Below, in pieces: positions 1 to 64,000 of a stretch of 64,000 bases of DNA. Numbering within the stretch: the stretch's first letter is position 1; every line of letters begins with the position of its first letter. The DNA is from Anaerobacillus isosaccharinicus (GTDB lineage Bacteria; Bacillota; Bacilli; Bacillales; Anaerobacillaceae): assembly GCF_001866075.3 (NCBI RefSeq), contig NZ_CP063356.1, forward strand, positions 1 through 64,000, in the 5' to 3' direction. The notes beneath the pieces were generated by a model that was given only the letters and a program-made list of their open reading frames with translations, did not search any database and had not been told where the DNA came from. Both the position numbers and the translations under genes were made by a program.

Positions 1-41
1 TATCCATTATCCCACTATTCGACAACTCTCACAAATAAAAA

Positions 42-114
42 AGTTTGGGAATTTAATAATGCTTAATAGTGACCCTAATTGTGAACTAATAGGGGCTCTA
101 CGGTGACCCAAACT
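42..114. repeat. Inverted repeat (AGTTTGGG / CCCAAACT) downstream of glcK
   Basis: Perfect 8-bp arms at 42-49 and 107-114 enclose a smaller hairpin (CCCTA/TAGGG near 73-96). It lies beyond the glcK terminator at the window edge. No coding frame or known RNA family was recognised. It could be a structured RNA or a small foldback repeat. Confidence 0.4.
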
Positions 115-211
115 ATCCAGTATTCGATTTTTCGGGCACTAATATGGCTCTATAAAGATCGTAACTTTTCAGAAAAGAAGCTCATCCACACCCGCACATT
201 ATAAGCACGAA

Positions 212-258
212 AAAAGGCCAGACTCTTCAATAAAGAGGTGCCTGACCATTCCTTTTTC
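212..258 (-). terminator. Terminator of the yqgQ-ATPase-glcK operon
   Basis: Read on the minus strand, a stem GGTCAG/CTGGCC with an inner CTCTT/AAGAG helix is followed by a run of T. It begins about 10 bases after the glcK stop codon. Confidence 0.75.
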
Positions 259-267
259 TTCACTATT

Positions 268-1236
268 TTAATTATTAACCTTCTGCTTGATTAACCAGAC
301 AGCTCCAATAACACCGGCATCGTTTCCTAACGTCGCAACAGCAATCTTTGCACCTTGTGCTACTCTTGGCAAAGCATAGGTCTGAAAATGCTTATTAATA
401 TGATCAATTAATAAATCACCAGCTTTAGATACTCCGCCACCAATGACAATTTTTTCTGGATTTACTGCATTAGCAAGATTGGCAATTGCTAATCCCAAGT
501 GGAAGCTTATTTCGTCAACTACTTCCAAAGCCAAAGCATCTTCTTTACTAGCAGCATCAAATACGTCTTTTGCCGTAAGCTTACCATCACGACTTAAGAT
601 TATGGCAAGTTCACTATCATTTGATTCACTCGCTTTTTCTTTAGCAATTCGGGCGATGCCTGTTGCCGATGCTATCGTTTCTAAACAACCTGTTTTCCCA
701 CAATTACATGGCGCTCCACCTTTAGCCACTGATGTAAGATGACCAATTTCACCAGCCATCCCATTGACTCCATGTACGATGTTTCCATTGGCTATTAGCC
801 CACCACCAACACCTGTACCTAATGTTACTGCAAGTAAATTTTTCGCGCCGTCACCAGCTCCACGCCACATCTCACCAAGGGCCGCTAAATTAGCATCATT
901 ATCTACGACTACTGGTAATCCTGTATCAACTTCAAGACGATCCTTTAGAGGGAAGTCCTTCCAACCAATATTTACAGCCTTATAAATAAAGCCATTTTCC
1001 ATATTAATAAATCCTGGTGCACCCACACCAATTCCTGCTAACTTTTCCTTAGGCTCATTCAATTCATCTAATTTCATAAATATCGACTTACTAATATCAG
1101 TTGTAATTTGCCTACCTTCATTATGCGTATTCGTAGCAATTTCCCACTTCGTGATGATTTCACCATATGTATCGATAAAAGCCATTTTTATCGTTGTTCC
1201 ACCAATATCTACCCCTACAAACCAATGATTATCCAT
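268..1236 (-). CDS. glcK: ROK-family glucokinase
   Basis: Cytoplasmic ATP-dependent glucokinase (glucose to glucose-6-phosphate), 322 aa, normal for the ROK family. Visible are the N-terminal phosphate-binding DIGGTT (about 10-15), the ATP-site stretch LGTGVGGG, the substrate loop with GEIGH, and the ROK zinc motif CNCGKTGCLE. The start overlaps the stop of the upstream ATPase gene by one base (TAATG), so the two are probably translationally coupled. The position next to yqgQ matches the B. subtilis glcK locus. The function is secure at family level, and glucose as substrate is inferred from synteny. Confidence 0.95.
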   Translation of the reverse strand: MDNHWFVGVDIGGTTIKMAFIDTYGEIITKWEIATNTHNEGRQITTDISKSIFMKLDELNEPKEKLAGIGVGAPGFINMENGFIYKAVNIGWKDFPLKDRLEVDTGLPVVVDNDANLAALGEMWRGAGDGAKNLLAVTLGTGVGGGLIANGNIVHGVNGMAGEIGHLTSVAKGGAPCNCGKTGCLETIASATGIARIAKEKASESNDSELAIILSRDGKLTAKDVFDAASKEDALALEVVDEISFHLGLAIANLANAVNPEKIVIGGGVSKAGDLLIDHINKHFQTYALPRVAQGAKIAVATLGNDAGVIGAVWLIKQKVNN

Positions 1237-2345
1237 TAAATCAACCTCTTTGCATTAATCTTTTTTTCTGTATTTCCGTCAAAAAACAGTAAATGATCAA
1301 AAGGGAAAAATAATTGTACTTGCTCCCCTTCATTAATTTTACCATTTATTTTTATTTGGGCAACTAGAGGAAAGTGACCGATGTTTGAATAGACCTTGTA
1401 AAAACCATTCTTCTCATAAAAAATATGAATTGGAGCTTTAAAAGTCAGGCCAATGGTATCAGAAATAGGCTTGTCCACTATTTGAAAACTAGTTGCCATC
1501 ATTCCAAGGACAAGTTCTTGCCCTTCAAAGAATAGATAGTCTTGAAGTACTTGTTTTGGTAGTAAAAAAGAAAAACCTTCTGTAATAAAACGGTTCCCTT
1601 TTAAGATTCCCTTTAAAAGTGTAAAATCTTCTCCATGTAAGTACTTAGCAACAAAAGCATGTTGAGGGTGTTCTATTAGAACCTGTGGTTCACCTATTTG
1701 CAAAAGGCCGTTTTCTTTAAAGACTGCAATCCGGTCACAAAAGGGGAGCCACTCTAGAATATAGCTACTAAAAATAACAACGGGACAACCTTTCCAATTA
1801 CGGAGATTGTCCTTAAATGTTTCTAAAATGAGTTTTCTTTTACTGTTGGACAACTGATAAAAAGGTTCATCAATAACAATTAAACTTGGATTCATTAATA
1901 TCGCTTTTAAAAAGGATACAGACACTTTTTCCTGAAGCGACAGGTCTTTCATTTTTTTTGTAAGTTCCACTATATTCATAAATTGCTTGTGTACGTTATT
2001 AATTTCTTTTCTTATTTCTATTTCGGTTTTCCCTTTAATTTTCAGTGGTAGCGCTAGATAATCAAAAATTGTCTCTGAACCTTTTTCTTCAATAAAACGG
2101 TTATGGATAAACGCTATTTTTTCAGCATAGCCCTCATAATTTTTTATATTCTTTTTGTTTAAACAAATCAAACCATCCCAATCATTATCAAAGCCTAAAA
2201 TAACTTTTTGTAGGACTTCTTTTCCTTCTCCTACTGGGCCAGAAATTAATAGCCATTCATCCTCCAAAATAGAGAGGGAAACATTTTTTAGTTCAAAGTT
2301 AGTCTCTGTTTTTTTCCATACGTGTTCCATTGAAAATATACTCAT
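1236..2345 (-). CDS. Degenerate MalK-like ABC-type ATPase domain protein
   Basis: 369 aa with an ABC nucleotide-binding fold (about 1-225) and a C-terminal TOBE/OB-like region similar to sugar-importer ATPases. Several catalytic elements are altered. The P-loop reads GPVGEGKE (36-43), with Glu where Ser/Thr should bind magnesium. The signature region reads LSLQEKVS instead of LSGGQ. The H-loop lies in IFSSYIL with no histidine. Walker B with its catalytic Glu (SLIVIDEP, 153-160) is intact. No permease or binding protein is adjacent. It sits between yqgQ and glcK and ends one base into the glcK start. A regulatory or scaffold role is possible but unproven; the start follows GGGTGAATTAA. Confidence 0.75.
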   Translation of the reverse strand: MSIFSMEHVWKKTETNFELKNVSLSILEDEWLLISGPVGEGKEVLQKVILGFDNDWDGLICLNKKNIKNYEGYAEKIAFIHNRFIEEKGSETIFDYLALPLKIKGKTEIEIRKEINNVHKQFMNIVELTKKMKDLSLQEKVSVSFLKAILMNPSLIVIDEPFYQLSNSKRKLILETFKDNLRNWKGCPVVIFSSYILEWLPFCDRIAVFKENGLLQIGEPQVLIEHPQHAFVAKYLHGEDFTLLKGILKGNRFITEGFSFLLPKQVLQDYLFFEGQELVLGMMATSFQIVDKPISDTIGLTFKAPIHIFYEKNGFYKVYSNIGHFPLVAQIKINGKINEGEQVQLFFPFDHLLFFDGNTEKKINAKRLI

Positions 2346-2389
2346 TTAATTCACCCAATGTTATTGTGCCTCCGAATTAAAAAGATCAG

Positions 2390-2593
2390 TCAGTTTTTCG
2401 CTTGATTATATTCACTTAATTCGCGCTTTAAGATTAATAAACCTTGCTGTAGCATTTGAATATCTATCATATTCCACTCGTATAATTGCCTCAATTCCAT
2501 TTCAAAAAGTTCAATATCACCGGCCCGGTCACCGGTATAAATAAAGGCACCATGTTTTTGTAAAAATTGTCTTAGTTCATACATTGTGTTCAT
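2390..2593 (-). CDS. yqgQ: YqgQ family protein (DUF910)
   Basis: Small 67-aa cytoplasmic protein, the usual family length, predicted helical, with no catalytic motif. It is encoded just upstream of the ATPase-like gene and glcK, matching the conserved yqgQ-glcK pairing in bacilli. The start is supported by AGGGTG about 8 bases upstream. The biochemical role of the family is unknown to me. Confidence 0.85.
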   Translation of the reverse strand: MNTMYELRQFLQKHGAFIYTGDRAGDIELFEMELRQLYEWNMIDIQMLQQGLLILKRELSEYNQAKN

Positions 2594-2628
2594 TTATATT
2601 CACCCTATCTCAGTCTTCTTACTTCCTA

Positions 2629-3138
2629 TTATATCAGTTTAAAAAGCCCGATGAAAAGAAGCGGAACGAGGGGAATTAATGCTAAGATTTGTGGCGTACG
2701 ATGCCGATGAAGAATTTGGTACATAAACATAAATCCAAGAAATAAACTTCCAACAAAAATTGCTGTAGCAAATAGTGAAAACCAAAGTGATATTTCTAAT
2801 ACAGCAACTTCCATCCCAAGTAAAAGAAAAAATGCAATAAAAACACTTAGTGATACTGGCTCTTGCTTCACATACCCGAAGGATGGATCGTACTTCAAAA
2901 CTAAAAAACCTATAAGAGCTAAACAAAATAAACCAAAGACAATACTCATAACACCGTGACTAACAAACGCCAAGAGCTTACTTCCAATAAACATCCCAAT
3001 ATAGAAAAATAAAAAAAATGCTAACCCCACTACAATAAATAACGTTTGATGAGGATCTATTCTCCTTGAAACGAGTAATCCTCCAGTTGACAAACCTACT
3101 AAAAAAACGGTTAAAATAGATGATATGATGATTATCAC
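2629..3138 (-). CDS. Multi-pass membrane protein of unknown function
   Basis: 169 aa starting at GTG, supported by GAGGTGAGG five bases upstream. The chain is almost wholly hydrophobic with about five membrane segments and short polar loops, and an HRHR cluster before the last segment. It lies upstream of yqgQ on the same strand with a 35-base gap and may be co-transcribed. I do not recognise the family. It occupies part of the place that gluP holds next to yqgQ in B. subtilis. Confidence 0.65.
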   Translation of the reverse strand: MIIIISSILTVFLVGLSTGGLLVSRRIDPHQTLFIVVGLAFFLFFYIGMFIGSKLLAFVSHGVMSIVFGLFCLALIGFLVLKYDPSFGYVKQEPVSLSVFIAFFLLLGMEVAVLEISLWFSLFATAIFVGSLFLGFMFMYQILHRHRTPQILALIPLVPLLFIGLFKLI

Positions 3139-3244
3139 AAGTACCTCACCTCAATTTAAATACTTGTATTAGTTTATGTACGGATGTTTATATTAAGGAC
3201 AAGAAATTGAAATTGTTTTAGGGAAAATGAAAGGAGGAACAAAT

Positions 3245-3649
3245 ATGCAACAGAAAAGTAAATTAGAGCAAGTCTTACTTCAAGGAATACGTGGCATGGC
3301 TGAGACACTTCCAGAAGAACGGGCTTTATTTTTATCAACAATTAGCGAGCGAATATACTTAGCATTAACAAACAAGCAAGTGATACATAAAGGAATGTAC
3401 CCCGAAGCCATTGATGTTATGAGCTCAAAAAAAGATTTACACTTATTTTTAAATGGAGAGTTATCATATAATATTTATTCAAACTATATTAAGGAAGCAT
3501 CGAAGCACAACATACCTTTTACAATTGTTAATGATGGTCACGATACTCCGATTGGACTTGTGCTAGCGAGCAGTACAGCGATTAATTCAGGAAAAGAATA
3601 TACTTTTTTCATTGAAGACGAAACGTTTAAACGAGATATGGGTGAATAA
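3245..3649 (+). CDS. YueI family protein (DUF1694)
   Basis: 134 aa. The upstream ATG at 3227 overlaps the ribosome site; AAAGGAGG at 3230-3237 is correctly spaced for the ATG at 3245. It resembles B. subtilis YueI across its length: an N-terminal LEQVLLQGIRG-type segment, then PEERALFL, LFLNGELSY and a PIGLVLAS segment near the end. It is a soluble protein of unknown biochemistry. It forms a convergent pair with the germination gene and shares the terminator at 3649-3680. Confidence 0.8.
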   Translation: MQQKSKLEQVLLQGIRGMAETLPEERALFLSTISERIYLALTNKQVIHKGMYPEAIDVMSSKKDLHLFLNGELSYNIYSNYIKEASKHNIPFTIVNDGHDTPIGLVLASSTAINSGKEYTFFIEDETFKRDMGE

Positions 3650-3680
3650 AAACGGGTGGCACTAGGCCACCCGTTTTTAT
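3649..3680. terminator. Bidirectional terminator between yueI-like and spoVAF-like genes
   Basis: Stem ACGGGTGGC/GCCACCCGT with flanking A and T runs on both sides. It can serve both convergent genes. Confidence 0.9.
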
Positions 3681-3696
3681 TGGAAGAATGTACACC

Positions 3697-5160
3697 CTAT
3701 CGATCTTCATCTAAAGGATGAATTGCTTCTGGCCTTTGTCTTTTTAATGGTATTGGTGATCTAAAAATAACATCACGAAAACTAAGTGCAGAAAAAGGCA
3801 TAAATGGCCATAAATAAGGGGTTTGATAAACCCTCATTGTTGTGAGCAATAAAAATAGCAATGTAATTGAAATCACGTACCCAAATACGTTAAAAAATCC
3901 AGTTGCTAGTAAGAGAACAACTCGAATTAAACGATTAGCTAAGCTCATTTCATAACTTGGAGTAGCAAAGGAACCTACAGCTGCTACAGCCAAGTACAAT
4001 ACGACTTCAGATGAAAATAACCCTACATCAATTGCAACTTGTCCAATTAAAATTGCAGCCACAAGACCTAAAGCTGTCGCTAAAGCAGACGGCGTATGTA
4101 TGGCGGCCATTCTGAGCATTTCAATTCCAACTTCAGCAATGAGAAACTGAGCTAACAAAGGTACACTACCTGTTTCGTTTGGTCCAATGTATTCTAACCC
4201 AACTGGAAGGAGCGCTTGGTTTGTAGCGAATAATAGCCACAAAGGTAATAGAAAAATTGAAGCCCAGACTGCTGAAAATCTTACTAACCTCAAAGCAATA
4301 CCGATAATCGGCTTTTGTCGATATTCTTCCGCATGTTGTAGGTGATGCCAAAACGTTGTTGGTGTAATAATTACACTAGGTGAGCCATCAACCATAATTA
4401 GTACATGTCCTTCAAATAGGTGGGATGCCGCAACATCAGGTCTTTCAGTATACCTAACGAGTGGATAGGGATTGTAATGCTGTCCAAATAAATATTCCTC
4501 GATTGTTTTGTCACCCATTGGCAATCCATCAGTATCGATTTTTTCAAGTGCTTTTTTAATATGTTTAACTAGTAATGGGTCAGCAATATCTTCAATGTAG
4601 GAAACGCATAGATCCGTTTTAGAACGTCGTCCTACCGTCAAGTATTCATTGCGGAGCGTTCGATCTCTTACCCTTCTTCTTGTTAAAGCAGTGTTAAAAA
4701 TTATTGTTTCTACAAAACCATCTTTTGCACCTCTAATTACTTGCTCAGTATTAGGTTCTTCAAGACCTCGAACTGGATATGTCCTAGTATCAATTAAAAT
4801 TACTTCATCAAGCCCCTCAACAACTAAAGCAGCAGGACCTGCAAGAACTTGATCTACAACTTTATCTAAATCTTTTTCTGTATCTATTTCCACATAAGGA
4901 ATTTTAGATTTAATAATTGTTTGTAGGGCATCTTCTTTTAGTTCTTCTTCTTTTATAACCATAAACTCTCTTTGTATTTGGGTTAAAGCCTCATCTTTGG
5001 CAAACCCATCAACAATAAATAGGGCCATTTTTTTACTAGCATATCTAAGATCGACTCTTATTATATCGAAACTTTTATCGACACCAAGTTCTTTGCTTAA
5101 ATATTTAATATTATCCTCAAAGTTTTCAGATGCAAGGTGCTGAATTTCTTCATATGACAT
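3697..5160 (-). CDS. spoVAF: GerA-family spore germination protein, SpoVAF-like
   Basis: Inner-membrane GerA-type protein expected in the forespore. The N-terminal soluble domain (about 1-270) is followed by several membrane segments (about 290-460) and a basic, proline-rich tail. The opening region with ELGVDKSFD and VDGFAKDEA resembles SpoVAF (5AF) more than nutrient-receptor A subunits. I chose the ATG at 5160 because GTGGAGG lies eight bases upstream, whereas the longer start at 5211 has no ribosome site; this gives 487 aa. It is a lone gene here, with no B or C receptor subunits and no other spoVA genes. The family is secure, the SpoVAF subgroup likely. Confidence 0.8.
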   Translation of the reverse strand: MSYEEIQHLASENFEDNIKYLSKELGVDKSFDIIRVDLRYASKKMALFIVDGFAKDEALTQIQREFMVIKEEELKEDALQTIIKSKIPYVEIDTEKDLDKVVDQVLAGPAALVVEGLDEVILIDTRTYPVRGLEEPNTEQVIRGAKDGFVETIIFNTALTRRRVRDRTLRNEYLTVGRRSKTDLCVSYIEDIADPLLVKHIKKALEKIDTDGLPMGDKTIEEYLFGQHYNPYPLVRYTERPDVAASHLFEGHVLIMVDGSPSVIITPTTFWHHLQHAEEYRQKPIIGIALRLVRFSAVWASIFLLPLWLLFATNQALLPVGLEYIGPNETGSVPLLAQFLIAEVGIEMLRMAAIHTPSALATALGLVAAILIGQVAIDVGLFSSEVVLYLAVAAVGSFATPSYEMSLANRLIRVVLLLATGFFNVFGYVISITLLFLLLTTMRVYQTPYLWPFMPFSALSFRDVIFRSPIPLKRQRPEAIHPLDEDR

Positions 5161-5244
5161 TTTTACCGCCTCCACTTTAATTACATTTTTAGCAAAAGTG
5201 GAAAAATCCATGCAAACATCTTACACAACTATTTAGATTACAAA

Positions 5245-5275
5245 AAAAACTTGTGAAAAATTCGCAAGTTTTTTT
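5245..5275 (-). terminator. Terminator after the M42 peptidase gene
   Basis: Stem AAAACTTGTGAA/TTCGCAAGTTTT with one G-U pair and a three-base loop, flanked by A and T runs. It lies beyond the heptamer array that follows the peptidase stop codon. Confidence 0.8.
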
Positions 5276-5342
5276 CATAATTCATAATTCATAATTCATA
5301 ATTCATAATTCATAATTCATAATTCATAATTCATAATTCACA
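5276..5342. repeat. Tandem heptamer array (CATAATT)9
   Basis: Nine uninterrupted copies of the 7-bp unit CATAATT from 5276 to 5338, then a degenerate end that stops two bases before the peptidase stop codon. Shorter arrays of the same unit occur near 26035-26060 and 35175-35210. Confidence 0.95.
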
Positions 5343-5343
5343 A

Positions 5344-6393
5344 CTATACCATCTCTGAAAGTAAGTAATGATAAATTAATTTGCTAGTATTTTCCAACGA
5401 AGATTCGTGGGTTCTTTCATTTGCATGGGACTCTGAAATTCCTGGTCCAATTAAGCCATGAACGATATCACTCCCTGAACGGATTGCTGCGGAGGCATCT
5501 GAACCGTAATATGGATAGATATCAACTTCATAATTAAGTTTATGCTTTTTAGCTAGTTCGACAAGTTTATTCTTTAAGCGCAAGTTATATGGACCACTAG
5601 AATCTTTCGCGCATATAGAAACACAGTACTCAGTCGTCGTTTGACCGACACCGATTGCTCCCATATCTACAGCTAAATACTCCACTGTTTCTGGTGTAAT
5701 ATTGGAGTTACCACCGTAGCCAATTTCTTCATTATTTGAGATAAGAAAATGAGTAGTATACGGTAATTTCAGATTATTTTCTTTTATTTCTTTTAGTAAA
5801 TTAAGTAATATAGCTACGCTTGCTTTGTCATCTAAATGACGAGATTTGATAAATCCATTAGCGGTCCTTTCAAATCTAGGTTCAAAAGAAACAAAATCGC
5901 CAACTGAAATTCCAAGAGCTTTTACGTCTTCATCATTTTCTACCTTTTCATCAATTCGAACCTCAATATTCTTCTCGTCCCGCTCAGCAGTCCCGGCATC
6001 CTTATAGACGTGAACTGATGCTTGTTGCATTAAGATTGTGCCAGAAAAGACAGTTCCCTCACTTGTTTCAATTTGACAGTACTCGCCCTCTACTGAGTTC
6101 CAGCGAAAACCTCCAATCATTGATAATTTCAACCGACCATTTTTCTTGATTTCTTTAACCATTGCTCCTAATGTATCAACATGTGCAGTTACCATTCGAT
6201 GTCTTGTATTGTCAGTCCCATTGACAGAAATGACTAATCCACCTTTTCTATTACGAAATGATTGAAGCTGCAATTCATTACAATAATTTTCAACGAAATT
6301 AATTACCTTTTCAGTGTTTCCTGAAGGACTTGGAATTTTGACTAAGTTCTCTATTAAACTAATTACTTCATTTGTATTCACATTAAAAGACAT
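5344..6393 (-). CDS. M42 family metallopeptidase (glutamyl aminopeptidase-like)
   Basis: 349-aa di-zinc aminopeptidase of the PepA/YsdC/YtoP type. The metal ligands are visible in order: His in TAHVDTLG, the bridging Asp in RHLDDK, the catalytic Glu pair in NNEEIGYG, Asp in VDMGAIG, and His in SHANERTHE. The ATG at 6393 is preferred over the GTG at 6402 because AAGGAG is eight bases upstream of it. Cytoplasmic peptide turnover is the expected role; substrate is unknown. Monocistronic, divergent from the secreted protein at 6477. Confidence 0.9.
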   Translation of the reverse strand: MSFNVNTNEVISLIENLVKIPSPSGNTEKVINFVENYCNELQLQSFRNRKGGLVISVNGTDNTRHRMVTAHVDTLGAMVKEIKKNGRLKLSMIGGFRWNSVEGEYCQIETSEGTVFSGTILMQQASVHVYKDAGTAERDEKNIEVRIDEKVENDEDVKALGISVGDFVSFEPRFERTANGFIKSRHLDDKASVAILLNLLKEIKENNLKLPYTTHFLISNNEEIGYGGNSNITPETVEYLAVDMGAIGVGQTTTEYCVSICAKDSSGPYNLRLKNKLVELAKKHKLNYEVDIYPYYGSDASAAIRSGSDIVHGLIGPGISESHANERTHESSLENTSKLIYHYLLSEMV

Positions 6394-6476
6394 TTCATAC
6401 ACTCCTTAAGTTTTGTAATCATATTTAGCTTCCATACATCATAAAGTTAGATAGGCTGTCCGAGGAGGGATTATCA

Positions 6477-7355
6477 TTGAAAAAATTACTAGTTGGGACC
6501 GTAATTATAGCATTTTTGACTGGAAGTCTACTTTATTATTTCACAACTTTGAAAGAAACAGTTCAAGAAACAATTGCGAATTACCCTATAGATGAGAAGA
6601 AGAAATTTAAGCAAGTTAAAACAACACTCCAATTGATTGATCAACATGATGAAGATGAATATACGATGGAATGGAAAACAAGCTCTGAAATTAACGAAAA
6701 GATGTACATCGCCCACGATATCTCTTTATTGTTTGAAGATGGGCGGTTAAAAGAAACACTATCACAGACTAAAGAAAACAGTCAAAAATTGACCCAAACA
6801 GCAAAAATATCTGGTGAAGATAGTGGACACTTTGAGACAATTACTTTTCATTACGGGCAATTCCATTACCCCAATGATGTAACAAAAAGCGTACAATCAA
6901 TGAGTTATGATCAAATGTATATACTAGACTCCCCGTTAAGTCCGATAGAATTCTTTAAAAGTCCACAAACTCCTTCTGAAAAAGAAGGAAAAAGAGTTTT
7001 AGATACGATCATTAATCAAAACTTGCAATATACTTGGGAGGAACTTATTGACTACTTTCAAGTTAAAGCAGAGAACTACCACTCGGTACCATTAACAAAC
7101 CTATATGAATATAATAATACATCACTACCAAATTTAACAATTGAGGACACAAAAGAAATGATAGCTCTTACATGGAGTTCTATCTATAAATATTATTTTC
7201 TAGGAATAGAAAAGCATGACGGAACGATTTTAAGTCCCGTAGGCAGTAGCATTCCCCTCATTCTCTATCACAACACGTATTCACATATTATTATTGTTTT
7301 CACTAATAAGGATGGGGAAAAATATAGTGTCATTAAAAATACTGGTAGATTTTAA
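6477..7355 (+). CDS. Membrane-anchored extracellular protein of unknown function
   Basis: 292 aa starting at TTG with a strong GAGGAGGG site eight bases upstream. One N-terminal hydrophobic segment (about 4-27) without a lipobox suggests an anchored or secreted protein with a mostly soluble extracellular domain. No cysteine pairs, catalytic motif or repeat was recognised. It stands alone between the divergent M42 peptidase and convergent gluP. Family unknown to me. Confidence 0.65.
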   Translation: MKKLLVGTVIIAFLTGSLLYYFTTLKETVQETIANYPIDEKKKFKQVKTTLQLIDQHDEDEYTMEWKTSSEINEKMYIAHDISLLFEDGRLKETLSQTKENSQKLTQTAKISGEDSGHFETITFHYGQFHYPNDVTKSVQSMSYDQMYILDSPLSPIEFFKSPQTPSEKEGKRVLDTIINQNLQYTWEELIDYFQVKAENYHSVPLTNLYEYNNTSLPNLTIEDTKEMIALTWSSIYKYYFLGIEKHDGTILSPVGSSIPLILYHNTYSHIIIVFTNKDGEKYSVIKNTGRF

Positions 7356-7359
7356 TAAA

Positions 7360-7430
7360 AATGTAGAATGTAAAATTGTGAAAGTAGAGTCTCCGAGGCT
7401 TCTCGTTCACGAATTTCTACATTCTACATT
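7360..7430. repeat. Heptamer-repeat foldback element E2
   Basis: Left arm AATGTAGAATGTAAAATT (7360-7377) and right arm AATTTCTACATTCTACATT (7412-7430) are near-perfect inverted repeats. Each is built from the 7-bp unit TAGAATG. They flank a GC-richer core with GTGAAAGTAGAG and GAGGCTTCTC. The right end runs into the gluP stop codon. Confidence 0.8.
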
Positions 7431-8985
7431 AACCTATTTTTTCCAGCACCTTTTCAATCGTAGTTTTTAACTCAATATAGTCCCCTGTGTTTGGGTTTAA
7501 TTCTAGTGCCTTTTCAACAGAACGATAGGCATCTAAATACTGTCTTAATTCAAAATAGACTAATGACAAATTAAAATGAGCTTCGTGTAGGTACGGGCGC
7601 TGTTCAATAGTAATTAGCAAATTTTTTTCAGCATCTTTTAATAAGCCTAATCTGGCTTCACTATAAGCTAACAAAAAATTGGCTTCAACAACCTCTACAT
7701 CATGCTCAACCGCTTCTTTCAGTAAAGGGTATGCTCGCTCAATCTCCCCTCTTTGCAGTAGCTCCTGAGCTATTTGAATGTTAATTAGATGCATTTTTTC
7801 CACATCTTCTTGAATAGTAAAACCATAGAGTAATAACCCACTAAATGCTCCTGCAGTTACGATAAATGTGATAAATTGTTGTTTTCTAATCTTATGTCTT
7901 GGTAAATGTAAAATTGCTGAAGCTAAAAACCCTCCCACTAATCCACCAATATGAGCACTATTATCAATCATTGGTATCATAAATCCTAGCGCAAGATTAA
8001 TGATAATTATAACAATGATGTTAACTCCCATTGTTCTTAAAAATAATTTACGGTGAATTAACCCAAAGTAAAGCAACGCTCCAAAGCAACCAAAAATAGC
8101 CCCAGAAGCACCCGCAGATACTTGACTGTTAAAAGCAAAGCTACTCATAGAACCCATTAATCCAGCAACCAAATAAATAAAGACAAACCTTGGCGTGCCG
8201 TATATTCGTTCCACAGCACCTCCTAAATAAAAAAGCGCAAAAGAATTCATAAATAGGTGTAAAAATCCAATATGTAAAAATATAGCTGTAAAAAAGCGCC
8301 ACCATTCTCCTTGATGGATAAGGGGATCATATTTTGCACCGAATTCGACTAACGTCAATAAACTCGTACTACTCCCATAGAACTCCATAAAACCAAAGAT
8401 GACAAGGACGTTTAGTAAAATTAAATATGTAAAAAAAGGCTTCCCATAGGTGAACAAAGCTTTTTCTTTTTTAAATTGTTTGTCTGAAATTGTGACAACC
8501 TCACGACGATACCGATGAATATCTTCTGCAGTGTAATGATCGTGATATAATTCAGGGATTTGGCAATCTAGTAGCTCAGATAACTTCGAAACTCCTAGCC
8601 TATTTTCTCTTTCAGTATCAATGATAAACGTTTCGATACTAACACGGTTATTTTTTGTGACAAATGATTTTTCAAGAAAGTTCTCAAAGGAATCAACAGG
8701 CAAAAAAGTAGAGATATAAATATTGATGATTTTAAGCCGCCTACTTTTGAACTCTTTGCGAATTTTTTCACTATCTTTAGCCAATTTCTCTAGATCTCTA
8801 GCAATATAGTTACTCCAGTCCATGTCTCTACGATAGATGCGAACAACGGTTGTTTCATCGGAATTCTCTTTTTCTAACCAAATTTCTTTTTCATCAGATT
8901 TTACTTGAAATGCCCTCATACCTGCGTTTACGACAAGATGATGAATAAATTGCCAATAGTAAGCGTCTTGGCTTAATCCGTCCAT
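7429..8985 (-). CDS. gluP: Rhomboid intramembrane serine protease with C-terminal TPRs
   Basis: 518-aa polytopic membrane protease of the GluP/YqgP type. A soluble N-terminal domain (1-175) precedes a six-to-seven helix rhomboid core. Catalytic Ser294 is in GASGAIFG and His345 in NSAHIGG; the HIGFLHLFMN motif is also present. A tail of TPR-like repeats covers about 395-518. In B. subtilis the orthologue works with FtsH to remove the transporter MgtE. The start at 8985 follows the HAD gene's TGA by four bases, with AAGGA seven bases upstream; an ATG at 9012 lacks a ribosome site. Confidence 0.93.
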   Translation of the reverse strand: MDGLSQDAYYWQFIHHLVVNAGMRAFQVKSDEKEIWLEKENSDETTVVRIYRRDMDWSNYIARDLEKLAKDSEKIRKEFKSRRLKIINIYISTFLPVDSFENFLEKSFVTKNNRVSIETFIIDTERENRLGVSKLSELLDCQIPELYHDHYTAEDIHRYRREVVTISDKQFKKEKALFTYGKPFFTYLILLNVLVIFGFMEFYGSSTSLLTLVEFGAKYDPLIHQGEWWRFFTAIFLHIGFLHLFMNSFALFYLGGAVERIYGTPRFVFIYLVAGLMGSMSSFAFNSQVSAGASGAIFGCFGALLYFGLIHRKLFLRTMGVNIIVIIIINLALGFMIPMIDNSAHIGGLVGGFLASAILHLPRHKIRKQQFITFIVTAGAFSGLLLYGFTIQEDVEKMHLINIQIAQELLQRGEIERAYPLLKEAVEHDVEVVEANFLLAYSEARLGLLKDAEKNLLITIEQRPYLHEAHFNLSLVYFELRQYLDAYRSVEKALELNPNTGDYIELKTTIEKVLEKIG

Positions 8986-8989
8986 AGTT

Positions 8990-9727
8990 TCATCCTTCCA
9001 ACTTGTTTTCATGATAAATAAATGTAGCAACGTCCTGGAGGCTAAGACAAATTTTCACTGGGTTATGGTTTGTTTTAGGTTCCTCTTCTCTTGTATTTAA
9101 AAATATAGCATCCCAGCCCGCTTCTATTGCACCAACAACATCATGCTCCCAAGAATCGCCCACAAACAGATAGTCACCTTCTGAGCATAAATTTGCTTTT
9201 GCTAAATCAAATATTTTTCTGTCTGGTTTCCATATCTTTAATTCTTCTGAAACGAAAATACAATCATTTGATATCCATTCATTAAGCTCTAATTTATTTA
9301 TTTTATTATATTGAGTATCGGCAGTCCCATTTGTAATAATACCTACTTTTATATCTGCTTCGATTAAATTACTTATTAAAGAGTGTAAATAGGGGTATGG
9401 CTCACTAAAATCATCAACAACACGGTAATAATGTTGATGAAATTCATCTGCTTCTAGAGTAGTGAATGGTAACTTGAAATTTTCTACAGTACTTAAAAAC
9501 CTCTTTCTGCGGTACTCCTGTGGCGACAAAACCCCATTCTCATAATCTGTCCAAAAAAGGTCACTATATTTTTTAAAAACCTTAAAAAGCTCACTTATCT
9601 CAATGTCTTTAAGGAGATCCTTTTTCTTAAGAACAGATTCAAAACAAAAACAAATTGACTTCTCAAATGCCTTTTCATGACTAAAAAGTGTATTGTCCAA
9701 ATCGAAACAAATCGTTTTCCATCTCAT
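8990..9727 (-). CDS. HAD-superfamily hydrolase
   Basis: 245-aa cytoplasmic phosphatase of the HAD-IA (YjjG/PynA-like) type. Motif I is DLDNTLF with both Asp, motif II ITNGT, motif III the Lys in IWKPDR, motif IV FVGDSWEHD. The start at 9727 is set by AAGGGGGAG seven bases upstream. It directly precedes gluP and is almost certainly co-transcribed and translationally linked with it. A nucleotidase role is plausible, but the substrate is undetermined. Confidence 0.88.
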   Translation of the reverse strand: MRWKTICFDLDNTLFSHEKAFEKSICFCFESVLKKKDLLKDIEISELFKVFKKYSDLFWTDYENGVLSPQEYRRKRFLSTVENFKLPFTTLEADEFHQHYYRVVDDFSEPYPYLHSLISNLIEADIKVGIITNGTADTQYNKINKLELNEWISNDCIFVSEELKIWKPDRKIFDLAKANLCSEGDYLFVGDSWEHDVVGAIEAGWDAIFLNTREEEPKTNHNPVKICLSLQDVATFIYHENKLEG

Positions 9728-9797
9728 GTTACTCCCCCTTAGAATGATTATACCAATCATTACCTATATTTTCGAATGAAGTACTTAATATTGAAAA

Positions 9798-9821
9798 AGA
9801 AGTGGACATTTGCCCACTTCT
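9798..9821 (-). terminator. Terminator of the 68-aa membrane protein gene
   Basis: Stem AGAAGTGG/CCACTTCT followed on the minus strand by a T run. Confidence 0.8.
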
Positions 9822-9849
9822 CTTACTAATCATTTAACTATTTCCAATT

Positions 9850-10056
9850 TTAGAATGGCATAAACCTTGAATAAAACCGATCCCGAATAAATGGAATTTG
9901 TAATGCACCGGAAACCGCTAAACGGCGGATCCATCTCGTTCCTAATACAAGATTAATTAATCGGTATCTGTATTGATAAATAAAGAATACCGATACCATT
10001 GAAATTACCAATGTCATGAACATATTGTTATCATTATTTCTGTTATTAAACATCAT
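9850..10056 (-). CDS. Small membrane protein of unknown function
   Basis: 68 aa (66 from the second ATG at 10050). The Asn-rich N terminus is followed by one membrane segment (about 13-35), and a basic C terminus ending RDRFYSRFMPF. GAGGTG lies upstream, equally compatible with both ATGs. Own terminator and flanking spacers suggest a monocistronic unit. No family recognised. Confidence 0.65.
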   Translation of the reverse strand: MMFNNRNNDNNMFMTLVISMVSVFFIYQYRYRLINLVLGTRWIRRLAVSGALQIPFIRDRFYSRFMPF

Positions 10057-10114
10057 TCCTTCACCTCATTACTAAGTTTTGATTAATGAGACTTATTTAT
10101 TCTAGAAAAATAAA

Positions 10115-10162
10115 AAAACCTAATTCAATTTGTTTTATCAAAAGTCAAGTAAATTAGGTTTT
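10115..10162 (-). terminator. Terminator of ldh
   Basis: AAACCTAATT and AATTAGGTTT form a stem around a loop of about 25 bases. On the minus strand it is followed by T-rich sequence. Confidence 0.75.
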
Positions 10163-10173
10163 ACAGCGTATCT

Positions 10174-11154
<981 letters not shown>

Positions 11155-11170
11155 TTAATTTACCATAAAA

Positions 11171-11188
11171 CAATCTTACACAAGATTG
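11171..11188. promoter_or_regulatory. Inverted repeat upstream of ldh
   Basis: CAATCTT and AAGATTG are perfect 7-bp arms around a four-base spacer, about 47 bases upstream of the ldh start. It could be an operator or a leader hairpin. It does not match the Rex consensus I know. Confidence 0.35.
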
Positions 11189-11279
11189 AAACAGAAAACT
11201 GTTATGTAAGCGTAATTAATCATGACAAATTTATTACAAAATCAACCATGAGCTGTTTTTAATTTTTACTACAAGGTTT

Positions 11280-12296
11280 TTACAAACCGATATATCTTGC
11301 GTATAAAGTCTTAGCTCTAGTAATATCCTCTGTCCCTTGTATAAGTGTTCTACCGTCAGGGAATAAAACTAATCTTTCACCTTCAACTAACTCAACTCGA
11401 ATTAAAAATGGGGTTTTTGAAACTTTTGCAACTTTTTTTAATTTCTCCGCCCACTCATCTAAATCTAATTTCTGTCCCATATTTATTTGAACCGTTTCTC
11501 TTCCACAAAGGGATGTCACTGTTTGTTCACTGTCTCCTTCAAGTGCAGGGTACTCATGTAGGCTACAAGTAGGACAATTTTCTTTGCTTTTTGAAAATTT
11601 CATTTCATACATATGATGCTTCCATACATCAAAAGTTATTAAACTTTTCCGTTGAACTTCATGATTGTCCGTTAAATACTTCAACGCTTCGATCGTTTGG
11701 AATGAAGCTACAATATCAACTACAGGTGATATGACCCCAATCGTATCACAGGTCTGCCCTGTTGAGTTTCCTCCACCGATAAAACAACGTAGGCAAGGAG
11801 TAACTCCAGGGATAAAGATTGCTGACATACCTCTCGAACTTACAGCTCCACCATAGACAAAAGGGATCTCATTTTTATAACAAGCATCATTTATTAAAAA
11901 GCGAGTCTGAAAATTATCTGTACCGTCTAAAACTAGATCAACACCATCCATTAATTCAGCTATGTTTTGCAGAGTTACATCGGTAACAATCCCTTCAACA
12001 GTTACGTCAGAGTTTATTTTCTTTAAACGCTTTTCGGCAGCAATGGCTTTGGGTAAAGCTTCAACTACATCATCCTCATCAAAGAGCATTTGCCTTTGTA
12101 AATTGCTTTTCTCAACATAATCCCGATCCGCAAACCGAACGTGGCCAACCCCTGCACGAACAAGATGATTAGCTAAAACCGTCCCTAGTGCCCCCATTCC
12201 CACAATTAGGACTTTCTTAGTCGCAAGTTTTTTTTGCCCTTCTTCTCCAATAGGCTGAAATAGTATTTGTCTAGAATAACGCTCTAAATTTTCCAT
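11280..12296 (-). CDS. ThiF/MoeB-family adenylyltransferase
   Basis: 338-aa E1-like enzyme that adenylates the C-terminal Gly-Gly of a sulfur-carrier protein (ThiS or MoaD). It has the nucleotide motif GMGALGT, Arg/Gln in SNLQRQ, the catalytic Asp region LVLDGTDNF, and two zinc CxxC pairs (CLRC and CPTC). A C-terminal segment beginning CGRETVQI is shared by Bacillus MoeB/ThiF proteins of similar length. No other thiamine or molybdopterin genes are nearby, so the pathway cannot be settled. It follows the cyclo-ligase gene by 19 bases and may share its transcript. Confidence 0.88.
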   Translation of the reverse strand: MENLERYSRQILFQPIGEEGQKKLATKKVLIVGMGALGTVLANHLVRAGVGHVRFADRDYVEKSNLQRQMLFDEDDVVEALPKAIAAEKRLKKINSDVTVEGIVTDVTLQNIAELMDGVDLVLDGTDNFQTRFLINDACYKNEIPFVYGGAVSSRGMSAIFIPGVTPCLRCFIGGGNSTGQTCDTIGVISPVVDIVASFQTIEALKYLTDNHEVQRKSLITFDVWKHHMYEMKFSKSKENCPTCSLHEYPALEGDSEQTVTSLCGRETVQINMGQKLDLDEWAEKLKKVAKVSKTPFLIRVELVEGERLVLFPDGRTLIQGTEDITRAKTLYARYIGL

Positions 12297-12315
12297 TAAA
12301 TATCCTCCAAACCCT

Positions 12316-12858
12316 TTATATGCTAATTAATTTCTCTACAGCAACATCATGTTCTTCAACGGGTACTTCGTCAACAATTTGAAGTCCAAAAGCAAGAGAT
12401 ATTGTTTTATTTGTATAATTAGACAAGTAGCGGTCATAATAGCCACCACCATAACCGATACGAAACCCTCTTTTGTCATAAACAATACCTGGGACAACCA
12501 TAAGATCAATCTCATTTTTTGGTACATAAGGAGTGACTGAAATAATTGGTTCTTTTAATGAATAAAAGCTGTCCTCAACTTCTTGAAAAGAGTTAAATTG
12601 ATAAAACCTCAACTCCCTGTTTTTAGGAAAACATTTCGGAACAACAATGCGCTTGTTTTGCCGCCATCCTTCTTCAATAATTTCTTTTGTATCAACTTCT
12701 CTGCCAGTAGAGATGGTTAATCCAATCGTCAATGCCTCTGCCCATTCATTGCTATTAATGAGCTCGTCCTTAATCCTTGTAGATAGCGCCCAATAGTCTA
12801 TATCATTCATCTCTAGTAACTTTTTTTTTATCTCTTCACGTACATTTCCTTTATTCAT
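12316..12858 (-). CDS. yqgN: 5-formyltetrahydrofolate cyclo-ligase
   Basis: 180-aa ATP-dependent enzyme converting 5-formyl-THF to 5,10-methenyl-THF. The hallmark GYGGGYYDRYL lies near residue 134, and the substrate/ATP region VVPGIVYDKRGFRIG precedes it. It follows rpmG on the same strand, as in B. subtilis. The start has only a weak GGTG site. Function secure. Confidence 0.93.
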   Translation of the reverse strand: MNKGNVREEIKKKLLEMNDIDYWALSTRIKDELINSNEWAEALTIGLTISTGREVDTKEIIEEGWRQNKRIVVPKCFPKNRELRFYQFNSFQEVEDSFYSLKEPIISVTPYVPKNEIDLMVVPGIVYDKRGFRIGYGGGYYDRYLSNYTNKTISLAFGLQIVDEVPVEEHDVAVEKLISI

Positions 12859-12932
12859 TTTATCACCTTGAATACACTAATTTTCCAGCTTAATTTTTAT
12901 TATACTTTATTCTTTTATCAAAGTTAAATATT

Positions 12933-12991
12933 CGAGTAAATTTCATAATTATCAAAAACCCACAAAAGTGTTTTTAACAATGAGAAATCCG
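12933..12991. repeat. Possible decayed repeat segments upstream of yqgN
   Basis: The part 12933-12961 resembles the left end of the TIR element (TTCATAATTATCAAAAAC). The part 12962-12991 (ACAAAAGTGTTTTTAACAAT and onward) is nearly identical to 27466-27494. It is non-coding, and its origin is uncertain. Confidence 0.45.
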
Positions 12992-13022
12992 TATCATTAC
13001 TCTAAAAAAATATAAAAAAAAA

Positions 13023-13042
13023 TAAGCAGACAAGTCTGCTTA
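13023..13042 (-). terminator. Terminator overlapping the rpmG stop codon
   Basis: Stem TAAGCAGAC/GTCTGCTTA with a two-base loop, followed by a T-rich minus-strand tract. Confidence 0.8.
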
Positions 13043-13189
13043 CTTAGTTTCGCGATGCACAGTATATTTCTTTAATCTTGGGCTATATTTCTTTAACTCA
13101 AGACGGTCTGGGTTATTACGTTTATTTTTAGTAGTGATATAGTTACGATCACCAGTTTCTGTACAAGCTAATGTAATATTTACACGCAT
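13040..13189 (-). CDS. rpmG: Ribosomal protein L33, zinc-independent form
   Basis: 49-aa large-subunit protein, too short for a typical ORF list. It begins [19 protein letters not shown] and ends TVHRETK; GGAGGG lies seven bases upstream of the ATG at 13189. Zinc-binding L33 has two CxxC pairs. Here only one Cys remains (CTET and YSPRLKK replace them), so this is a C-minus paralogue. The locus corresponds to rpmGB of B. subtilis, which I remember as the four-cysteine form. Confidence 0.93.
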
Positions 13190-13274
13190 TCGTTATCCCT
13201 CCAAACATGCTTTACTTCAATCATACTTTTAAATAATAGCAAAATACATGCTAACAATCAAGTACTTCTTTTTA

Positions 13275-13901
13275 TTAGTATTTCGAACATAATTGTGTTT
13301 CGCAATTAACTAGAGGAAGGTTTAACTGTGTAATCGTATTACTGTTTAGAACTTCGTTTTCATTTTTACCTTCACATATCCAAAAATAGGCTTCAATCCT
13401 TTGATTAGCCTCTATTTCACCTTCCAAGCTAATAATACTTACTTCACTACATTGCGAAAATGGTTGCATCATAACGATACCTTCATTTAACGGACAAAAC
13501 TCATCAAAATCAGTACAATATTGAACGATACCGCGGTTATTCATAACGCCATTTAATAATAAGTAATGATCATTATAAGAGCGGACGATTGCTTGGACTG
13601 ATGGAGCATAAAATGTAATACTCTCTTCGGCAAACTCCATGAGATCCTGGGTAAAGAAAAGCCTTATCTCTCTATTTTTATCGTATGAATTTTGAATAGT
13701 AATGACTTGAAGCATCGTTTCACCATAAAACATTGGTAGTATTGTGATTGAAAGGTTGATTCTATGATTAGTAAATACTTTTTGCTGATTGCTACCGTTA
13801 GTTTCACATATCCAGCCATCTCTATCTAACCATGTAAAAAAACCATCAACCCATACACCATACTTTAATTTGCATTGTTCCTTATTATGAATGTACTTCA
13901 T
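13275..13901 (-). CDS. Unknown protein of the polysaccharide operon
   Basis: 208 aa, mostly beta-strand-like, soluble, with no signal peptide. The opening ([16 protein letters not shown]) and later pattern recall beta-sandwich regions of amylolytic or glucoamylase-type proteins, but I cannot assign a family. Its ATG overlaps the stop of the nucleotidyltransferase gene by four bases (ATGA), so it is translationally coupled and probably works in the same pathway. Last gene of the operon. Confidence 0.7.
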
Positions 13902-16339
13902 TTATTATCACCTACCGTTTCTAAATCTTGATACTTTTGAATATTTAGAATTTTCTTGACGTAATTTGACGACTGTTGTCTAGCTATGTTTAAATCTTTG
14001 GCCTGTGAATAGACAGTAAACACTGGCTTTTCACGGTCAGGTAAAATCAATGTCCAGCCACCATCAGGATGGTGAACTTTTATTCCATCTAATAACTCAA
14101 TCTTGGACTGACTATTTTCTTGCATAAGAATTCTCATCACTAACCCTTTAGCAGTTTTAGGACAATAAACGGACTCACTTAATAAATGAATACTTGGCAA
14201 CATCTTAATAAGTTGTGATAACTTTATATTTTGTTTGGTCATCATTTCGACAATGTGAATAAACGCGTACTGAGCATCAAATAAATAAGTGAACACACTT
14301 CCTTCTTTTTCCATAATTGATCTTGGATCAGCTTTTGTTCGAACAATTTTCCCACCTAATCTTTTGGCTAAGATATCTAATTCACTAGAGCCATGATGTG
14401 GTATTGCCATAATTCCCTCTTTTTTCTCATAAAAATGGAGCATAATATAAAGAGCTAACATCGTTTCATCTGCTACTATTTCCCCTTCTTCGGTAATCAC
14501 CTTTAAGAACTCTCCTGTTTCCCCAATTAAAATTCCTAAATCCCCTCCAACTCCTTGGACATATTTGGATAATTCGATTGGGGCTTTGTGATTTGGTACT
14601 GTGTAGATCTCACAATTTAATTTTTCAAGCAATTTAGGTACGAAGTAGAAATGATGACAGTGCTCAAAGCCAATAATAACTTTTAAATTTGCATTTTTAA
14701 TTTGTTTTATCGAAATCAAACTAATTAAACTGTTTATATAGCTATCTTCAACATTATTTACCGATGCGCTAAAACCAATTTGGTCAAAAGAGGCGCGACG
14801 ATAATCCTCCTGCCAAAAAGCATTTTCAATTTTTCTTTCAAGTTCTGCAGAGATGGGATAGCCTTTACCATCATAAAACTCAGCAGAAATTTGCATTTCA
14901 CCATTACGATTTACAAAACGGAAATATACCCCGCCAATGACAGGTTCTCTTTCCACCGTAAAACGAACGATTGGGGGTATTGTTATACCAATATCAACCG
15001 TGCTAATACCTGCAGACAATATCCCGGTTTGAAAAGATGATTTCATTAAATTCGTAATCGAATAACTATCAGAGCCTAAGACAATTTTGCCTCCTTGTGG
15101 CAATACAGCCCCATATGCGGACGCCAGCCTTGCGAAGAAATCAGGTGTAATTTCCACATTGGCTAAACCCGATACCCCTCTCCCGTTAAAAAGGGATCTT
15201 GTAATCTTTTTCCCCCATATTAAAGACGTATGAACAATAGCTGATTCTTCAATTGTTTTATTCGGCCATACTTTTACTTCAGGTTTAATGATGGCATTGG
15301 AAGCAATTGTACATTGCTCACCTATGACAGAAGCTTCATAGAGCGAAGCAGAATTTTCTAATTTTGTTCCTTTACAAATGGTTGTACCTCTTAATTCACT
15401 ACTATCTCCAACGTAAATATCATTCCATAATATCGACTTTTTTAACGTGCAATTTGTTGAAAGGATAGAATGCTTACCTATGATGCATTGCCCATCTAAA
15501 ATCGATCCTGAGCGAATGACTGTACCATCACCTATTGAAATAGGCCCATTTAAAGTTACATCATCTTCAATGTGGACATTTTTCCCAATCCAAATGCCTT
15601 CATTAGTTTCATTACCAAGTAGTGAAACCTGAACTTTCTTCTTTAGCATATCAAACTGAGTTTCTCGATAAGAGTAGAGATTACCAACATCGGACCAATA
15701 ACCATCTGCTTTAAAACCAAATATCGCCTGTTTTTCTTTCATTAACAATGGGAACGTATCTTTACTAAAATCAGTCGGTACGCCTTCCTCTAAAAAAGTG
15801 AAAATTTCAGGCTCTAACACATAAATTCCTGTATTAACGGTATCACTAAATACCTCATTCCAATTTGGTTTTTCTATAAACCTAACAACTTCATTATTTT
15901 CATTCGTCAAAATCACACCATAATCAAGTGGGGTTTCAACTTGTTTCATGAAAATAGTTGCAAGTGCATTTTTTTCAAGATGGAACTGGATTCCTTTTGA
16001 AAGATTGAAATCTGTTAAACCATCGCCACTAATAACCACAAAACGTTCATCTAAAAATTTTTGTGCATTTTTTATACTTCCAGCAGTACCTAACGGCAAT
16101 TTCTCCACAAAATAATGCAATTTAACTCCAAATTGGCTACCATCACCAAAGTAGTCCTTAATTACATCAGGTAAATATTGCAAGGTGACTGCTATCTCAG
16201 TAATTCCATACTTTTTTAATAATTCGATTGAATACTCCATTACCGGTTTATGAACAAGTGGAACCATTGGTTTTGGAATGTTACAAGTTAAAGGACGAAG
16301 GCGTGTTCCTTTTCCACCTGCCATAATAACAGCTTTCAT
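13898..16339 (-). CDS. Sugar-1-phosphate nucleotidyltransferase fused to a degenerate phosphohexomutase
   Basis: 813 aa. Residues 1-235 are a nucleotidyltransferase with [11 protein letters not shown], the VISGDG metal Asp, the EKP motif and DVGNLYSY. About 250-365 form hexapeptide left-handed beta-helix repeats. About 375-800 have a phosphohexomutase-like fold. That last domain lacks the catalytic TASHNP serine loop (the equivalent reads [11 protein letters not shown]). It also lacks the DGDxDR metal loop ([10 protein letters not shown]) and a recognisable sugar-phosphate loop. The mutase part is therefore probably regulatory. Expected product is an NDP-sugar for the adjacent glycosyltransferase; the nucleotide and sugar are unknown. 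Confidence 0.85.
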
Positions 16340-16423
16340 CTACATTAACCCCCCAATCCATTCAATTTCAAAAAATACTTAATTTATTTACCTACCTTTA
16401 GTAGAATGCTAGATTTCTGTTTA

Positions 16424-16509
16424 TTAATGAATTTCATAATTCCATATTATTACCATTAAGTTACTTAGTTTGATATGGCTCCTATTTGGTATTTATGAAG
16501 GTTCACTCA
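16424..16509 (-). repeat. TIR element copy A
   Basis: Read on the minus strand it starts TGAGTGAACCTTCATAAATA and ends ATGAAATTCATTAA, with an inner CCATATCAAACTAAGTA block. It matches copy B (32114-32198) over its length. The two ends are imperfect inverted repeats. Its first bases are the stop codon of the GH57-GT4 gene. Confidence 0.8.
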
Positions 16510-19296
16510 GTTAACTTCCATTAAAGCCAGGCTCGCTTCATAAACTAAAATTGTTTCTTTGGAAATCGCTTCCCAACTATATTTTGTTTCAGCGAGCATC
16601 TTTCCATTTTTAGCTATTTCCTTTGCTAGATCTTCATTATCGATACAATTAGCAATTTGATTTACTAAGCTTTGAACGTCACTAGGATAAATGGTTAAAC
16701 CCGTTTTTTCATGACTTATAATCTCCCCTAAACCACCCGTATCAGAGACAATGGTTGGCTTACCAGCAATCATTCCTTCTAGAGCAACGATGCCAAATGG
16801 TTCATAGTAACTAGGAAATAAACATATGTCACACCCATGAAACATTTGATTTCTTAGCTTATCATCGATGAAGCCGATGAAATAAACACAATTTTTTAAG
16901 CCTTTTTGAACTACTTGATTACGGTAATCGTCTAGAAGCGGCCCTTTTCCTGCGATGATGAATTTAACATTTGGATACTGGCTAACAATAGTTGGAGCGG
17001 CATCTATAATGGTTTGAAAGCCTTTTTCTTTTACGATTCTCCCAACGGAAAAAATGAAAAAATCGCTTTCTTTACCATATGTTCGTTTCCAACTTTCTTC
17101 AACTCCTGTAATCATCTCAACGTCTACACCATTGGGAATAACCTCAATCTTCTCCAAAGGCAACTGGAAAACTCTCATTACTTCTTCTTTCATATACTGA
17201 CTGCAAACAATGACTTTATTTGCCTCAAAGGTTAATTCCCATTCTTTTTGTGAGATTTTTTGCTGTAACTCTGTGTAAATCCCATTGTTTCTGCCATGCT
17301 CTGTAGCATGAATAGTAGCAACAATTGGCAAACTCAACTGCTCTTTTAATGATTTTGCTGCTACACAAACAAGCCAGTCATGTGCATGGATTAGGTCAAA
17401 ATGAATTCCTTTTGCTAGCTCAAGTGCACAATCTATAAAACTAAGATTTAGAATCCCAACCCAGTGATAAAACTCATCTGCATTTGGCTGTAAACTACTC
17501 ACACGATGAACATGAACGCCATTCATTATTTCATAATCTGGATGCCCTAAAACTGCAGTAGTAATGACGTGAATCTCACAACCATCTTTCACAAGTGCTC
17601 TCGATAAATCAAACACATGCCTTGATAGACCGCCTACCACCATTGGCGGATATTCCCAAGCTAACATTAGGATTGTCTTTCTCTGTTTTTTTACCTGTTT
17701 GGCCTTTATTTCCCTCAAAACATAATCATCATGGTTTGAAGTAAGTATATCTAGCACGATCTCATTTAAAAATGGATACTCTGCTTCAAACTCCGTTAAG
17801 ATTTCGTGATTTAATTTTTCGTTCACAAGGAAATCTCTTAATTGGTCATAGCGGTTTATATGCTCCTTAAGACGACTATTTGCATATTGAGTAGCACTGT
17901 TACTATCAAGTATGAAAGGCCAATCACTACTCGTTGCTAACATCCATTCCCGTACCATTTGCTTTAAGCAACGCTCAACCTGAGTTCCTTGTTTTTTATA
18001 CTCCGTAACAAGATGAATTAAATCTTTTTCGATACGATGTAACTGTGGATAAATCCAACTATTTTTCTCATTTAACCAAACCTCACCAAACCCATTTCTT
18101 CCCCAAGTGTTAAAAGACACATGTGCAGTTTCTAAATCTTGATAATGCCGCTCTAAAAAAGCTTCAGGAGTAATAAAATTTACTTCGTTACTACCATCTG
18201 TTATCAACTGATTTAGCCAATCTGGCCCCTCAAACCACCAATGTCCAAATAGTTCAGCATCAAATGGGGTTACAATCAAGTAAGGAGGGAAACACTGCTC
18301 TTCATTAGCAGCTAGTTGTTCTTTAATAGATTTAAGGAAATGATGACTATGTTCTTTCGTCTTCAATAAAGCATTTTCACGACAATAATAATCCTTTTCC
18401 TCTGTATTGCCAGTGACCCGCTGATATTTAAGACCCGAATCAAATCGATGTCCTTTTGAATGCATGTATGGCTTTATATACTCCCAATCACGGTCATAGG
18501 CAATATCACGGTAAAATTCACGATAATCAAAGTCACCTGGGTAACCATTAACTGAACTCCAAACTTGATTAGACAATTTTGAGTTACGTGGAAATAGCAT
18601 AATCCCATGGGGGGAATATATAGGAGCTCCAGTCCCATTAGAAGGAGTTGGGTCTGCATACAGTAAGGCATGCTCGTCAACGAATGAATAGCGAATTCCT
18701 TCTTCAAACAAAATGCGATCGATACCAGGAGAGAATCCACACTCTGGTAGCCAAAATCCTTTAGGTTTCATTCCAAAATGTTTTGTAAACGTTCTGATAC
18801 CGTGAACAATTTGAGCTCTTACCCCTTCTTTTGTTTGTAAATAAGGTAAAAAGGCATGTGTAGCAGAGCTACATATACAAACTAGCTTTCCTTCATCCAC
18901 AAACTTTTTAAATCCTTTTAGAAGGTTTTGTTCATATTTTAAAAATGTATTCTTAATTTTTGCAATCCGTTTCATATAAAAGTCTACTAAATCCGCTTCT
19001 TCAACAACAGTTTCTGCTCTTCTTACTTCTTTGTTTAGCAGGGACTGAATATTTTCAATGTTATGTAAAAACCTTCTCTGCATAAGAGGGTCAGCAAGCA
19101 TTTCCATTAAAGGTGTTGAAAAAGAAATGGTTATAGCGGGACTTTTAATTTCTTGTTCTTCTAAATTCCATAATAGAGGAATATATGTTTCAGCGATTGC
19201 TTCAAACAACCAACGCTCTTCAAGCCTCTCTTTTTCTCGGTGCCTTACAAAAGGTATGTGTGCATGTAGTACAATTGAATAATAGCCATTTACCAC
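16507..19296 (-). CDS. GH57 (DUF1957-type) / GT4 glycosyltransferase fusion
   Basis: 929 aa, two enzymes in one chain. Residues 1-530 are a GH57 branching-enzyme-like barrel with the HAHIPFVRH start, probable nucleophile Glu185 in WLPECGFSPG, probable acid/base Asp346 in TPFDAELFGHWWFEG, and a helical C-terminal part. From about 541 comes a GT4 glycosyltransferase with WEYPPMVVGGLSRHV, an acceptor HAHDW motif, SVGRIVKEKG, and the donor-site motif EPFGIVALEG. Together they could elongate and branch an alpha-glucan. No signal peptide, so synthesis is cytoplasmic. It lies between the DUF4912 gene and the nucleotidyltransferase gene in one operon. Confidence 0.88.
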   Translation of the reverse strand: MVNGYYSIVLHAHIPFVRHREKERLEERWLFEAIAETYIPLLWNLEEQEIKSPAITISFSTPLMEMLADPLMQRRFLHNIENIQSLLNKEVRRAETVVEEADLVDFYMKRIAKIKNTFLKYEQNLLKGFKKFVDEGKLVCICSSATHAFLPYLQTKEGVRAQIVHGIRTFTKHFGMKPKGFWLPECGFSPGIDRILFEEGIRYSFVDEHALLYADPTPSNGTGAPIYSPHGIMLFPRNSKLSNQVWSSVNGYPGDFDYREFYRDIAYDRDWEYIKPYMHSKGHRFDSGLKYQRVTGNTEEKDYYCRENALLKTKEHSHHFLKSIKEQLAANEEQCFPPYLIVTPFDAELFGHWWFEGPDWLNQLITDGSNEVNFITPEAFLERHYQDLETAHVSFNTWGRNGFGEVWLNEKNSWIYPQLHRIEKDLIHLVTEYKKQGTQVERCLKQMVREWMLATSSDWPFILDSNSATQYANSRLKEHINRYDQLRDFLVNEKLNHEILTEFEAEYPFLNEIVLDILTSNHDDYVLREIKAKQVKKQRKTILMLAWEYPPMVVGGLSRHVFDLSRALVKDGCEIHVITTAVLGHPDYEIMNGVHVHRVSSLQPNADEFYHWVGILNLSFIDCALELAKGIHFDLIHAHDWLVCVAAKSLKEQLSLPIVATIHATEHGRNNGIYTELQQKISQKEWELTFEANKVIVCSQYMKEEVMRVFQLPLEKIEVIPNGVDVEMITGVEESWKRTYGKESDFFIFSVGRIVKEKGFQTIIDAAPTIVSQYPNVKFIIAGKGPLLDDYRNQVVQKGLKNCVYFIGFIDDKLRNQMFHGCDICLFPSYYEPFGIVALEGMIAGKPTIVSDTGGLGEIISHEKTGLTIYPSDVQSLVNQIANCIDNEDLAKEIAKNGKMLAETKYSWEAISKETILVYEASLALMEVN

Positions 19297-19309
19297 GTAA
19301 CCAGCCCCC

Positions 19310-19975
19310 TTACTTTAATTTTTCATAGTAGGAATAACTACTATAACCTTCTAACCATTCAGGCTCGTTACATTTACCCTCTTTCCATTTTGAAACCCCA
19401 TTTGTATAAAGGCCCGTTTCATACGAAGTTGACCTAGGAGTATCAATTGGGTTGGAACGAAGTAGAGGAAAAAAGTTTCCATCTTTCGAAACAACACCAA
19501 TATCGACACAATATGTTCGATTAGGAATTAAGTGATAGAAAAACCAATCAGTACAATTTATAGGAAGTGAAAATTCTTGATAGCGGTGTGCGTTATCTCC
19601 TCGAAAGAGAATCGAAGTAATATCATAAATTCTTATTTTTCTTTCTAGTGAACACCACTTTTCATTTAGATGATGGAGAGTGGCATTTATTTTATGACTT
19701 GATACCTTCCAATAACAAAAAAGTGTTCTGGGAGATTGAGCCATTAAGACACATTGATTCGTTTGTTTATGATCATCATGTACTTTGGCATCGGATTTTT
19801 TATTTAGGTTATTCGTTTGAACCTTTTTTTGAACATTACTGGAACCAACTTCACTTTGTTCTTTTCGATGTTTATTCCAGCGATATTGTATCTTACTAAC
19901 CGGTATATTTAACTCAGTTGCAATTTGTTTTATAGACAAACCATCGTTTTTCAATTTAATTATTTCACTGATCAA
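19310..19975 (-). CDS. DUF4912 domain protein with N-terminal helix-turn-helix
   Basis: 221 aa. An N-terminal HTH-like segment (about 1-38, LSIKQIATELNI) and a charged linker precede a DUF4912 domain with TLFCYWKVS, RIYDIT, NAHRYQEF and an LLRSNPIDTPR ending. DUF4912 proteins commonly neighbour GH57/DUF1957 glycosyltransferase genes; the function is not established. First gene of the operon, with 13 bases to the fusion gene. It might sense or bind glucan. The role is inference. Confidence 0.8.
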   Translation of the reverse strand: MISEIIKLKNDGLSIKQIATELNIPVSKIQYRWNKHRKEQSEVGSSNVQKKVQTNNLNKKSDAKVHDDHKQTNQCVLMAQSPRTLFCYWKVSSHKINATLHHLNEKWCSLERKIRIYDITSILFRGDNAHRYQEFSLPINCTDWFFYHLIPNRTYCVDIGVVSKDGNFFPLLRSNPIDTPRSTSYETGLYTNGVSKWKEGKCNEPEWLEGYSSYSYYEKLK

Positions 19976-20428
19976 GCTGCTTTCACCTCAGGTATGAGTA
20001 CAAATCGTTTTTTTATTTATAAAGCTATAAATATATGTAATGTAATTAAAAAAAATGTCACTTTAGAAAAGTATCTAGTTACATCTTACAATTGTTAGAA
20101 ACAGGCAACAAGAAGTCTATTTTGTAGAAAAATGTCTGCCCTATACAAAACCCCAAGTTATTCGGCTATATATTTTTTTATTCTTCATCTTTTGACTAAA
20201 CCAACAAGAAAAATTATCCTATTTCAGATCAGTCGACAAAAAGGACTAATTTCCAATTAAAACAACTTTATCTATTCTGCCCAATTCCGACAGCTTTCTT
20301 AATTTTTCAAGAAAAATAATACCTTAATATTCAAAAACATCGTAAAATAATACCAATTTTTTCACACGTCTTGTTATTTTTATCATTTATGATATAAATG
20401 AATAGTATTGGACAAGGGAGGTATACAG
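19976..20428. other. Divergent intergenic region, no gene seen
   Basis: About 450 bases of AT-rich sequence between the divergent DUF4912 operon and the gene at 20429. It should carry both promoters. I see short TTTTTC/GAAAAA inverted repeats and a weak 0A-box-like TTTTGTCGAC at about 20232, but nothing convincing. Confidence 0.5.
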
Positions 20429-20764
20429 ATGGAATATACAATAATTGCTTTATTTTCTTTATCAATTCTTTTATTTATCGTATCTTTTGTAAAGAAAGAC
20501 CGAAATAAGGAAGTCGAAACACAAATTGAAAATTTTTCAATTACATTAATGCAAGAAATATATCAACTTAAAAAGAAAATAAAAATACTAGAAGAAGAAA
20601 TTTTGATAGGTCAAGACGATCGTTATTTTACTAACAGCCAAGACCGTATGTTAACTTATGATCGTGATAAAATATTAGCATTATATGAAGATGGCCATTC
20701 TCTAGAGGAAATAGAAGAGATAACTGGGCTTAGTATTGAAAAAATCCAAGAAATATTAGGTTAA
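20429..20764 (+). CDS. Membrane-anchored protein with C-terminal HTH-like motif
   Basis: 111 aa from the ATG at 20429, chosen because AGGGAGG lies seven bases upstream; the longer TTG start has none. One N-terminal membrane segment (about 3-21), a coiled-coil stretch (about 35-60), then a C-terminal ILALYEDGHSLEEIEEITGL helix-turn-helix-like unit. The layout recalls the DUF6115/SwrB-like group of bacilli. Exact role unknown. It is followed at 66 bases by the YceG-like gene. Confidence 0.7.
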   Translation: MEYTIIALFSLSILLFIVSFVKKDRNKEVETQIENFSITLMQEIYQLKKKIKILEEEILIGQDDRYFTNSQDRMLTYDRDKILALYEDGHSLEEIEEITGLSIEKIQEILG

Positions 20765-20829
20765 TTCTAAGCACATCCTTCGAAAGTGCCAGAAAGAAAT
20801 AACTTTTCTTTAAGTAAAAGGAGAACAAG

Positions 20830-21318
20830 ATGACGAAAAAAATGTTACAAGGAATTGCCACTGGAATTCTTCTTACAACTTTACTACTAGCCTATAACTT
20901 TTATTTTACAGATAACTTTCTTGTAATTAAAGAGAAACCTAGTGAGGAAAAGATGAATTTTACAGAGCAAGACTTAGAAGATTATTTACAAGATCATGGA
21001 TTAGTAGCTATTGATAAACTTGAGTATGAACAATTACTTGAAGGCAATTTAGCTTCTGAAGAAGTTATAGAAAGTGCCCCGTCTTCGCCTGAAAAAGTTA
21101 TTGAACGAGTAGTTGTCAAAGAAATTACTTTTACGATCGAACCAGGAATGAGTAGTGGGAGCGTTGCTCAATCACTTGAAGAAAGTGGTCTTATAGCAGA
21201 TAGATCTGTATTTGAGGAATACGTGAGTCGAAATGGGTTAGAAACTAAAATTAAAGCTGGAGTTTACTCACTTACATCTGATATGTCTTTAGAAGACATT
21301 CTAAAAACAATAACATAA
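20830..21318 (+). CDS. Membrane protein with YceG/MltG-like LysM-type subdomain, no lytic domain
   Basis: 162 aa. A single N-terminal membrane segment (about 8-27), an acidic linker, and a C-terminal part (about 98-162) similar to the small module before the catalytic domain of MltG lytic transglycosylases (FTIEPGMSSGSVAQSLEESG and IKAGVYSL). The catalytic domain with its Glu is absent and the frame ends naturally, so this is a short family and not an obvious truncation. AAAGGAGAAC precedes the ATG. A cell-envelope role is likely. Confidence 0.75.
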   Translation: MTKKMLQGIATGILLTTLLLAYNFYFTDNFLVIKEKPSEEKMNFTEQDLEDYLQDHGLVAIDKLEYEQLLEGNLASEEVIESAPSSPEKVIERVVVKEITFTIEPGMSSGSVAQSLEESGLIADRSVFEEYVSRNGLETKIKAGVYSLTSDMSLEDILKTIT

Positions 21319-21337
21319 CAATTCTTATGTTAAAACT
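21315..21337. repeat. Perfect hairpin after the YceG-like gene
   Basis: TAACATAA and TTATGTTA are perfect arms overlapping the stop codon. No T run follows on the plus strand, so it is not a classic terminator. Confidence 0.5.
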
Positions 21338-21387
21338 AAAAAAAACGTAAACACTAACGGTAGAAAAATCGTTTAAAGGAGTTTACG

Positions 21388-21570
21388 ATGAGATTATTTG
21401 CAATTGTAGTTGTTACGATATTTGCTTTTTTAATTTTACCGATCCATTATATCGTTGTTATGAAGTTTGCTCATGCTGCAGACTATCCGAAATCACCGGT
21501 AATTTTGCTAGTCATAATTGCATTTCTAGCCTCAATCTTCACTGCCGGTTATAATGAAACTAGAGAATAA
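21388..21570 (+). CDS. Small two-helix membrane protein
   Basis: 60 aa with two hydrophobic segments (about 3-26 and 36-54) and short polar ends. AAAGGAG lies upstream with good spacing. It is followed directly by a strong terminator shared with convergent pbpA. No family recognised. Confidence 0.65.
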   Translation: MRLFAIVVVTIFAFLILPIHYIVVMKFAHAADYPKSPVILLVIIAFLASIFTAGYNETRE

Positions 21571-21624
21571 AAAGAAAGAAGGGTTGAATGTTACTTTTAT
21601 TCACTCCTTCTTTCTTTCTTTTTA
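21571..21624. terminator. Bidirectional terminator
   Basis: Long stem AAAGAAAGAAGG/CCTTCTTTCTTT with inner GAAT/ATTC pairing and A/T tails on both sides. It separates convergent genes. Confidence 0.9.
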
Positions 21625-21626
21625 AT

Positions 21627-23696
21627 TTATTCAGTTTCAACTGCGTTTTCATCTTCTTCTTCACCGAATTCATCGAATTCATTTAAGTAATCACTTGGGC
21701 CACGGTTAGTTTTCATATTGAAAAACGTATCAAGAGCTCTTTCCGCGATGATGTTGGCAGGTCGCCCTAAATTATCACGAATATGAAGTCCTGGAACAAT
21801 TACAGCAAAAGCAACTTCTGGTTGATCGTAAGGCGCATATCCAACGAATATATGATTATTGGCATTCAAACCATTAACCTTAACCTGGGCTGTTCCAGTT
21901 TTCCCTGCAGGTTGATAACTTTTACTCGCAAGCCCTCTAGCAGTCCCTTGATTCCCATGGACAACAAGACGAAAACCTTCCTGGACTCGTTCAATATGTT
22001 CATCCGTCATATCAACTCGATTTAGAATGTTAGGAGAAAATTGTTTTATGACGTTTCCTAATTCATTTTCTACCGTGCTTGGCTCACGTATCTCTCTCAC
22101 AAGTCTTGGCTGAATACGATATCCACCGTTAGCAATAGTGGATACATACTGTGCCATTTGCATCGGTGTATACGTATCAAATTGCCCAATGCTAAAGTGA
22201 AGTAAATTCCCTAGTTGTTGGACGCCTCCATTAAAACCAGTTGATTCTCTATCTAGATCAATGCCAGTTCTTACACCCAAGCCAAACTGATTAAAGTAAT
22301 AGCGCATTTGATTAAACCCTTTTGTACGGTCATTAAACCCACCACCACGCTTGGTGCCGTAATGATAATTACCGAAAGCCATAGCTATTTCAAACATATA
22401 AACATTGGAAGATCTTTCTAGAGCCGTGAGATCATTAATACGTCCAAGAGACCGTCTACCAATCGAACTCATCGTCTCATTTCCAATTTGAATAGGACGA
22501 TCATGAAATACCTTACCAGGGTGAGCATAATCAGATTGAAAACCTGCTAAAACTGTAGCACCTTTAATAGCAGAACCCATTACGAAAGCATCATGGACAA
22601 CACCTAAATCATGATTACCACTTGGTTTTGACGTATCATAACCGGCCATTGATAATACATCACCAGTGTATGGATCCATTAAAACAATATATGCCGAACC
22701 ATGATCAATAAAACTACGACTATCCTTAAACCGTTGAACTTCTTCTGCAACAATTCGTTCAACTTCCTGTTGTAATCCCATATCAACAGATAAAACTAAA
22801 TCTTTCCCTCGCTCACCTAGCTTTTCTTTAGGGGCACCAACAATTTTTCGCGACCCATCTAAAATATGCTCAACAACTGCTTTTTTTCCCCTTAGTACAT
22901 CTTCATACTGTGACTCAATATGACTTGTTCCTACATAATCACTGCGATCATAGCCCTTAGTCAAATAATGATCAATTTGTTCTCGACGAATTTGGCCAAC
23001 ACTTCCAAAGAAATCAGAAAACGTACTGCCATACACGTATTTTCTTTTTGAGTCTCTTAAAATATCTACTCCTGGCAAATCATTTAAGTGCTCTAAAACC
23101 CGAGCAGCTTCTTCATAAGTGACACCGACTTTCACTCTTTGTGGCGAGTGGGCATAGCCACGATCAAATTCTCGCTTAATTGCTAAAACTTCCATCTCTT
23201 CATCAGTAATTTCAGCTAAGTGTCGATCAGTAATTCGATCTAGTTGAAGACGATAGATTTTCATAATATCATTTTCTAATTCAACCATTTCTTCCCGAGA
23301 CACCAGTGTTCTAGCTTCTTCAGGTCGAGTAATAATCCAATAATCCTTTTTATCTCTCTCCGTTATACTAGATGGGTCTACATCAATAAAATCATTAAGT
23401 CTTTTTGCAACTCGAAGCTTTTCTTCATTTGATGTATTTCTACTCGTATAAGTCACTGATAAGACTAACTCATTATCAACTACTACATTTCCATACCGAT
23501 CATACATAATTCCTCGAGGTGCATCGTTTTTAGCAATCACATTTACTGTACGTTCAATTTTACGTTGGTATTCTTCTCCCTGAACAATTTGAACGACACC
23601 TAAGCGCAATATTAGTGCAGAAAACAATAAAAACACAACAAAGAAAAGAATATTTAATCGAACCGGCATATGTGTCTTTTTCTTTTTTGGGCTCAT
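21627..23696 (-). CDS. pbpA: Class B penicillin-binding protein (PBP2 type)
   Basis: 689-aa transpeptidase for lateral wall synthesis. A basic N terminus and one membrane anchor (about 16-36) precede the dimerisation/pedestal domain (about 40-310). The transpeptidase carries active-site Ser in GSAIKG (SxxK), SSN in ERSSNVYMF (SxN) and AGKTGTAQ (KTG). The acidic tail is unusual. The ATG at 23696 has AGAGGTG nine bases upstream; the GTG four codons before overlaps that site. By synteny it corresponds to pbpA next to yqgE and sodA. Confidence 0.93.
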   Translation of the reverse strand: MSPKKKKTHMPVRLNILFFVVFLLFSALILRLGVVQIVQGEEYQRKIERTVNVIAKNDAPRGIMYDRYGNVVVDNELVLSVTYTSRNTSNEEKLRVAKRLNDFIDVDPSSITERDKKDYWIITRPEEARTLVSREEMVELENDIMKIYRLQLDRITDRHLAEITDEEMEVLAIKREFDRGYAHSPQRVKVGVTYEEAARVLEHLNDLPGVDILRDSKRKYVYGSTFSDFFGSVGQIRREQIDHYLTKGYDRSDYVGTSHIESQYEDVLRGKKAVVEHILDGSRKIVGAPKEKLGERGKDLVLSVDMGLQQEVERIVAEEVQRFKDSRSFIDHGSAYIVLMDPYTGDVLSMAGYDTSKPSGNHDLGVVHDAFVMGSAIKGATVLAGFQSDYAHPGKVFHDRPIQIGNETMSSIGRRSLGRINDLTALERSSNVYMFEIAMAFGNYHYGTKRGGGFNDRTKGFNQMRYYFNQFGLGVRTGIDLDRESTGFNGGVQQLGNLLHFSIGQFDTYTPMQMAQYVSTIANGGYRIQPRLVREIREPSTVENELGNVIKQFSPNILNRVDMTDEHIERVQEGFRLVVHGNQGTARGLASKSYQPAGKTGTAQVKVNGLNANNHIFVGYAPYDQPEVAFAVIVPGLHIRDNLGRPANIIAERALDTFFNMKTNRGPSDYLNEFDEFGEEEDENAVETE

Positions 23697-23790
23697 TAAC
23701 CAGTTCACCTCTTTTTACATTAATAAAATACACCTGTCAATTATACTAAAAAAACAAGAAAATAGACACCTTAAAGGTGCCTTTAAAAAG

Positions 23791-23880
23791 AAATGTAGAA
23801 TGAAAAATGTAGAATTATGATTGAAAAGCTTCGTAGCCTCACTTTCAAAATTCTACATTCTACATTTTAAATTTTACATT
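23791..23880. repeat. Heptamer-repeat foldback element E3
   Basis: Left part has two ATGTAGAAT units, right part TTCTACATTCTACATT, flanking a core TTGAAAAGCTTCGTAGCCTC. The reverse complement of the core aligns with those of E2 and E4. The right end again runs into a stop codon, that of the MFS gene. Confidence 0.8.
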
Positions 23881-25174
23881 AAACTGGTGATCCATCATTC
23901 TCGCCATCGCCTTGTTTTTTATTTCGAGCAAGGGCGTATTCTTCGCCACCTTTGTTTAATTTCTCGATCTTAATTTTTCTTACAAAGAAGTAGATGATTA
24001 AGTGTCCTGCTCCAAGGACTAATAATAACATCGGAATTCCCTTTTCTTCATCAAAGACTGTCACAGTTAAGAGAAAGAGTAAAATCGAGGTAATTCGTCC
24101 GCTATTTAAAAATATTTCTCTGACTACGATGTATTCCACTCGCATTTCAGCGGCTTTCCAGCCTCTACCAATAATATCGTACGTAAGTGATATATACGGA
24201 ACGAGGAGGATTGGATAAGCCATAGAAATAACGATCCCATACATAATTAACCTTGTAAAAGTTAATTCAAAAACAATTAAGAAAATCGCTAAGTATAGAC
24301 CAATTCCACCAATTAAGATTGCTTTTTTGCGAAAATCTGGTTTAATAAAGCGACCAACCAGATAATAGGTTACAAATGACACTGCTGAAGCTACTAACCC
24401 GTAAGTACCGATCGCTAATTCACTGTTTGTAGCGATGTACACCCAAACCACAATGACAAAGACAAATGTCCCTTCACGTAAGCCTTGAAAAAAATGCGCA
24501 TACAATATATTTTTCCAATTTGGACTATGCTTTCTTTCTTTTAAAATTCGCTTAAAGTCAAATGTCCCCGTTGCAGGACGTCTTTTAAGAAAGAAACTCA
24601 AGATTACTGCACCAACAAACAGTGTTAATGAAATACCAAAGATCACTTTATAACCAGTGAACTTCTCCATACTTGTAATTAAAAAACCAGCTAATATGGG
24701 ACCAATCATCCCCGCAAAAGAGGTAAGTAGTCCAAGAAATCCATTAAAAAAATCACGGGTTTCTGGCTCTGTAATTTCAAAAGTTAAAACATTAAAAGCA
24801 AGCCAGTAAAAACCGAATCCAATTCCTAGTAATGCTCCTAAAAGCAATAAATAGCTACTCGCGTTTTCCCCTAAAAATAAGACTGTGAAAAAGAAAACGG
24901 ATAGGAAGGATACTCCTAACCGTAAAACGATTACTCGATCAATTTTCTTTGCCCACCTACCAGCTAAAATAAAAGTAAGAGGCTGCATAACTACCGATGC
25001 TAAATTGTAAAGAGCAATATGAGTAAATTCACCTGATTGTTTCCATAAGTAAACATTTACAAACGTATTTGACAAGGCAATACTAAGTGCATATAAACCA
25101 CCAATGATTAAAAGGAGGGTTAAATCACGATTAACTTCTACCTCGCCAAGAAACTTCTGAAAAAACTTTTTCAT
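23879..25174 (-). CDS. yqgE: MFS transporter, YqgE-like
   Basis: 431 aa, about 12 membrane segments, with the GRWAKKIDR loop after segment 2 and a matching GRFIKPDFRKK loop in the second half. It sits between pbpA and sodA as yqgE does in B. subtilis. Substrate unknown. The C-terminal tail is charged and cytoplasmic. GGGGAGTC precedes the ATG. Confidence 0.85.
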   Translation of the reverse strand: MKKFFQKFLGEVEVNRDLTLLLIIGGLYALSIALSNTFVNVYLWKQSGEFTHIALYNLASVVMQPLTFILAGRWAKKIDRVIVLRLGVSFLSVFFFTVLFLGENASSYLLLLGALLGIGFGFYWLAFNVLTFEITEPETRDFFNGFLGLLTSFAGMIGPILAGFLITSMEKFTGYKVIFGISLTLFVGAVILSFFLKRRPATGTFDFKRILKERKHSPNWKNILYAHFFQGLREGTFVFVIVVWVYIATNSELAIGTYGLVASAVSFVTYYLVGRFIKPDFRKKAILIGGIGLYLAIFLIVFELTFTRLIMYGIVISMAYPILLVPYISLTYDIIGRGWKAAEMRVEYIVVREIFLNSGRITSILLFLLTVTVFDEEKGIPMLLLVLGAGHLIIYFFVRKIKIEKLNKGGEEYALARNKKQGDGENDGSPV

Positions 25175-25281
25175 TTCCGACTCCCCTTTAACATCTCATT
25201 GCTAGTTTGTCTAAATTAAAGGGTGTTATACTAATTAATTGGAAATATCATTTCATTTATATGGGAGACTAAAAATCAAAA

Positions 25282-25311
25282 AGGAGACTAACTCAAATGA
25301 GATAGTCTCCT
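25282..25311 (-). terminator. Terminator of sodA
   Basis: Stem AGGAGACTA/TAGTCTCCT with a T-rich minus-strand tail. Confidence 0.85.
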
Positions 25312-25325
25312 CTTAAGGTTTTCAA

Positions 25326-25937
25326 TTATTTTGCAGAATTAAAACGTTTTGAAACCTCATCCCAATTTACAACATTCCAAAATGCAGAAATGTAATCAGG
25401 ACGCTTGTTTTGATAATTTAGGTAGTAAGCATGCTCCCATACATCTAGGCCTAAAATAGGAGTTTTCCCTTCCATAACTGGCGTATCTTGATTAGGTGTG
25501 CTAGTTATAGCTAACTGACCATTATCAACGATTAACCAAGCCCATCCAGAACCAAAGCGAGTTGTTGCAGCTTTTGCGAATTCTTCTTTAAATGCATCTA
25601 AACTACCGAATGCAGAGTTAATAGCATCAGCTAATTCTCCAGTTGGTGCGCCACCGCCAGTTGGTGATAAAACTTCCCAAAATAGGGAGTGGTTGGCATG
25701 ACCTCCACCGTTGTTACGGACTGCAGTACGAATACCTTCAGGTAATGCATCTAAATTGCTTAATAGGTCTTCTAAGCTTTTTTCAGCGAAGTCTGCATGG
25801 CCTTCTAAAGCATTATTTAAGTTTGTTACATAAGTATTATGATGTCTTCCATGATGGATTTTCATTGTTTCTTCGTCAATGTGTGGTGCAAGTGCATCAA
25901 AAGCATAAGGTAATTCTGGTAATGTAAAGTTTGCCAT
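25326..25937 (-). CDS. sodA: Superoxide dismutase (Mn/Fe type)
   Basis: 203-aa cytoplasmic enzyme that disproportionates superoxide. The metal ligands are visible: His in MKIHHGRHH, His in [11 protein letters not shown], Asp and His in LDVWEHAYY. The GGGGxPTG-type loop and the Gln in NGQL-type region fit the manganese form. AAGGAGG lies upstream. A likely SigA-type promoter is at 26176-26205, leaving a long leader of about 230 bases that contains the repeat element E4. Confidence 0.96.
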
Positions 25938-25972
25938 TTAAATATCCTCCTTAAAATGCGTAAAATTATTGA

Positions 25973-26066
25973 ATAATTATAAATTTAGAATTGTGAATTG
26001 TTAAAGTAAAGCTTTGAAGCTCAACCCTAAAAACCATTCATAATTCATAATTAATAATTCAAAATT
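25973..26066. repeat. Heptamer-repeat foldback element E4
   Basis: TTAGAATTGTGAATTGTTAA on the left and CATTCATAATTCATAATT on the right flank the core AAAGTAAAGCTTTGAAGCT. The core aligns with E2 and E3 although the heptamer here is of the ATAATTC type. It lies in the sodA leader. Confidence 0.75.
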
Positions 26067-26175
26067 TCCAACAGTTACTAACTGTCAATTCCTACATTAG
26101 CAGATTTAACCTCTCCTTTCAAATAATTAGCTCAAGCTTTATAGTGCTTAATTTAAATTGTTAAATTTAAAGCCA

Positions 26176-26205
26176 ATTATATACCCTTCATTACAATACC
26201 CACAA
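26176..26205 (-). promoter_or_regulatory. Probable sodA promoter
   Basis: Minus strand: -35 TTGTGG (26205-26200), 18-base spacer, -10 TATAAT (26181-26176). This is the best SigA-like match upstream of sodA. Confidence 0.5.
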
Positions 26206-26300
26206 AATTACTATTTCATGAGATGTTTTAAGCATGTTTTTTGCTTTTCTTTTTATACATGTATAGACAGGCTTATTAAGGGTTATTAAGGGGGATAAAA

Positions 26301-27128
26301 ATGAATTGGTTAGAAGCACTTATTTTAGGTATTGTGCAAGGACTCTCAGAATTTTTACCGATATCTAGTTCTGCACATTTAATTATCGTTGGGAAGCTAC
26401 TTGGGATTAAGGTAGAAGGAAATCAATTAGAGTTTGAAGTTTTACTTCATTTTGCATCGTTGTTAGCTGTATCGATATACTTTAGAAAAGAAATATCCGA
26501 CGTGATTAATGGTTTCTTTTCCTTTTTGTTTTTTAAGAAGAAAGAAAGTAAGTTTCAATATCACTTTGGCTTATTATTACTTTTCTCGACAGGGGTTACA
26601 GCTGTTCTTGGAAAGTTATTTGAAGGGGTATTAGGGGCAAATATCATAAATACTGCGACGATCGGCGCTTCACTGATCGTCACTGGGCTTTTTCTTATCT
26701 TAATCGAGCACGGAGTAAAAGCAGGAAAACGGACAGCAAGAGAAATGACTTGGAAAGATGGGTTAATCATTGGCTTGGGTCAAGCTCTAGCGGTTTTACC
26801 TGGTATTTCGAGAGCAGGAAGTACGTTAGTAACTGCTCTTTGGTGTGGATTGGAGAAACAAACAGCGGTTCGATATTCGTTTTTACTTTCAATCCCACTT
26901 ATATTAGGAATTTCTATCGTTGAAATCCCTAATATGTCACCTCTGTTTTATAACTTATACTTTGTCGAAACGACAATTGCTTTTACCGCCAGTTTCTTGT
27001 TTGCCATCATCGGGATTAAGTGGCTCATTGCAATGGTAAATAGAACGAAGTTATCGTACTTTGCAATTTATTGCATTGCTTTAGGTGCAATTGTGTGGAT
27101 TTTCCTTAATGACGTTCCATTCGCCTAA
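26301..27128 (+). CDS. uppP: Undecaprenyl-diphosphatase
   Basis: 275-aa polytopic membrane phosphatase that recycles the lipid carrier of wall synthesis; loss of this activity sensitises cells to bacitracin. The two family motifs are GLSEFLPISSSAHL (about 14-27) and PGISRAGSTL (about 163-172). GGGGG lies just before the ATG. It stands alone on this strand, and its last 23 bases overlap the 3' end of the convergent HesB-like gene. Confidence 0.95.
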   Translation: MNWLEALILGIVQGLSEFLPISSSAHLIIVGKLLGIKVEGNQLEFEVLLHFASLLAVSIYFRKEISDVINGFFSFLFFKKKESKFQYHFGLLLLFSTGVTAVLGKLFEGVLGANIINTATIGASLIVTGLFLILIEHGVKAGKRTAREMTWKDGLIIGLGQALAVLPGISRAGSTLVTALWCGLEKQTAVRYSFLLSIPLILGISIVEIPNMSPLFYNLYFVETTIAFTASFLFAIIGIKWLIAMVNRTKLSYFAIYCIALGAIVWIFLNDVPFA

Positions 27129-27429
27129 CAGCTAAATTAGGGGTATAGATTTGAAAATCACTAGAAAGTCGTAATTGATTATTTTCATAGTGTATTCTCA
27201 TATCGTCATCAAAAAAAATCATATCCTTTTTAAACATGTAGAGTTCAAAGGCATTCGTATCAATTTTTACTAGATCTCCCTTGGAGCTTTCTAATTCAAT
27301 GTTAAGTAAGGGAATGCCGTTTACAGCACACCCACAGTCTTCTGTATCATAAAAAAGAACGAATATTTCATCTTTGTTTATTAAACCATTTAAATAATTT
27401 TGGGCATCTATTGAAAAAGTTATTTGCAT
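27106..27429 (-). CDS. HesB/IscA-fold protein, YqkB-like
   Basis: 107 aa. The N-terminal half with FYDTEDCGCAVNGIP resembles Fe-S biosynthesis domain proteins of the YqkB/YneR group, which lack the full three-cysteine A-type motif. Only one CGC pair is present, so cluster carriage is doubtful. GAGGTG lies five bases before the ATG. Its 3' end overlaps uppP tail to tail. Confidence 0.7.
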   Translation of the reverse strand: MQITFSIDAQNYLNGLINKDEIFVLFYDTEDCGCAVNGIPLLNIELESSKGDLVKIDTNAFELYMFKKDMIFFDDDMRIHYENNQLRLSSDFQIYTPNLAVRRMERH

Positions 27430-27465
27430 TTTAACACCTCATCTAATTAGTTAAAGAGGTTAGGA

Positions 27466-27735
27466 CAAAAGTGTTTTAATCAATGAGAAGTCCGAACGAA
27501 ATGAATAGTTGGTACAAATCCTTCGCTTCGGAAATATACTTCGCTTTCCGCGGGCGGCTGGTGAGCCTCCTCGTGCTTACGCACTGTGGGGTCTCACCCA
27601 TGCCTTTCATCCCGCAGGAACGGGCGCTACTCCTAGGCTAATACTTCGAGAGTTGTCTCGAAGGATACTCTTCGTCAGCATTAGCATGTAGAGGAAGAGA
27701 CAGTATCTCTTCGTATATTTCCTCCGCTACGGACG
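27466..27735. repeat. GC-rich dispersed Bacillaceae-type repeat
   Basis: Non-coding, much more GC-rich than its surroundings, with perfect 10-bp ends GGAAATATAC (27530-27539) and GTATATTTCC (27713-27722). The segment with CTTTCCGCGGGCGG and GAGCCTCCTCG is one I recognise as a common interspersed repeat of Bacillaceae genomes. The flank 27466-27494 recurs at 12962-12991. An ORF of 60 codons inside it is not credible. Confidence 0.75.
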
Positions 27736-27800
27736 GTTTGAATTGTTCGAATTTTCGGTTAAAACTAGTTAGATCCCAATCTCTTTTGTTATAAATAAAA

Positions 27801-27843
27801 AACGATCCATATGCTCATGTAAATGATGAGCATACAAATCGTT
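27801..27843 (-). terminator. Terminator of the tRNA cluster
   Basis: Two-part stem AACGAT/ATCGTT and TATGCTCAT/ATGAGCATA followed by a T-rich minus-strand tract, just after tRNA-Ser. Confidence 0.85.
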
Positions 27844-27855
27844 GAGTTATGTAGA

Positions 27856-27948
27856 TGGAGGAGGAAGAGGGATTCGAACCCCCGCGCGGTTTAACCCGCC
27901 TGTCGGTTTTCAAGACCGATCCCTTCAGCCGAACTTGGGTATTCCTCC
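27856..27948 (-). tRNA. tRNA-Ser (UGA)
   Basis: 93 nt with a long variable arm and an acceptor stem GGAGGAA/TTCCTCC. The anticodon loop is CTTGAAA with anticodon TGA. CCA is encoded. The discriminator reads T where G is usual for tRNA-Ser. Confidence 0.93.
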
Positions 27949-27956
27949 GTATCAAC

Positions 27957-28033
27957 TGGTGGACCCTGTAGGACTCGAACCTACGACCAACCGGTTATGA
28001 GCCGGTAGCTCTAACCAACTGAGCTAAGGGTCC
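27957..28033 (-). tRNA. tRNA-Ile2 (CAU, lysidine type)
   Basis: 77 nt with encoded CCA and anticodon CAT in loop CTCATAA. The acceptor GGACCCT and the body match the Bacillus Ile(CAU) gene rather than Met. Its C34 would need TilS modification to read AUA. Confidence 0.85.
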
Positions 28034-28062
28034 AAGCAATTACTTAGTTATTTAAATAAAGA

Positions 28063-28139
28063 TGGTAGCGGCGGAGGGAGTCGAACCCCCGACCTCACGG
28101 GTATGAACCGTACGCTCTAGCCAGCTGAGCCACGCCGCC
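28063..28139 (-). tRNA. tRNA-Met (CAU, elongator)
   Basis: 77 nt, acceptor GGCGGCG, anticodon loop TTCATAC, encoded CCA. It resembles elongator tRNA-Met of bacilli; initiator-specific features (three G-C pairs in the anticodon stem) are absent. Confidence 0.88.
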
Positions 28140-28144
28140 ATAAA

Positions 28145-28219
28145 TGGCTCCACAGGTAGGACTCGAACCTACGACCGATCGGTTAACAGCCGATAGCTCT
28201 ACCACTGAGCTACTGTGGA
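28145..28219 (-). tRNA. tRNA-Asn (GUU)
   Basis: 75 nt, acceptor TCCACAG/CTGTGGA, anticodon loop CTGTTAA, encoded CCA. First gene of the cluster, downstream of the promoter at 28242-28271. Confidence 0.95.
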
Positions 28220-28241
28220 ATAAAAATTAAGGACAAGATTT

Positions 28242-28271
28242 ATATTACCATGAAGTAAGTTTTTTTGTCAA
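28242..28271 (-). promoter_or_regulatory. Promoter of the tRNA cluster
   Basis: Minus strand: -35 TTGACA (28271-28266), 18-base spacer, -10 TAATAT (28247-28242). Close to SigA consensus, about 23 bases before tRNA-Asn. Confidence 0.8.
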
Positions 28272-28411
28272 CATTCAAAATTTGTTTTTAAAACAACAGA
28301 GTTTGAAATAGAAGGACATGAAAAAATATACCACACTACTTTTTTAATGGCAAGATTTTTTTTGAACTTAAGGAAAGCACCTACCACCTTAATGGGTCTA
28401 CCCTGAAAATA

Positions 28412-28496
28412 CAAAACGGCTTGCTTATTCTCATAGCGCTATAAAACAGAAAAACCACCTGTTTTAGAGGCTTGTTCGAACAAACACACCGTTTTG
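28412..28496. repeat. Nested inverted-repeat region between Na/Pi transporter and tRNA cluster
   Basis: Outer arms CAAAACGG (28412-28419) and CCGTTTTG (28489-28496) enclose TAAAACAG/CTGTTTTA (28442-28466) and a palindrome TTGTTCGAACAA (28472-28483). No ORF. The spacer 28272-28559 holds nothing else I recognise. It may be a terminator-like structure or a small non-coding RNA. Confidence 0.5.
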
Positions 28497-28559
28497 TGAA
28501 GTATATCCAATCTATTGTAGGACACTTTTCTTTCATTTCATGTCATTTCAGAAAATTAC

Positions 28560-30188
28560 TTAAAGGTTTTCTTCTCCGATAACCGCTTCAGCAATATTAA
28601 CGGCATGGTCACCAATACGCTCAAGGTTACTTACAATGTCTACAAAAACAATTCCAGCTGCTCCTGTACAACTTCCTTCGTTGACACGTAAGATATGGTT
28701 TTTACGAAGCTTTCTTTCCATCTTGTCAATTTTTTCTTCTTTTAACATGACAGAACGTGCTTCGATAATATCATTGTTCTCTAAGGCTTTAATTGCTTGT
28801 TTTAAAGTAGAAATCGTCAATTCAAACATGACATCAAGGTCTTGCATCGCTTGATCTGATATTGTTACTTTGTTAGTGATTTTATAATCAATTAACTCCA
28901 CAATATTCTCCATGTGATCACCGACCCGTTCAATGTCTCGAACTGTGTCCATGAGCATTGAGTGAAGTTCTGAATCTTTTGCTGATAATGATTTTGCAGA
29001 GATCAAAATTAAATAATCGGTAATTTTATGATCTAGATTATTAATCGCATCTTCAAATTGAACCGTTAATTCAGCATGCTTCTTTTGATTTGTTTTAGCA
29101 TACTGACTTGCTTCTAATAATCCTTGCTCAGCAAATTCGGACATACGTAATACTTCTTTTTTTGCTTGTCCTAAAGCAATAACTGGTGATTGCTGAATAA
29201 ACATCGGATCCAAATGTTGTGCTTTATATTCAATTGCTGAGTCTTTCCCTGGAATTATTTTTGTTACAATTAATGCTAGGATCGCGATAAAGGGCAATTG
29301 AATAAGAACATTGGCCGTGTTGAAAATCCCGTGTGCAAAAGCGATTTGCATTGGTCTATTTAGATCAAGTAGAGCTGAAATATAAATGATAAAATTGGTG
29401 TATGGCACTAGTACTAGCAAGATGATAAATGTACCAATTAAATTAAAGATAACATGTGTTAAAGCTGCCCGCCTTGCCGCAATAGACGCTCCTATTGATG
29501 CTAAAACAGCTGTAATAGTTGTCCCAATATTATCACCAAAAAGAACAGGGAGTGCTGCCCATATATCCATTGTCCCTTGGTCATATAAAGTTTGTAATAA
29601 TCCAATTGATGCAGATGAACTTTGAACGATTACTGTAAATACTGTACCAATTACTACACCTAAAATTGGATTTTCACTCATACTTATTGTTAGGTCTGTA
29701 AAAGCTTGCAATGTTCGCAGTGGTTTCATTGCATCACCCATTAGACTTAATCCGTAAAAAAGTGCACCAAAACCAAAGATAACTTGTCCATAATTATGAG
29801 CTTTTTTATTTTTAATAAAGAAAATAAAAAATGTACCAATTGCAATAATTGGAAGTGCGTATGCTTGAATTTTAAAACCGATAATAAATGCAGTGACTGT
29901 TGTCCCAATATTCGCACCCATAATAACACCAATTGCTTGCTTTAATGTCATAAACCCTGCATTAACAAGTCCAATTGTTAATACTGTAGTACCTGTACTT
30001 GTTTGTAATGCTACAGTAACTACTAAACCCGCAATTACACCCATCACTGGATTGGAAGTAAACTTATCTAATATATCTCTAAGTCTGTTCCCAGCAACTT
30101 TTTGAAGTCCATCCCCCATAAATTTAATTCCAAAAAGGAATATACCTAGTCCCCCAAAAAACAGAAAAAGTATTTGTTGAATATCCAA
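28560..30188 (-). CDS. Na/Pi cotransporter family protein with C-terminal PhoU-like domain
   Basis: 542 aa from the TTG at 30188, chosen because AAGGGG lies eight bases upstream and family proteins start near this point (FLFFGGLGIFLFG); the 40 extra upstream codons look non-coding. Two inverted NptA-type repeats carry QTSTGTT and QSSSAS motifs, about nine membrane segments in all. Residues about 355-540 form a PhoU-like helical domain. It probably imports phosphate with sodium. It stands alone, without pst genes. Confidence 0.9.
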   Translation of the reverse strand: MDIQQILFLFFGGLGIFLFGIKFMGDGLQKVAGNRLRDILDKFTSNPVMGVIAGLVVTVALQTSTGTTVLTIGLVNAGFMTLKQAIGVIMGANIGTTVTAFIIGFKIQAYALPIIAIGTFFIFFIKNKKAHNYGQVIFGFGALFYGLSLMGDAMKPLRTLQAFTDLTISMSENPILGVVIGTVFTVIVQSSSASIGLLQTLYDQGTMDIWAALPVLFGDNIGTTITAVLASIGASIAARRAALTHVIFNLIGTFIILLVLVPYTNFIIYISALLDLNRPMQIAFAHGIFNTANVLIQLPFIAILALIVTKIIPGKDSAIEYKAQHLDPMFIQQSPVIALGQAKKEVLRMSEFAEQGLLEASQYAKTNQKKHAELTVQFEDAINNLDHKITDYLILISAKSLSAKDSELHSMLMDTVRDIERVGDHMENIVELIDYKITNKVTISDQAMQDLDVMFELTISTLKQAIKALENNDIIEARSVMLKEEKIDKMERKLRKNHILRVNEGSCTGAAGIVFVDIVSNLERIGDHAVNIAEAVIGEENL

Positions 30189-30514
30189 AAAACTCGCCCC
30201 TTCAAAATGTGATCTTCTTAATTTCGACAATCCTCTACAAGCATACTTGTTTATTATTGATAATTTATTAACGTTTTGTAAAGATTTTGTAAAGATTTTT
30301 AAAACCACTTGTTCTTCTTTGCCTTTTTTTCTTTAACATATTATTAATAAAATTAACAAAATAAAGATTGATGTGTTATGTAACTTACTTTTCACCAATC
30401 ACCTTTTAAGTATTAAAATTAATTGTCTACTTGTTAGGCTTCGAAAGTTTCTGTAAAATATACCATAGTCTATTATTTGTTTTAAAATAAAATTTTCAAT
30501 TAAAGGAGTAAAGA
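30189..30514. other. Divergent spacer without recognised elements
   Basis: AT-rich 326 bases between the Na/Pi transporter gene and the DUF1189 gene. Both promoters should lie here. I find no convincing operator or RNA. Confidence 0.4.
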
Positions 30515-31318
30515 ATGAATATTTTTCAGCAGTTCTTTAAAAGTTTATATTCTCCACTAACAGTTGCGAAGTTTCGCTTTCAAGGAATAGGAAAAACAAT
30601 CTTATATGTGTTTGTTCTAATGATGATTACCACTTCCATAGCGGCCTACCAATTGGGTTCAACGATTTCTTCAGTTGTTCAACAATTTCAAGTCGATCTT
30701 CAAAATGAATTACCTGATTTTGAAATAAAGAACAGTGTTTTAATTTCAGATCTTGACCAACCCCTATATGTTACCCAAAATGGTGACCTATTCATCTTTG
30801 ATTCATCAGGGACATTAACTGTTTCAGATATCGAAAATCAATATGATAACGCACTTGCCTTATTAGAAACTGAAGCTGTTTTCGTTTCTGACGGTGTAGC
30901 CGAATCTTTTAGATACCGTGAATTTGGTAATGTAAATTTTACAAAAGAGCAATTAGAAGAATTAACAGAAACCGTTGTTGAATTGTTGCCACTTATTATA
31001 AGTATTGTTGTATTTATTCTGTTTCTTGTACTAACTACTTTAAAATATATTGGGATTTTCGTTCTAACTTTATTCGGTTTAATTATTAGAAAAAATACAG
31101 CAACAGCTCTTTCTTATAAACAAGTATGGGTACTATGCGCCTATGCCGTAACATTGCCTACTGTATTCTTTGCAATTACTGACTCATTAAACATTGTTAT
31201 TCCACTTTCTTTTACTCTTTATTGGGTAGTTGCTGTGATTATGCTTTACCTTATCTTTAAGGAAATACCAAAACCTAAAGCAGAAGAAATAGCAGAAGAC
31301 CCGATGGACCGATATTAA
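30515..31318 (+). CDS. yqgB: DUF1189 family membrane protein
   Basis: 267 aa. It opens with the DUF1189 pattern FFKSLYSP and KFRFQGIGKTI, has one membrane segment (about 27-47), an extracellular domain (about 50-155) and four C-terminal segments (about 160-250). By family and place near sodA it matches B. subtilis YqgB. Function unknown. AAAGGAG lies upstream. Confidence 0.85.
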   Translation: MNIFQQFFKSLYSPLTVAKFRFQGIGKTILYVFVLMMITTSIAAYQLGSTISSVVQQFQVDLQNELPDFEIKNSVLISDLDQPLYVTQNGDLFIFDSSGTLTVSDIENQYDNALALLETEAVFVSDGVAESFRYREFGNVNFTKEQLEELTETVVELLPLIISIVVFILFLVLTTLKYIGIFVLTLFGLIIRKNTATALSYKQVWVLCAYAVTLPTVFFAITDSLNIVIPLSFTLYWVVAVIMLYLIFKEIPKPKAEEIAEDPMDRY

Positions 31319-31345
31319 AAAAGATTAATTAAAATTAATAAGTAA

Positions 31346-31383
31346 AAACGAGTAGAAGCCCTAGGCTCTACTCGTTTTTATTT
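31346..31383. terminator. Bidirectional terminator
   Basis: Stem AAAACGAGTAGA/TCTACTCGTTTT with A and T tails. It overlaps the end of the NfeD gene and serves both convergent genes. Confidence 0.9.
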
Positions 31384-32021
31384 TCATTTTCCATTTTCCG
31401 CACAACAATCCTCGTTCCATCTACAGATAGCACTTCAACTTTTGCTCCCGCATCTAACCATTGATTATCGCTTGTTGCACTAAAATATTTCCCGTCAACT
31501 TCTATTGTTCCAATCGGACGAAATGGAGTTGCCGTTACTGCCGATTTTCCAACTAAATCTTTGTAGGAGTCATTTAGAGAATTATAGCCTAAGTCTCCTG
31601 TTAAGCGGTCTTTAAGAGTCATTTTTGACCAAAGGTTTCTAGATGGAAAAACTTTCATGAAAAGTAAGGAAGCAGCTGCACCTAATAGTAAAGCCATTGC
31701 TACTAAGAAACCGTAAACAACCGTAGGAGTAGGAATCGCTATTCCTAAAATCATTAGAAATATTCCTAAAAGAGCAACAGTTCCATCTGTAATAAACTTA
31801 CCATCAATGACAATTAGGGCTACACCACATATATAGAGAAGGGCAACCCATAAACCCACGCCAGAACCTGCAGTAATATGAAAAGAAAAGTACGTCGCCA
31901 TAATCCCTATTCCTATTATTGCAAACAGGCCTTTTACTTTAACAAATAATTCTCCAAATAAAAATAAGGTACCAAGAAATACGACAAAAAAACCAACGCT
32001 AGCTATATTTAAAATATCCAT
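31368..32021 (-). CDS. NfeD family membrane protein
   Basis: 217 aa from the ATG at 32021, set by GAGGAGTGAGG just upstream; the longer form has no ribosome site. About five membrane segments are followed by a C-terminal OB-fold NfeD domain (GKSAVTATPFRPIGTIEVDG). NfeD proteins usually pair with a flotillin or SppA-like partner, but none is adjacent here. Confidence 0.82.
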   Translation of the reverse strand: MDILNIASVGFFVVFLGTLFLFGELFVKVKGLFAIIGIGIMATYFSFHITAGSGVGLWVALLYICGVALIVIDGKFITDGTVALLGIFLMILGIAIPTPTVVYGFLVAMALLLGAAASLLFMKVFPSRNLWSKMTLKDRLTGDLGYNSLNDSYKDLVGKSAVTATPFRPIGTIEVDGKYFSATSDNQWLDAGAKVEVLSVDGTRIVVRKMENENKNE

Positions 32022-32113
32022 GTCCTCACTCCTCGTGAATATACTATTTAGTATATATTTACGAATTAAATCAAATAACGGTTTCAAAAATCAAAAAAAT
32101 AATAAATGTCTAT

Positions 32114-32198
32114 TGAGTGAACTTCATAATTACCAAAAATGACCCATATCAAACTAAGTATTTTAATGGCTATATTATGGAATAATGAAATTCATTAA
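32114..32198 (+). repeat. TIR element copy B
   Basis: 85 bp from TGAGTGAACTTCATAATTAC to ATGAAATTCATTAA. The ends are imperfect inverted repeats; inner CCATAT and TATATTATGG also pair. It is clearly homologous to copy A (16424-16509), and its ends match copy C (58258-58377). Confidence 0.8.
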
Positions 32199-32236
32199 AC
32201 AAAAGTTGGCATAATAAAAATGATGAGGTGGTAATA

Positions 32237-32335
32237 ATGAGAAAAAATCAGGTTCAAAAAGAAGAAGTGACAAATAAAAAAGTAAAAACAACCTTTCCAT
32301 TTAAACAAATACAAACAAAGAAGCTTTCTGTTTAA
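32237..32335 (+). CDS. Possible 32-aa basic peptide
   Basis: Very short frame starting MRKNQVQKEEVTNKK and ending KLSV, with GAGGTGG five bases before the ATG. Composition is lysine-rich and soluble. It lies just after TIR element B. The good ribosome site argues for expression, but nothing else supports it. Confidence 0.4.
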   Translation: MRKNQVQKEEVTNKKVKTTFPFKQIQTKKLSV

Positions 32336-32366
32336 TAGCTATTTACATATTCTCACCTGATTCTAT

Positions 32367-32413
32367 ATAAAAAAACCCCAGTTTTAAAATAGGGTCTACT
32401 CCTTAAGAAGTAA
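32367..32413 (-). terminator. Terminator of the DUF1002 gene
   Basis: Stem TAGGGTCT/AGACCCTA with further inner pairing, followed on the minus strand by a G/T-rich tract. Confidence 0.75.
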
Positions 32414-32430
32414 GACCCTAGCTCCACTTT

Positions 32431-33303
32431 CTACCCTTTTGTAAACCAACCTTTGATCGCATTAATGAGCTCACTAATGACCTCAAGGAACTTAGCAATA
32501 AATGTTTGTGTATCTTCTCTAGCTAAAATGTCTCCTAAATTATCACGTATTTTTCCGATTTGATTTTGTACTTGGTTCCAATCAATATTTAAATCCTTCA
32601 TTCGATTAAATAAAGAAACTAGACCATTTAGCTCATCAGCATTTAAAGTAATTCCTAGTTCCTGTGCAACTCGTGTGATTAAATCGCGTAACTCTTCATC
32701 AGTTGTTACTGGGTTTTTCGCAATTTCTTCTTTAATTCGTGTCATTAACTCTGTCGCTTGGTCAAAACCAAGACGATCTCCAAGTTCTGCTGTCTTAACC
32801 ATTTCTTCATTAGCAACTTGCTTTTGCTCTTCTGGAATTTCAATATCTGTTGTAATTTCATATGCTTTAATAATACCAGTTAAAGCTCCTGTACCTGATA
32901 CTTTAAAAGGGGCAGTAACATAAATATCAGCATCGGTAATTCCAGCTGTAACTAGTGCATTTGCATACATCCCTTCAGAAACCCAATCAATATTATTTGT
33001 TGTAACAGTAATTCCAGCTCCACTTTCTAATAATGTAATCCTTGTTGAAGAAATAGAGCGGGTTCCAATTTTCTGTTTACTAATGTAATTTCCTAAAGCT
33101 TGATGTTCTTCTTGATTTGTAACTGTAATAATTTCAACATCTTCTGGAACATTCATTTCCCGAAGAAGTTGTTTTTTCTGATCATCTGTTAAATTTTCTC
33201 CCAGTGTAACAATAACCTCTCCTACTACAGCATCACCTAAAACTGAGTTTGGCACAACTAAGCAAAACAAACCTATTAATAGAAACAAGATAATTTTTTT
33301 CAT
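32431..33303 (-). CDS. Secreted DUF1002 family protein (YpuA-like)
   Basis: 290 aa. A cleavable signal peptide (about 1-23) precedes a domain typical of DUF1002/YpuA proteins: GEVIVTLGENLTDDQK near the start, VTTNNIDWVSEGMYANAL in the middle and long helices at the end. Extracellular; function unknown, and wall-related roles have been suggested for the family. AAAGGAG lies before the ATG. Monocistronic. Confidence 0.85.
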   Translation of the reverse strand: MKKIILFLLIGLFCLVVPNSVLGDAVVGEVIVTLGENLTDDQKKQLLREMNVPEDVEIITVTNQEEHQALGNYISKQKIGTRSISSTRITLLESGAGITVTTNNIDWVSEGMYANALVTAGITDADIYVTAPFKVSGTGALTGIIKAYEITTDIEIPEEQKQVANEEMVKTAELGDRLGFDQATELMTRIKEEIAKNPVTTDEELRDLITRVAQELGITLNADELNGLVSLFNRMKDLNIDWNQVQNQIGKIRDNLGDILAREDTQTFIAKFLEVISELINAIKGWFTKG

Positions 33304-33431
33304 TATATTTCTCCTTTAAAACAATAATTTTTTATTTCTTACTAAAAGTAATAGAACACTTTTTCCCCGAAAATAAAAAGGGACTTTTGATCTATCTTTA
33401 TTATAGAGTAAAACTACGAGTATTATATTGT

Positions 33432-34658
33432 TCACTTCCTACTAATTCCTTCCTTAAAAACTTGTTTAAATACTTGTAACTTTATTTTTAACGCTGTCAT
33501 CACCCAAATGCTTGTAAAGAGAAATAAAAGAAACGCTTTCACAAACATATCAATAACCTCGACCATCCACAAAGCGAAAAATATTGGCCCAAATGCGACT
33601 CCTAAAAAGCGTATCATGCCATATAAAGAGACGATTAGACCTCTTTCTTTTCCACCAACAGAAGAGGTAATTAATGTATTGATACACGGTAGTATTAAGC
33701 CTACTCCTGTTGCTATCAATGTTAAGCCAAATATTAGTCCAGACAAGTGAGAGAATACCATTAAAAATACAAACGCACCTAAAATGATCCCACTCCCCGT
33801 AGATATAAGCCTTTTCATATAATCATGATTATCCCCTATTCGTTTCCCAGTCCAGTAAGATACAACTGTTAACGCTCCTAATGGGAATGTGAACACGATC
33901 CCTTTGAAAACTCCATCAATTGCATAAATTCTCTCTATTTCAAACGATAAAAATACGAGCAATCCAAATAAAATAAACAAGGCCATTGCTCCCAAAAAAG
34001 AAAGCGGAAATAACCATCTCGCCTCTCTTTTTAATACCTTCCACAACATTTTTGCGTAACTTGATAAAGGCTCATTATACTTTTCTTGAACAATAGGTTT
34101 TATAGAAAAATATATTCCCAAAAACGCAATTAAAGAAACTATAAAGTACACATAAAAGGCACTGTACCAAAATAATAATGCTGCCAAGGCTCCGATAAAA
34201 GGACTGACAACTTTACCAATCCCATTAAAAACTTCCAATGCCCCTAAGTTTTTGCTTCTCTCATTCCCAGAAAAAAGATCACCTACTAAGGCCATCGCCA
34301 GTGGTGCTGTACCTCCAGCTCCTATACCTTGAATGACCCTTCCAGCTAGTATCCAATGAAACGGTTCTGCTACTCCTCTTCCAGCTATAATTGTGACGAC
34401 GCTACCACCCATGACAAATAGTAAAGAAATGAGGATAATTTTCTTCCTACCAAATCGATCTGATAAAAAACCGACAATTGGAATGACTAGGGCTGCTACA
34501 ATAGAAAAAACAGATAATAAAAACCCTACTTCAAAAGCTGAAATATTTAATTCCTCTTCCATTGTTGGCAAGATTGGAATTAACATTGAATTTCCGAGAA
34601 CCATCACAAAAGGTAACAAGCCAATAATTAAGATTAGTAAAGATGATTTATTTTTCAT
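33432..34658 (-). CDS. MFS drug-efflux type transporter
   Basis: 408 aa from the ATG at 34658 (GGAG seven bases upstream). About 12 membrane segments, the motif-A loop GFLSDRFGRKKI after segment 2, and GRVIQGIGAGGTAP in segment 4, typical of 12- to 14-helix proton antiporters for drugs. Specificity unknown. Alone, with no adjacent regulator. Confidence 0.85.
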   Translation of the reverse strand: MKNKSSLLILIIGLLPFVMVLGNSMLIPILPTMEEELNISAFEVGFLLSVFSIVAALVIPIVGFLSDRFGRKKIILISLLFVMGGSVVTIIAGRGVAEPFHWILAGRVIQGIGAGGTAPLAMALVGDLFSGNERSKNLGALEVFNGIGKVVSPFIGALAALLFWYSAFYVYFIVSLIAFLGIYFSIKPIVQEKYNEPLSSYAKMLWKVLKREARWLFPLSFLGAMALFILFGLLVFLSFEIERIYAIDGVFKGIVFTFPLGALTVVSYWTGKRIGDNHDYMKRLISTGSGIILGAFVFLMVFSHLSGLIFGLTLIATGVGLILPCINTLITSSVGGKERGLIVSLYGMIRFLGVAFGPIFFALWMVEVIDMFVKAFLLFLFTSIWVMTALKIKLQVFKQVFKEGISRK

Positions 34659-34753
34659 AGTATAACTCCATATTCTGTCATATAAAAAATGGGACAAGCA
34701 TACATTAAATTAACAGCTTGTCCATTGTGATTAATTTTATTAGGAGGGTATTA

Positions 34754-35086
34754 ATGAAAAAGCTATTCATACCAATTATTTTATTAATTACTATATACAG
34801 TGTTTATTATGACCTGAACATCGGTACGTTACCCACTAAGACGACATTAGCCGCTGTACCAAATGCTCCTGAGGAGAGTAACAATATTTCTGTGGATATT
34901 CCTGCTGAGCTTATAGTTGTCGAACCTGGCTACACTGTCCTTTCAATTGTGGAAGAGCTTCATAACGAGCCAGTAAATGCCTCGATCCAACAAATTGTCG
35001 TTGATTTTGAAGCATTAAACCCTGGTACGTCAGCAAATAGAATTATCACCGGTAAAGCATATTTATTTCCAATATATCGTAAATGA
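34754..35086 (+). CDS. yqfZ: YqfZ-like membrane-anchored LysM-type protein
   Basis: 110 aa from the ATG at 34754, set by AGGAGGG six bases upstream. One N-terminal hydrophobic segment, then DLNIGTLPT and a C-terminal LysM-like module (VVEPGYTVLSIVEELHN with LNPGTSANRI). Family and position before ispG match B. subtilis YqfZ. Likely a small envelope protein. Confidence 0.8.
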   Translation: MKKLFIPIILLITIYSVYYDLNIGTLPTKTTLAAVPNAPEESNNISVDIPAELIVVEPGYTVLSIVEELHNEPVNASIQQIVVDFEALNPGTSANRIITGKAYLFPIYRK

Positions 35087-35139
35087 TGAATTGCTTCCTT
35101 CTTGCCAAACCTTCTACTTCATTGATAAAATGAAACTAA

Positions 35140-35215
35140 TTTTGAATTACTTATAATTATGAATTAAAATTGATTTCATAATTCATAATTCATAATTCAC
35201 AATTCACAATTTATC
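35140..35215. repeat. Heptamer-repeat foldback element E5
   Basis: TTGAATTACTTATAATTATG on the left and three CATAATT units plus two CACAATT units on the right form a long AT-rich inverted repeat. It is of the CATAATT type with no GC-rich core. It ends about 20 bases before the ispG ribosome site. Confidence 0.75.
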
Positions 35216-35250
35216 ATTTTCGAATTAATAGAAGGGGCGATTTTTAACCA

Positions 35251-36336
35251 ATGACCCAAATCATTCATAGAACAAAAACAAGACCTGTAAAAGTAGGCCC
35301 AATTACAATTGGTGGAAATAATGAAGTAATTATTCAAAGCATGACAACAACGAAAACACATGATGTTGAGGCAACTGTGGCAGAAATTTTGAGGTTAGAA
35401 GAGGCAGGGTGTCAAATCGTACGTGTCGCTTGTCCTGAAATGAAGGATGCCGAGGCGATAAGTGAAATAAAAAAAAGAATTAATATACCACTTGTAGTCG
35501 ATATTCATTTTGATTACCGGCTTGCCTTAGTTGCCATTGAAGGTGGTGCCGATAAAATCCGGATCAATCCAGGTAATATTGGAAAACGGGAAAAAGTTGA
35601 GGCAGTTGTTAAACTTGCTAAAGAAAAAGGAATTCCAATCCGAATTGGAGTAAATGCTGGATCTTTAGAAAAACGTATCATTGAAAAATACGGATATCCA
35701 ACTGCAGATGGAATGGTAGAAAGCGCCCTTCATCACATTAAAATCCTTGAAGATCTCGACTTTCACGACATAATTGTTTCAATGAAAGCTTCTGATGTTA
35801 ACTTAGCGATAGAAGCTTACGAAAAAGCAGCACAAGCTTTTGATTACCCGTTACATCTAGGTATTACAGAATCAGGAACATTATTTGCTGGAACAGTAAA
35901 AAGTGCTGCTGGTCTTGGAGTTCTTCTTCACAAAGGGATTGGTAATACAGTTCGGATTTCACTAAGTGCCGATCCTGTTGAGGAAGTAAAAGTGGCTCGA
36001 GAATTATTAAAATCATTTGGACTTGCTGCAAATGCTGCAACTTTAATCTCCTGCCCAACTTGCGGAAGAATTGAGATCGATTTAATTAGTATTGCAAATG
36101 AAATAGAGGAATATATCTCTAAACTAAAAGTCAATATCAAAGTAGCTGTATTGGGTTGCGCTGTTAATGGGCCTGGTGAAGCAAGAGAAGCTGATATTGG
36201 CATTGCTGGAGCAAGAGGAGAAGGCTTATTATTTAGACATGGAGAAATTGTTCGTAAAGTCCCAGAGGCAATTATGGTCGAAGAACTGAAAAAAGAAATT
36301 GATAAAATTGCAGCTGAAAAAATGCAAAAGAACTAA
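35251..36336 (+). CDS. ispG: 4-hydroxy-3-methylbut-2-enyl diphosphate synthase
   Basis: 361-aa [4Fe-4S] enzyme of the MEP isoprenoid pathway (converts MEcPP to HMBPP). The TIM-barrel part opens [12 protein letters not shown] and includes the QSMTTT loop; the cluster ligands are in SCPTCGR and [11 protein letters not shown] near the end. The next MEP enzyme, IspH, lies 14 kb away at 50379. GAAGGGGCG lies upstream of the ATG. Confidence 0.96.
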
Positions 36337-36341
36337 AAAGA

Positions 36342-36461
36342 GGAGGGTGACTCTGAAGTGTCAGCTCACCTCAAGTTAATACTATATACAGATACAGGAA
36401 AATTATCCAATCTATATATAGCACTTGAGGTGACTGACACTTTGCTTTTGAGTCACCCTCC
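36342..36461. repeat. 120-nt near-perfect palindrome after ispG
   Basis: Arms GGAGGGTGACTC/GAGTCACCCTCC, AGTGTCAG/CTGACACT and TCACCTCAAG/CTTGAGGTGA pair in register, and the loop continues as CTATATACAGAT/ATCTATATATAG around GGA/TCC. Only a short bulge (TGA against about eight bases) breaks the helix. A T-rich tail follows. It can act as a bidirectional terminator but is far longer than one needs to be. Confidence 0.9.
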
Positions 36462-36487
36462 ATTCTTTTTATTCTAGACTGTACGGG

Positions 36488-36976
36488 TTAGAAAAATGGT
36501 GAGAAAAACAACGTTAAGACGATTGAAACCGCACCAATACCGATTGCCCAGTTTCCAAGTCCTGTTGCTCCATTTCGACGGGCGATAAAGCCAACAATTA
36601 TACCTGCAGCTCCTAAAATAACAGGTAAGAAGAACAATGAAATTATAGAGAGTACAATGGCAAAAGCCCCTACCCCTCTACCTTCGTTAACTTCACCATC
36701 CATGTCAGCATCAGTTTCCCTGTCTACATTGTCAGCAAATGGACGTTCTGCAACAAATCCACGTTGCGGTGCAAACTCGGCTGCTGTTTCTTCTCGATGA
36801 TCCCCAATAGGATAATCAGCGGATGTCACACCATTCGGATTTTCATCTCTTTCACTATTCTCTAATCGAAGAGACCGATTATCCTGATTGGCGTTATTAT
36901 TAACACCATTAATCTGATTAGTGTTATTGTTGTTAACACCGAACCTATTGTTGTTATTGTTATTCATATCAGTCAT
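36488..36976 (-). CDS. yqfX: YqfX-like membrane protein with Asn-rich N terminus
   Basis: 162 aa from the ATG at 36976 (GTGAGGG six bases upstream). A low-complexity Asn-rich, then acidic soluble region (1-100) precedes two membrane segments (about 102-128 and 138-160) with a GFIARRNG loop, as in DUF4190-type proteins. Position between ispG and yqfW matches yqfX. Function unknown. Confidence 0.78.
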   Translation of the reverse strand: MTDMNNNNNNRFGVNNNNTNQINGVNNNANQDNRSLRLENSERDENPNGVTSADYPIGDHREETAAEFAPQRGFVAERPFADNVDRETDADMDGEVNEGRGVGAFAIVLSIISLFFLPVILGAAGIIVGFIARRNGATGLGNWAIGIGAVSIVLTLFFSPFF

Positions 36977-37120
36977 TGTCATCCCTCACTTTCTTTTTCA
37001 GGAGCATTTTTAGTATTACACTAGATGTGTCAGATATAGATGTTAATGATTTCAAATTTAGGAATGTATTTTTTTATGTTATGATATGAAGAGAAAATAT
37101 TGAATTGGGTGGGGTCTTTA

Positions 37121-37690
37121 ATGAAAAAACAAAAACGCTTTGGGTTTGATATAGATGGAACTGTTACATGTCCAGAAACGTTCATTCCTTACTTGAACAA
37201 ACATTTTAATACGAACATCACGTTAGCAGATATTACTCAATATGAATTATCGCCCTTATTAAATGTAACAAAAGAACAGTTTTGGGAATGGATGAAAGAC
37301 CATGAACCAATTATTTATGCAAATGCCAAACTAGCCACTTCCTTTACTGAAGTTTTTAAGGAATGGCAAGATACACATCACTTTACTTATATTAGCGCTA
37401 GAGGAAATCATCTTCTTGAAGTTACTGAAAAATGGTTTCAAAAAGAAAATATCCCCTACCACCATATTGAATTGTTAGGTCAACACGACAAGCTGAATGC
37501 TGTAAAAAAGCATAATATTGAAATATTCTTTGAAGATAAACACGACAATGCTTGTGATATTGCAGAAGAATGCAAAATTCCAGTTATTTTGATGGACACA
37601 CCTTATAACCAAGACCCAATTCCAAGTGAGGTTATTAGAGTTAAAAATTGGAAAGAGGCTGCCGTTTGGGTCGATAATTGGTTAAAATAA
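37121..37690 (+). CDS. yqfW: HAD-family nucleotidase, YqfW-like
   Basis: 189 aa from the ATG at 37121 (GGTGGGG upstream). Motif I GFDIDGTVT with both Asp, motif II YISARG, and a late FFEDKHDNACD acidic motif fit the 5'-nucleotidase, deoxy (NT5C) type subgroup. Natural substrate unproven. Convergent with zur, sharing a terminator. Confidence 0.85.
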   Translation: MKKQKRFGFDIDGTVTCPETFIPYLNKHFNTNITLADITQYELSPLLNVTKEQFWEWMKDHEPIIYANAKLATSFTEVFKEWQDTHHFTYISARGNHLLEVTEKWFQKENIPYHHIELLGQHDKLNAVKKHNIEIFFEDKHDNACDIAEECKIPVILMDTPYNQDPIPSEVIRVKNWKEAAVWVDNWLK

Positions 37691-37734
37691 AAAAAGTTCC
37701 TACCTATGCAAAAGTGCTTAGGAGGAACTTTTTC
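37689..37734. terminator. Bidirectional terminator between yqfW and zur
   Basis: Stem AAAAAGTTCCTACC/GGAGGAACTTTTT around a 16-base loop. Confidence 0.88.
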
Positions 37735-38148
37735 TTATTCATTAATACACTCTGAACAATACCCGTAGATTTCAAATTTATGGCCAACAATTTTAAAATC
37801 GGCTGAATCACCAAGTTGATCCATAGGACATAAATGAATATGTTTTGTCTTCCCACATGTTAAACATATGATATGATGATGGTGTTCACCGACTGAGCAA
37901 CTAAAACGAAACTTTTTTTCCCCATCAAGCTCTGTCATTTCCAATATTCCCAAGTCAACAAATGTAGATAAATTCCGATAAATCGTATCAAAACTCAATC
38001 CCGGATAATCACCTTGCATGGCTTCGAGGACATCTTTTGCTGCAATATATCTTTTCTGATCTGAAAATAGCTGTAACATTTGTTCTCTTTTTCCAGTATG
38101 CTTGTACCCTTTTTCTTTTAAGAGAAGTAATGCTTGAGTAACATCCAT
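37735..38148 (-). CDS. zur: Fur-family zinc uptake regulator
   Basis: 137-aa DNA-binding repressor. A winged-helix domain (1-80, SFDTIYRNLSTF recognition part) precedes a dimerisation domain with GEHHHHIIC and two structural CxxC pairs (CLTC and CSEC). The last gene of a metal ABC cluster and orthologous in position to yqfV (zur) of B. subtilis, so zinc is the likely effector. Confidence 0.93.
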   Translation of the reverse strand: MDVTQALLLLKEKGYKHTGKREQMLQLFSDQKRYIAAKDVLEAMQGDYPGLSFDTIYRNLSTFVDLGILEMTELDGEKKFRFSCSVGEHHHHIICLTCGKTKHIHLCPMDQLGDSADFKIVGHKFEIYGYCSECINE

Positions 38149-38182
38149 CTAAAACGCCTCCCCTATCTGCTTACCATACGTG

Positions 38183-39016
38183 TTAACGCTTCTTTTTAAA
38201 TATTATTGTTATGATTAAGATTAAAACAGCAGTAACTACAATAGTCCCCCCAGGTGCTAAATCTAAATGATAAGCACTTATTAATCCTACTATAACTGAT
38301 AGTTCACCAAAAAGGATTGAGAAAACAAACATTTGTTTAAAACCTTTAGCAATTCTCATACTCGCAGCTACAGGTAAGGTCATGAGAGAAGAAACAAGAA
38401 GAATCCCGACAATCCGCATTGAAGAAGCAATAACAAGAGCAACCATGATGACAAAAATTAAATGGACTAGCTTTTTGTTAATTCCAGAGACGATAGCTTG
38501 TTCTTCATCAAATGATAAAAAGAATAATTCTTTATAAAAGATTATTAATAATATAGTAACTACAATTGTTATTGCTGAAATTGTATATAGATCAGATCTT
38601 GTTACAGCAATAACACTCCCAAATAAATAATTAAATAGATCGGTATTAAAACCATCTGCCAAAGAAATAAAGACTACACCTAAACCAATCCCACCCGAAA
38701 GAATAATTGGAATTGATAGTTCTTGGTAAGTTTTGTAAACTGTTCTTAATTTTTCAATGAGGAGAGCTCCCCCCACTGAAAAAATTATCCCTAAATAGAG
38801 AGGGTTAAGTCCTGCAAAAAATAGCACATGTTTACCTAACAAAAGACTACCTGCAATCCCTGCCAAAGTAATATGGGACAAAGCATCGGCAATTAGCGAT
38901 AAGCGCCTAACTACAAGGAATACGCCTAAAATCGGTGCTAAAAAGCCCACCATTATTCCGGCAAAAAAGGCATTCCTAAGAAATTCATACTGGAGAAAAA
39001 CTGATATTAATTCCAT
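38183..39016 (-). CDS. Metal ABC transporter permease, ZnuB type
   Basis: 277 aa from the ATG at 39016, set by GGAGGAG six bases upstream and starting one base after the ATPase stop. Eight to nine membrane segments, with the ABC-3 family pattern LSLIADALSHITLAG near residue 50. Coupled to the ATPase gene and followed by zur, so zinc is the inferred substrate. No substrate-binding lipoprotein gene is adjacent. Confidence 0.88.
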   Translation of the reverse strand: MELISVFLQYEFLRNAFFAGIMVGFLAPILGVFLVVRRLSLIADALSHITLAGIAGSLLLGKHVLFFAGLNPLYLGIIFSVGGALLIEKLRTVYKTYQELSIPIILSGGIGLGVVFISLADGFNTDLFNYLFGSVIAVTRSDLYTISAITIVVTILLIIFYKELFFLSFDEEQAIVSGINKKLVHLIFVIMVALVIASSMRIVGILLVSSLMTLPVAASMRIAKGFKQMFVFSILFGELSVIVGLISAYHLDLAPGGTIVVTAVLILIITIIFKKKR

Positions 39017-39017
39017 C

Positions 39018-39791
39018 CTATTCTCCTCCAGGGTGATTATGGGTAAGTAAATGTACTTCCTGACCGTGGAAGGCCGATAGCCCATGATTGTCATGAAAAT
39101 CTCTTGTATTTCCATGGAAATGTAGCTGCTTATTTAAACAGGCTACAGCATTTACATGTTCTGTCATTGCTGTCACATCATGGGTAACCAAAAGAAGTGT
39201 TATCCCTTTTTTGTTTAAATCACTTAACATCGCATAAAAATTATTAGCAGAGCGAATATCAACACCAACTGTTGGTTCGTCTAAGATTAGTAACTCAGGA
39301 TCGCTTACCAAAGCCCTAGCAATGAAAACTCTTTGCTGTTGTCCACCGGAAAGCTCACCAATGTTTTGTTTTGTGTATTCTGTCATTCCAACAAGTTCGA
39401 TCACTTTTTTCACCTTTTCTTTATGTTGCCTAGTAAGAAAGCGAAAAAGACCAACTTTTCGAAATAATCCCATCGAAACAACTTCAAACACCGATGCTGG
39501 GAACCCGCTGTTAAAACTGTTTGCTTTTTGAGAGACAAAACCTATTTTTTCCCAATGATTAAACCTATTTATTGGCTGATCAAATAATGTAATTTTTCCT
39601 TTAGTGGGTTGTAGTAACCCTAGAATACATTTTAACAAGGTAGATTTACCAGATCCATTAGGTCCAACTAAACCAAGAAAGCTACCTTTCTTCACTTGTA
39701 AATTAATATTTTCTAATACAGACCTAGTCCCGTATTGAAAAGACAAAGACCGAATATCAATGATATTTTCATTTTTATCTACTTTACACAT
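39018..39791 (-). CDS. Metal ABC transporter ATP-binding protein, ZnuC type
   Basis: 257 aa. Walker A GPNGSGKST, signature LSGGQQQR, Walker B LLILDEP, and H-loop VTHD are all intact, with a His-rich C-terminal tail (HDNHG, HGQEVHLLTHNHP) that may bind metal. GGAGG lies ten bases before the ATG. First gene of the znuC-znuB-zur operon. Confidence 0.9.
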   Translation of the reverse strand: MCKVDKNENIIDIRSLSFQYGTRSVLENINLQVKKGSFLGLVGPNGSGKSTLLKCILGLLQPTKGKITLFDQPINRFNHWEKIGFVSQKANSFNSGFPASVFEVVSMGLFRKVGLFRFLTRQHKEKVKKVIELVGMTEYTKQNIGELSGGQQQRVFIARALVSDPELLILDEPTVGVDIRSANNFYAMLSDLNKKGITLLLVTHDVTAMTEHVNAVACLNKQLHFHGNTRDFHDNHGLSAFHGQEVHLLTHNHPGGE

Positions 39792-39890
39792 AATAAATAA
39801 TCCTCCAGTGAAGGGAAAACTTAGATTAAGAAGCCTTAGTTTGTTTTATGCTCTTTTTGTTCCTATTTGAACTAATTCCTCATTAATTTT

Positions 39891-39905
39891 AAGAATTATT
39901 CCGTT
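39891..39905 (-). promoter_or_regulatory. Possible Zur operator
   Basis: TAAGAATTATTCCGT contains the 9-bp palindrome GAATTATTC and partly fits the Bacillus Zur box, about 100 bases upstream of the ATPase start. The match is imperfect. Confidence 0.3.
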
Positions 39906-39955
39906 TTACCCATTGGTAGTATACATGACAGTAAAGACTTTGTAAACGAAAGCCA

Positions 39956-39983
39956 TTTCCATTATAGTATTGTATAATGGAAA
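39956..39983. promoter_or_regulatory. Perfect 11-bp-arm inverted repeat upstream of ppx
   Basis: TTTCCATTATA and TATAATGGAAA flank six bases, 42 bases before the ppx start. A TATAAT or TATAGT -10 element lies inside, so a protein bound here would block the promoter. A transcript hairpin is an alternative. Confidence 0.6.
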
Positions 39984-40024
39984 AAATACCTTTTTCTTTC
40001 TAGCTACTAGGAGGCTTATCAATA

Positions 40025-41560
40025 ATGAAAAAACAAAAAATCGCTCTCATCGACATTGGTTCAAACTCAATTCGCCTCGTTATTTTCCATCTAGATGAAA
40101 GTGGTTATTATAGAGAAATACAAAATTTAAAAGTGGTCGCAAGACTGAGTAGTCATATAAATGACGAAGGAGATTTAACAAACAAAGGACTTCATGTATT
40201 ATTGACTACTTTGCAAAAATTCCAAGAAATTACGCGTACATATGAACTATCTAAAGTTAAATGCGTCGCCACAGCAGCCATTCGTCAAGCAAAAAATCAA
40301 CGAGAAATCTTGACAACGGTAACTAAAATGACAGACTTTACAATTCGAGTATTATCAGAGTATGAAGAAGCCTTTTTTGGCTACTTAGCAGTTACAAATT
40401 CAACTAGTATTCAAGATGGAATTACGATTGATATCGGCGGAGGTAGTACTGAAGTTACTTTATTTAAAGATAGAAAGCTACTCCATTATCATAGCTTTCC
40501 TTTTGGTGCTATTTCCTTAAAGAAAAAATTTATAAATAGTGAAATACCTACGTTACAAGAGCTTTTAAAATTGAGACTTTTTTTAACTGAGCAATTTCAA
40601 TCATTGCAATGGCTAAACCAAGAGGAAATTCCTGTTGTTGGAATTGGCGGAAGTGCTAGAAATCTTTCTCTTATTAACCAAAAAAAGACGAACTATGCTC
40701 TATCAGGACTACATCAGTACGTAATGCACTATGAAAACCTGAAGGAGATCACAAATCATTTAAACCAGCTTACTGTTAAAGAAAGACAATCAACAGATGG
40801 TCTTACAAAAGACCGCGCAGACATTATCATACCAGCAGCCGAAGCAATTACAACCTTAATGGAAGTGTCCGGCGGAAAAACATTTATTATGAGTAATAAA
40901 GGACTTAGAGATGGTCTATTTTATGAAGAAGTTTTTAAACAACTTAACATTGATTTTTTCCCAAGTGTTGCAGAAGAAAGCTTTTTCCAACTGACTCGTG
41001 ATTATGAAATAAATATCGATCAAGTAAAATACCTATCAAAATTAGCCGCTCAGCTTTTCTATGAATTGAAAGGGATTTTTAAACATGATTTAATCGGAGA
41101 GGATTTACGGCTGTTACACTTAAGTAGCCGTGTACTTTATTTAGGTGAGTGTATTAGTCATGAAGCAAGTAGTCAACATACATTTTACTTATTAACGAAT
41201 TTATCCATTGATGGCTTAACACATGTTGAGCGATTAAAAATTGCTTTAATTGCTTCCTTTAAGTCAAGAGGTTCACTTCAAACTTATGCAAAACCTTACG
41301 AAGATTGGTTTTCTAAAAATGAATTTGAAAAAATTGAACTATTAGGAGCTATTTTAAAATTTACATATAGCTTAAACCGAACAAAGCGAGAAGTTTTCTC
41401 TGTCTTAAAAATAACTGAAATGAGTGAAGAAAAAATCAACCTAAAGCTCATTTTTAATAAGGAACCATATTTTGAGGAAAATCAAGCACAAAAGTATAAA
41501 AAACCTCTTGAAAAAATCTTAAAAAAACGAATCGAACTGCACTTTTCTAATGAAAATTAA
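40025..41560 (+). CDS. ppx: Exopolyphosphatase, Ppx/GppA family
   Basis: 511-aa enzyme that removes terminal phosphate from polyphosphate (or pppGpp). ASKHA-fold phosphate loops are visible: ALIDIGSNSIRL at the start, TIDIGGGSTEVTLF (about 136-150), and GIGGSARN. The C-terminal HD-like helical domain (about 310-511) fits the long Ppx form. AGGAGG lies ten bases before the ATG. It is followed by ppk in the same direction. Confidence 0.92.
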   Translation: MKKQKIALIDIGSNSIRLVIFHLDESGYYREIQNLKVVARLSSHINDEGDLTNKGLHVLLTTLQKFQEITRTYELSKVKCVATAAIRQAKNQREILTTVTKMTDFTIRVLSEYEEAFFGYLAVTNSTSIQDGITIDIGGGSTEVTLFKDRKLLHYHSFPFGAISLKKKFINSEIPTLQELLKLRLFLTEQFQSLQWLNQEEIPVVGIGGSARNLSLINQKKTNYALSGLHQYVMHYENLKEITNHLNQLTVKERQSTDGLTKDRADIIIPAAEAITTLMEVSGGKTFIMSNKGLRDGLFYEEVFKQLNIDFFPSVAEESFFQLTRDYEINIDQVKYLSKLAAQLFYELKGIFKHDLIGEDLRLLHLSSRVLYLGECISHEASSQHTFYLLTNLSIDGLTHVERLKIALIASFKSRGSLQTYAKPYEDWFSKNEFEKIELLGAILKFTYSLNRTKREVFSVLKITEMSEEKINLKLIFNKEPYFEENQAQKYKKPLEKILKKRIELHFSNEN

Positions 41561-41650
41561 CATATAATTTACAAAAGTTTTCCACTATATTTGTTATTAT
41601 TATAGGATAGGCTTTTTGCTAGTTGACTAATGTTTGGAAAGGTTGATTTT

Positions 41651-43759
41651 ATGATTGAAAATTCAAATCTACTTAGTAACATTATCGATTTGAATAACCC
41701 AAACTTTTATAATAATCGAGAACTGAGCTGGCTTTCCTTTAATGAAAGGGTTTTAGAGGAAGCAATTGACGAACGTAATCCGTTATTAGAACGGTTAAAA
41801 TTTATGGCTATATTCAGCTCAAATCTTGATGAGTTTTTTATGGTTCGAGTTGCTGGGTTAAAAGACCAAGTGAAAGCTGGCTACAACAAACCGGAGAATA
41901 AAGCAGGTCTAACCCCCCGAGAGCAACTTAACAAAATTTCGGATTTAAATCATCGAATTGTTTTGTTACAAGATCGCTTATTTACTGAAACTCTCATACC
42001 GATGTTGTACCACGAGGGATTTCAGTTTTTAGCGATTGAAGAGTGCAATGAGGAGCAAATCAACTTTATTCAAGATCGCTTTGACACGTACATTTTACCT
42101 GTACTTACACCTATGGCTATCGACGCTTATCGGCCATTCCCAATGCTATTAAATAAGAGCTTAAACTTAGCTGTTCTTTTAAAAAAAGCAGATAGTAGGA
42201 AAGATAAATTAGCGATTGTTCAAGTTCCAGGTGTCTTAACTAGATTTATTGAGGTACCTTCTGCAAATGGAAAAAGTCAGTTTATACTCTTAGAAGATGT
42301 TATTAGTCAATTTATTCATAAACTTTTCATAGGATATAGCGTTTTATCTGTTTCACCATTTAGAGTAACACGAAATGCGGATTTAACAATTCATGAAGAA
42401 GGTGCACGAGACTTATTAAGAGAAATAGAAAAAGAATTAAAAAAACGAAAATCCGGGGCCGCAGTACGACTAGAAATTCAAGAAGGAAAAATGTCTGAAA
42501 AGGTTCTATCATTTTTATTAGACATTTTAGAACTAAAACAAAAAGATGTCTATTCTTTTTGTGGGCCTCTTGATTTAACATTCTTATTTAAGTTTTATTC
42601 TATCGTCGGCGCAGAGCATGATTACTTAATTAATGAAACACAAATTCCTCAACCACCAGAGGATTTAGAAAATGAAGAAGATATATTTGAAGCGATCCTA
42701 AAAAAGGATATCTTCCTCCACCATCCATTTGAATCATTTCAACCTATCATTGACTTTATTTCGACTGCTGCTGACGATCCTCAAGTTCTAGCAATAAAGC
42801 AGACGTTATACCGGGTCAGTGGGGACTCGCCAATCATTCATGCTTTAGCTAGAGCTGCTGAAAACGGCAAACAAGTGACTGTTCTCGTTGAGTTAAAAGC
42901 AAGATTTGATGAAGAAAATAATATTCAATGGGCAAAAAAGCTTGAAAAGTCAGGTGTTCATGTAATCTATGGTATCACTGCTTTAAAAACTCATAGTAAA
43001 ATAACTCTTGTTGTCCGTCATGATAAAGATCGCATCCAACGCTTTGTTCACCTGGGAACTGGAAATTATAATGACAGTACTGCAAAGCTCTATACCGATA
43101 TGGGCTTATTAACTTGCGATGAGAAATTTGGCATTGATGCAACAAACTTCTTTAACTATTTAAGTGGTTTCAGTGAAAAGCCAAAATGGAATTACTTATC
43201 CACTGCCCCCTTTGAAATTCGAGAAACTTTCTTAAAATTAATTGATGAAGAAATTAATTACCATAAAAGCACAGGTAATGGAAGAATTATCGCAAAAATG
43301 AATTCGTTAACAGATAAACCAATCATCATGAAGCTATATGAAGCAAGTCAAGCTGGCGTAACCATTGATTTAATTATTAGAGGCATTTGTTGCTTAAGAC
43401 CGGGTATTGAGGGTGTTAGTGAGAATATTTCCGTTCGTAGTATTGTCGACCGCTTCCTCGAACATAGTCGTGTTTTCTACTTTCGGCAAGGAGGAAAACA
43501 TGCTATTTACCTATCTTCTGCTGACTGGATGACTCGTAATATGGAAAAGCGGATTGAAATCCTTTTTCCAATCGTAAATGTAAAAATTAAAAATAGAATT
43601 AAAGAAATTTTAGACATCACCTTAAAGGATAACATTAAAGCGAGAATTCAAAATAAAGATGGCGAATACTCTTATTTTAAAAAAGATATCCATGATACTG
43701 AAGTGCAAAGTCAGTTAATTTTTTACCATTTAGCCGCAAAGTACTTTGAGGACAATTAG
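41651..43759 (+). CDS. ppk: Polyphosphate kinase 1
   Basis: 702 aa from the ATG at 41651, which has AAAGG eight bases upstream; an ATG at 41630 lacks one. It polymerises ATP gamma-phosphate into polyphosphate. The opening NRELSWLSFNERVLEEA, phospho-acceptor His in LKTHSKITLVVR, RFVHLGTGNYN and the late second His region are all present. Forms a polyphosphate metabolism pair with ppx, 90 bases apart. Confidence 0.95.
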   Translation: MIENSNLLSNIIDLNNPNFYNNRELSWLSFNERVLEEAIDERNPLLERLKFMAIFSSNLDEFFMVRVAGLKDQVKAGYNKPENKAGLTPREQLNKISDLNHRIVLLQDRLFTETLIPMLYHEGFQFLAIEECNEEQINFIQDRFDTYILPVLTPMAIDAYRPFPMLLNKSLNLAVLLKKADSRKDKLAIVQVPGVLTRFIEVPSANGKSQFILLEDVISQFIHKLFIGYSVLSVSPFRVTRNADLTIHEEGARDLLREIEKELKKRKSGAAVRLEIQEGKMSEKVLSFLLDILELKQKDVYSFCGPLDLTFLFKFYSIVGAEHDYLINETQIPQPPEDLENEEDIFEAILKKDIFLHHPFESFQPIIDFISTAADDPQVLAIKQTLYRVSGDSPIIHALARAAENGKQVTVLVELKARFDEENNIQWAKKLEKSGVHVIYGITALKTHSKITLVVRHDKDRIQRFVHLGTGNYNDSTAKLYTDMGLLTCDEKFGIDATNFFNYLSGFSEKPKWNYLSTAPFEIRETFLKLIDEEINYHKSTGNGRIIAKMNSLTDKPIIMKLYEASQAGVTIDLIIRGICCLRPGIEGVSENISVRSIVDRFLEHSRVFYFRQGGKHAIYLSSADWMTRNMEKRIEILFPIVNVKIKNRIKEILDITLKDNIKARIQNKDGEYSYFKKDIHDTEVQSQLIFYHLAAKYFEDN

Positions 43760-43792
43760 AAAAGCGAAAGGCCGCTGCCTTTCGCTTTTGTT
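43759..43792 (+). terminator. Terminator of ppx-ppk
   Basis: Stem AAAAGCGAAAGGC/GCCTTTCGCTTTT with a four-base loop and a T-rich tail. Confidence 0.92.
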
Positions 43793-43817
43793 TTCGCTAA
43801 GTTTAAATTATCTTTTT

Positions 43818-44681
43818 TTACCCTTGTTGCAATTTTGAGCGCAATGCTCGCCAAAGGAGACCTTGTTTTGGAGAGAAGAAAAAAGCTAAACCAAATAATA
43901 GTGAAGCTATTAAAACAATAGTTGAGCCTGAGCTTACGTCAAAAATGACTGAGAAGAAAATGCCGAGAACACCTGAAATTACCCCGAACATGGCAGATAA
44001 TACAAGCATTGTTGATAAGCGGTCTGTTAATAAGTATGCCGTAGCTCCTGGTGTAATAAGCATGGCAACTACAAGGATAATCCCTACAGCTTGCAAGGAA
44101 GCAACTGTAACGAGAGATAAGAGCAACATCAGCATGTAATGAATAAACTTCACTGGTAAACCTGTAGCTTTAGCCATCGTTGGGTCAAATGTACTCAGCA
44201 ATAACGGCCGGTAAAAAAGAATGATCATTGCTACCACAAAAATACTCATCCCAAATGTGACCCACAAATCAGCTGTTGAGACTGCTAGCACATTTCCAAA
44301 TAGAATATGCCAAAGATCAACACTAGTACCTCTTAGCGATGAATTCAGGACAACCCCAAAAGCAAACATAGCAGTAAACATTATTCCTATCGCCGAGTCA
44401 TCTTTAATTCGACTATTTTGTGAGATATACCCAATACCTAATGCTGTTAAGACTCCTGTAATGACTGCTCCTACAAAAAAACTCGCTCCTAGCATATAGG
44501 CAATAACAACCCCTGGTAAAACAGCATGTGAAATAGCATCTCCCATTAGAGCCATTCCTCTTAAAATTATGAAGCACCCGATTACTCCACAAATAATACC
44601 TACTAAAATAGCTGCAATTAACGCATTTTGTAAATATTGATACCTAGCTACTTGATCAATAAAGCTAATTACTTGTTGCAT
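43818..44681 (-). CDS. Metal ABC transporter permease, MntB/ZnuB type
   Basis: 287 aa, eight to nine membrane segments, with the ABC-3 pattern GDAISHAVLPGVV near residue 50. Its ATG shares one base with the ATPase stop (TAATG). A second metal permease of the same family as the one at 38183. With the MntR-like palindrome upstream of the pair, manganese is a reasonable guess. Confidence 0.88.
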   Translation of the reverse strand: MQQVISFIDQVARYQYLQNALIAAILVGIICGVIGCFIILRGMALMGDAISHAVLPGVVIAYMLGASFFVGAVITGVLTALGIGYISQNSRIKDDSAIGIMFTAMFAFGVVLNSSLRGTSVDLWHILFGNVLAVSTADLWVTFGMSIFVVAMIILFYRPLLLSTFDPTMAKATGLPVKFIHYMLMLLLSLVTVASLQAVGIILVVAMLITPGATAYLLTDRLSTMLVLSAMFGVISGVLGIFFSVIFDVSSGSTIVLIASLLFGLAFFFSPKQGLLWRALRSKLQQG

Positions 44682-45442
44682 TAACTGTTCACCACCATTA
44701 TCTTGTCGTTACTTCCAAATAGTGTAATACTGCCTTTATACGCTTGGGAAAGCAGTTCTGGTTTATACACATCGGCAACTTTCCCTACTCCGACAAGCTC
44801 TTGGTTTAACAACATTAGTTGGTCAAAATATTTTTCTACCTTACTTAAATCATGATGAACAACAAAAATCGTTTTGCCGTCTTGTTGAAGCTGACGCAAT
44901 AAATTAACGATAATTTCCTCAGACGTAGCATCAATCCCTACAAAAGGTTCATCTAAGAAAAAAATATCAGCTTGTTGCGCTATAGCTCTGGCAATGAAAA
45001 CCCTTTGTTGCTGACCACCTGAAAGCTGCCCAATTTGGCGTTTAGCAAAATCAGTCATTCCTACTTTCTCAAGAGCAGCTCTAGCAATTTCTTTATCTTT
45101 TACTCCCACTTTCTTATACCAAGGAACGAATGCATAACGTCCCATCAACACAACATCTTCTACTACAACAGGAAAGTCAAAATCAATCGCACTTCTTTGC
45201 GGAACATAAGAAATCTTCTTTCGCATTTCCTTAATTGATTTTCCACAGATTTCGATCTTCCCAACGAATTTTTCCAAACCTAAAATAGCTTTAATTAGTG
45301 TTGATTTACCAGCACCATTTGGACCAATAATGCCAACGAGCTGACCACTTTGAAAACTGAAGTTAATATTTCTTAAAGCATGATGACCATCATAATTTAC
45401 CGAGAGACGCTCAACTGTTATTTCAGGTTGATTAGCCGTCAT
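44681..45442 (-). CDS. Metal ABC transporter ATP-binding protein
   Basis: 253 aa from the ATG at 45442, set by GAAGGAGG upstream. Walker A GPNGAGKST, signature LSGGQQQR, Walker B IFFLDEP, and H-loop VVHHD are intact. Coupled to the permease gene. No binding protein is encoded next to the pair. Likely manganese or zinc import. Confidence 0.9.
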   Translation of the reverse strand: MTANQPEITVERLSVNYDGHHALRNINFSFQSGQLVGIIGPNGAGKSTLIKAILGLEKFVGKIEICGKSIKEMRKKISYVPQRSAIDFDFPVVVEDVVLMGRYAFVPWYKKVGVKDKEIARAALEKVGMTDFAKRQIGQLSGGQQQRVFIARAIAQQADIFFLDEPFVGIDATSEEIIVNLLRQLQQDGKTIFVVHHDLSKVEKYFDQLMLLNQELVGVGKVADVYKPELLSQAYKGSITLFGSNDKIMVVNS

Positions 45443-45646
45443 TTTAGTACCTCCTTCAGTATGATTAAAAGTTTGCAATGGAAACATTTGTTGCGCTAAG
45501 GCAACTTAAAATTAAAAAAATATGTGTAAAACGATCACAAATTTGTTCACATTTCATTTTTCATCAAAGTCCGTTTATTTTTACTAATCAATTTCAATAT
45601 ATGATCTATCATAACATTTGTGCATCTTAATAATTGACAATAAAAC

Positions 45647-45672
45647 AAAATGTTTCCTTAAGGAAACATTTT
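45647..45672. promoter_or_regulatory. MntR-like 26-bp perfect palindrome
   Basis: Half-site AAAATGTTTCCTT is followed by its exact complement. The core TTTCCTTAAGGAAA resembles the MntR box remembered from B. subtilis mntA (CCTTAAGGAAAC). It lies about 205 bases upstream of the ATPase gene and 143 bases upstream of yqfT. The rest of the spacer 45443-45814 shows no other feature. Confidence 0.65.
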
Positions 45673-45814
45673 TAACTTAATCTAAATTATAAGAGTTCTC
45701 TGCTAAATATGCAATCATTTTTCCTTACTTTAACTAAAATAAAAAAGATTGGTCACCATTCTTTTCTCCATACATAAAATAAACAGACTGTTTTTTATTA
45801 TAGGAGGTCTAACA

Positions 45815-46078
45815 ATGAACCCACTTGTGTTACAAATGGTAAACCATAAGCTGAATACAATTAAAAAAGATGAGTTAATTCAACTAGCTAAGCAATACAA
45901 TTTTAAAGTAACTGAAACTCAAGCAAAAAAGATCATTACTATTTTACGTTCAGAAACAATTGATGTTACGAATATGACGCAACGCGAACGCATTTTAGCT
46001 AAGATTAAACAACAAGTTGATGCTAATACTGAAAAGCAAATGAATGCAATGTTGAAGCAGTATGATCATTACTTATAA
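45815..46078 (+). CDS. yqfT: YqfT family protein (DUF2624)
   Basis: 87-aa soluble helical protein; AGGAGG lies seven bases before the ATG at 45815, and the longer frame start has no ribosome site. Sequence pattern and location next to nfo match YqfT. Function unknown. The repeat element E6 follows its stop codon at once. Confidence 0.85.
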   Translation: MNPLVLQMVNHKLNTIKKDELIQLAKQYNFKVTETQAKKIITILRSETIDVTNMTQRERILAKIKQQVDANTEKQMNAMLKQYDHYL

Positions 46079-46147
46079 TTTAATGTAAAATGTAGAATTT
46101 TTTTGTTAGTAACGCTCCGCTGTAAAGAGCTGCTCTTTGGAACTTCT
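46079..46147. repeat. Heptamer-repeat element E6 (partial)
   Basis: TTTAATGTAAAATGTAGAAT directly follows the yqfT stop, then a core with TTGTTAGTAACGCTCCGCTG and AGAGCTGCTCT. The right arm is reduced. It is related to the ATGTAGA-type elements. Confidence 0.6.
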
Positions 46148-46148
46148 A

Positions 46149-46199
46149 AAAACAAAATGCTCCCCATGTATTTGAACTAACATGGGGAGCATTTTGTTT
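46149..46199 (-). terminator. Terminator of nfo
   Basis: Very long stem: AAACAAAATGCTCCCCATGT pairs with its exact complement across a loop of about ten bases. It lies directly after the nfo stop and could also end the yqfT transcript. Confidence 0.92.
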
Positions 46200-47087
46200 T
46201 TATGCCATTATTTTTTGTTGAAGTTCTGGATCGAACTTTTTATTTTTAAGCATTTCAATTTCGTGTTTATACGGTGGCTTCGTATCTTTTTTATCGACTC
46301 CCACAAAAGGTGTTTCCAAAATTTTTGGGATATCAATAAGTTGCGGGTGATGAACGATATAACATAGCGCTTCAAAACCAATATGACCAAAACCTATATT
46401 TTCATGTCGGTCTTTTTTAGCGCCTCGTTCATTTTTACTATCATTAATGTGAAGAACCTTTAAGCGATCTAAACCAATGATCTTATCGAATTCATTTAAA
46501 ACACCATCAAAATCTTCGACAATGTTATAGCCAGCATCATGAACGTGACAAGTATCTAGACAGATTGACAGCTTTTCGTTTAAGTGAACTCCATTAATAA
46601 TTTCTGCTAATTCTTCAAAGCTTCTTCCGCATTCAGATCCTTTTCCAGCCATAGTCTCTAATGCAATTTGTACTTGTTGTTCTTTTTCTAACGCTTCATT
46701 TAAACCTTCAATAATCTTCTTAATTCCAACATCAGCCCCTGCATTCACATGAGCTCCTGGATGAAGAACAATTTGCTTGGCTCCTAGTTCATGTGTTCTC
46801 GCAATTTCTGATTTTAAGAAGTTTACGCCTAATTCGAATGTTTCAGGCTTTTGTGAATTTCCAATATTGATAATATACGGAGCATGGACAATAATTTCTT
46901 CAATACCGTTTTCTAGCATATGTGCAAGTCCCGCTGGTATATTCAACTCTTCAACTGGTTTTCTCCTTGTATTTTGAGGTGCTCCAGTATAAATCATAAA
47001 AGTATTCGCTCCGTATGATACTGCTTCTTCACTTGAAGCAAGAAGCATTTTTTTCCCACTCATCGATACGTGTGATCCTAGTTTCAT
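46200..47087 (-). CDS. nfo: Endonuclease IV (AP endonuclease)
   Basis: 295-aa TIM-barrel enzyme that cuts DNA 5' of abasic sites, with three zinc ions. Metal ligands are spread through family motifs: [37 protein letters not shown], and the ETPF loop near the end. Immediately downstream of cshB (18 bases), as in B. subtilis. Confidence 0.94.
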
Positions 47088-47105
47088 CCTCTCAACTACT
47101 CCTTA

Positions 47106-48455
47106 TTATTTCTTTTTCTTTCTTCTATTTTGTAGATCAACCTTTTCTTGTGCCCATCTAGCTCGCTTCTTATAAGATGGTTTTACTTTTTTCGGTTTTG
47201 CTTTCGCTTTACCACCAGTATTCGCTACAACTGTACCTTTTTTCGTGCCTGTTGGTGTTACGATTGTTGTCTTTCTTACGTGACGTCGTACTTTATTTTC
47301 TAATTCTACAAATTCGCCGTTCTTTAAATCTACATAAGTAAAGCGAATTTTTCGATCCATTAATTTTTGAATTGACGGTTCATCTTTTTCTTCATAGATA
47401 GATAAAGCAATCCCAGATTGTCCTGCCCTTGCAGAACGACCAACGCGGTGAATATACCAATCTAAGTCGTTTTTTGGTAACTCGTAATTAATGATATGAG
47501 TTACCCCTTTAATATCAATGCCTCGTGCTGCTAGATCTGAAGCAACTAAATATTGTACCTTAGCCGCATTTACATCTTTCATGACTGACTTCCGATGTCT
47601 AGGCTGTAAACCACCGTGAATTCTTTCTACATTTAGCCCTGCTTGCAGCATTGCATTTGCTACCTCATCAACTTGTTCTTTTGTATTGGCAAAGATAATT
47701 GCGAAATATGGATTATATTTCTTGGCAATATCTACAACGAGCTTTAACTTATCTCGATGTTTTGCTGGTAATAAGAAGTGTTCAATTTTTTCTGCTGTCG
47801 TTTGTTGTGGATCAACTTGAACATGACGCGGGTTGTTCATATATTTCTTTAAAAATGGTTGTAGTTTTTCTGGAATTGTCGCCGAAAAAACTAACATTTG
47901 TAATTCTTCTCCCATACGTGAAGCAATTTTATCTACTTCTTCAATAAAGCCCATATCAAGCATTTGATCTGCTTCATCTACAACAAAGATTTGTGAAGTG
48001 TAGACTTTTAACGCTTGTTCTTCGACCATATCCAAAACTCGTCCTGGAGTTCCTACAACGATATGTGGTTGAGTTTTTAATTTCCCAATTGTTTTTAAAC
48101 GGTCAGTACCACCAACAATAAGGTTTGCCGAAATATCAATTTCATCTTCGCTTTTATTAAACTGAAGAATTTTTTCTAATTCGGAAAAAATTTGTGCAGC
48201 TAATTCTCTTGTAGGCGCTGTAATAACAGCTTGTACTTCTTCTTTCGCTACATCAATTCGCTCTAAAATTGGAATTAAAAAAGCTAATGTTTTACCTGAT
48301 CCTGTCTGTGATTGTCCAATTACATCTTTTCCAGAAATGATTGCTGGAATTAACCGTTCTTGTATTTCTGTTGGCAACGAAAAGCGTTGGTCATTTAAAG
48401 CTTCAATGATAAATGGCTTTAACTGGAAACGCTCAAAATTCGATTTAGTACTCAT
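47106..48455 (-). CDS. cshB: DEAD-box RNA helicase
   Basis: 449 aa from the ATG at 48455 (GGAG seven bases upstream). RecA domain 1 has the Q motif, SQTGSGKT, PTRELA, GTPGR, VVDEAD and SAT; domain 2 has IIFANTK, ASDLAARGID and HRVGRSARAG. The tail is strongly basic (KKVKPSYKKRARWAQ). Role in mRNA decay and cold-adapted ribosome assembly. A long leader contains a perfect 15-bp hairpin (48532-48606). Confidence 0.94.
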   Translation of the reverse strand: MSTKSNFERFQLKPFIIEALNDQRFSLPTEIQERLIPAIISGKDVIGQSQTGSGKTLAFLIPILERIDVAKEEVQAVITAPTRELAAQIFSELEKILQFNKSEDEIDISANLIVGGTDRLKTIGKLKTQPHIVVGTPGRVLDMVEEQALKVYTSQIFVVDEADQMLDMGFIEEVDKIASRMGEELQMLVFSATIPEKLQPFLKKYMNNPRHVQVDPQQTTAEKIEHFLLPAKHRDKLKLVVDIAKKYNPYFAIIFANTKEQVDEVANAMLQAGLNVERIHGGLQPRHRKSVMKDVNAAKVQYLVASDLAARGIDIKGVTHIINYELPKNDLDWYIHRVGRSARAGQSGIALSIYEEKDEPSIQKLMDRKIRFTYVDLKNGEFVELENKVRRHVRKTTIVTPTGTKKGTVVANTGGKAKAKPKKVKPSYKKRARWAQEKVDLQNRRKKKK

Positions 48456-48531
48456 ATCCATTCTCCTACCTTTTATATCTTAAATTTAGTTCGAGCTTTT
48501 TCGATGTCTACCTTGTAAATTGACTCTACTG

Positions 48532-48606
48532 GGAAAGTTCACTTTCTTCAATTAGGACATTCGCTTCACACATATTTACATCCATGTTGGTGAAAGTGAA
48601 CTTTCC
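48532..48606 (-). promoter_or_regulatory. Long hairpin in the cshB leader
   Basis: GGAAAGTTCACTTTC (48532-48546) and its exact complement (48592-48606) flank a 45-base loop. A TATAAT-type -10 lies upstream at 48634-48639 (minus), so the hairpin would be transcribed about 80 bases before the start codon. No T run follows, so attenuation or cold-response folding is possible. Confidence 0.6.
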
Positions 48607-48773
48607 TTGTTGTCTGACAGTATTATCCTAGACATTATACTATACCATTCTTTTCATAAAATCAAAATGATATCAAGTTATCGCGACTATTATTAATGTA
48701 CCCATTTCAAGCACACACATTTATATTAGTGCATATACCTAATTGTAGAGAAATGATGTTTTTGAAGGAAAGG

Positions 48774-49325
48774 ATGGAGCTCATGTATCCAATGCCAACA
48801 CCGCAAATGCCACCAATTGCTCCTGGAGCTTCGATGTTAGGTCGAGGATTGCTTCAAGGAGGTGCTGCAAACCAACTTGCAAGTTTGCCACTTCAACAAG
48901 GTGCAATGAGTCAATCCGGTGGTATATTATCTAAACTTTTAGGTGGTGCACAAGCTGGGGGCGGTGGCTTAAATAATATTCTAGGTATGCTACAAAATGC
49001 CCAAAAAGCCATAGGCGTGTATCAACAAGTAAGTCCAATGGTGAAACAATATGCACCCTTTGTTAAATCTTTACCAGCTCTTATTAGCATGATGAGGGGC
49101 AGTAATTCCGAGCAAGAAGAAACTAATGAGAACGTCGCTGTAGAAGATATTGAAATAGAAGAAGACGTCAAGAAAAAAACGAAAAAGAAAAAAAGCAAAA
49201 AGGATAATAGTAAAACCAGTAATATCAAAAAAAACGCGACAAAAAAACCAACAAAAGATAAACAAAAAAAGAAGTCACAGAAAGAAATTTCAAAGGGACT
49301 TCCCGCACCAAAACTTTATATTTAA
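48774..49325 (+). CDS. yqfQ: YqfQ/VrrA family protein
   Basis: 183 aa from the ATG at 48774 (GAAGG upstream; an ATG three codons on is also possible). The N terminus is Pro/Met-rich (MYPMPTPQMPPIAPG), followed by a Gly/Gln-rich part, a YQQVSPMVKQYAPFVKSLP helix typical of YqfQ, an acidic stretch, and a Lys-rich low-complexity tail. Location between cshB and ispH fits. VrrA of B. anthracis is the variable-repeat homologue. Possibly spore- or nucleic-acid-associated; unproven. Confidence 0.82.
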   Translation: MELMYPMPTPQMPPIAPGASMLGRGLLQGGAANQLASLPLQQGAMSQSGGILSKLLGGAQAGGGGLNNILGMLQNAQKAIGVYQQVSPMVKQYAPFVKSLPALISMMRGSNSEQEETNENVAVEDIEIEEDVKKKTKKKKSKKDNSKTSNIKKNATKKPTKDKQKKKSQKEISKGLPAPKLYI

Positions 49326-49635
49326 TATTCGTTTTAAAGAATTGGGGCTGGCCTCGAATATCTTTTTTGAGTCATCCTCTCTTTTTATACATAATTTGAG
49401 ATTGTTGGGACATACTATAGTAGTAAACAGGAAAACAGTTAATTGTTGTAAAATTTTTCTTTTTCAAACAAATGTGTTATAATTGATTTTATCCTCAATA
49501 ATCTTCATAATAAATAACCACTGTTTTTTACATATTACGCTCCGCATAATTTGTACTATTCTCCAAAAAGCTTATATATAGTTGATAGTTGAGAATAGCT
49601 GTTTATTGTTATAGAAAACGTTTGGAGGTATGCTT
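49326..49635. other. Spacer before the CarD-like gene
   Basis: Contains a weak stem AATATTCG/CGAATAT before a T run (49327-49366), likely the yqfQ terminator. A segment at 49367-49385 resembles the right end of the ispG palindrome, and an extended -10 promoter lies at 49475-49483. Otherwise AT-rich without ORFs. Confidence 0.45.
49475..49483 (+). promoter_or_regulatory. Extended -10 promoter for the CarD-like gene
   Basis: TGTTATAAT fits the TGnTATAAT extended -10 element. No clear -35 is seen. It implies a leader of about 145 bases. Confidence 0.45.
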
Positions 49636-50133
49636 ATGTTCAATGTAGGTGATCACGTCGTATATCCATATCACGGTGCTGGAACAATTCGAGATATTGA
49701 AGTAAAGGAAGTTTTAGGGGAAAAGTTGTCTTATTTTGTTTTATATTTCCCTCTAAATGATGTAACATTAATGCTTCCGGAAGATCGGATTAACAGCTCA
49801 GGGTTAAGAAAGGTTATTGAAGAAAATCAACTAGATGAACTAATTTATGCCCTTCAAAATGGTATTCAAACGAAAAATGAGAATCCTAAACAATACTCAA
49901 GAGAAAACGAAAATTTATTAAAAACAGGAAACATTATTGACGCAGCTCATGTTATTGCTAACTTAAGCTTAAAGGATTATGAACGTACTAACGGTCTTCA
50001 TATTCAAGATCGTAAAAACTTAGATAAAGCAAAACAATTCATTGTAAGTGAATTAGTGCTTGCAAATGACATGACAGAAGAAGAAGCATATGCTTTTATC
50101 GATGAAAACGTTCAAATCTCACAAGGCGCATAA
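49636..50133 (+). CDS. CarD/CdnL family transcription factor
   Basis: 165 aa from the second ATG (GGAGG seven bases upstream). The N-terminal CarD-type Tudor-like domain reads MFNVGDHVVYPYHGAGTI and is expected to bind the RNA polymerase beta subunit; the C-terminal helical domain (about 65-165) ends with an EEEAYAFI repeat. In related bacteria such proteins stabilise open complexes. A hairpin terminator follows. Target genes unknown. Confidence 0.87.
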   Translation: MFNVGDHVVYPYHGAGTIRDIEVKEVLGEKLSYFVLYFPLNDVTLMLPEDRINSSGLRKVIEENQLDELIYALQNGIQTKNENPKQYSRENENLLKTGNIIDAAHVIANLSLKDYERTNGLHIQDRKNLDKAKQFIVSELVLANDMTEEEAYAFIDENVQISQGA

Positions 50134-50145
50134 CTAATCATAGTA

Positions 50146-50175
50146 GAACATCCTTCAATAGGATGTTCTTTTTAT
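50146..50175 (+). terminator. Terminator of the CarD-like gene
   Basis: Stem GAACATCC/GGATGTTC with a seven-base loop and a T-rich tail. Confidence 0.9.
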
Positions 50176-50189
50176 TTTACTAAAAATCC

Positions 50190-50237
50190 CAGCATCTTTG
50201 AACTACATTCACAACTCTACACTCTAAACTCTAAACT
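50190..50237. repeat. Heptamer-repeat element E7 (half element)
   Basis: AACTACATTCAC followed by ACTCTAA-type heptamers. It aligns with the right half of E8 (61381-61435) almost base for base. Confidence 0.7.
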
Positions 50238-50378
50238 AGCATCTAATTCATTGCGCAACGTTCAACCATTCAATTATAATGAAGTTAGTGCTAAATTTAT
50301 AGTATTTAGCTTAGAGTTTTCTTTATCTTTATTACAGTTAATTCGTAGACGTACAAACTAAAAGGAGGCTACACAATA

Positions 50379-51317
50379 GTGGAAGTTATTAAGATTTCTC
50401 CCCGTGGTTATTGCTATGGTGTTGTTGATGCTATGGTATTAGCAAGGCAAACTGCCAAAAATTTAGATTTACCACGTCCAATTTATATATTAGGAATGAT
50501 TGTTCACAATAAACATGTTACTGATGCATTTTCTGAAGATGGTATCATTACTTTAGATGGACCTAATCGTCTTGAGATTCTTAGTAAAATTGATAAAGGA
50601 ACTGTTATTTTTACAGCACACGGTATTTCTCCAGAAGTTCGTAAGATTGCCAGAGAAAAAGGCCTTACGACTGTTGATGCTACCTGCCCAGATGTAACAA
50701 AAACACATGATCTAATATTAGAAAAAACAAACGCAGGTTATGAAATCATTTACATCGGCAAAAAAAATCATCCTGAACCTGAAGGAGCTGTAGGGGTTGC
50801 CCCAAATCATGTTTATCTTGTCGAGAATGTCTCAGATGTAGAAAAACTAGACTTAGGCTCTAAAGATATTATTATTACAAATCAAACGACTATGAGCCAA
50901 TGGGACGTCTCTCATATTATGAAGGCTGCTTTGGATAAATATCCTCAAGCCCAAATCCATAACGAGATCTGTCTTGCCACGCAAGTTCGTCAGGAAGCTG
51001 TAGCTGAGCAAGCGAAAGAAGCTGACCTTCTGATCGTCGTTGGCGATCCGAAAAGTAATAACTCAAATCGTCTTGCCCAAGTATCTCAGGAAATTGCCGG
51101 CACACCTTCATATAGAATTGCTGATATTTCAGAATTAGATCTAACTTGGCTGAAGGGAATTAATAAAGTCGCCGTTACTAGTGGGGCTTCAACACCTACT
51201 CCAATAACCAAGGAAGTCATTCACTTCTTGGAACAATATGATGAAAAAGATTCAACTACTTGGGGAATTGAGAAAAAAGTTCCTCTAAACAAAATATTAC
51301 CTAAAGTTAAAAATTAA
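50379..51317 (+). CDS. ispH: 4-hydroxy-3-methylbut-2-enyl diphosphate reductase
   Basis: 312-aa [4Fe-4S] enzyme for the last step of the MEP pathway (HMBPP to IPP and DMAPP). Cluster cysteines lie in [13 protein letters not shown] and EICLAT; the catalytic Glu/His regions HNKHV, TAHGIS, HPEPEG are visible. Start is GTG with AAAGGAGG ten bases upstream. Confidence 0.95.
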
Positions 51318-51343
51318 ACGGGCCTAATTGGCCCGTTTTTTAA
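51316..51343 (+). terminator. Terminator of ispH
   Basis: Stem AAACGGGCC/GGCCCGTTT with a five-base loop and a T run. Confidence 0.92.
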
Positions 51344-51369
51344 TTGCATATATTTTTATATGAAGAAGT

Positions 51370-52491
51370 TTACAAAAAAGTAAATGGATCTGTATTGATT
51401 GTCGAAAAGATAACCTTTGTATCGTATTTCTTTTCATTCAGAAAATTTTCGAGAAAGGTTTTCACTGCTTCCTTCATGATTTTTTCTACATTATGACCTG
51501 GATCAACAATGTTTAGTCCATCCATCATGGCGTCATGGGCAACGTGATAGTAAACATCACCAGTGACTAAAACATCGGCACCTTTAAAAAGGGCACTAGA
51601 GACATATTTATTTCCATCCCCACCTAGTACAGCTACTTTTCTAATCTTCTCTTGTAAGTTCCCTACTACACGTAATCCATCAACTTCAAATGCCTTTTTA
51701 ACTAAAAGGGCAAATTCTTTTAATGTTAGTTCCTCTTTAAGGAGACCTATTCTCCCTAATCCAAGCTGCTCACCTTTATTGTCTAACGAATAAATATCAT
51801 AAGCAACCTCTTCATAAGGATGCGCTTTTAGTAAACTTGAGATAACTTTATTTTGAAGTGTTGCAGGAAAAATTGTTTCAATTTTAATCTCATTGACATG
51901 TTCAAGCTTGCCGATCTCTCCAAGAAATGGGTCTGCACTTACTTCAGGTTGAAATGTTCCTGTTCCTTCAGAGTTAAAGGTACAATGACTATAATTCCCG
52001 ATATAACCAGCACCTGCGTTAGCAATGGCTTCACGAACAACATTTGCATGTTCATGTGGCACAAAGACGACAAGTTTCTTAACCTTTATTTCCGTTGTTG
52101 GTGCTAGAACATCCACATCTTCAAGTCCTAGCTTTTGAGCCATTAAATCATTTACACCGCCTTTTGCCACATCTAGGTTCGTGTGGGCGGCATATACAGC
52201 AATGTCATGCTTGATAAGCTTTTCTACAATTTTTCCGTAAGGGCGATCTGTTTGAATGGCCTTTAGAGGACGAAAAATAATCGGATGGTGAGCGATTATT
52301 AAATCGACACCTTCGTCAATCGCTTCATCAACAACCGCATCTAATAAATCAAGGACAACCATTATTTTTTTTATTGGCTTATTTAATGTTCCAATTTGAA
52401 GACCAATTTTATCACCCTCAACAGCTAAAGATTTAGGTGACCAGCTCTCAAAAGCTTGGATAATTGTCTGCCCATTTGCTAATTTGGTCAT
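51370..52491 (-). CDS. yqfO: Nif3-like dinuclear metal centre protein
   Basis: 373 aa, the long form with a PII/CutA-like insert (about 130-235) between the two NIF3 halves. Metal-binding motifs include IAHHPIIF, AAHTNLD, and late GDVYYHVAHDA. Often annotated as GTP cyclohydrolase I type 2 or NIF3; true function unsettled. Its ATG overlaps the trmK stop by four bases, as in B. subtilis. Confidence 0.92.
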   Translation of the reverse strand: MTKLANGQTIIQAFESWSPKSLAVEGDKIGLQIGTLNKPIKKIMVVLDLLDAVVDEAIDEGVDLIIAHHPIIFRPLKAIQTDRPYGKIVEKLIKHDIAVYAAHTNLDVAKGGVNDLMAQKLGLEDVDVLAPTTEIKVKKLVVFVPHEHANVVREAIANAGAGYIGNYSHCTFNSEGTGTFQPEVSADPFLGEIGKLEHVNEIKIETIFPATLQNKVISSLLKAHPYEEVAYDIYSLDNKGEQLGLGRIGLLKEELTLKEFALLVKKAFEVDGLRVVGNLQEKIRKVAVLGGDGNKYVSSALFKGADVLVTGDVYYHVAHDAMMDGLNIVDPGHNVEKIMKEAVKTFLENFLNEKKYDTKVIFSTINTDPFTFL

Positions 52492-53195
52492 TGAATAACC
52501 TCCTCAACTCGTTTTATTCTTTCTAATAACTCTTGTTTTTTCTTGTTAACCTCTTCTGTATTCTTTGCCTTTTCAAATTGGCTAACAATCTTTCGCCATT
52601 CTGCTAATTCATTCATCCATTTTTTATTAAAAATTTCACTTCGCTGCTGCATTAAAAAAGGACCTAAAATTATCTCTAGTTGGTAATCTTCTTCACTATA
52701 AGGATTTTCACCGATTTTTTCCGCAATAAGTATCTCGTAAATGATCCCATCCTCTTCAAGGATCACTTCATTAATTAGAAACCACCCATTTGCTTCTAAC
52801 CAGACTCTTATTTGATTTGCAGCAACATTCGGTTGTAACACTAATCGTTTTACATGATCTAGTTTTTCTTTCCCGGCTTCAAGTATTGAGGCTATTAAAG
52901 GGCCACCCATTCCAGCAATGGTTATTACGTCAACTTCCCCTTTAGAGATTACCTCTAGTCCGTTTCCTTTTCGAACGGATATTTGCTGCTCAAAACCAAG
53001 CTTTTTCACTTGTTCAACTGCAGATTGAAAAGGGCCATCATTCACTTCTCCAGCAATGCCTGATGTTATCAGTCCAGTTTTGAGTGCGTAACAGGGTAAA
53101 TAGGCATGATCTGAACCAATATCAGCTAGTCTGCTCCCATGAGGAATTTGTTGGGCTACTAAAGATAATCTTTTTGATAAGTTACTTTCATTCAT
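52488..53195 (-). CDS. trmK: tRNA (adenine22-N1)-methyltransferase
   Basis: 235-aa SAM-dependent enzyme methylating A22 of tRNA. Rossmann motif ADIGSDHAYLP, then GEVNDGP and the catalytic-site TIAGMGGPLI; a C-terminal coiled coil ends the chain. Upstream of yqfO in a two-gene operon. tRNA-Ser, encoded here at 27856, is a known class of substrate for the family. Confidence 0.93.
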   Translation of the reverse strand: MNESNLSKRLSLVAQQIPHGSRLADIGSDHAYLPCYALKTGLITSGIAGEVNDGPFQSAVEQVKKLGFEQQISVRKGNGLEVISKGEVDVITIAGMGGPLIASILEAGKEKLDHVKRLVLQPNVAANQIRVWLEANGWFLINEVILEEDGIIYEILIAEKIGENPYSEEDYQLEIILGPFLMQQRSEIFNKKWMNELAEWRKIVSQFEKAKNTEEVNKKKQELLERIKRVEEVIQ

Positions 53196-53278
53196 TTGGC
53201 TTCACCTATACTTTATGTATTGTCAATTTAATCTTAATCGTTTACTACTAGCTATGCAAATCTCTCTTGTTACAAATA

Positions 53279-53310
53279 AAAAGAAGGACTGAGTTAACAA
53301 TCCTTCTTTC
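53279..53310 (-). terminator. Terminator of cccA
   Basis: Stem AAAGAAGGA/TCCTTCTTT with a T-rich minus-strand tail. Confidence 0.88.
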
Positions 53311-53313
53311 ACT

Positions 53314-53706
53314 TTACTTTGTTGCTTCTAATAAGTATTCTGCGATTGCAGCTGCTTTATCCGCATCAACTAAACCAGGAGGCATACCTGGGTAGTCTGC
53401 ACCGCCACCTTGAACAATGATATTAATAATATCATCTTTACTATGTCGATCACCTAGGCCATTTAAGTTACCCATAGGACCATCAAAATTGCCTCCATGA
53501 CAACCAATACATGTAGATTTATAAGCTTGTTCACCTAAAGCCATAGGATCAGTTGTGTCAACCGTTTGTTGTGGTGGTTGTTCACCTTCTCCTTCTAAAG
53601 CTAACCTTGCATTCTTTTCATTAACACCAACAAACGATAATACTAACATAAGGGTTAAACCGACAACCGCTATTGCAGCATATCCGTATAAAGGTTTCCC
53701 TCTCAT
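53314..53706 (-). CDS. cccA: Membrane-anchored cytochrome c550
   Basis: 130 aa. One N-terminal membrane anchor (about 6-27), an acidic linker, then a class I cytochrome c domain with heme motif CIGCH (about 71-75) and axial Met in YPGMPPG. Faces outside the membrane and carries electrons to terminal oxidases. Position upstream of trmK and downstream of sigA matches cccA. Confidence 0.93.
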   Translation of the reverse strand: MRGKPLYGYAAIAVVGLTLMLVLSFVGVNEKNARLALEGEGEQPPQQTVDTTDPMALGEQAYKSTCIGCHGGNFDGPMGNLNGLGDRHSKDDIINIIVQGGGADYPGMPPGLVDADKAAAIAEYLLEATK

Positions 53707-53893
53707 AATGCCACTCCTTCACAATTAACTTTTTAAAAGACCATTTTTTCAAACTAATGTTATTTTACTCGAAAAACGTGTAGTAGAAAAGGGAAAAGCA
53801 TAAAATTTGTGATATTTCCTTAAATTGTTCACATTAACATCATAATTATAGGTGAAAACCACATATGGTTTTAAATAACTAAATGATGCTAAG

Positions 53894-54430
53894 TTAAAAT
53901 AGGAAATATATTGAAATAATAATCCCTATTGCTCCAGATATTATTAAATACTTCAAGTTATATTTCTTCCCAACAAATAGCCATCCAAAACATGTAAAAA
54001 TTACTGCTCCCATTATCGCACCTGGCTGATCTGGAAAAATAAAACTAACTCCATGTATTGTAGCTAAAAAAAACATTAATGCACCTAATAATATGTATAA
54101 ATGAATAAAGCGGGAATCAAATCGTTTTATTTGAGTTGCAACGAAGAACATCACACCACTCAAAATCAAAACAAGACCAATTTGCAATAAAGGTGAAAAA
54201 TCAGTAAAATAAATGACAAGAAATGTTAATCCAAATAATGATAAACCAAAAGCCATTATAATTATTGGTAAGAAGCTAACCAGACTAGATTTTTCTTTTC
54301 TCTCATCTGTACTGCCTGTCTCTTGCCCTTCTGTGTAAAGGGACAGTAAGAAGTTACAATATTGCTCAGGTAAAAGTCGGCTTTTTTTCCAATACTTTAT
54401 TTCATCGATTATTATTTTTTTTCGATCCAT
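53894..54430 (-). CDS. Membrane protein of unknown function
   Basis: 178 aa. A short N-terminal soluble part (EIKYWKKSRLLPEQYCNFLLSLY) resembles the start of DUF2157-type membrane proteins, then about five membrane segments. Not coupled to its neighbours. It lies between sigA and cccA, where B. subtilis has no large gene that I recall. Confidence 0.7.
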   Translation of the reverse strand: MDRKKIIIDEIKYWKKSRLLPEQYCNFLLSLYTEGQETGSTDERKEKSSLVSFLPIIIMAFGLSLFGLTFLVIYFTDFSPLLQIGLVLILSGVMFFVATQIKRFDSRFIHLYILLGALMFFLATIHGVSFIFPDQPGAIMGAVIFTCFGWLFVGKKYNLKYLIISGAIGIIISIYFLF

Positions 54431-54586
54431 ATTCTTGACTCCTTCACACTATGTGACTATATTCTAGCATGTTTCGACTTTGTTGGAAGGATTTATCCAA
54501 ATTCGGATAAAAAACAGGATGAAAGTCATATTAATTTTTTACAAGTGTAGATTTTTTTAGGGAAATACACTTGAAGCAAAAAAGAA

Positions 54587-54615
54587 AGGTTTACTTCAGA
54601 AATTGAAGTAAACCT
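54587..54615 (-). terminator. Terminator of dnaG-sigA
   Basis: Stem AGGTTTACTTCA/TGAAGTAAACCT with a five-base loop and a T-rich minus-strand tail. Confidence 0.9.
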
Positions 54616-54630
54616 GACTTAATATAAGTT

Positions 54631-55749
54631 CTATTCTAGGAAATCTTTAAGACGTTTACTTCTGCTCGGGTGGCGAAGCTTACGTAATGCTTTTGCTTCA
54701 ATTTGCCTAATGCGTTCACGAGTTACTCCGAAGACTTTTCCTACTTCTTCTAAAGTTCGTGTACGGCCATCATCAAGTCCAAAGCGAAGCCTGAGAACAT
54801 TCTCTTCCCGATCAGTTAACGTATCTAAAACATCTTCTAACTGCTCTTTTAACAGTTCGTAAGCTGCAGCGTCTGAAGGGGCCAATGCTTCTTGATCTTC
54901 AATAAAGTCACCAAGATGTGAATCATCTTCTTCACCAATAGGTGTTTCTAATGAAACAGGCTCTTGAGCGATTTTTAAAATTTCTCGAACCTTTTCAGGT
55001 GTTAGGTCCATCTCTGCAGATACCTCTTCTGGTGTTGGTTCGCGACCTAAATCTTGAAGTAATTGACGTTGAACCCGAATTAACTTATTAATTGTTTCAA
55101 CCATGTGCACAGGTATTCTAATCGTTCTTGCTTGGTCAGCAATCGCTCTCGTAATTGCTTGTCGAATCCACCAAGTTGCATACGTACTAAACTTATACCC
55201 TTTTTCGTAGTCGAACTTTTCAACAGCTTTAATTAAGCCCATGTTACCTTCTTGAATTAAATCAAGAAATAACATTCCTCTACCTACATATCGTTTAGCG
55301 ATACTAACAACTAGTCGTAAGTTTGCTTCAGCTAGTCTTCGCTTAGCTTCCTCGTCACCTGTTTCAATCTTTTTTGCCAATTCAATCTCATTCTCTGCAG
55401 AAAGAAGCGGAACACGACCAATTTCCTTTAAGTACATTCTAACGGGATCGTTAATTTTAATACCCGGTGGTACACTTAAATCGTTTAAGTCAAATTCTTC
55501 TTCTTCTTTTGCAACCTCTTGAATGTTTGGGATATCATCTGACTCGTTTAAAACCTCGATACCTTGGTCACCTAAATATTCGAAGAACTCGTCCATTTGA
55601 TCTGAATCTTGTTCAAAGCTAGATAGCTTTTCTGTAATTTCAGCATATGATAGTACACCTCGTTTTTTTCCGAGCTCTACTAATTGTTCCTTAACTTGAT
55701 CGATTGACATTTCTCCTTCTGCCACTGGGCGAAGCGGTTTGTCTGCCAT
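54631..55749 (-). CDS. sigA: Primary RNA polymerase sigma factor
   Basis: 372 aa from the ATG at 55749 (GGAGGGGG upstream), matching the 371-aa SigA of B. subtilis. Region 1.1 is short, region 1.2 has [11 protein letters not shown], region 2 has [14 protein letters not shown]-type core, region 3 and region 4.2 HTH ([19 protein letters not shown]) are complete. Follows dnaG by about 100 bases in the conserved macromolecular-synthesis operon. Confidence 0.97.
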
Positions 55750-55852
55750 ACGACCCCCTCCTTCCGATAGTTCAACTACAAGCTTATACATATCAAAACA
55801 ACGATTGTTGCTAGTATTAGAACAGTTAAATTTTTATTTATAATAAAAGCAA

Positions 55853-57661
55853 TTAGTGCTTTAAATCCTTTTTCATTTGAATAATTTCCATTGCAATTCT
55901 AGCCGCTTGAGCATAATCTTCTCGGCTCTCAGCTTCTTTTCTTTCCTTTTCTTTTTCTTCAATCTTTACGATCTTTGGATAGTTTGTGATTTGTTTAAAA
56001 TAATCATACAATTCCTGCTCCGACAATTCTTCACTTGTTGCCATCATCGCAATCTCCGTTGCTATTCTAGCTAATTTATCGTCATGTAATCTCTGGATAA
56101 ATTGACTTGAGTTTGGTTCATTACCTTCAGCGTAATAAGAATAGAGATACGCTACGATCGACTGGTACTCATCGATGTTAAAATTGCCACCAATTTTTTC
56201 TTTTACTGTACTGGCAATATTAATATCTTTCATCATAAAGGCTAAAAGAATTCTTTCAGCATTATGAAATGCCGGTAAGAGACGTTTTTTTGTGACAAAT
56301 CCACTTTTAAAACTTGGTTTATTTTGCTTAGGTTGATTAACGTTTTTCTGATTTTTAAATTTATAGAGACGAAGAAGCTCTTGTTTTAATACATCTAAGG
56401 AAAGAGAAAATTCATCTGCTAATTGTCTAACGTAATGATCACGTTCAATTGATTTGGTAAGGGATGTAATTTCACCAAGAACATCTTCTATGTATTGCAT
56501 TCTTTCCCCTTCATTCTGAAGATTTTTTCCTCTACGAAGAAAATTCATTTTAAAAGCCATTGTTGTTTGATTAGCTCCAATTACCTCCACTCGAAACTTT
56601 TCTGGCCCATTTTCTTGAATATAATCATCTGGGTCATAACCTTCTGGAAGCCTAGCAACCTTCACATAACAATCATTCGCCTCTAGAATTTGGATAGCAC
56701 GATAAGTCGCTTTAAGCCCGGCGTTATCAGAGTCATAACAAACGATAACCGTTTGAGCATTTCGTCTAATAAGCTTTGCCTGCTCATCAGTAATAGCTGT
56801 TCCTAACGTGGCGATACCATTTCGAACCCCTGCTTGCCATGCAGCAATGACGTCTACATAGCCCTCAAATAATACCGCTTCATTTTTCTTCCTCATTTCC
56901 GGCCTTGCAATGTGTAATCCATACAAAGTGTTACTTTTATTAAAAACCTTTGAATCTGAGCTATTTAAGTATTTAGGTTGTTCATTCCCTAAAACTCGAC
57001 CACCAAAACCGATAACTTTACCATCTTTGTTCCAGATCGGAAAGATGACTCTGTTTCGATATCGATCAAACAATTTCCCGTCAAAATCTCGCTTAGCAAG
57101 AAGTCCAATTTGCTCCATGTAATGGAGGGGTACATTTCTTTTTTGAAAGAACTGAGTTAAGGTTTCCCATGAATCCGGAGCAAATCCTAACGAAAATTGC
57201 TGAATCATTTCCTCAGTGAAGCCCCGCCTTACTAAATAATCTAAGGCATCCTTCCCTTGCTCTGTATTCATTAGGAGATGGTGATATAGCTTGGCAGCTA
57301 GTTCATTTCCAGCAATCATAGCGTTTAGTTCACTTGATGCATTTGAAGTTTCACTTTTCTCTAGTTCAGGTAAATCAATATTAGCCTTTGTCGCTAAATG
57401 TTTCACTGAATCTAAAAATTCATACCCTTCGATCGCCATCATAAAAGAAAACGCATTACCACCTGCCCCACAGCCAAAACAGTGATATAACTGCTTTTCT
57501 GGTGAAACAGAAAAGCTAGGTGTGTTTTCTCCATGAAACGGACATAGACCAATTAAGTTTCGTCCTTGTTTCTTTAATTGAACATATTCACTAATAACAT
57601 CAACAATGTCTACAGAATTTCTTATCTTTTCGATTTTTTCATCAGAAATTCTACTTCCCAT
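55853..57661 (-). CDS. dnaG: DNA primase
   Basis: 602 aa. N-terminal CHC2 zinc-binding domain (CPFHGENTPSFSV, YHCFGCGAGG), TOPRIM core with the FEGYVDVIA Glu and CYDSDNAG Asp pair, and a C-terminal helicase-interaction domain (about 450-602). Makes RNA primers at the fork. Weak ribosome site. First in dnaG-sigA; upstream lies the yqxD remnant. Confidence 0.96.
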   Translation of the reverse strand: MGSRISDEKIEKIRNSVDIVDVISEYVQLKKQGRNLIGLCPFHGENTPSFSVSPEKQLYHCFGCGAGGNAFSFMMAIEGYEFLDSVKHLATKANIDLPELEKSETSNASSELNAMIAGNELAAKLYHHLLMNTEQGKDALDYLVRRGFTEEMIQQFSLGFAPDSWETLTQFFQKRNVPLHYMEQIGLLAKRDFDGKLFDRYRNRVIFPIWNKDGKVIGFGGRVLGNEQPKYLNSSDSKVFNKSNTLYGLHIARPEMRKKNEAVLFEGYVDVIAAWQAGVRNGIATLGTAITDEQAKLIRRNAQTVIVCYDSDNAGLKATYRAIQILEANDCYVKVARLPEGYDPDDYIQENGPEKFRVEVIGANQTTMAFKMNFLRRGKNLQNEGERMQYIEDVLGEITSLTKSIERDHYVRQLADEFSLSLDVLKQELLRLYKFKNQKNVNQPKQNKPSFKSGFVTKKRLLPAFHNAERILLAFMMKDINIASTVKEKIGGNFNIDEYQSIVAYLYSYYAEGNEPNSSQFIQRLHDDKLARIATEIAMMATSEELSEQELYDYFKQITNYPKIVKIEEKEKERKEAESREDYAQAARIAMEIIQMKKDLKH

Positions 57662-57727
57662 GACAATTCACACCATTCTCACTCACTCATTTTAAGAGTT
57701 CGGAGTATACTAATTCGAGTTTTTTTG

Positions 57728-57923
57728 CTAAATTCCTTCTTTGTTAGACAAAAATTTTTCGAATCCCTCAATAAATTTTAAAATATCTTCATTTGTAAAC
57801 TTACTTGGGCCTTTTGATCTCATTCTAGCCCTTCTTTGCAATTGTTCGACAAATAGCTTCAATCTCATCTTTAACTGGACAGGGATCAGCTTCTACATAA
57901 ACGGTTTGTTCACAATTACGCAT
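57728..57923 (-). pseudogene. yqxD: Remnant of yqxD (DUF188/UPF0178) with internal deletion
   Basis: From the ATG at 57923 the minus strand reads MRNCEQTVYVEADPCPVKDE, matching the family start VYVDADACPVKDE, and runs to a stop after AIAKKG-type residues near 57826. A second frame then gives RARMRSKGPSKFTNED and FIEGFEKFLSNKEGI before a stop at 57728, matching the family C terminus (GRTKGP.KFT). The middle of about 80-90 residues is gone and the frame is shifted. B. subtilis has intact yqxD at this exact place between dnaG and yqfL. Confidence 0.85.
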
Positions 57924-58257
57924 AATTGACTATTCTACATCTCCTAGAGAAATCCTTCTTTTTTATCCTTTAAGACAGCTGAAACTTGTTAAGGAAGGAT
58001 AGTAATAGTAAAACTAGGGCTTTACTACCAGTAAAACAACTAAACTTTATAATAGGTCATAAGCCGTTAGTTGTTTATTCTCGAGAAAAATCGTTATTTA
58101 ATGTCCTTACTATCATTACCAAAAAAAAAATATTAAATCTTGACTTTTTTAATTTATTTGTTCTATTAATAAAATATGCATATTTTTTGATCACAATATT
58201 TCATTATAAGCCATTTTTACCATTCTAGCCACATTTTTTTGAAAAATATTCTTTTAC

Positions 58258-58377
58258 TTGAATGAAATTCATAGTTACCAAATACGAATCTTGTCAAACT
58301 ATAGGTTATTGCGGGGTTTTGCGTAACTACCTATAGGACCTTAAAGGCGAGATTATGTCATTTATGAAATTCATTAA
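58258..58377 (+). repeat. TIR element copy C
   Basis: Starts TTGAATGAAATTCATAGTTA and ends ATGAAATTCATTAA like copies A and B, with TCAAACTA retained. The centre differs: CTATAGGT/ACCTATAG frames a GC-richer hairpin. It lies in the 500-base spacer between the yqxD remnant and yqfL, which is otherwise AT-rich and empty. Confidence 0.7.
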
Positions 58378-58387
58378 TAAAAAAAGA

Positions 58388-58417
58388 AAAGCACAAAGTT
58401 TCTTCAACCTTGTGCTT
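58388..58417 (-). terminator. Terminator of yqfL
   Basis: Stem AAGCACAA/TTGTGCTT around a loop of about 13 bases; a T run follows on the minus strand. Confidence 0.85.
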
Positions 58418-58422
58418 CCCCT

Positions 58423-59238
58423 TTAATTTTTTCCATTGAACATGTTCCAAATTAGATTAGCTGTTTCTTCAACAGCTTTATTTGAAACATTAATAACAGG
58501 GCAACCAATTCTTGTCATAATTTTCTCAGCATATTCTAGTTCTAGTTTAATTCTTTCCATATTTGCATAATTAGCTTCTGCCTTTAAGCCAAGTGCTTTC
58601 AATCGTTCTGCTCGAATATCATTTAATTTCTCTGGGCTAATCGTTAACCCAACGCATTTTTTCGGTGATATTGAAAAAAGCTCTGCTGGAGGCTCAACTT
58701 CTGGCACAAGTGGAACATTTGCAACCTTTAGTCGTTTATGAGCTAAATATTGAGAAAGTGGAGTTTTCGAAGTTCTCGAAACACCTACCAAAATTACATC
58801 TGCTCTTATAATACCTCGAGGATCTCTTCCATCGTCATATTTGACAGCGAATTCAATCGCCTCAACTTTTCTAAAATAATCTTCATCTAGCTTATGAACT
58901 AGCCCCGGCTCATATCGTGGTTCTTTTTTAGTGAAATCCTGAAGTTTACTTATCATTGGTCCAATGATGTCTACAGTTATCACTCCAGCTTTTTCAGCTT
59001 GATCTAAAAGAAACTGTTTTTTTTCAGGAACGACTAACGTAAAGGCAATAATTGCATTTACTTCTTGAGCTAGGGTTACTACTTCTTCAATCGTTTCATT
59101 ATCTTCTACATATGGAATTCTTCTAATATCGATATTTGAGTGATTGAATTGACTAGCAGCTGCTTTTACAACTAATTCTGCTGTTTCACCTACAGAATCA
59201 GAAACTACATATACTATTGGATGATTGATTATCTGCAT
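58423..59238 (-). CDS. yqfL: Bifunctional kinase/pyrophosphorylase (PPDK regulatory protein family)
   Basis: 271 aa from the ATG at 59238 (GGAGG five bases upstream). DUF299 protein with the P-loop [11 protein letters not shown] (about 150) and the opening [13 protein letters not shown] pattern. Family members phosphorylate and dephosphorylate a Thr of pyruvate phosphate dikinase or PEP synthase. Next to ccpN, as in B. subtilis, where YqfL influences CcpN-controlled gluconeogenic genes. No PPDK gene is in the window. Confidence 0.92.
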
Positions 59239-59338
59239 TCTTACCTCCAGTTTCAAATTTCGAAGTTCTTTTCGATTAAATCTGAAAGAAATTCAAAATG
59301 TGACGTTAAATCTTAAGTTTTCTATTTTATGTTATCTA

Positions 59339-59989
59339 CTAAACCAATTCATCATTTGCGAGATCTACGATGGCTCTTGTAATATTAGTTTTTGTTATTC
59401 TTCCTACAACCTCAAACAACGAGCCGTTATTATTTTTCACTACCGGAAGAGCATCAATTTGCTTTTCAATGAGTTTTTTAGCAACATCGATGATTAAGTC
59501 TTCCTTATAGCAGATCGTTAAATTCGGCATTCTCGTCATAATAATACTTACAGGTACAGTCTCAAGCATTTGTTTTCCAATACTCGCTCTTAATAAATCT
59601 TTTCTTGATAAGACTCCTACTAAGGACGATTGTTGGTCTACCACAAACAATGTACCTACATCCTCTAAAAACATCGTACAAATAGCATCGTAAACAGATG
59701 ATGAATCAGTTACAACAACTGGAATAGATTGGTATTGTTGTACAGTTAGTTTAGTTAACCTTTCAGTTAGGAGTCTACTCCCACTTTTCCCAGTATAAAA
59801 ATAACCTACTCTTGGACGAGCGTCTAAATACCCTGCCATCGTTAGAATCGCTAAATCAGGACGTAAGGTAGCCCTAGTTAAAGAAAGCTGCTCTGCGATT
59901 TGTTCCCCTGTTATTGGTCCATTATCTTTTACGATTTGTAAAATACGTTCTTGCCTTTTATTTAGTTCGATTTTTCTCACCGCCTCCAT
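59339..59989 (-). CDS. ccpN: CcpN-type gluconeogenesis repressor
   Basis: 216 aa as drawn; homologues begin near IELNKRQE, so a GTG at 59980 is the other candidate start. N-terminal winged helix (LTRATLRPDLAILTMAGYL) and two CBS domains (about 85-140 and 150-210). Represses gluconeogenic genes such as gapB and pckA on glucose in B. subtilis. The glyQ-glyS genes that follow it toward recO in B. subtilis are missing here. Confidence 0.93.
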   Translation of the reverse strand: MEAVRKIELNKRQERILQIVKDNGPITGEQIAEQLSLTRATLRPDLAILTMAGYLDARPRVGYFYTGKSGSRLLTERLTKLTVQQYQSIPVVVTDSSSVYDAICTMFLEDVGTLFVVDQQSSLVGVLSRKDLLRASIGKQMLETVPVSIIMTRMPNLTICYKEDLIIDVAKKLIEKQIDALPVVKNNNGSLFEVVGRITKTNITRAIVDLANDELV

Positions 59990-60176
59990 AACACAATAAA
60001 TAGTAAGCTGTTAAAATAAGCTTCCAAAGTCTTCAAATAAATTTTCAAGCTTATGTATTTTTTCTTTACCCCACTAAAATGTGTTATGCTTTTTGGATAA
60101 TTATATACCATATTAAAGGATTTTCAAATAAGACTTGTTTGGACTTCTAGTTATTTTTTTAATTTAAAATAAAAAA

Positions 60177-60202
60177 AGATATCTTTCACTTGAGAGATAT
60201 CT
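60177..60202 (-). terminator. Terminator of recO
   Basis: Stem AAGATATCT/AGATATCTT with a T-rich minus-strand tail. Confidence 0.82.
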
Positions 60203-60210
60203 TAATTATA

Positions 60211-60960
60211 CTATTCTAATTTCATTTTATCGATTTGATTTAAAAACCGTTTACTCTTTAAATATAGACCTGAATATTCATCAAAATAGCATTCTAAAAC
60301 TTGTTTTAATTGTACTTTTGTTTCAGTTTTTACCGATATTGCCCCTAAACGATTTAAATCAAAATGATAAAACAGTCTGAGTAGTTTTGCCGTACCAGAA
60401 CTGATCTTGATGGTTCTTTCATCAACATGTAAGCACCGGTGACATAGAAATCCTCCTTCTTTAACTGAGAAAGAATACTCCCCTTCAGTAGCACCGCAAT
60501 GTGAACATCCATCAACATATAAGCCGATTCCTGCCACCTTTAACATTTTCACTTCAAAGATTCGAGTTAAAACTTCATAATCTAAACCTTCATCAATATA
60601 CTTTAATGTTTGAAAAAGAAGCTCATATAAATATGGATTTATCTCGTATTGTTCTGTTAGTTTATCTAATAGCTCGACAATATAAGCCCCATAAGCTGTT
60701 AAAAATAGATCTTCACGTAAATCTCGAAACGATTGGATCATTTCTCCTTGATTTAAAACACCTAGACCAGAGGTTTTTTGAAAAACATATTGACCATGCG
60801 TGAACAGTTGTGAAATTGAAGAAAGACGGCTCTTTGGACGCTTTGCACCACGAGCCATCACTCCAATCTTACCTAATTCTCTCGTATACAATGTTAGAAT
60901 TTTATTCGCTTCTCCATAATCTGTGGTGCGAATAACAATCCCCTCTACTTTTTGTAACAT
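60211..60960 (-). CDS. recO: DNA repair protein RecO
   Basis: 249 aa. N-terminal OB fold (VEGIVIRTTDYGEANKIL), helical core and a zinc finger with CSHCG and CHRCLH pairs. Loads RecA with RecR in gap repair. GGTGA lies six bases before the ATG. Downstream of yqzL and era on the same strand. Confidence 0.95.
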   Translation of the reverse strand: MLQKVEGIVIRTTDYGEANKILTLYTRELGKIGVMARGAKRPKSRLSSISQLFTHGQYVFQKTSGLGVLNQGEMIQSFRDLREDLFLTAYGAYIVELLDKLTEQYEINPYLYELLFQTLKYIDEGLDYEVLTRIFEVKMLKVAGIGLYVDGCSHCGATEGEYSFSVKEGGFLCHRCLHVDERTIKISSGTAKLLRLFYHFDLNRLGAISVKTETKVQLKQVLECYFDEYSGLYLKSKRFLNQIDKMKLE

Positions 60961-60998
60961 TTTTGATCACCGCGCCATTTTCAAAATAGCAAACAAGA

Positions 60999-61142
60999 TC
61001 AATTTGTAGGAGTGTCTATTTCATCTAGCTTCTCTGTAAACTCCTCTAGCGGTTGCGTAGTGTCTCTTTCAATTTCCTTCAAAATTAAGTAAGTATCGAC
61101 GTTACCTGTCATCGAAAATACCTTCCAGGAAAAATCTAACAT
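60999..61142 (-). CDS. yqzL: YqzL family protein
   Basis: 47 aa from the ATG at 61142 (GGGTGG eight bases upstream), exactly the length of B. subtilis YqzL. It opens MLDFSWKVFSMTGNVDTYL, closely matching that family; the 14 upstream codons are not conserved. Between era and recO as expected. Function unknown. Confidence 0.88.
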   Translation of the reverse strand: MLDFSWKVFSMTGNVDTYLILKEIERDTTQPLEEFTEKLDEIDTPTN

Positions 61143-61311
61143 AAGACAATCCACCCTTTCTTTTTTCGAGAAACTGAATTTCATTTGATTTTTAGTTAAC
61201 TTCTCTTACCTACCACAATGGTATTTATAAAAGCTATCCTAGACCTCGCTATAACATTTAGAATGACCTTATTTACGAAAAACATGTTAAGGAAAAATTA
61301 CTAATTTTTTT

Positions 61312-61439
61312 TAATGTAGAATGTAAAGTGTAAAGTGTAGAGTTCTCTGGGCATTGCTTCGAAGCAACGCTTTCAAAAAAACTTCTTTCGAACTACATTC
61401 ACTAACTTTACACTCTAAACTATAAACTCTACACTATAA
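61312..61439. repeat. Heptamer-repeat foldback element E8
   Basis: Left arm AATGTAGAATGTAAAGTGTA with AGTGTAA-type heptamers, core TTGCTTCGAAGCAACG (perfect palindromic part) and right arm with ACTCTAA-type heptamers. The longest member, about 128 bp, between era and yqzL. Confidence 0.8.
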
Positions 61440-61466
61440 TCATTTTAGCTTATTTCCAAAACAAAA

Positions 61467-61492
61467 AACAACGGCCGAATAGCGCCATTGTT
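61467..61492 (-). terminator. Terminator of the DUF502-cdd-era group
   Basis: AACAACGGC/GCCATTGTT form a 9-bp stem (with a G-U pair) and a T-rich tail follows on the minus strand. Confidence 0.8.
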
Positions 61493-61511
61493 TAACGTTT
61501 TGTTAGCATTT

Positions 61512-63551
<2,040 letters not shown>

Positions 63552-63591
63552 GAGAAGTAACCCCTCTCATAATTAGTTTAGGTAGTTTATT

Positions 63592-63682
63592 CTCTAGTGC
63601 GTGTTCAAAAAGGAGATAATCAGAGCCAACGAAGAATTCGCAAGCTTGTATTACGGACTTTTTGAACATCCTCTTCCTAGAG
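63592..63682. repeat. Inverted repeat between DUF502 gene and dgkA
   Basis: Perfect 11-bp arms TGTTCAAAAAG (63602-63612) and CTTTTTGAACA (63658-63668), with outer CTCTAG/CTAGAG. I recall similar TTCAAAAAG-bounded repeats elsewhere in bacilli. It may end dgkA transcription. Confidence 0.6.
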
Positions 63683-64000
63683 TAAAGCCTTTACAATCTC
63701 TACGATTGGTCTATAAAAAATTAATATGCCGATTACGACCGTAAAAAAACTAAAAATCAAAACTGCTCCTGCTGATACGTCTTTAGCTATTTTCGCCATC
63801 GGGTGATATTCCTTTGTTACAAGATCTACGACTCGCTCAATTGCAGTGTTAATTACTTCTAACGAAATCACAATTCCAATGACTAGTAGCAGAATTAACT
63901 TTTCATATAATGGGATCTTTAATATAAAAGCAAAACTAATCATGATTGTTGCAATCAGGATGTGAATTTTCATATTTTGCTCATGACGGATCGCATGTTT
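63677..64000 (-). CDS. dgkA: Undecaprenol kinase / diacylglycerol kinase, 5' end outside window
   Basis: Partial: the frame stays open to the window edge, adding KHAIRHEQN before the first internal Met, which matches the family pattern ALKHEQN. Three membrane helices, with catalytic Glu in VINTAIERVVDL and the KDVSAGAVL motif. Recycles undecaprenol to its phosphate in Gram-positives. Adjacent to cdd and era as in B. subtilis. Confidence 0.92.
   Translation of the reverse strand, partial: KHAIRHEQNMKIHILIATIMISFAFILKIPLYEKLILLLVIGIVISLEVINTAIERVVDLVTKEYHPMAKIAKDVSAGAVLIFSFFTVVIGILIFYRPIVEIVKALL

Follow-up and report, generated by a model that had tools for sequence, protein, structure and literature searches.

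The closest described kind of repeat to the elements reported here is that of Xanthomonas and Nostoc, for which Rehm et al. (2015; PMC4692102) documented heptamers of the form (GGGAATC)n or GGGANTN and GGGGAYT, respectively. According to the sections of that paper drawn on here, these repeats are explained by G-quadruplexes and are not generally associated with mobile elements, and inverted pairs are few in Nostoc. The same sections reveal traits common to the Anaerobacillus elements, namely units of 7 nt, a preference for four units, and an intergenic position, often at most 50 bp from a stop codon or overlapping it. Unlike those repeats, as portrayed there, the Anaerobacillus units are AT-rich and without G-tracts, a palindromic core is common to the elements, unit class varies by species at a given site, and elements are present or absent among rRNA operons. 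REPINs, or REP-BIME sequences with RAYT (PMC3116915, in the part considered here), are likewise short multi-copy extragenic hairpins with inverted repeats that insert beside or into existing copies; unlike them, the Anaerobacillus elements have arms of degenerate heptamer arrays, were not seen beside a RAYT at the loci examined, and do not track with Y1 genes in their presence. The TAACTGA repeats of the Beggiatoaceae (PMC4679880) are also intergenic, dispersed and patchily distributed heptamers, but the portion of that report used here describes direct repeats of one fixed unit placed mainly just before start codons; it also cites heptamers as the top long-unit simple-repeat class in most of the repeat-rich bacterial genomes surveyed. 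The original prediction named no Bacillaceae relatives of such a design, and searches of open-access literature with Bacillus-type terms did not contradict it, with the reservation that closely similar anatomy has been published for Xanthomonas and partly for Nostoc (PMC4692102).

The window, a stretch of 64,000 nt of the genome (G000) of the alkaliphilic bacillus Anaerobacillus isosaccharinicus, contains eight spacers in which heptamer-armed foldbacks had been noticed (Table 1). Heptamer arrays are present in all eight, far above chance, while the arm detector recovers complete inverted pairs in just four (E2, E3, E4 and E8). Membership of a single family holds for the main type, with its shared core, and has to be narrowed for E1, which is of a second core type, and for E5 to E7, which are partial. 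The hairpin of E1 (CTTGTGA..TCGCAAG) differs from the main type, and the corresponding place in a sister species (G005) has a similar hairpin with a degenerate array. E7 and the right part of E8 had been called nearly identical, and 41 of 45 alignment columns agree. The E2 spacer has heptamer content in sister species, in the same or different units, and none in A. alkalilacustris; the E3 site is without arms in A. alkalilacustris and carries different units in A. arseniciselenatis. At the gathering score, Rfam finds four tRNAs only in the window and no RNA-family match to the elements.

Table 1. Elements in the eight spacers of the window, with z-scores of their predicted RNA folds against shuffled sequences
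Element	Positions	Description	RNA fold z
E1	5250..5345	Second core type; one perfect array, (TTCATAA) x 9.6, beside the hairpin AACTTGTGAAAAATTCGCAAGTT	-6.4 (owed to the hairpin)
E2	7357..7430	Complete foldback occupying the whole spacer of two convergent genes; arm scores 29/22	-7.2
E3	23791..23880	Complete foldback; stop codon on one side, terminator on the other; core GCTACGAAGC; arm scores 37/43; covariance-model match E 3.7e-10	-5.6
E4	25970..26067	Complete foldback; core GCTTTGAAGC; ATGAATT-type arms; member of alignment A1	-4.6
E5	35148..35220	Partial; clear right array (TTCATAA/TTCACAA), left arm weak	-2.7
E6	46082..46140	Partial; left arm AATGTAAAATGTAGAAT, score 23; remainder does not fold to the arm	+0.4 (no better than shuffles)
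E7	50203..50237	Partial; solitary right arm (ACTCTAA/ACTCTAC), score 33	+1.0 (no better than shuffles)
E8	61313..61435	Complete foldback; core GCTTCGAAGC; left arm a TAGAATG/TAAAGTG/TAGAGTG mix, right arm of ACTCTAA type; arm scores 37/27	-3.7

These elements belong to a dispersed family with a common core. The typical element is about 100 bp long (foldbacks range from about 70 to 125 bp) and comprises a left arm, a core of about 40 nt with the palindrome GCTTCGAAGC in the main type, and an inverted right arm; the consensus arm unit is W-W-R-A-R-T-K, arms of 3-5 units are the most frequent, and perfect arrays reach 21 units. In 864 kb of the A. isosaccharinicus genome, period 7 yields 38 arrays and period 14, a multiple of 7, yields 16 runs, with 0-3 runs for each of the other periods from 4 to 15. 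A WWRARTK matrix detects 88 arms at a score of at least 18 and 68 at 25 or above, versus 8 and 0 in one order-3 Markov control (2 at 20 or above), and because this matrix was written by hand after the window had been viewed, heptamer types outside WWRARTK are under-counted, an example being the TTTCTAC array that G006 has at the E2 site. Reversed sequence gave 50 matches at 18 or above and 16 at 25 or above, exceeding the Markov control because backwards arrays still partly fit the matrix, and was dropped as a control; the same partial fit affects the read-backwards control of a pattern search (60/49 in G004, 28/23 in G003, 7/29 in G005, 18/1 in G002 and 0/1 in G000). The likeness of cores noticed at the outset is borne out: the 864 kb contain 15 copies of GCTTCGAAGC versus one in each of three Markov controls, 13 of the 15 copies lie within 60 nt of an arm, and the same core turns up at unrelated sites. 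Left and right arms agree in class, with correlations of 0.84 (n 43) and 0.89 (n 24) that 0 of 5000 permutations equalled, and nested or tandem pile-ups occur at three loci (L180, L190 and L346). Many REPs carry a conserved tetranucleotide GTAG beside the hairpin; here GTAG is contained in TAGAATG-type arrays and absent from the TTGAGTT and ATGAATT types.

The elements, first described as scattered in spacers, are not placed at random there but prefer gene ends. With genes defined as longest open frames, 37 of the 68 gene 3' ends adjoining an element have it at -9 to +8 from the stop codon, where random placement in the same spacers predicts 21.1. Many elements sit behind an existing terminator, and TTTT immediately precedes the arm at 14 of the 21 gene ends that lie at 9-100 nt.

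The 23S-5S rRNA spacer has two sites at which filled and empty copies coexist inside single genomes. Eleven near-identical pattern matches in G005 had been considered as recent transposition, a reading dropped on finding that ten were rRNA operon copies, which led to the examination of these sites. Site 1, behind the 23S gene, has flanks 21-26 nt apart when empty and 88-125 nt apart when filled; it is filled in 1/5 copies in G002, 12/13 in G005 and 4/5 in G003 (the fifth G003 copy is not assignable), and empty in all copies read in G000 (11/11), G001 (8/8) and G006 (7/7, where 9 exist). One filled G003 copy is of another heptamer class than the remaining three, and two G003 copies differ by 21 nt, or three heptamers, so that heptamers are gained or lost within an array. 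By eye, no target duplication is visible at site 1 in G002 and G005; of the traits of MITEs, the family has inverted terminal repeats, many copies and no coding capacity. The detector gives no separate right arm for filled copies at site 1, which are therefore decayed or one-armed, and their right junction (CGG, then ATTGAATT) is common to G002 and G005, which could reflect one old insertion whose arm was changed later instead of two insertions. Site 2 lies behind a small hairpin. In G002 and G005, respectively, elements with both arms fill 2/5 and 1/13 copies, 2/5 and 6/13 are empty and measure 31-34 nt, and in the remaining 1 and 6 some other sequence without arms is present.

A covariance model built from 21 elements (alignment A1/R1) finds the further copies anticipated, with at least 150 matches at E <= 0.01 in the species' own genome, at least 101-149 in each of four sister species, and 5 and 0 in two more, none being found in G006; no more than 150 candidates are scored per genome and both strands are matched, so that these are not copy numbers, and two assemblies are incomplete (G003 80%, G004 62%). 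Among 177 spacers comparable between G000 and G005, 24 are occupied in both, 6 in G000 only, 4 in G005 only and 143 in neither; thus 24 of 30 G000 sites are occupied in G005. The proposal of one lineage with switched arm units is upheld at these shared sites, where unit class differs in 17 of 24 and the switch is complete in G005 at 13 of the 17; at 12 sites the detector recovers the two arms in each species, and 8 of these are switched. Several unit classes are met at one site, and at 197684-198105 the old arm remains outside the new element. Counting against a mobile reading, many armless orthologous spacers are not short empty sites, as other sequence takes up a similar length there. Cores from a shared site show no clear excess of likeness over cores from different sites (P 0.25, with 11 of the 24 sites usable), which fits replacement but also fast drift. 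In a genome of another family (G047), WWRARTK arrays are present and GCTTCGAAGC is found in 0 of 8 loci examined, even with one mismatch.

The differences among species and among rRNA operons suggest that these hairpins insert behind gene ends and are later exchanged for versions with other repeats. We lean, with some confidence, towards foldbacks that are mobile but not autonomous, that settle in hot spots and that later waves overwrite. A putative trans-acting enzyme would insert them directly after stop codons, after terminator hairpins and in the 23S-5S rRNA spacer, without target duplication, and later waves with different heptamers would overwrite or replace older copies, so that positions would persist while units change species by species. 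We infer that a dedicated enzyme lies behind the elements, that the rRNA sites record gain and not loss, that replacement proceeds through new insertion and not conversion, and that the elements are selfish and without host function. It is possible, if unlikely, that they are instead ancient fixed 3'-UTR hairpins that the host retains for its own use, with slippage and hairpin-templated conversion homogenising their heptamers in situ. Such in-place change agrees with the 24 of 34 occupied spacers filled in both G000 and G005, with the variable length and the 21-unit extreme of arrays, and with an earlier proposal of 7-nt-favoured slippage (reported in the part of PMC4679880 used here), but it sits poorly with whole elements present or absent among the rRNA operons of one genome, with the 13 complete changes of class, and with an identical core at unrelated sites.

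The foldback shape, the extragenic gene-end position in inverted doublets forming a predicted hairpin, and the rRNA site without target duplication are what REPIN-like elements mobilised by a RAYT/Y1 single-strand transposase would also display, and Y1 matches (PF01797; 50 altogether) exist in 9 of 11 genomes searched. We consider this origin doubtful: Y1 genes do not track element presence, since G003 (80% assembly) has elements and no Y1 match and G006 has 7 Y1 matches and no covariance-model matches, and the 30 of 50 Y1 loci examined (14 in element-bearing genomes) have no clear array within about 1.5 kb, the weak arm matches at two of them (score 19-20) being attained in the Markov control too. 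Reverse transcriptases (PF00078) were likewise rejected as mobilisers, with matches in all seven genus genomes and no tracking; the 30 of 34 loci examined gave between them a single weak arm (score 20). Nor did about 1.3 Mb from two genomes show an autonomous element with a gene between its arms: the long-range arm pairs there (2 left-to-right versus 26 right-to-left) include none around a plausible mobile gene, the two left-to-right pairs being E6-E7, with intervening genes syntenic in relatives, and an element whose halves other sequence has separated. Selection for pairing in RNA-level host elements, either terminators or mRNA 3' stabilisers, might account for the strong predicted folds of complete elements, their immediate 3' position, and the somewhat better folding of real arm pairs than chimeras (26/38 in G000, 15/19 in G005). 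It is nonetheless very improbable: the compensatory changes expected between arms extend to agreement in class, but in-register pairing is barely above permuted heptamers (mean z of -0.32 for G000 and close to 0 for G005), there is no G-U-type strand asymmetry in the transcript sense (the third unit position is G in 128/186 heptamers of 5' arms and 154/209 of 3' arms), and a terminator already stands in front of many elements. The repeats of Xanthomonas and Nostoc, for which G-quadruplexes were proposed, are alike in unit length, copy number and gene-relative position (PMC4692102, as far as used here), yet WWRARTK units have no G-tracts, and for this genus the sequence leaves that account practically no chance.

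The reading of mobile foldbacks may reach beyond the genus. Period-7 arrays occur in 5 of 7 cyanobacterial stretches of 50 kb, taken from plasmids of Gloeocapsopsis, Kovacikia and Trichormus. Gloeocapsopsis has a TTTTGAG/CTCAAAA-type foldback, its unit as in Anaerobacillus sister species, but without the GCTTCGAAGC core, and units such as GGGCAGA and TCCTGGC are also present; the idea that an A4/T6 unit rule might hold in all phyla was dropped, as several cyanobacterial units violate it. In the Nostoc trnL intron, complementary heptanucleotide arrays of P6b pair into a stem; those repeats are confined to one intron, whereas the Anaerobacillus elements are a dispersed gene-end family. Short 7-nt arrays of about four units, proximity to stop codons, inverted pairs and positions conserved in relatives are found in Anaerobacillus as in Xanthomonas and Nostoc. 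We tentatively raise the possibility, which we would not yet call probable, that mobile foldbacks with heptamer arms form a single widespread class, present at least in Anaerobacillus, a second lineage of the same order, cyanobacteria and Xanthomonas. Its defining traits would be the 7-nt arms, the foldback form and an insertion at gene ends that leaves no target duplication, and not G-quadruplexes; a putative trans-acting enzyme would move its members, waves of new units overwriting old copies in place. Because AT-rich units cannot form G-quadruplexes, that account cannot extend to heptamer foldbacks in general. As for the origin of bacterial heptamers, the anatomy of these elements, together with the filled and empty rRNA copies and the orthologous differences in unit, makes mobility and turnover directly testable.

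Heptamer arrays are plentiful in Anaerobacillus isosaccharinicus, whose genome is a single contig of 5,227,144 bp with the window as its first 64 kb. In a sample of 864 kb (the window and 40 stretches of 20 kb placed systematically along this genome), 38 arrays have a period of seven, against 0-3 for each other period from 4 to 15 except 14. A matrix for the unit W-W-R-A-R-T-K, written by hand, recovered 88 arms at a score of at least 18, compared with 8 in an order-3 Markov control, and the two-unit pattern GTAGAATGTAGAATG, with at most one mismatch, matched 416 times genome-wide vs 3 times when read backwards. Thirty-five pairs of left and right arms could be assembled in the 864 kb, four of them in the window; extrapolated from 31 pairs per 800 kb, a genome would carry about 200 two-armed elements, distributed unevenly. 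Of 364 heptamers in such elements of this genome, 98% have A at unit position 4 and 97% have T at position 6. Between 3.60 and 4.66 Mb, nine 20-kb samples in a row have no arm scoring 20 or more, a few elements being present between them, and other parts are dense. A WWRARTK tandem array also places one stop codon in every unit, and, 7 being 1 modulo 3, three units suffice to block every reading frame, a property that might act as a cause here.

Two core types are found. In the main type, the centre GCTTCGAAGC lies within an imperfect palindrome; the 864 kb contain this 10-mer 15 times (each of three controls, once), and in 13 cases an arm is no more than 60 nt away. The second type, seen in window spacer E1 and in long arrays elsewhere, is built around a hairpin, TTGTGA..TCACAA, whose stem varies in sequence while pairing is kept; it has up to 21 perfect units, often differing on the two sides (e.g., TAGAATG on one, TTCATAA on the other). 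Complete elements have much stronger predicted RNA folds than shuffled sequences. One foldback (L083) is interrupted by a G+C-richer insert of about 250 bp, which presumably resembles a repeat common in Bacillaceae; the arms and two GCTTCGA-like core halves persist outside it.

Positions of individual features (L-numbers are fetched DNA stretches; G005 is the main sister species compared)
Feature	Source	Position
Second-type element	Window	5250-5345
Second-type element	L069	9097-9346
Second-type element	L338, L339, L341, L342	
Interrupted foldback	L083 (A. isosaccharinicus)	19038-19391 (genome 3359038-3359391)
Old-type array outside new-type element	G005 comparison	197684-198105
Armless site 2 sequence	L367-L376 (A. 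isosaccharinicus)	
Armless site 2 sequence	L355 (G005)	
Composite heptamer foldbacks	L351 (Kovacikia minuta plasmid)	20121-30621
Composite heptamer foldbacks	L352	32530-32706
Perfect (AACTCAT)n array	L250 (Serratia symbiotica plasmid)	near 1001-1035

In 240 kb containing 51 strong arms, just three arms overlap an ORF of at least 80 aa, in two cases at the 3' end of the ORF. Elements adjoin 68 gene 3' ends; at 37 of these, the element lies at -9 to +8 of the stop codon, where random placement in the same spacers would give 21.1, and a T-run precedes it in 14 of 21 other gene ends at 9-100 nt. The elements thus have two preferred spots, directly behind the stop codon or directly behind the terminator.

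As the original prediction anticipated, a covariance model (E <= 0.01) found further copies in the genome and in relatives, with matches in six of the seven genus genomes examined, the same seven that make up the GTDB family: at least 150 in A. isosaccharinicus, 149, 115, 113 and 101 in four sisters and 5 in A. alkalilacustris, among at most 150 best candidates per genome and with both strands matched, so that these are not copy numbers. At least one of the five (L345) resembles a decayed complete element. The seventh genome, G006, gave no matches at this threshold; its spacer orthologous to that of foldback E2 holds a TTTCTAC array, perhaps a further unit class. The protein adjoining foldback E3 has its best named relatives in A. 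arseniciselenatis (90% identity) and A. alkalilacustris (89%). Across the order, a four-unit pattern matched 12 of 249 genomes (47 families), more than three times only in five Anaerobacillus and in G047, of another family; the read-backwards control itself reached 60/49 in G004, 28/23 in A. arseniciselenatis, 7/29 in G005, 18/1 in G002 and 0/1 in A. isosaccharinicus. G047 has its own heptamer units, and GCTTCGAAGC was absent from all eight loci fetched from it. No period-7 excess was seen in 80 loci, each reaching up to 21 kb around the same orthologous gene and only two of them from within the genus (four runs, three of them in A. arseniciselenatis; other periods 0-4).

The first 240 kb and the syntenic part of G005, whose proteins have a median identity of 87.6%, offer 177 comparable spacers, with an element in both species in 24, in A. 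isosaccharinicus only in 6, in G005 only in 4 and in neither in 143 (Fisher P 4e-20), a co-occupancy that hot spots would also give. In the 22 shared sites aligned (two with long spacers were omitted), flanks match, often to the element edges, and at switched sites the units differ, e.g., TAGAATG/CATTCTA vs TTGAGTT/AACTCAA in G005. Classed by position 5 of the unit, the 24 shared sites comprise 17 that are switched and seven that are not (one of the seven being half and half in G005), in keeping with the earlier idea that arms had switched unit. Both arms were detected in both species at 12 sites, eight of them switched; at the others, one or both species have an arm that scores too low to be detected. 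At one site, G005 retains an array of the old type lying outside a complete element of the new type, as though the newer copy had inserted into the older one.

An array behind 23S rRNA in many G005 operons prompted a genus-wide survey of this spot, site 1 of the 23S-5S spacer. It is empty in 11/11 copies of A. isosaccharinicus, 8/8 of A. alkalilacustris, 7/7 read of the nine in G006, 4/5 of G002 and 1/13 of G005, and filled in 1/5 of G002 (TAGAATG type), 12/13 of G005 (TAGAGTG/TTGAGTT) and 4/5 of A. arseniciselenatis (TTTTGAG in three, TTTATAA/TTTAGAA in one; the fifth could not be assigned), where two copies differ by three heptamers. Because most species are empty there, gain rather than loss is suggested. 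The empty site reads TAAG-AATTGAATT and the filled site in G005 TAAG-element-ATTGAATT, with no target duplication seen. All filled copies except L389 have a scored left arm; since no separate right arm was scored (in L394 the sole match coincides with part of the left arm), these copies are either decayed or one-armed. Site 2, which follows a small hairpin of this spacer, holds two-armed elements in 2/5 copies of G002 (hairpin to 5S 112 and 135 nt; two empty, 32 and 34 nt; one other sequence) and 1/13 of G005 (117 nt, weak left arm; six empty, 31 nt; six armless), and an array in 4/4 comparable A. arseniciselenatis copies. Empty and armless copies number one and ten in A. isosaccharinicus, five and three in A. 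alkalilacustris (one with a weak score-15 match), and six and one in G006. The armless sequence, roughly 110-165 nt in many copies, contains GTGCTCCTGCG in A. isosaccharinicus.

Candidate mobilisers were rejected: Y1 transposases are present in G006, which has no model matches, were not found in element-bearing A. arseniciselenatis (assembly 80% complete), and had no clear array at any of the 30 loci inspected out of 50, 14 of the 30 being in element-bearing genomes; reverse transcriptases are present in each of the seven genomes of the genus. No composite of left arm, mobile gene and right arm was seen in about 1.3 Mb.

Stretches of cyanobacterial plasmids carry heptamer foldbacks, one with TTTTGAG, the unit of a sister Anaerobacillus species, and we would read them as elements of one kind that differ in unit, not necessarily through common descent. 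The Kovacikia and L352 foldbacks combine several units in one spacer, and the unit of the Serratia array is common to G047 and G005 arms. According to Rehm et al. (PMC4692102), Xanthomonas heptamers reach the same copy number, likewise sit at gene ends, form inverted pairs and are conserved in position; the authors explain them by G-quadruplexes, which Anaerobacillus units cannot form. A host role is possible. The compensatory changes originally expected are borne out only in part: the two arms of an element agree strongly in class (r 0.84 and 0.89), yet heptamers hardly match in register. Because of this weak match, and because the strand asymmetry expected from RNA-level G-U pairing was not found, we favor elements that are mobile and for the most part selfish, and that target gene ends.
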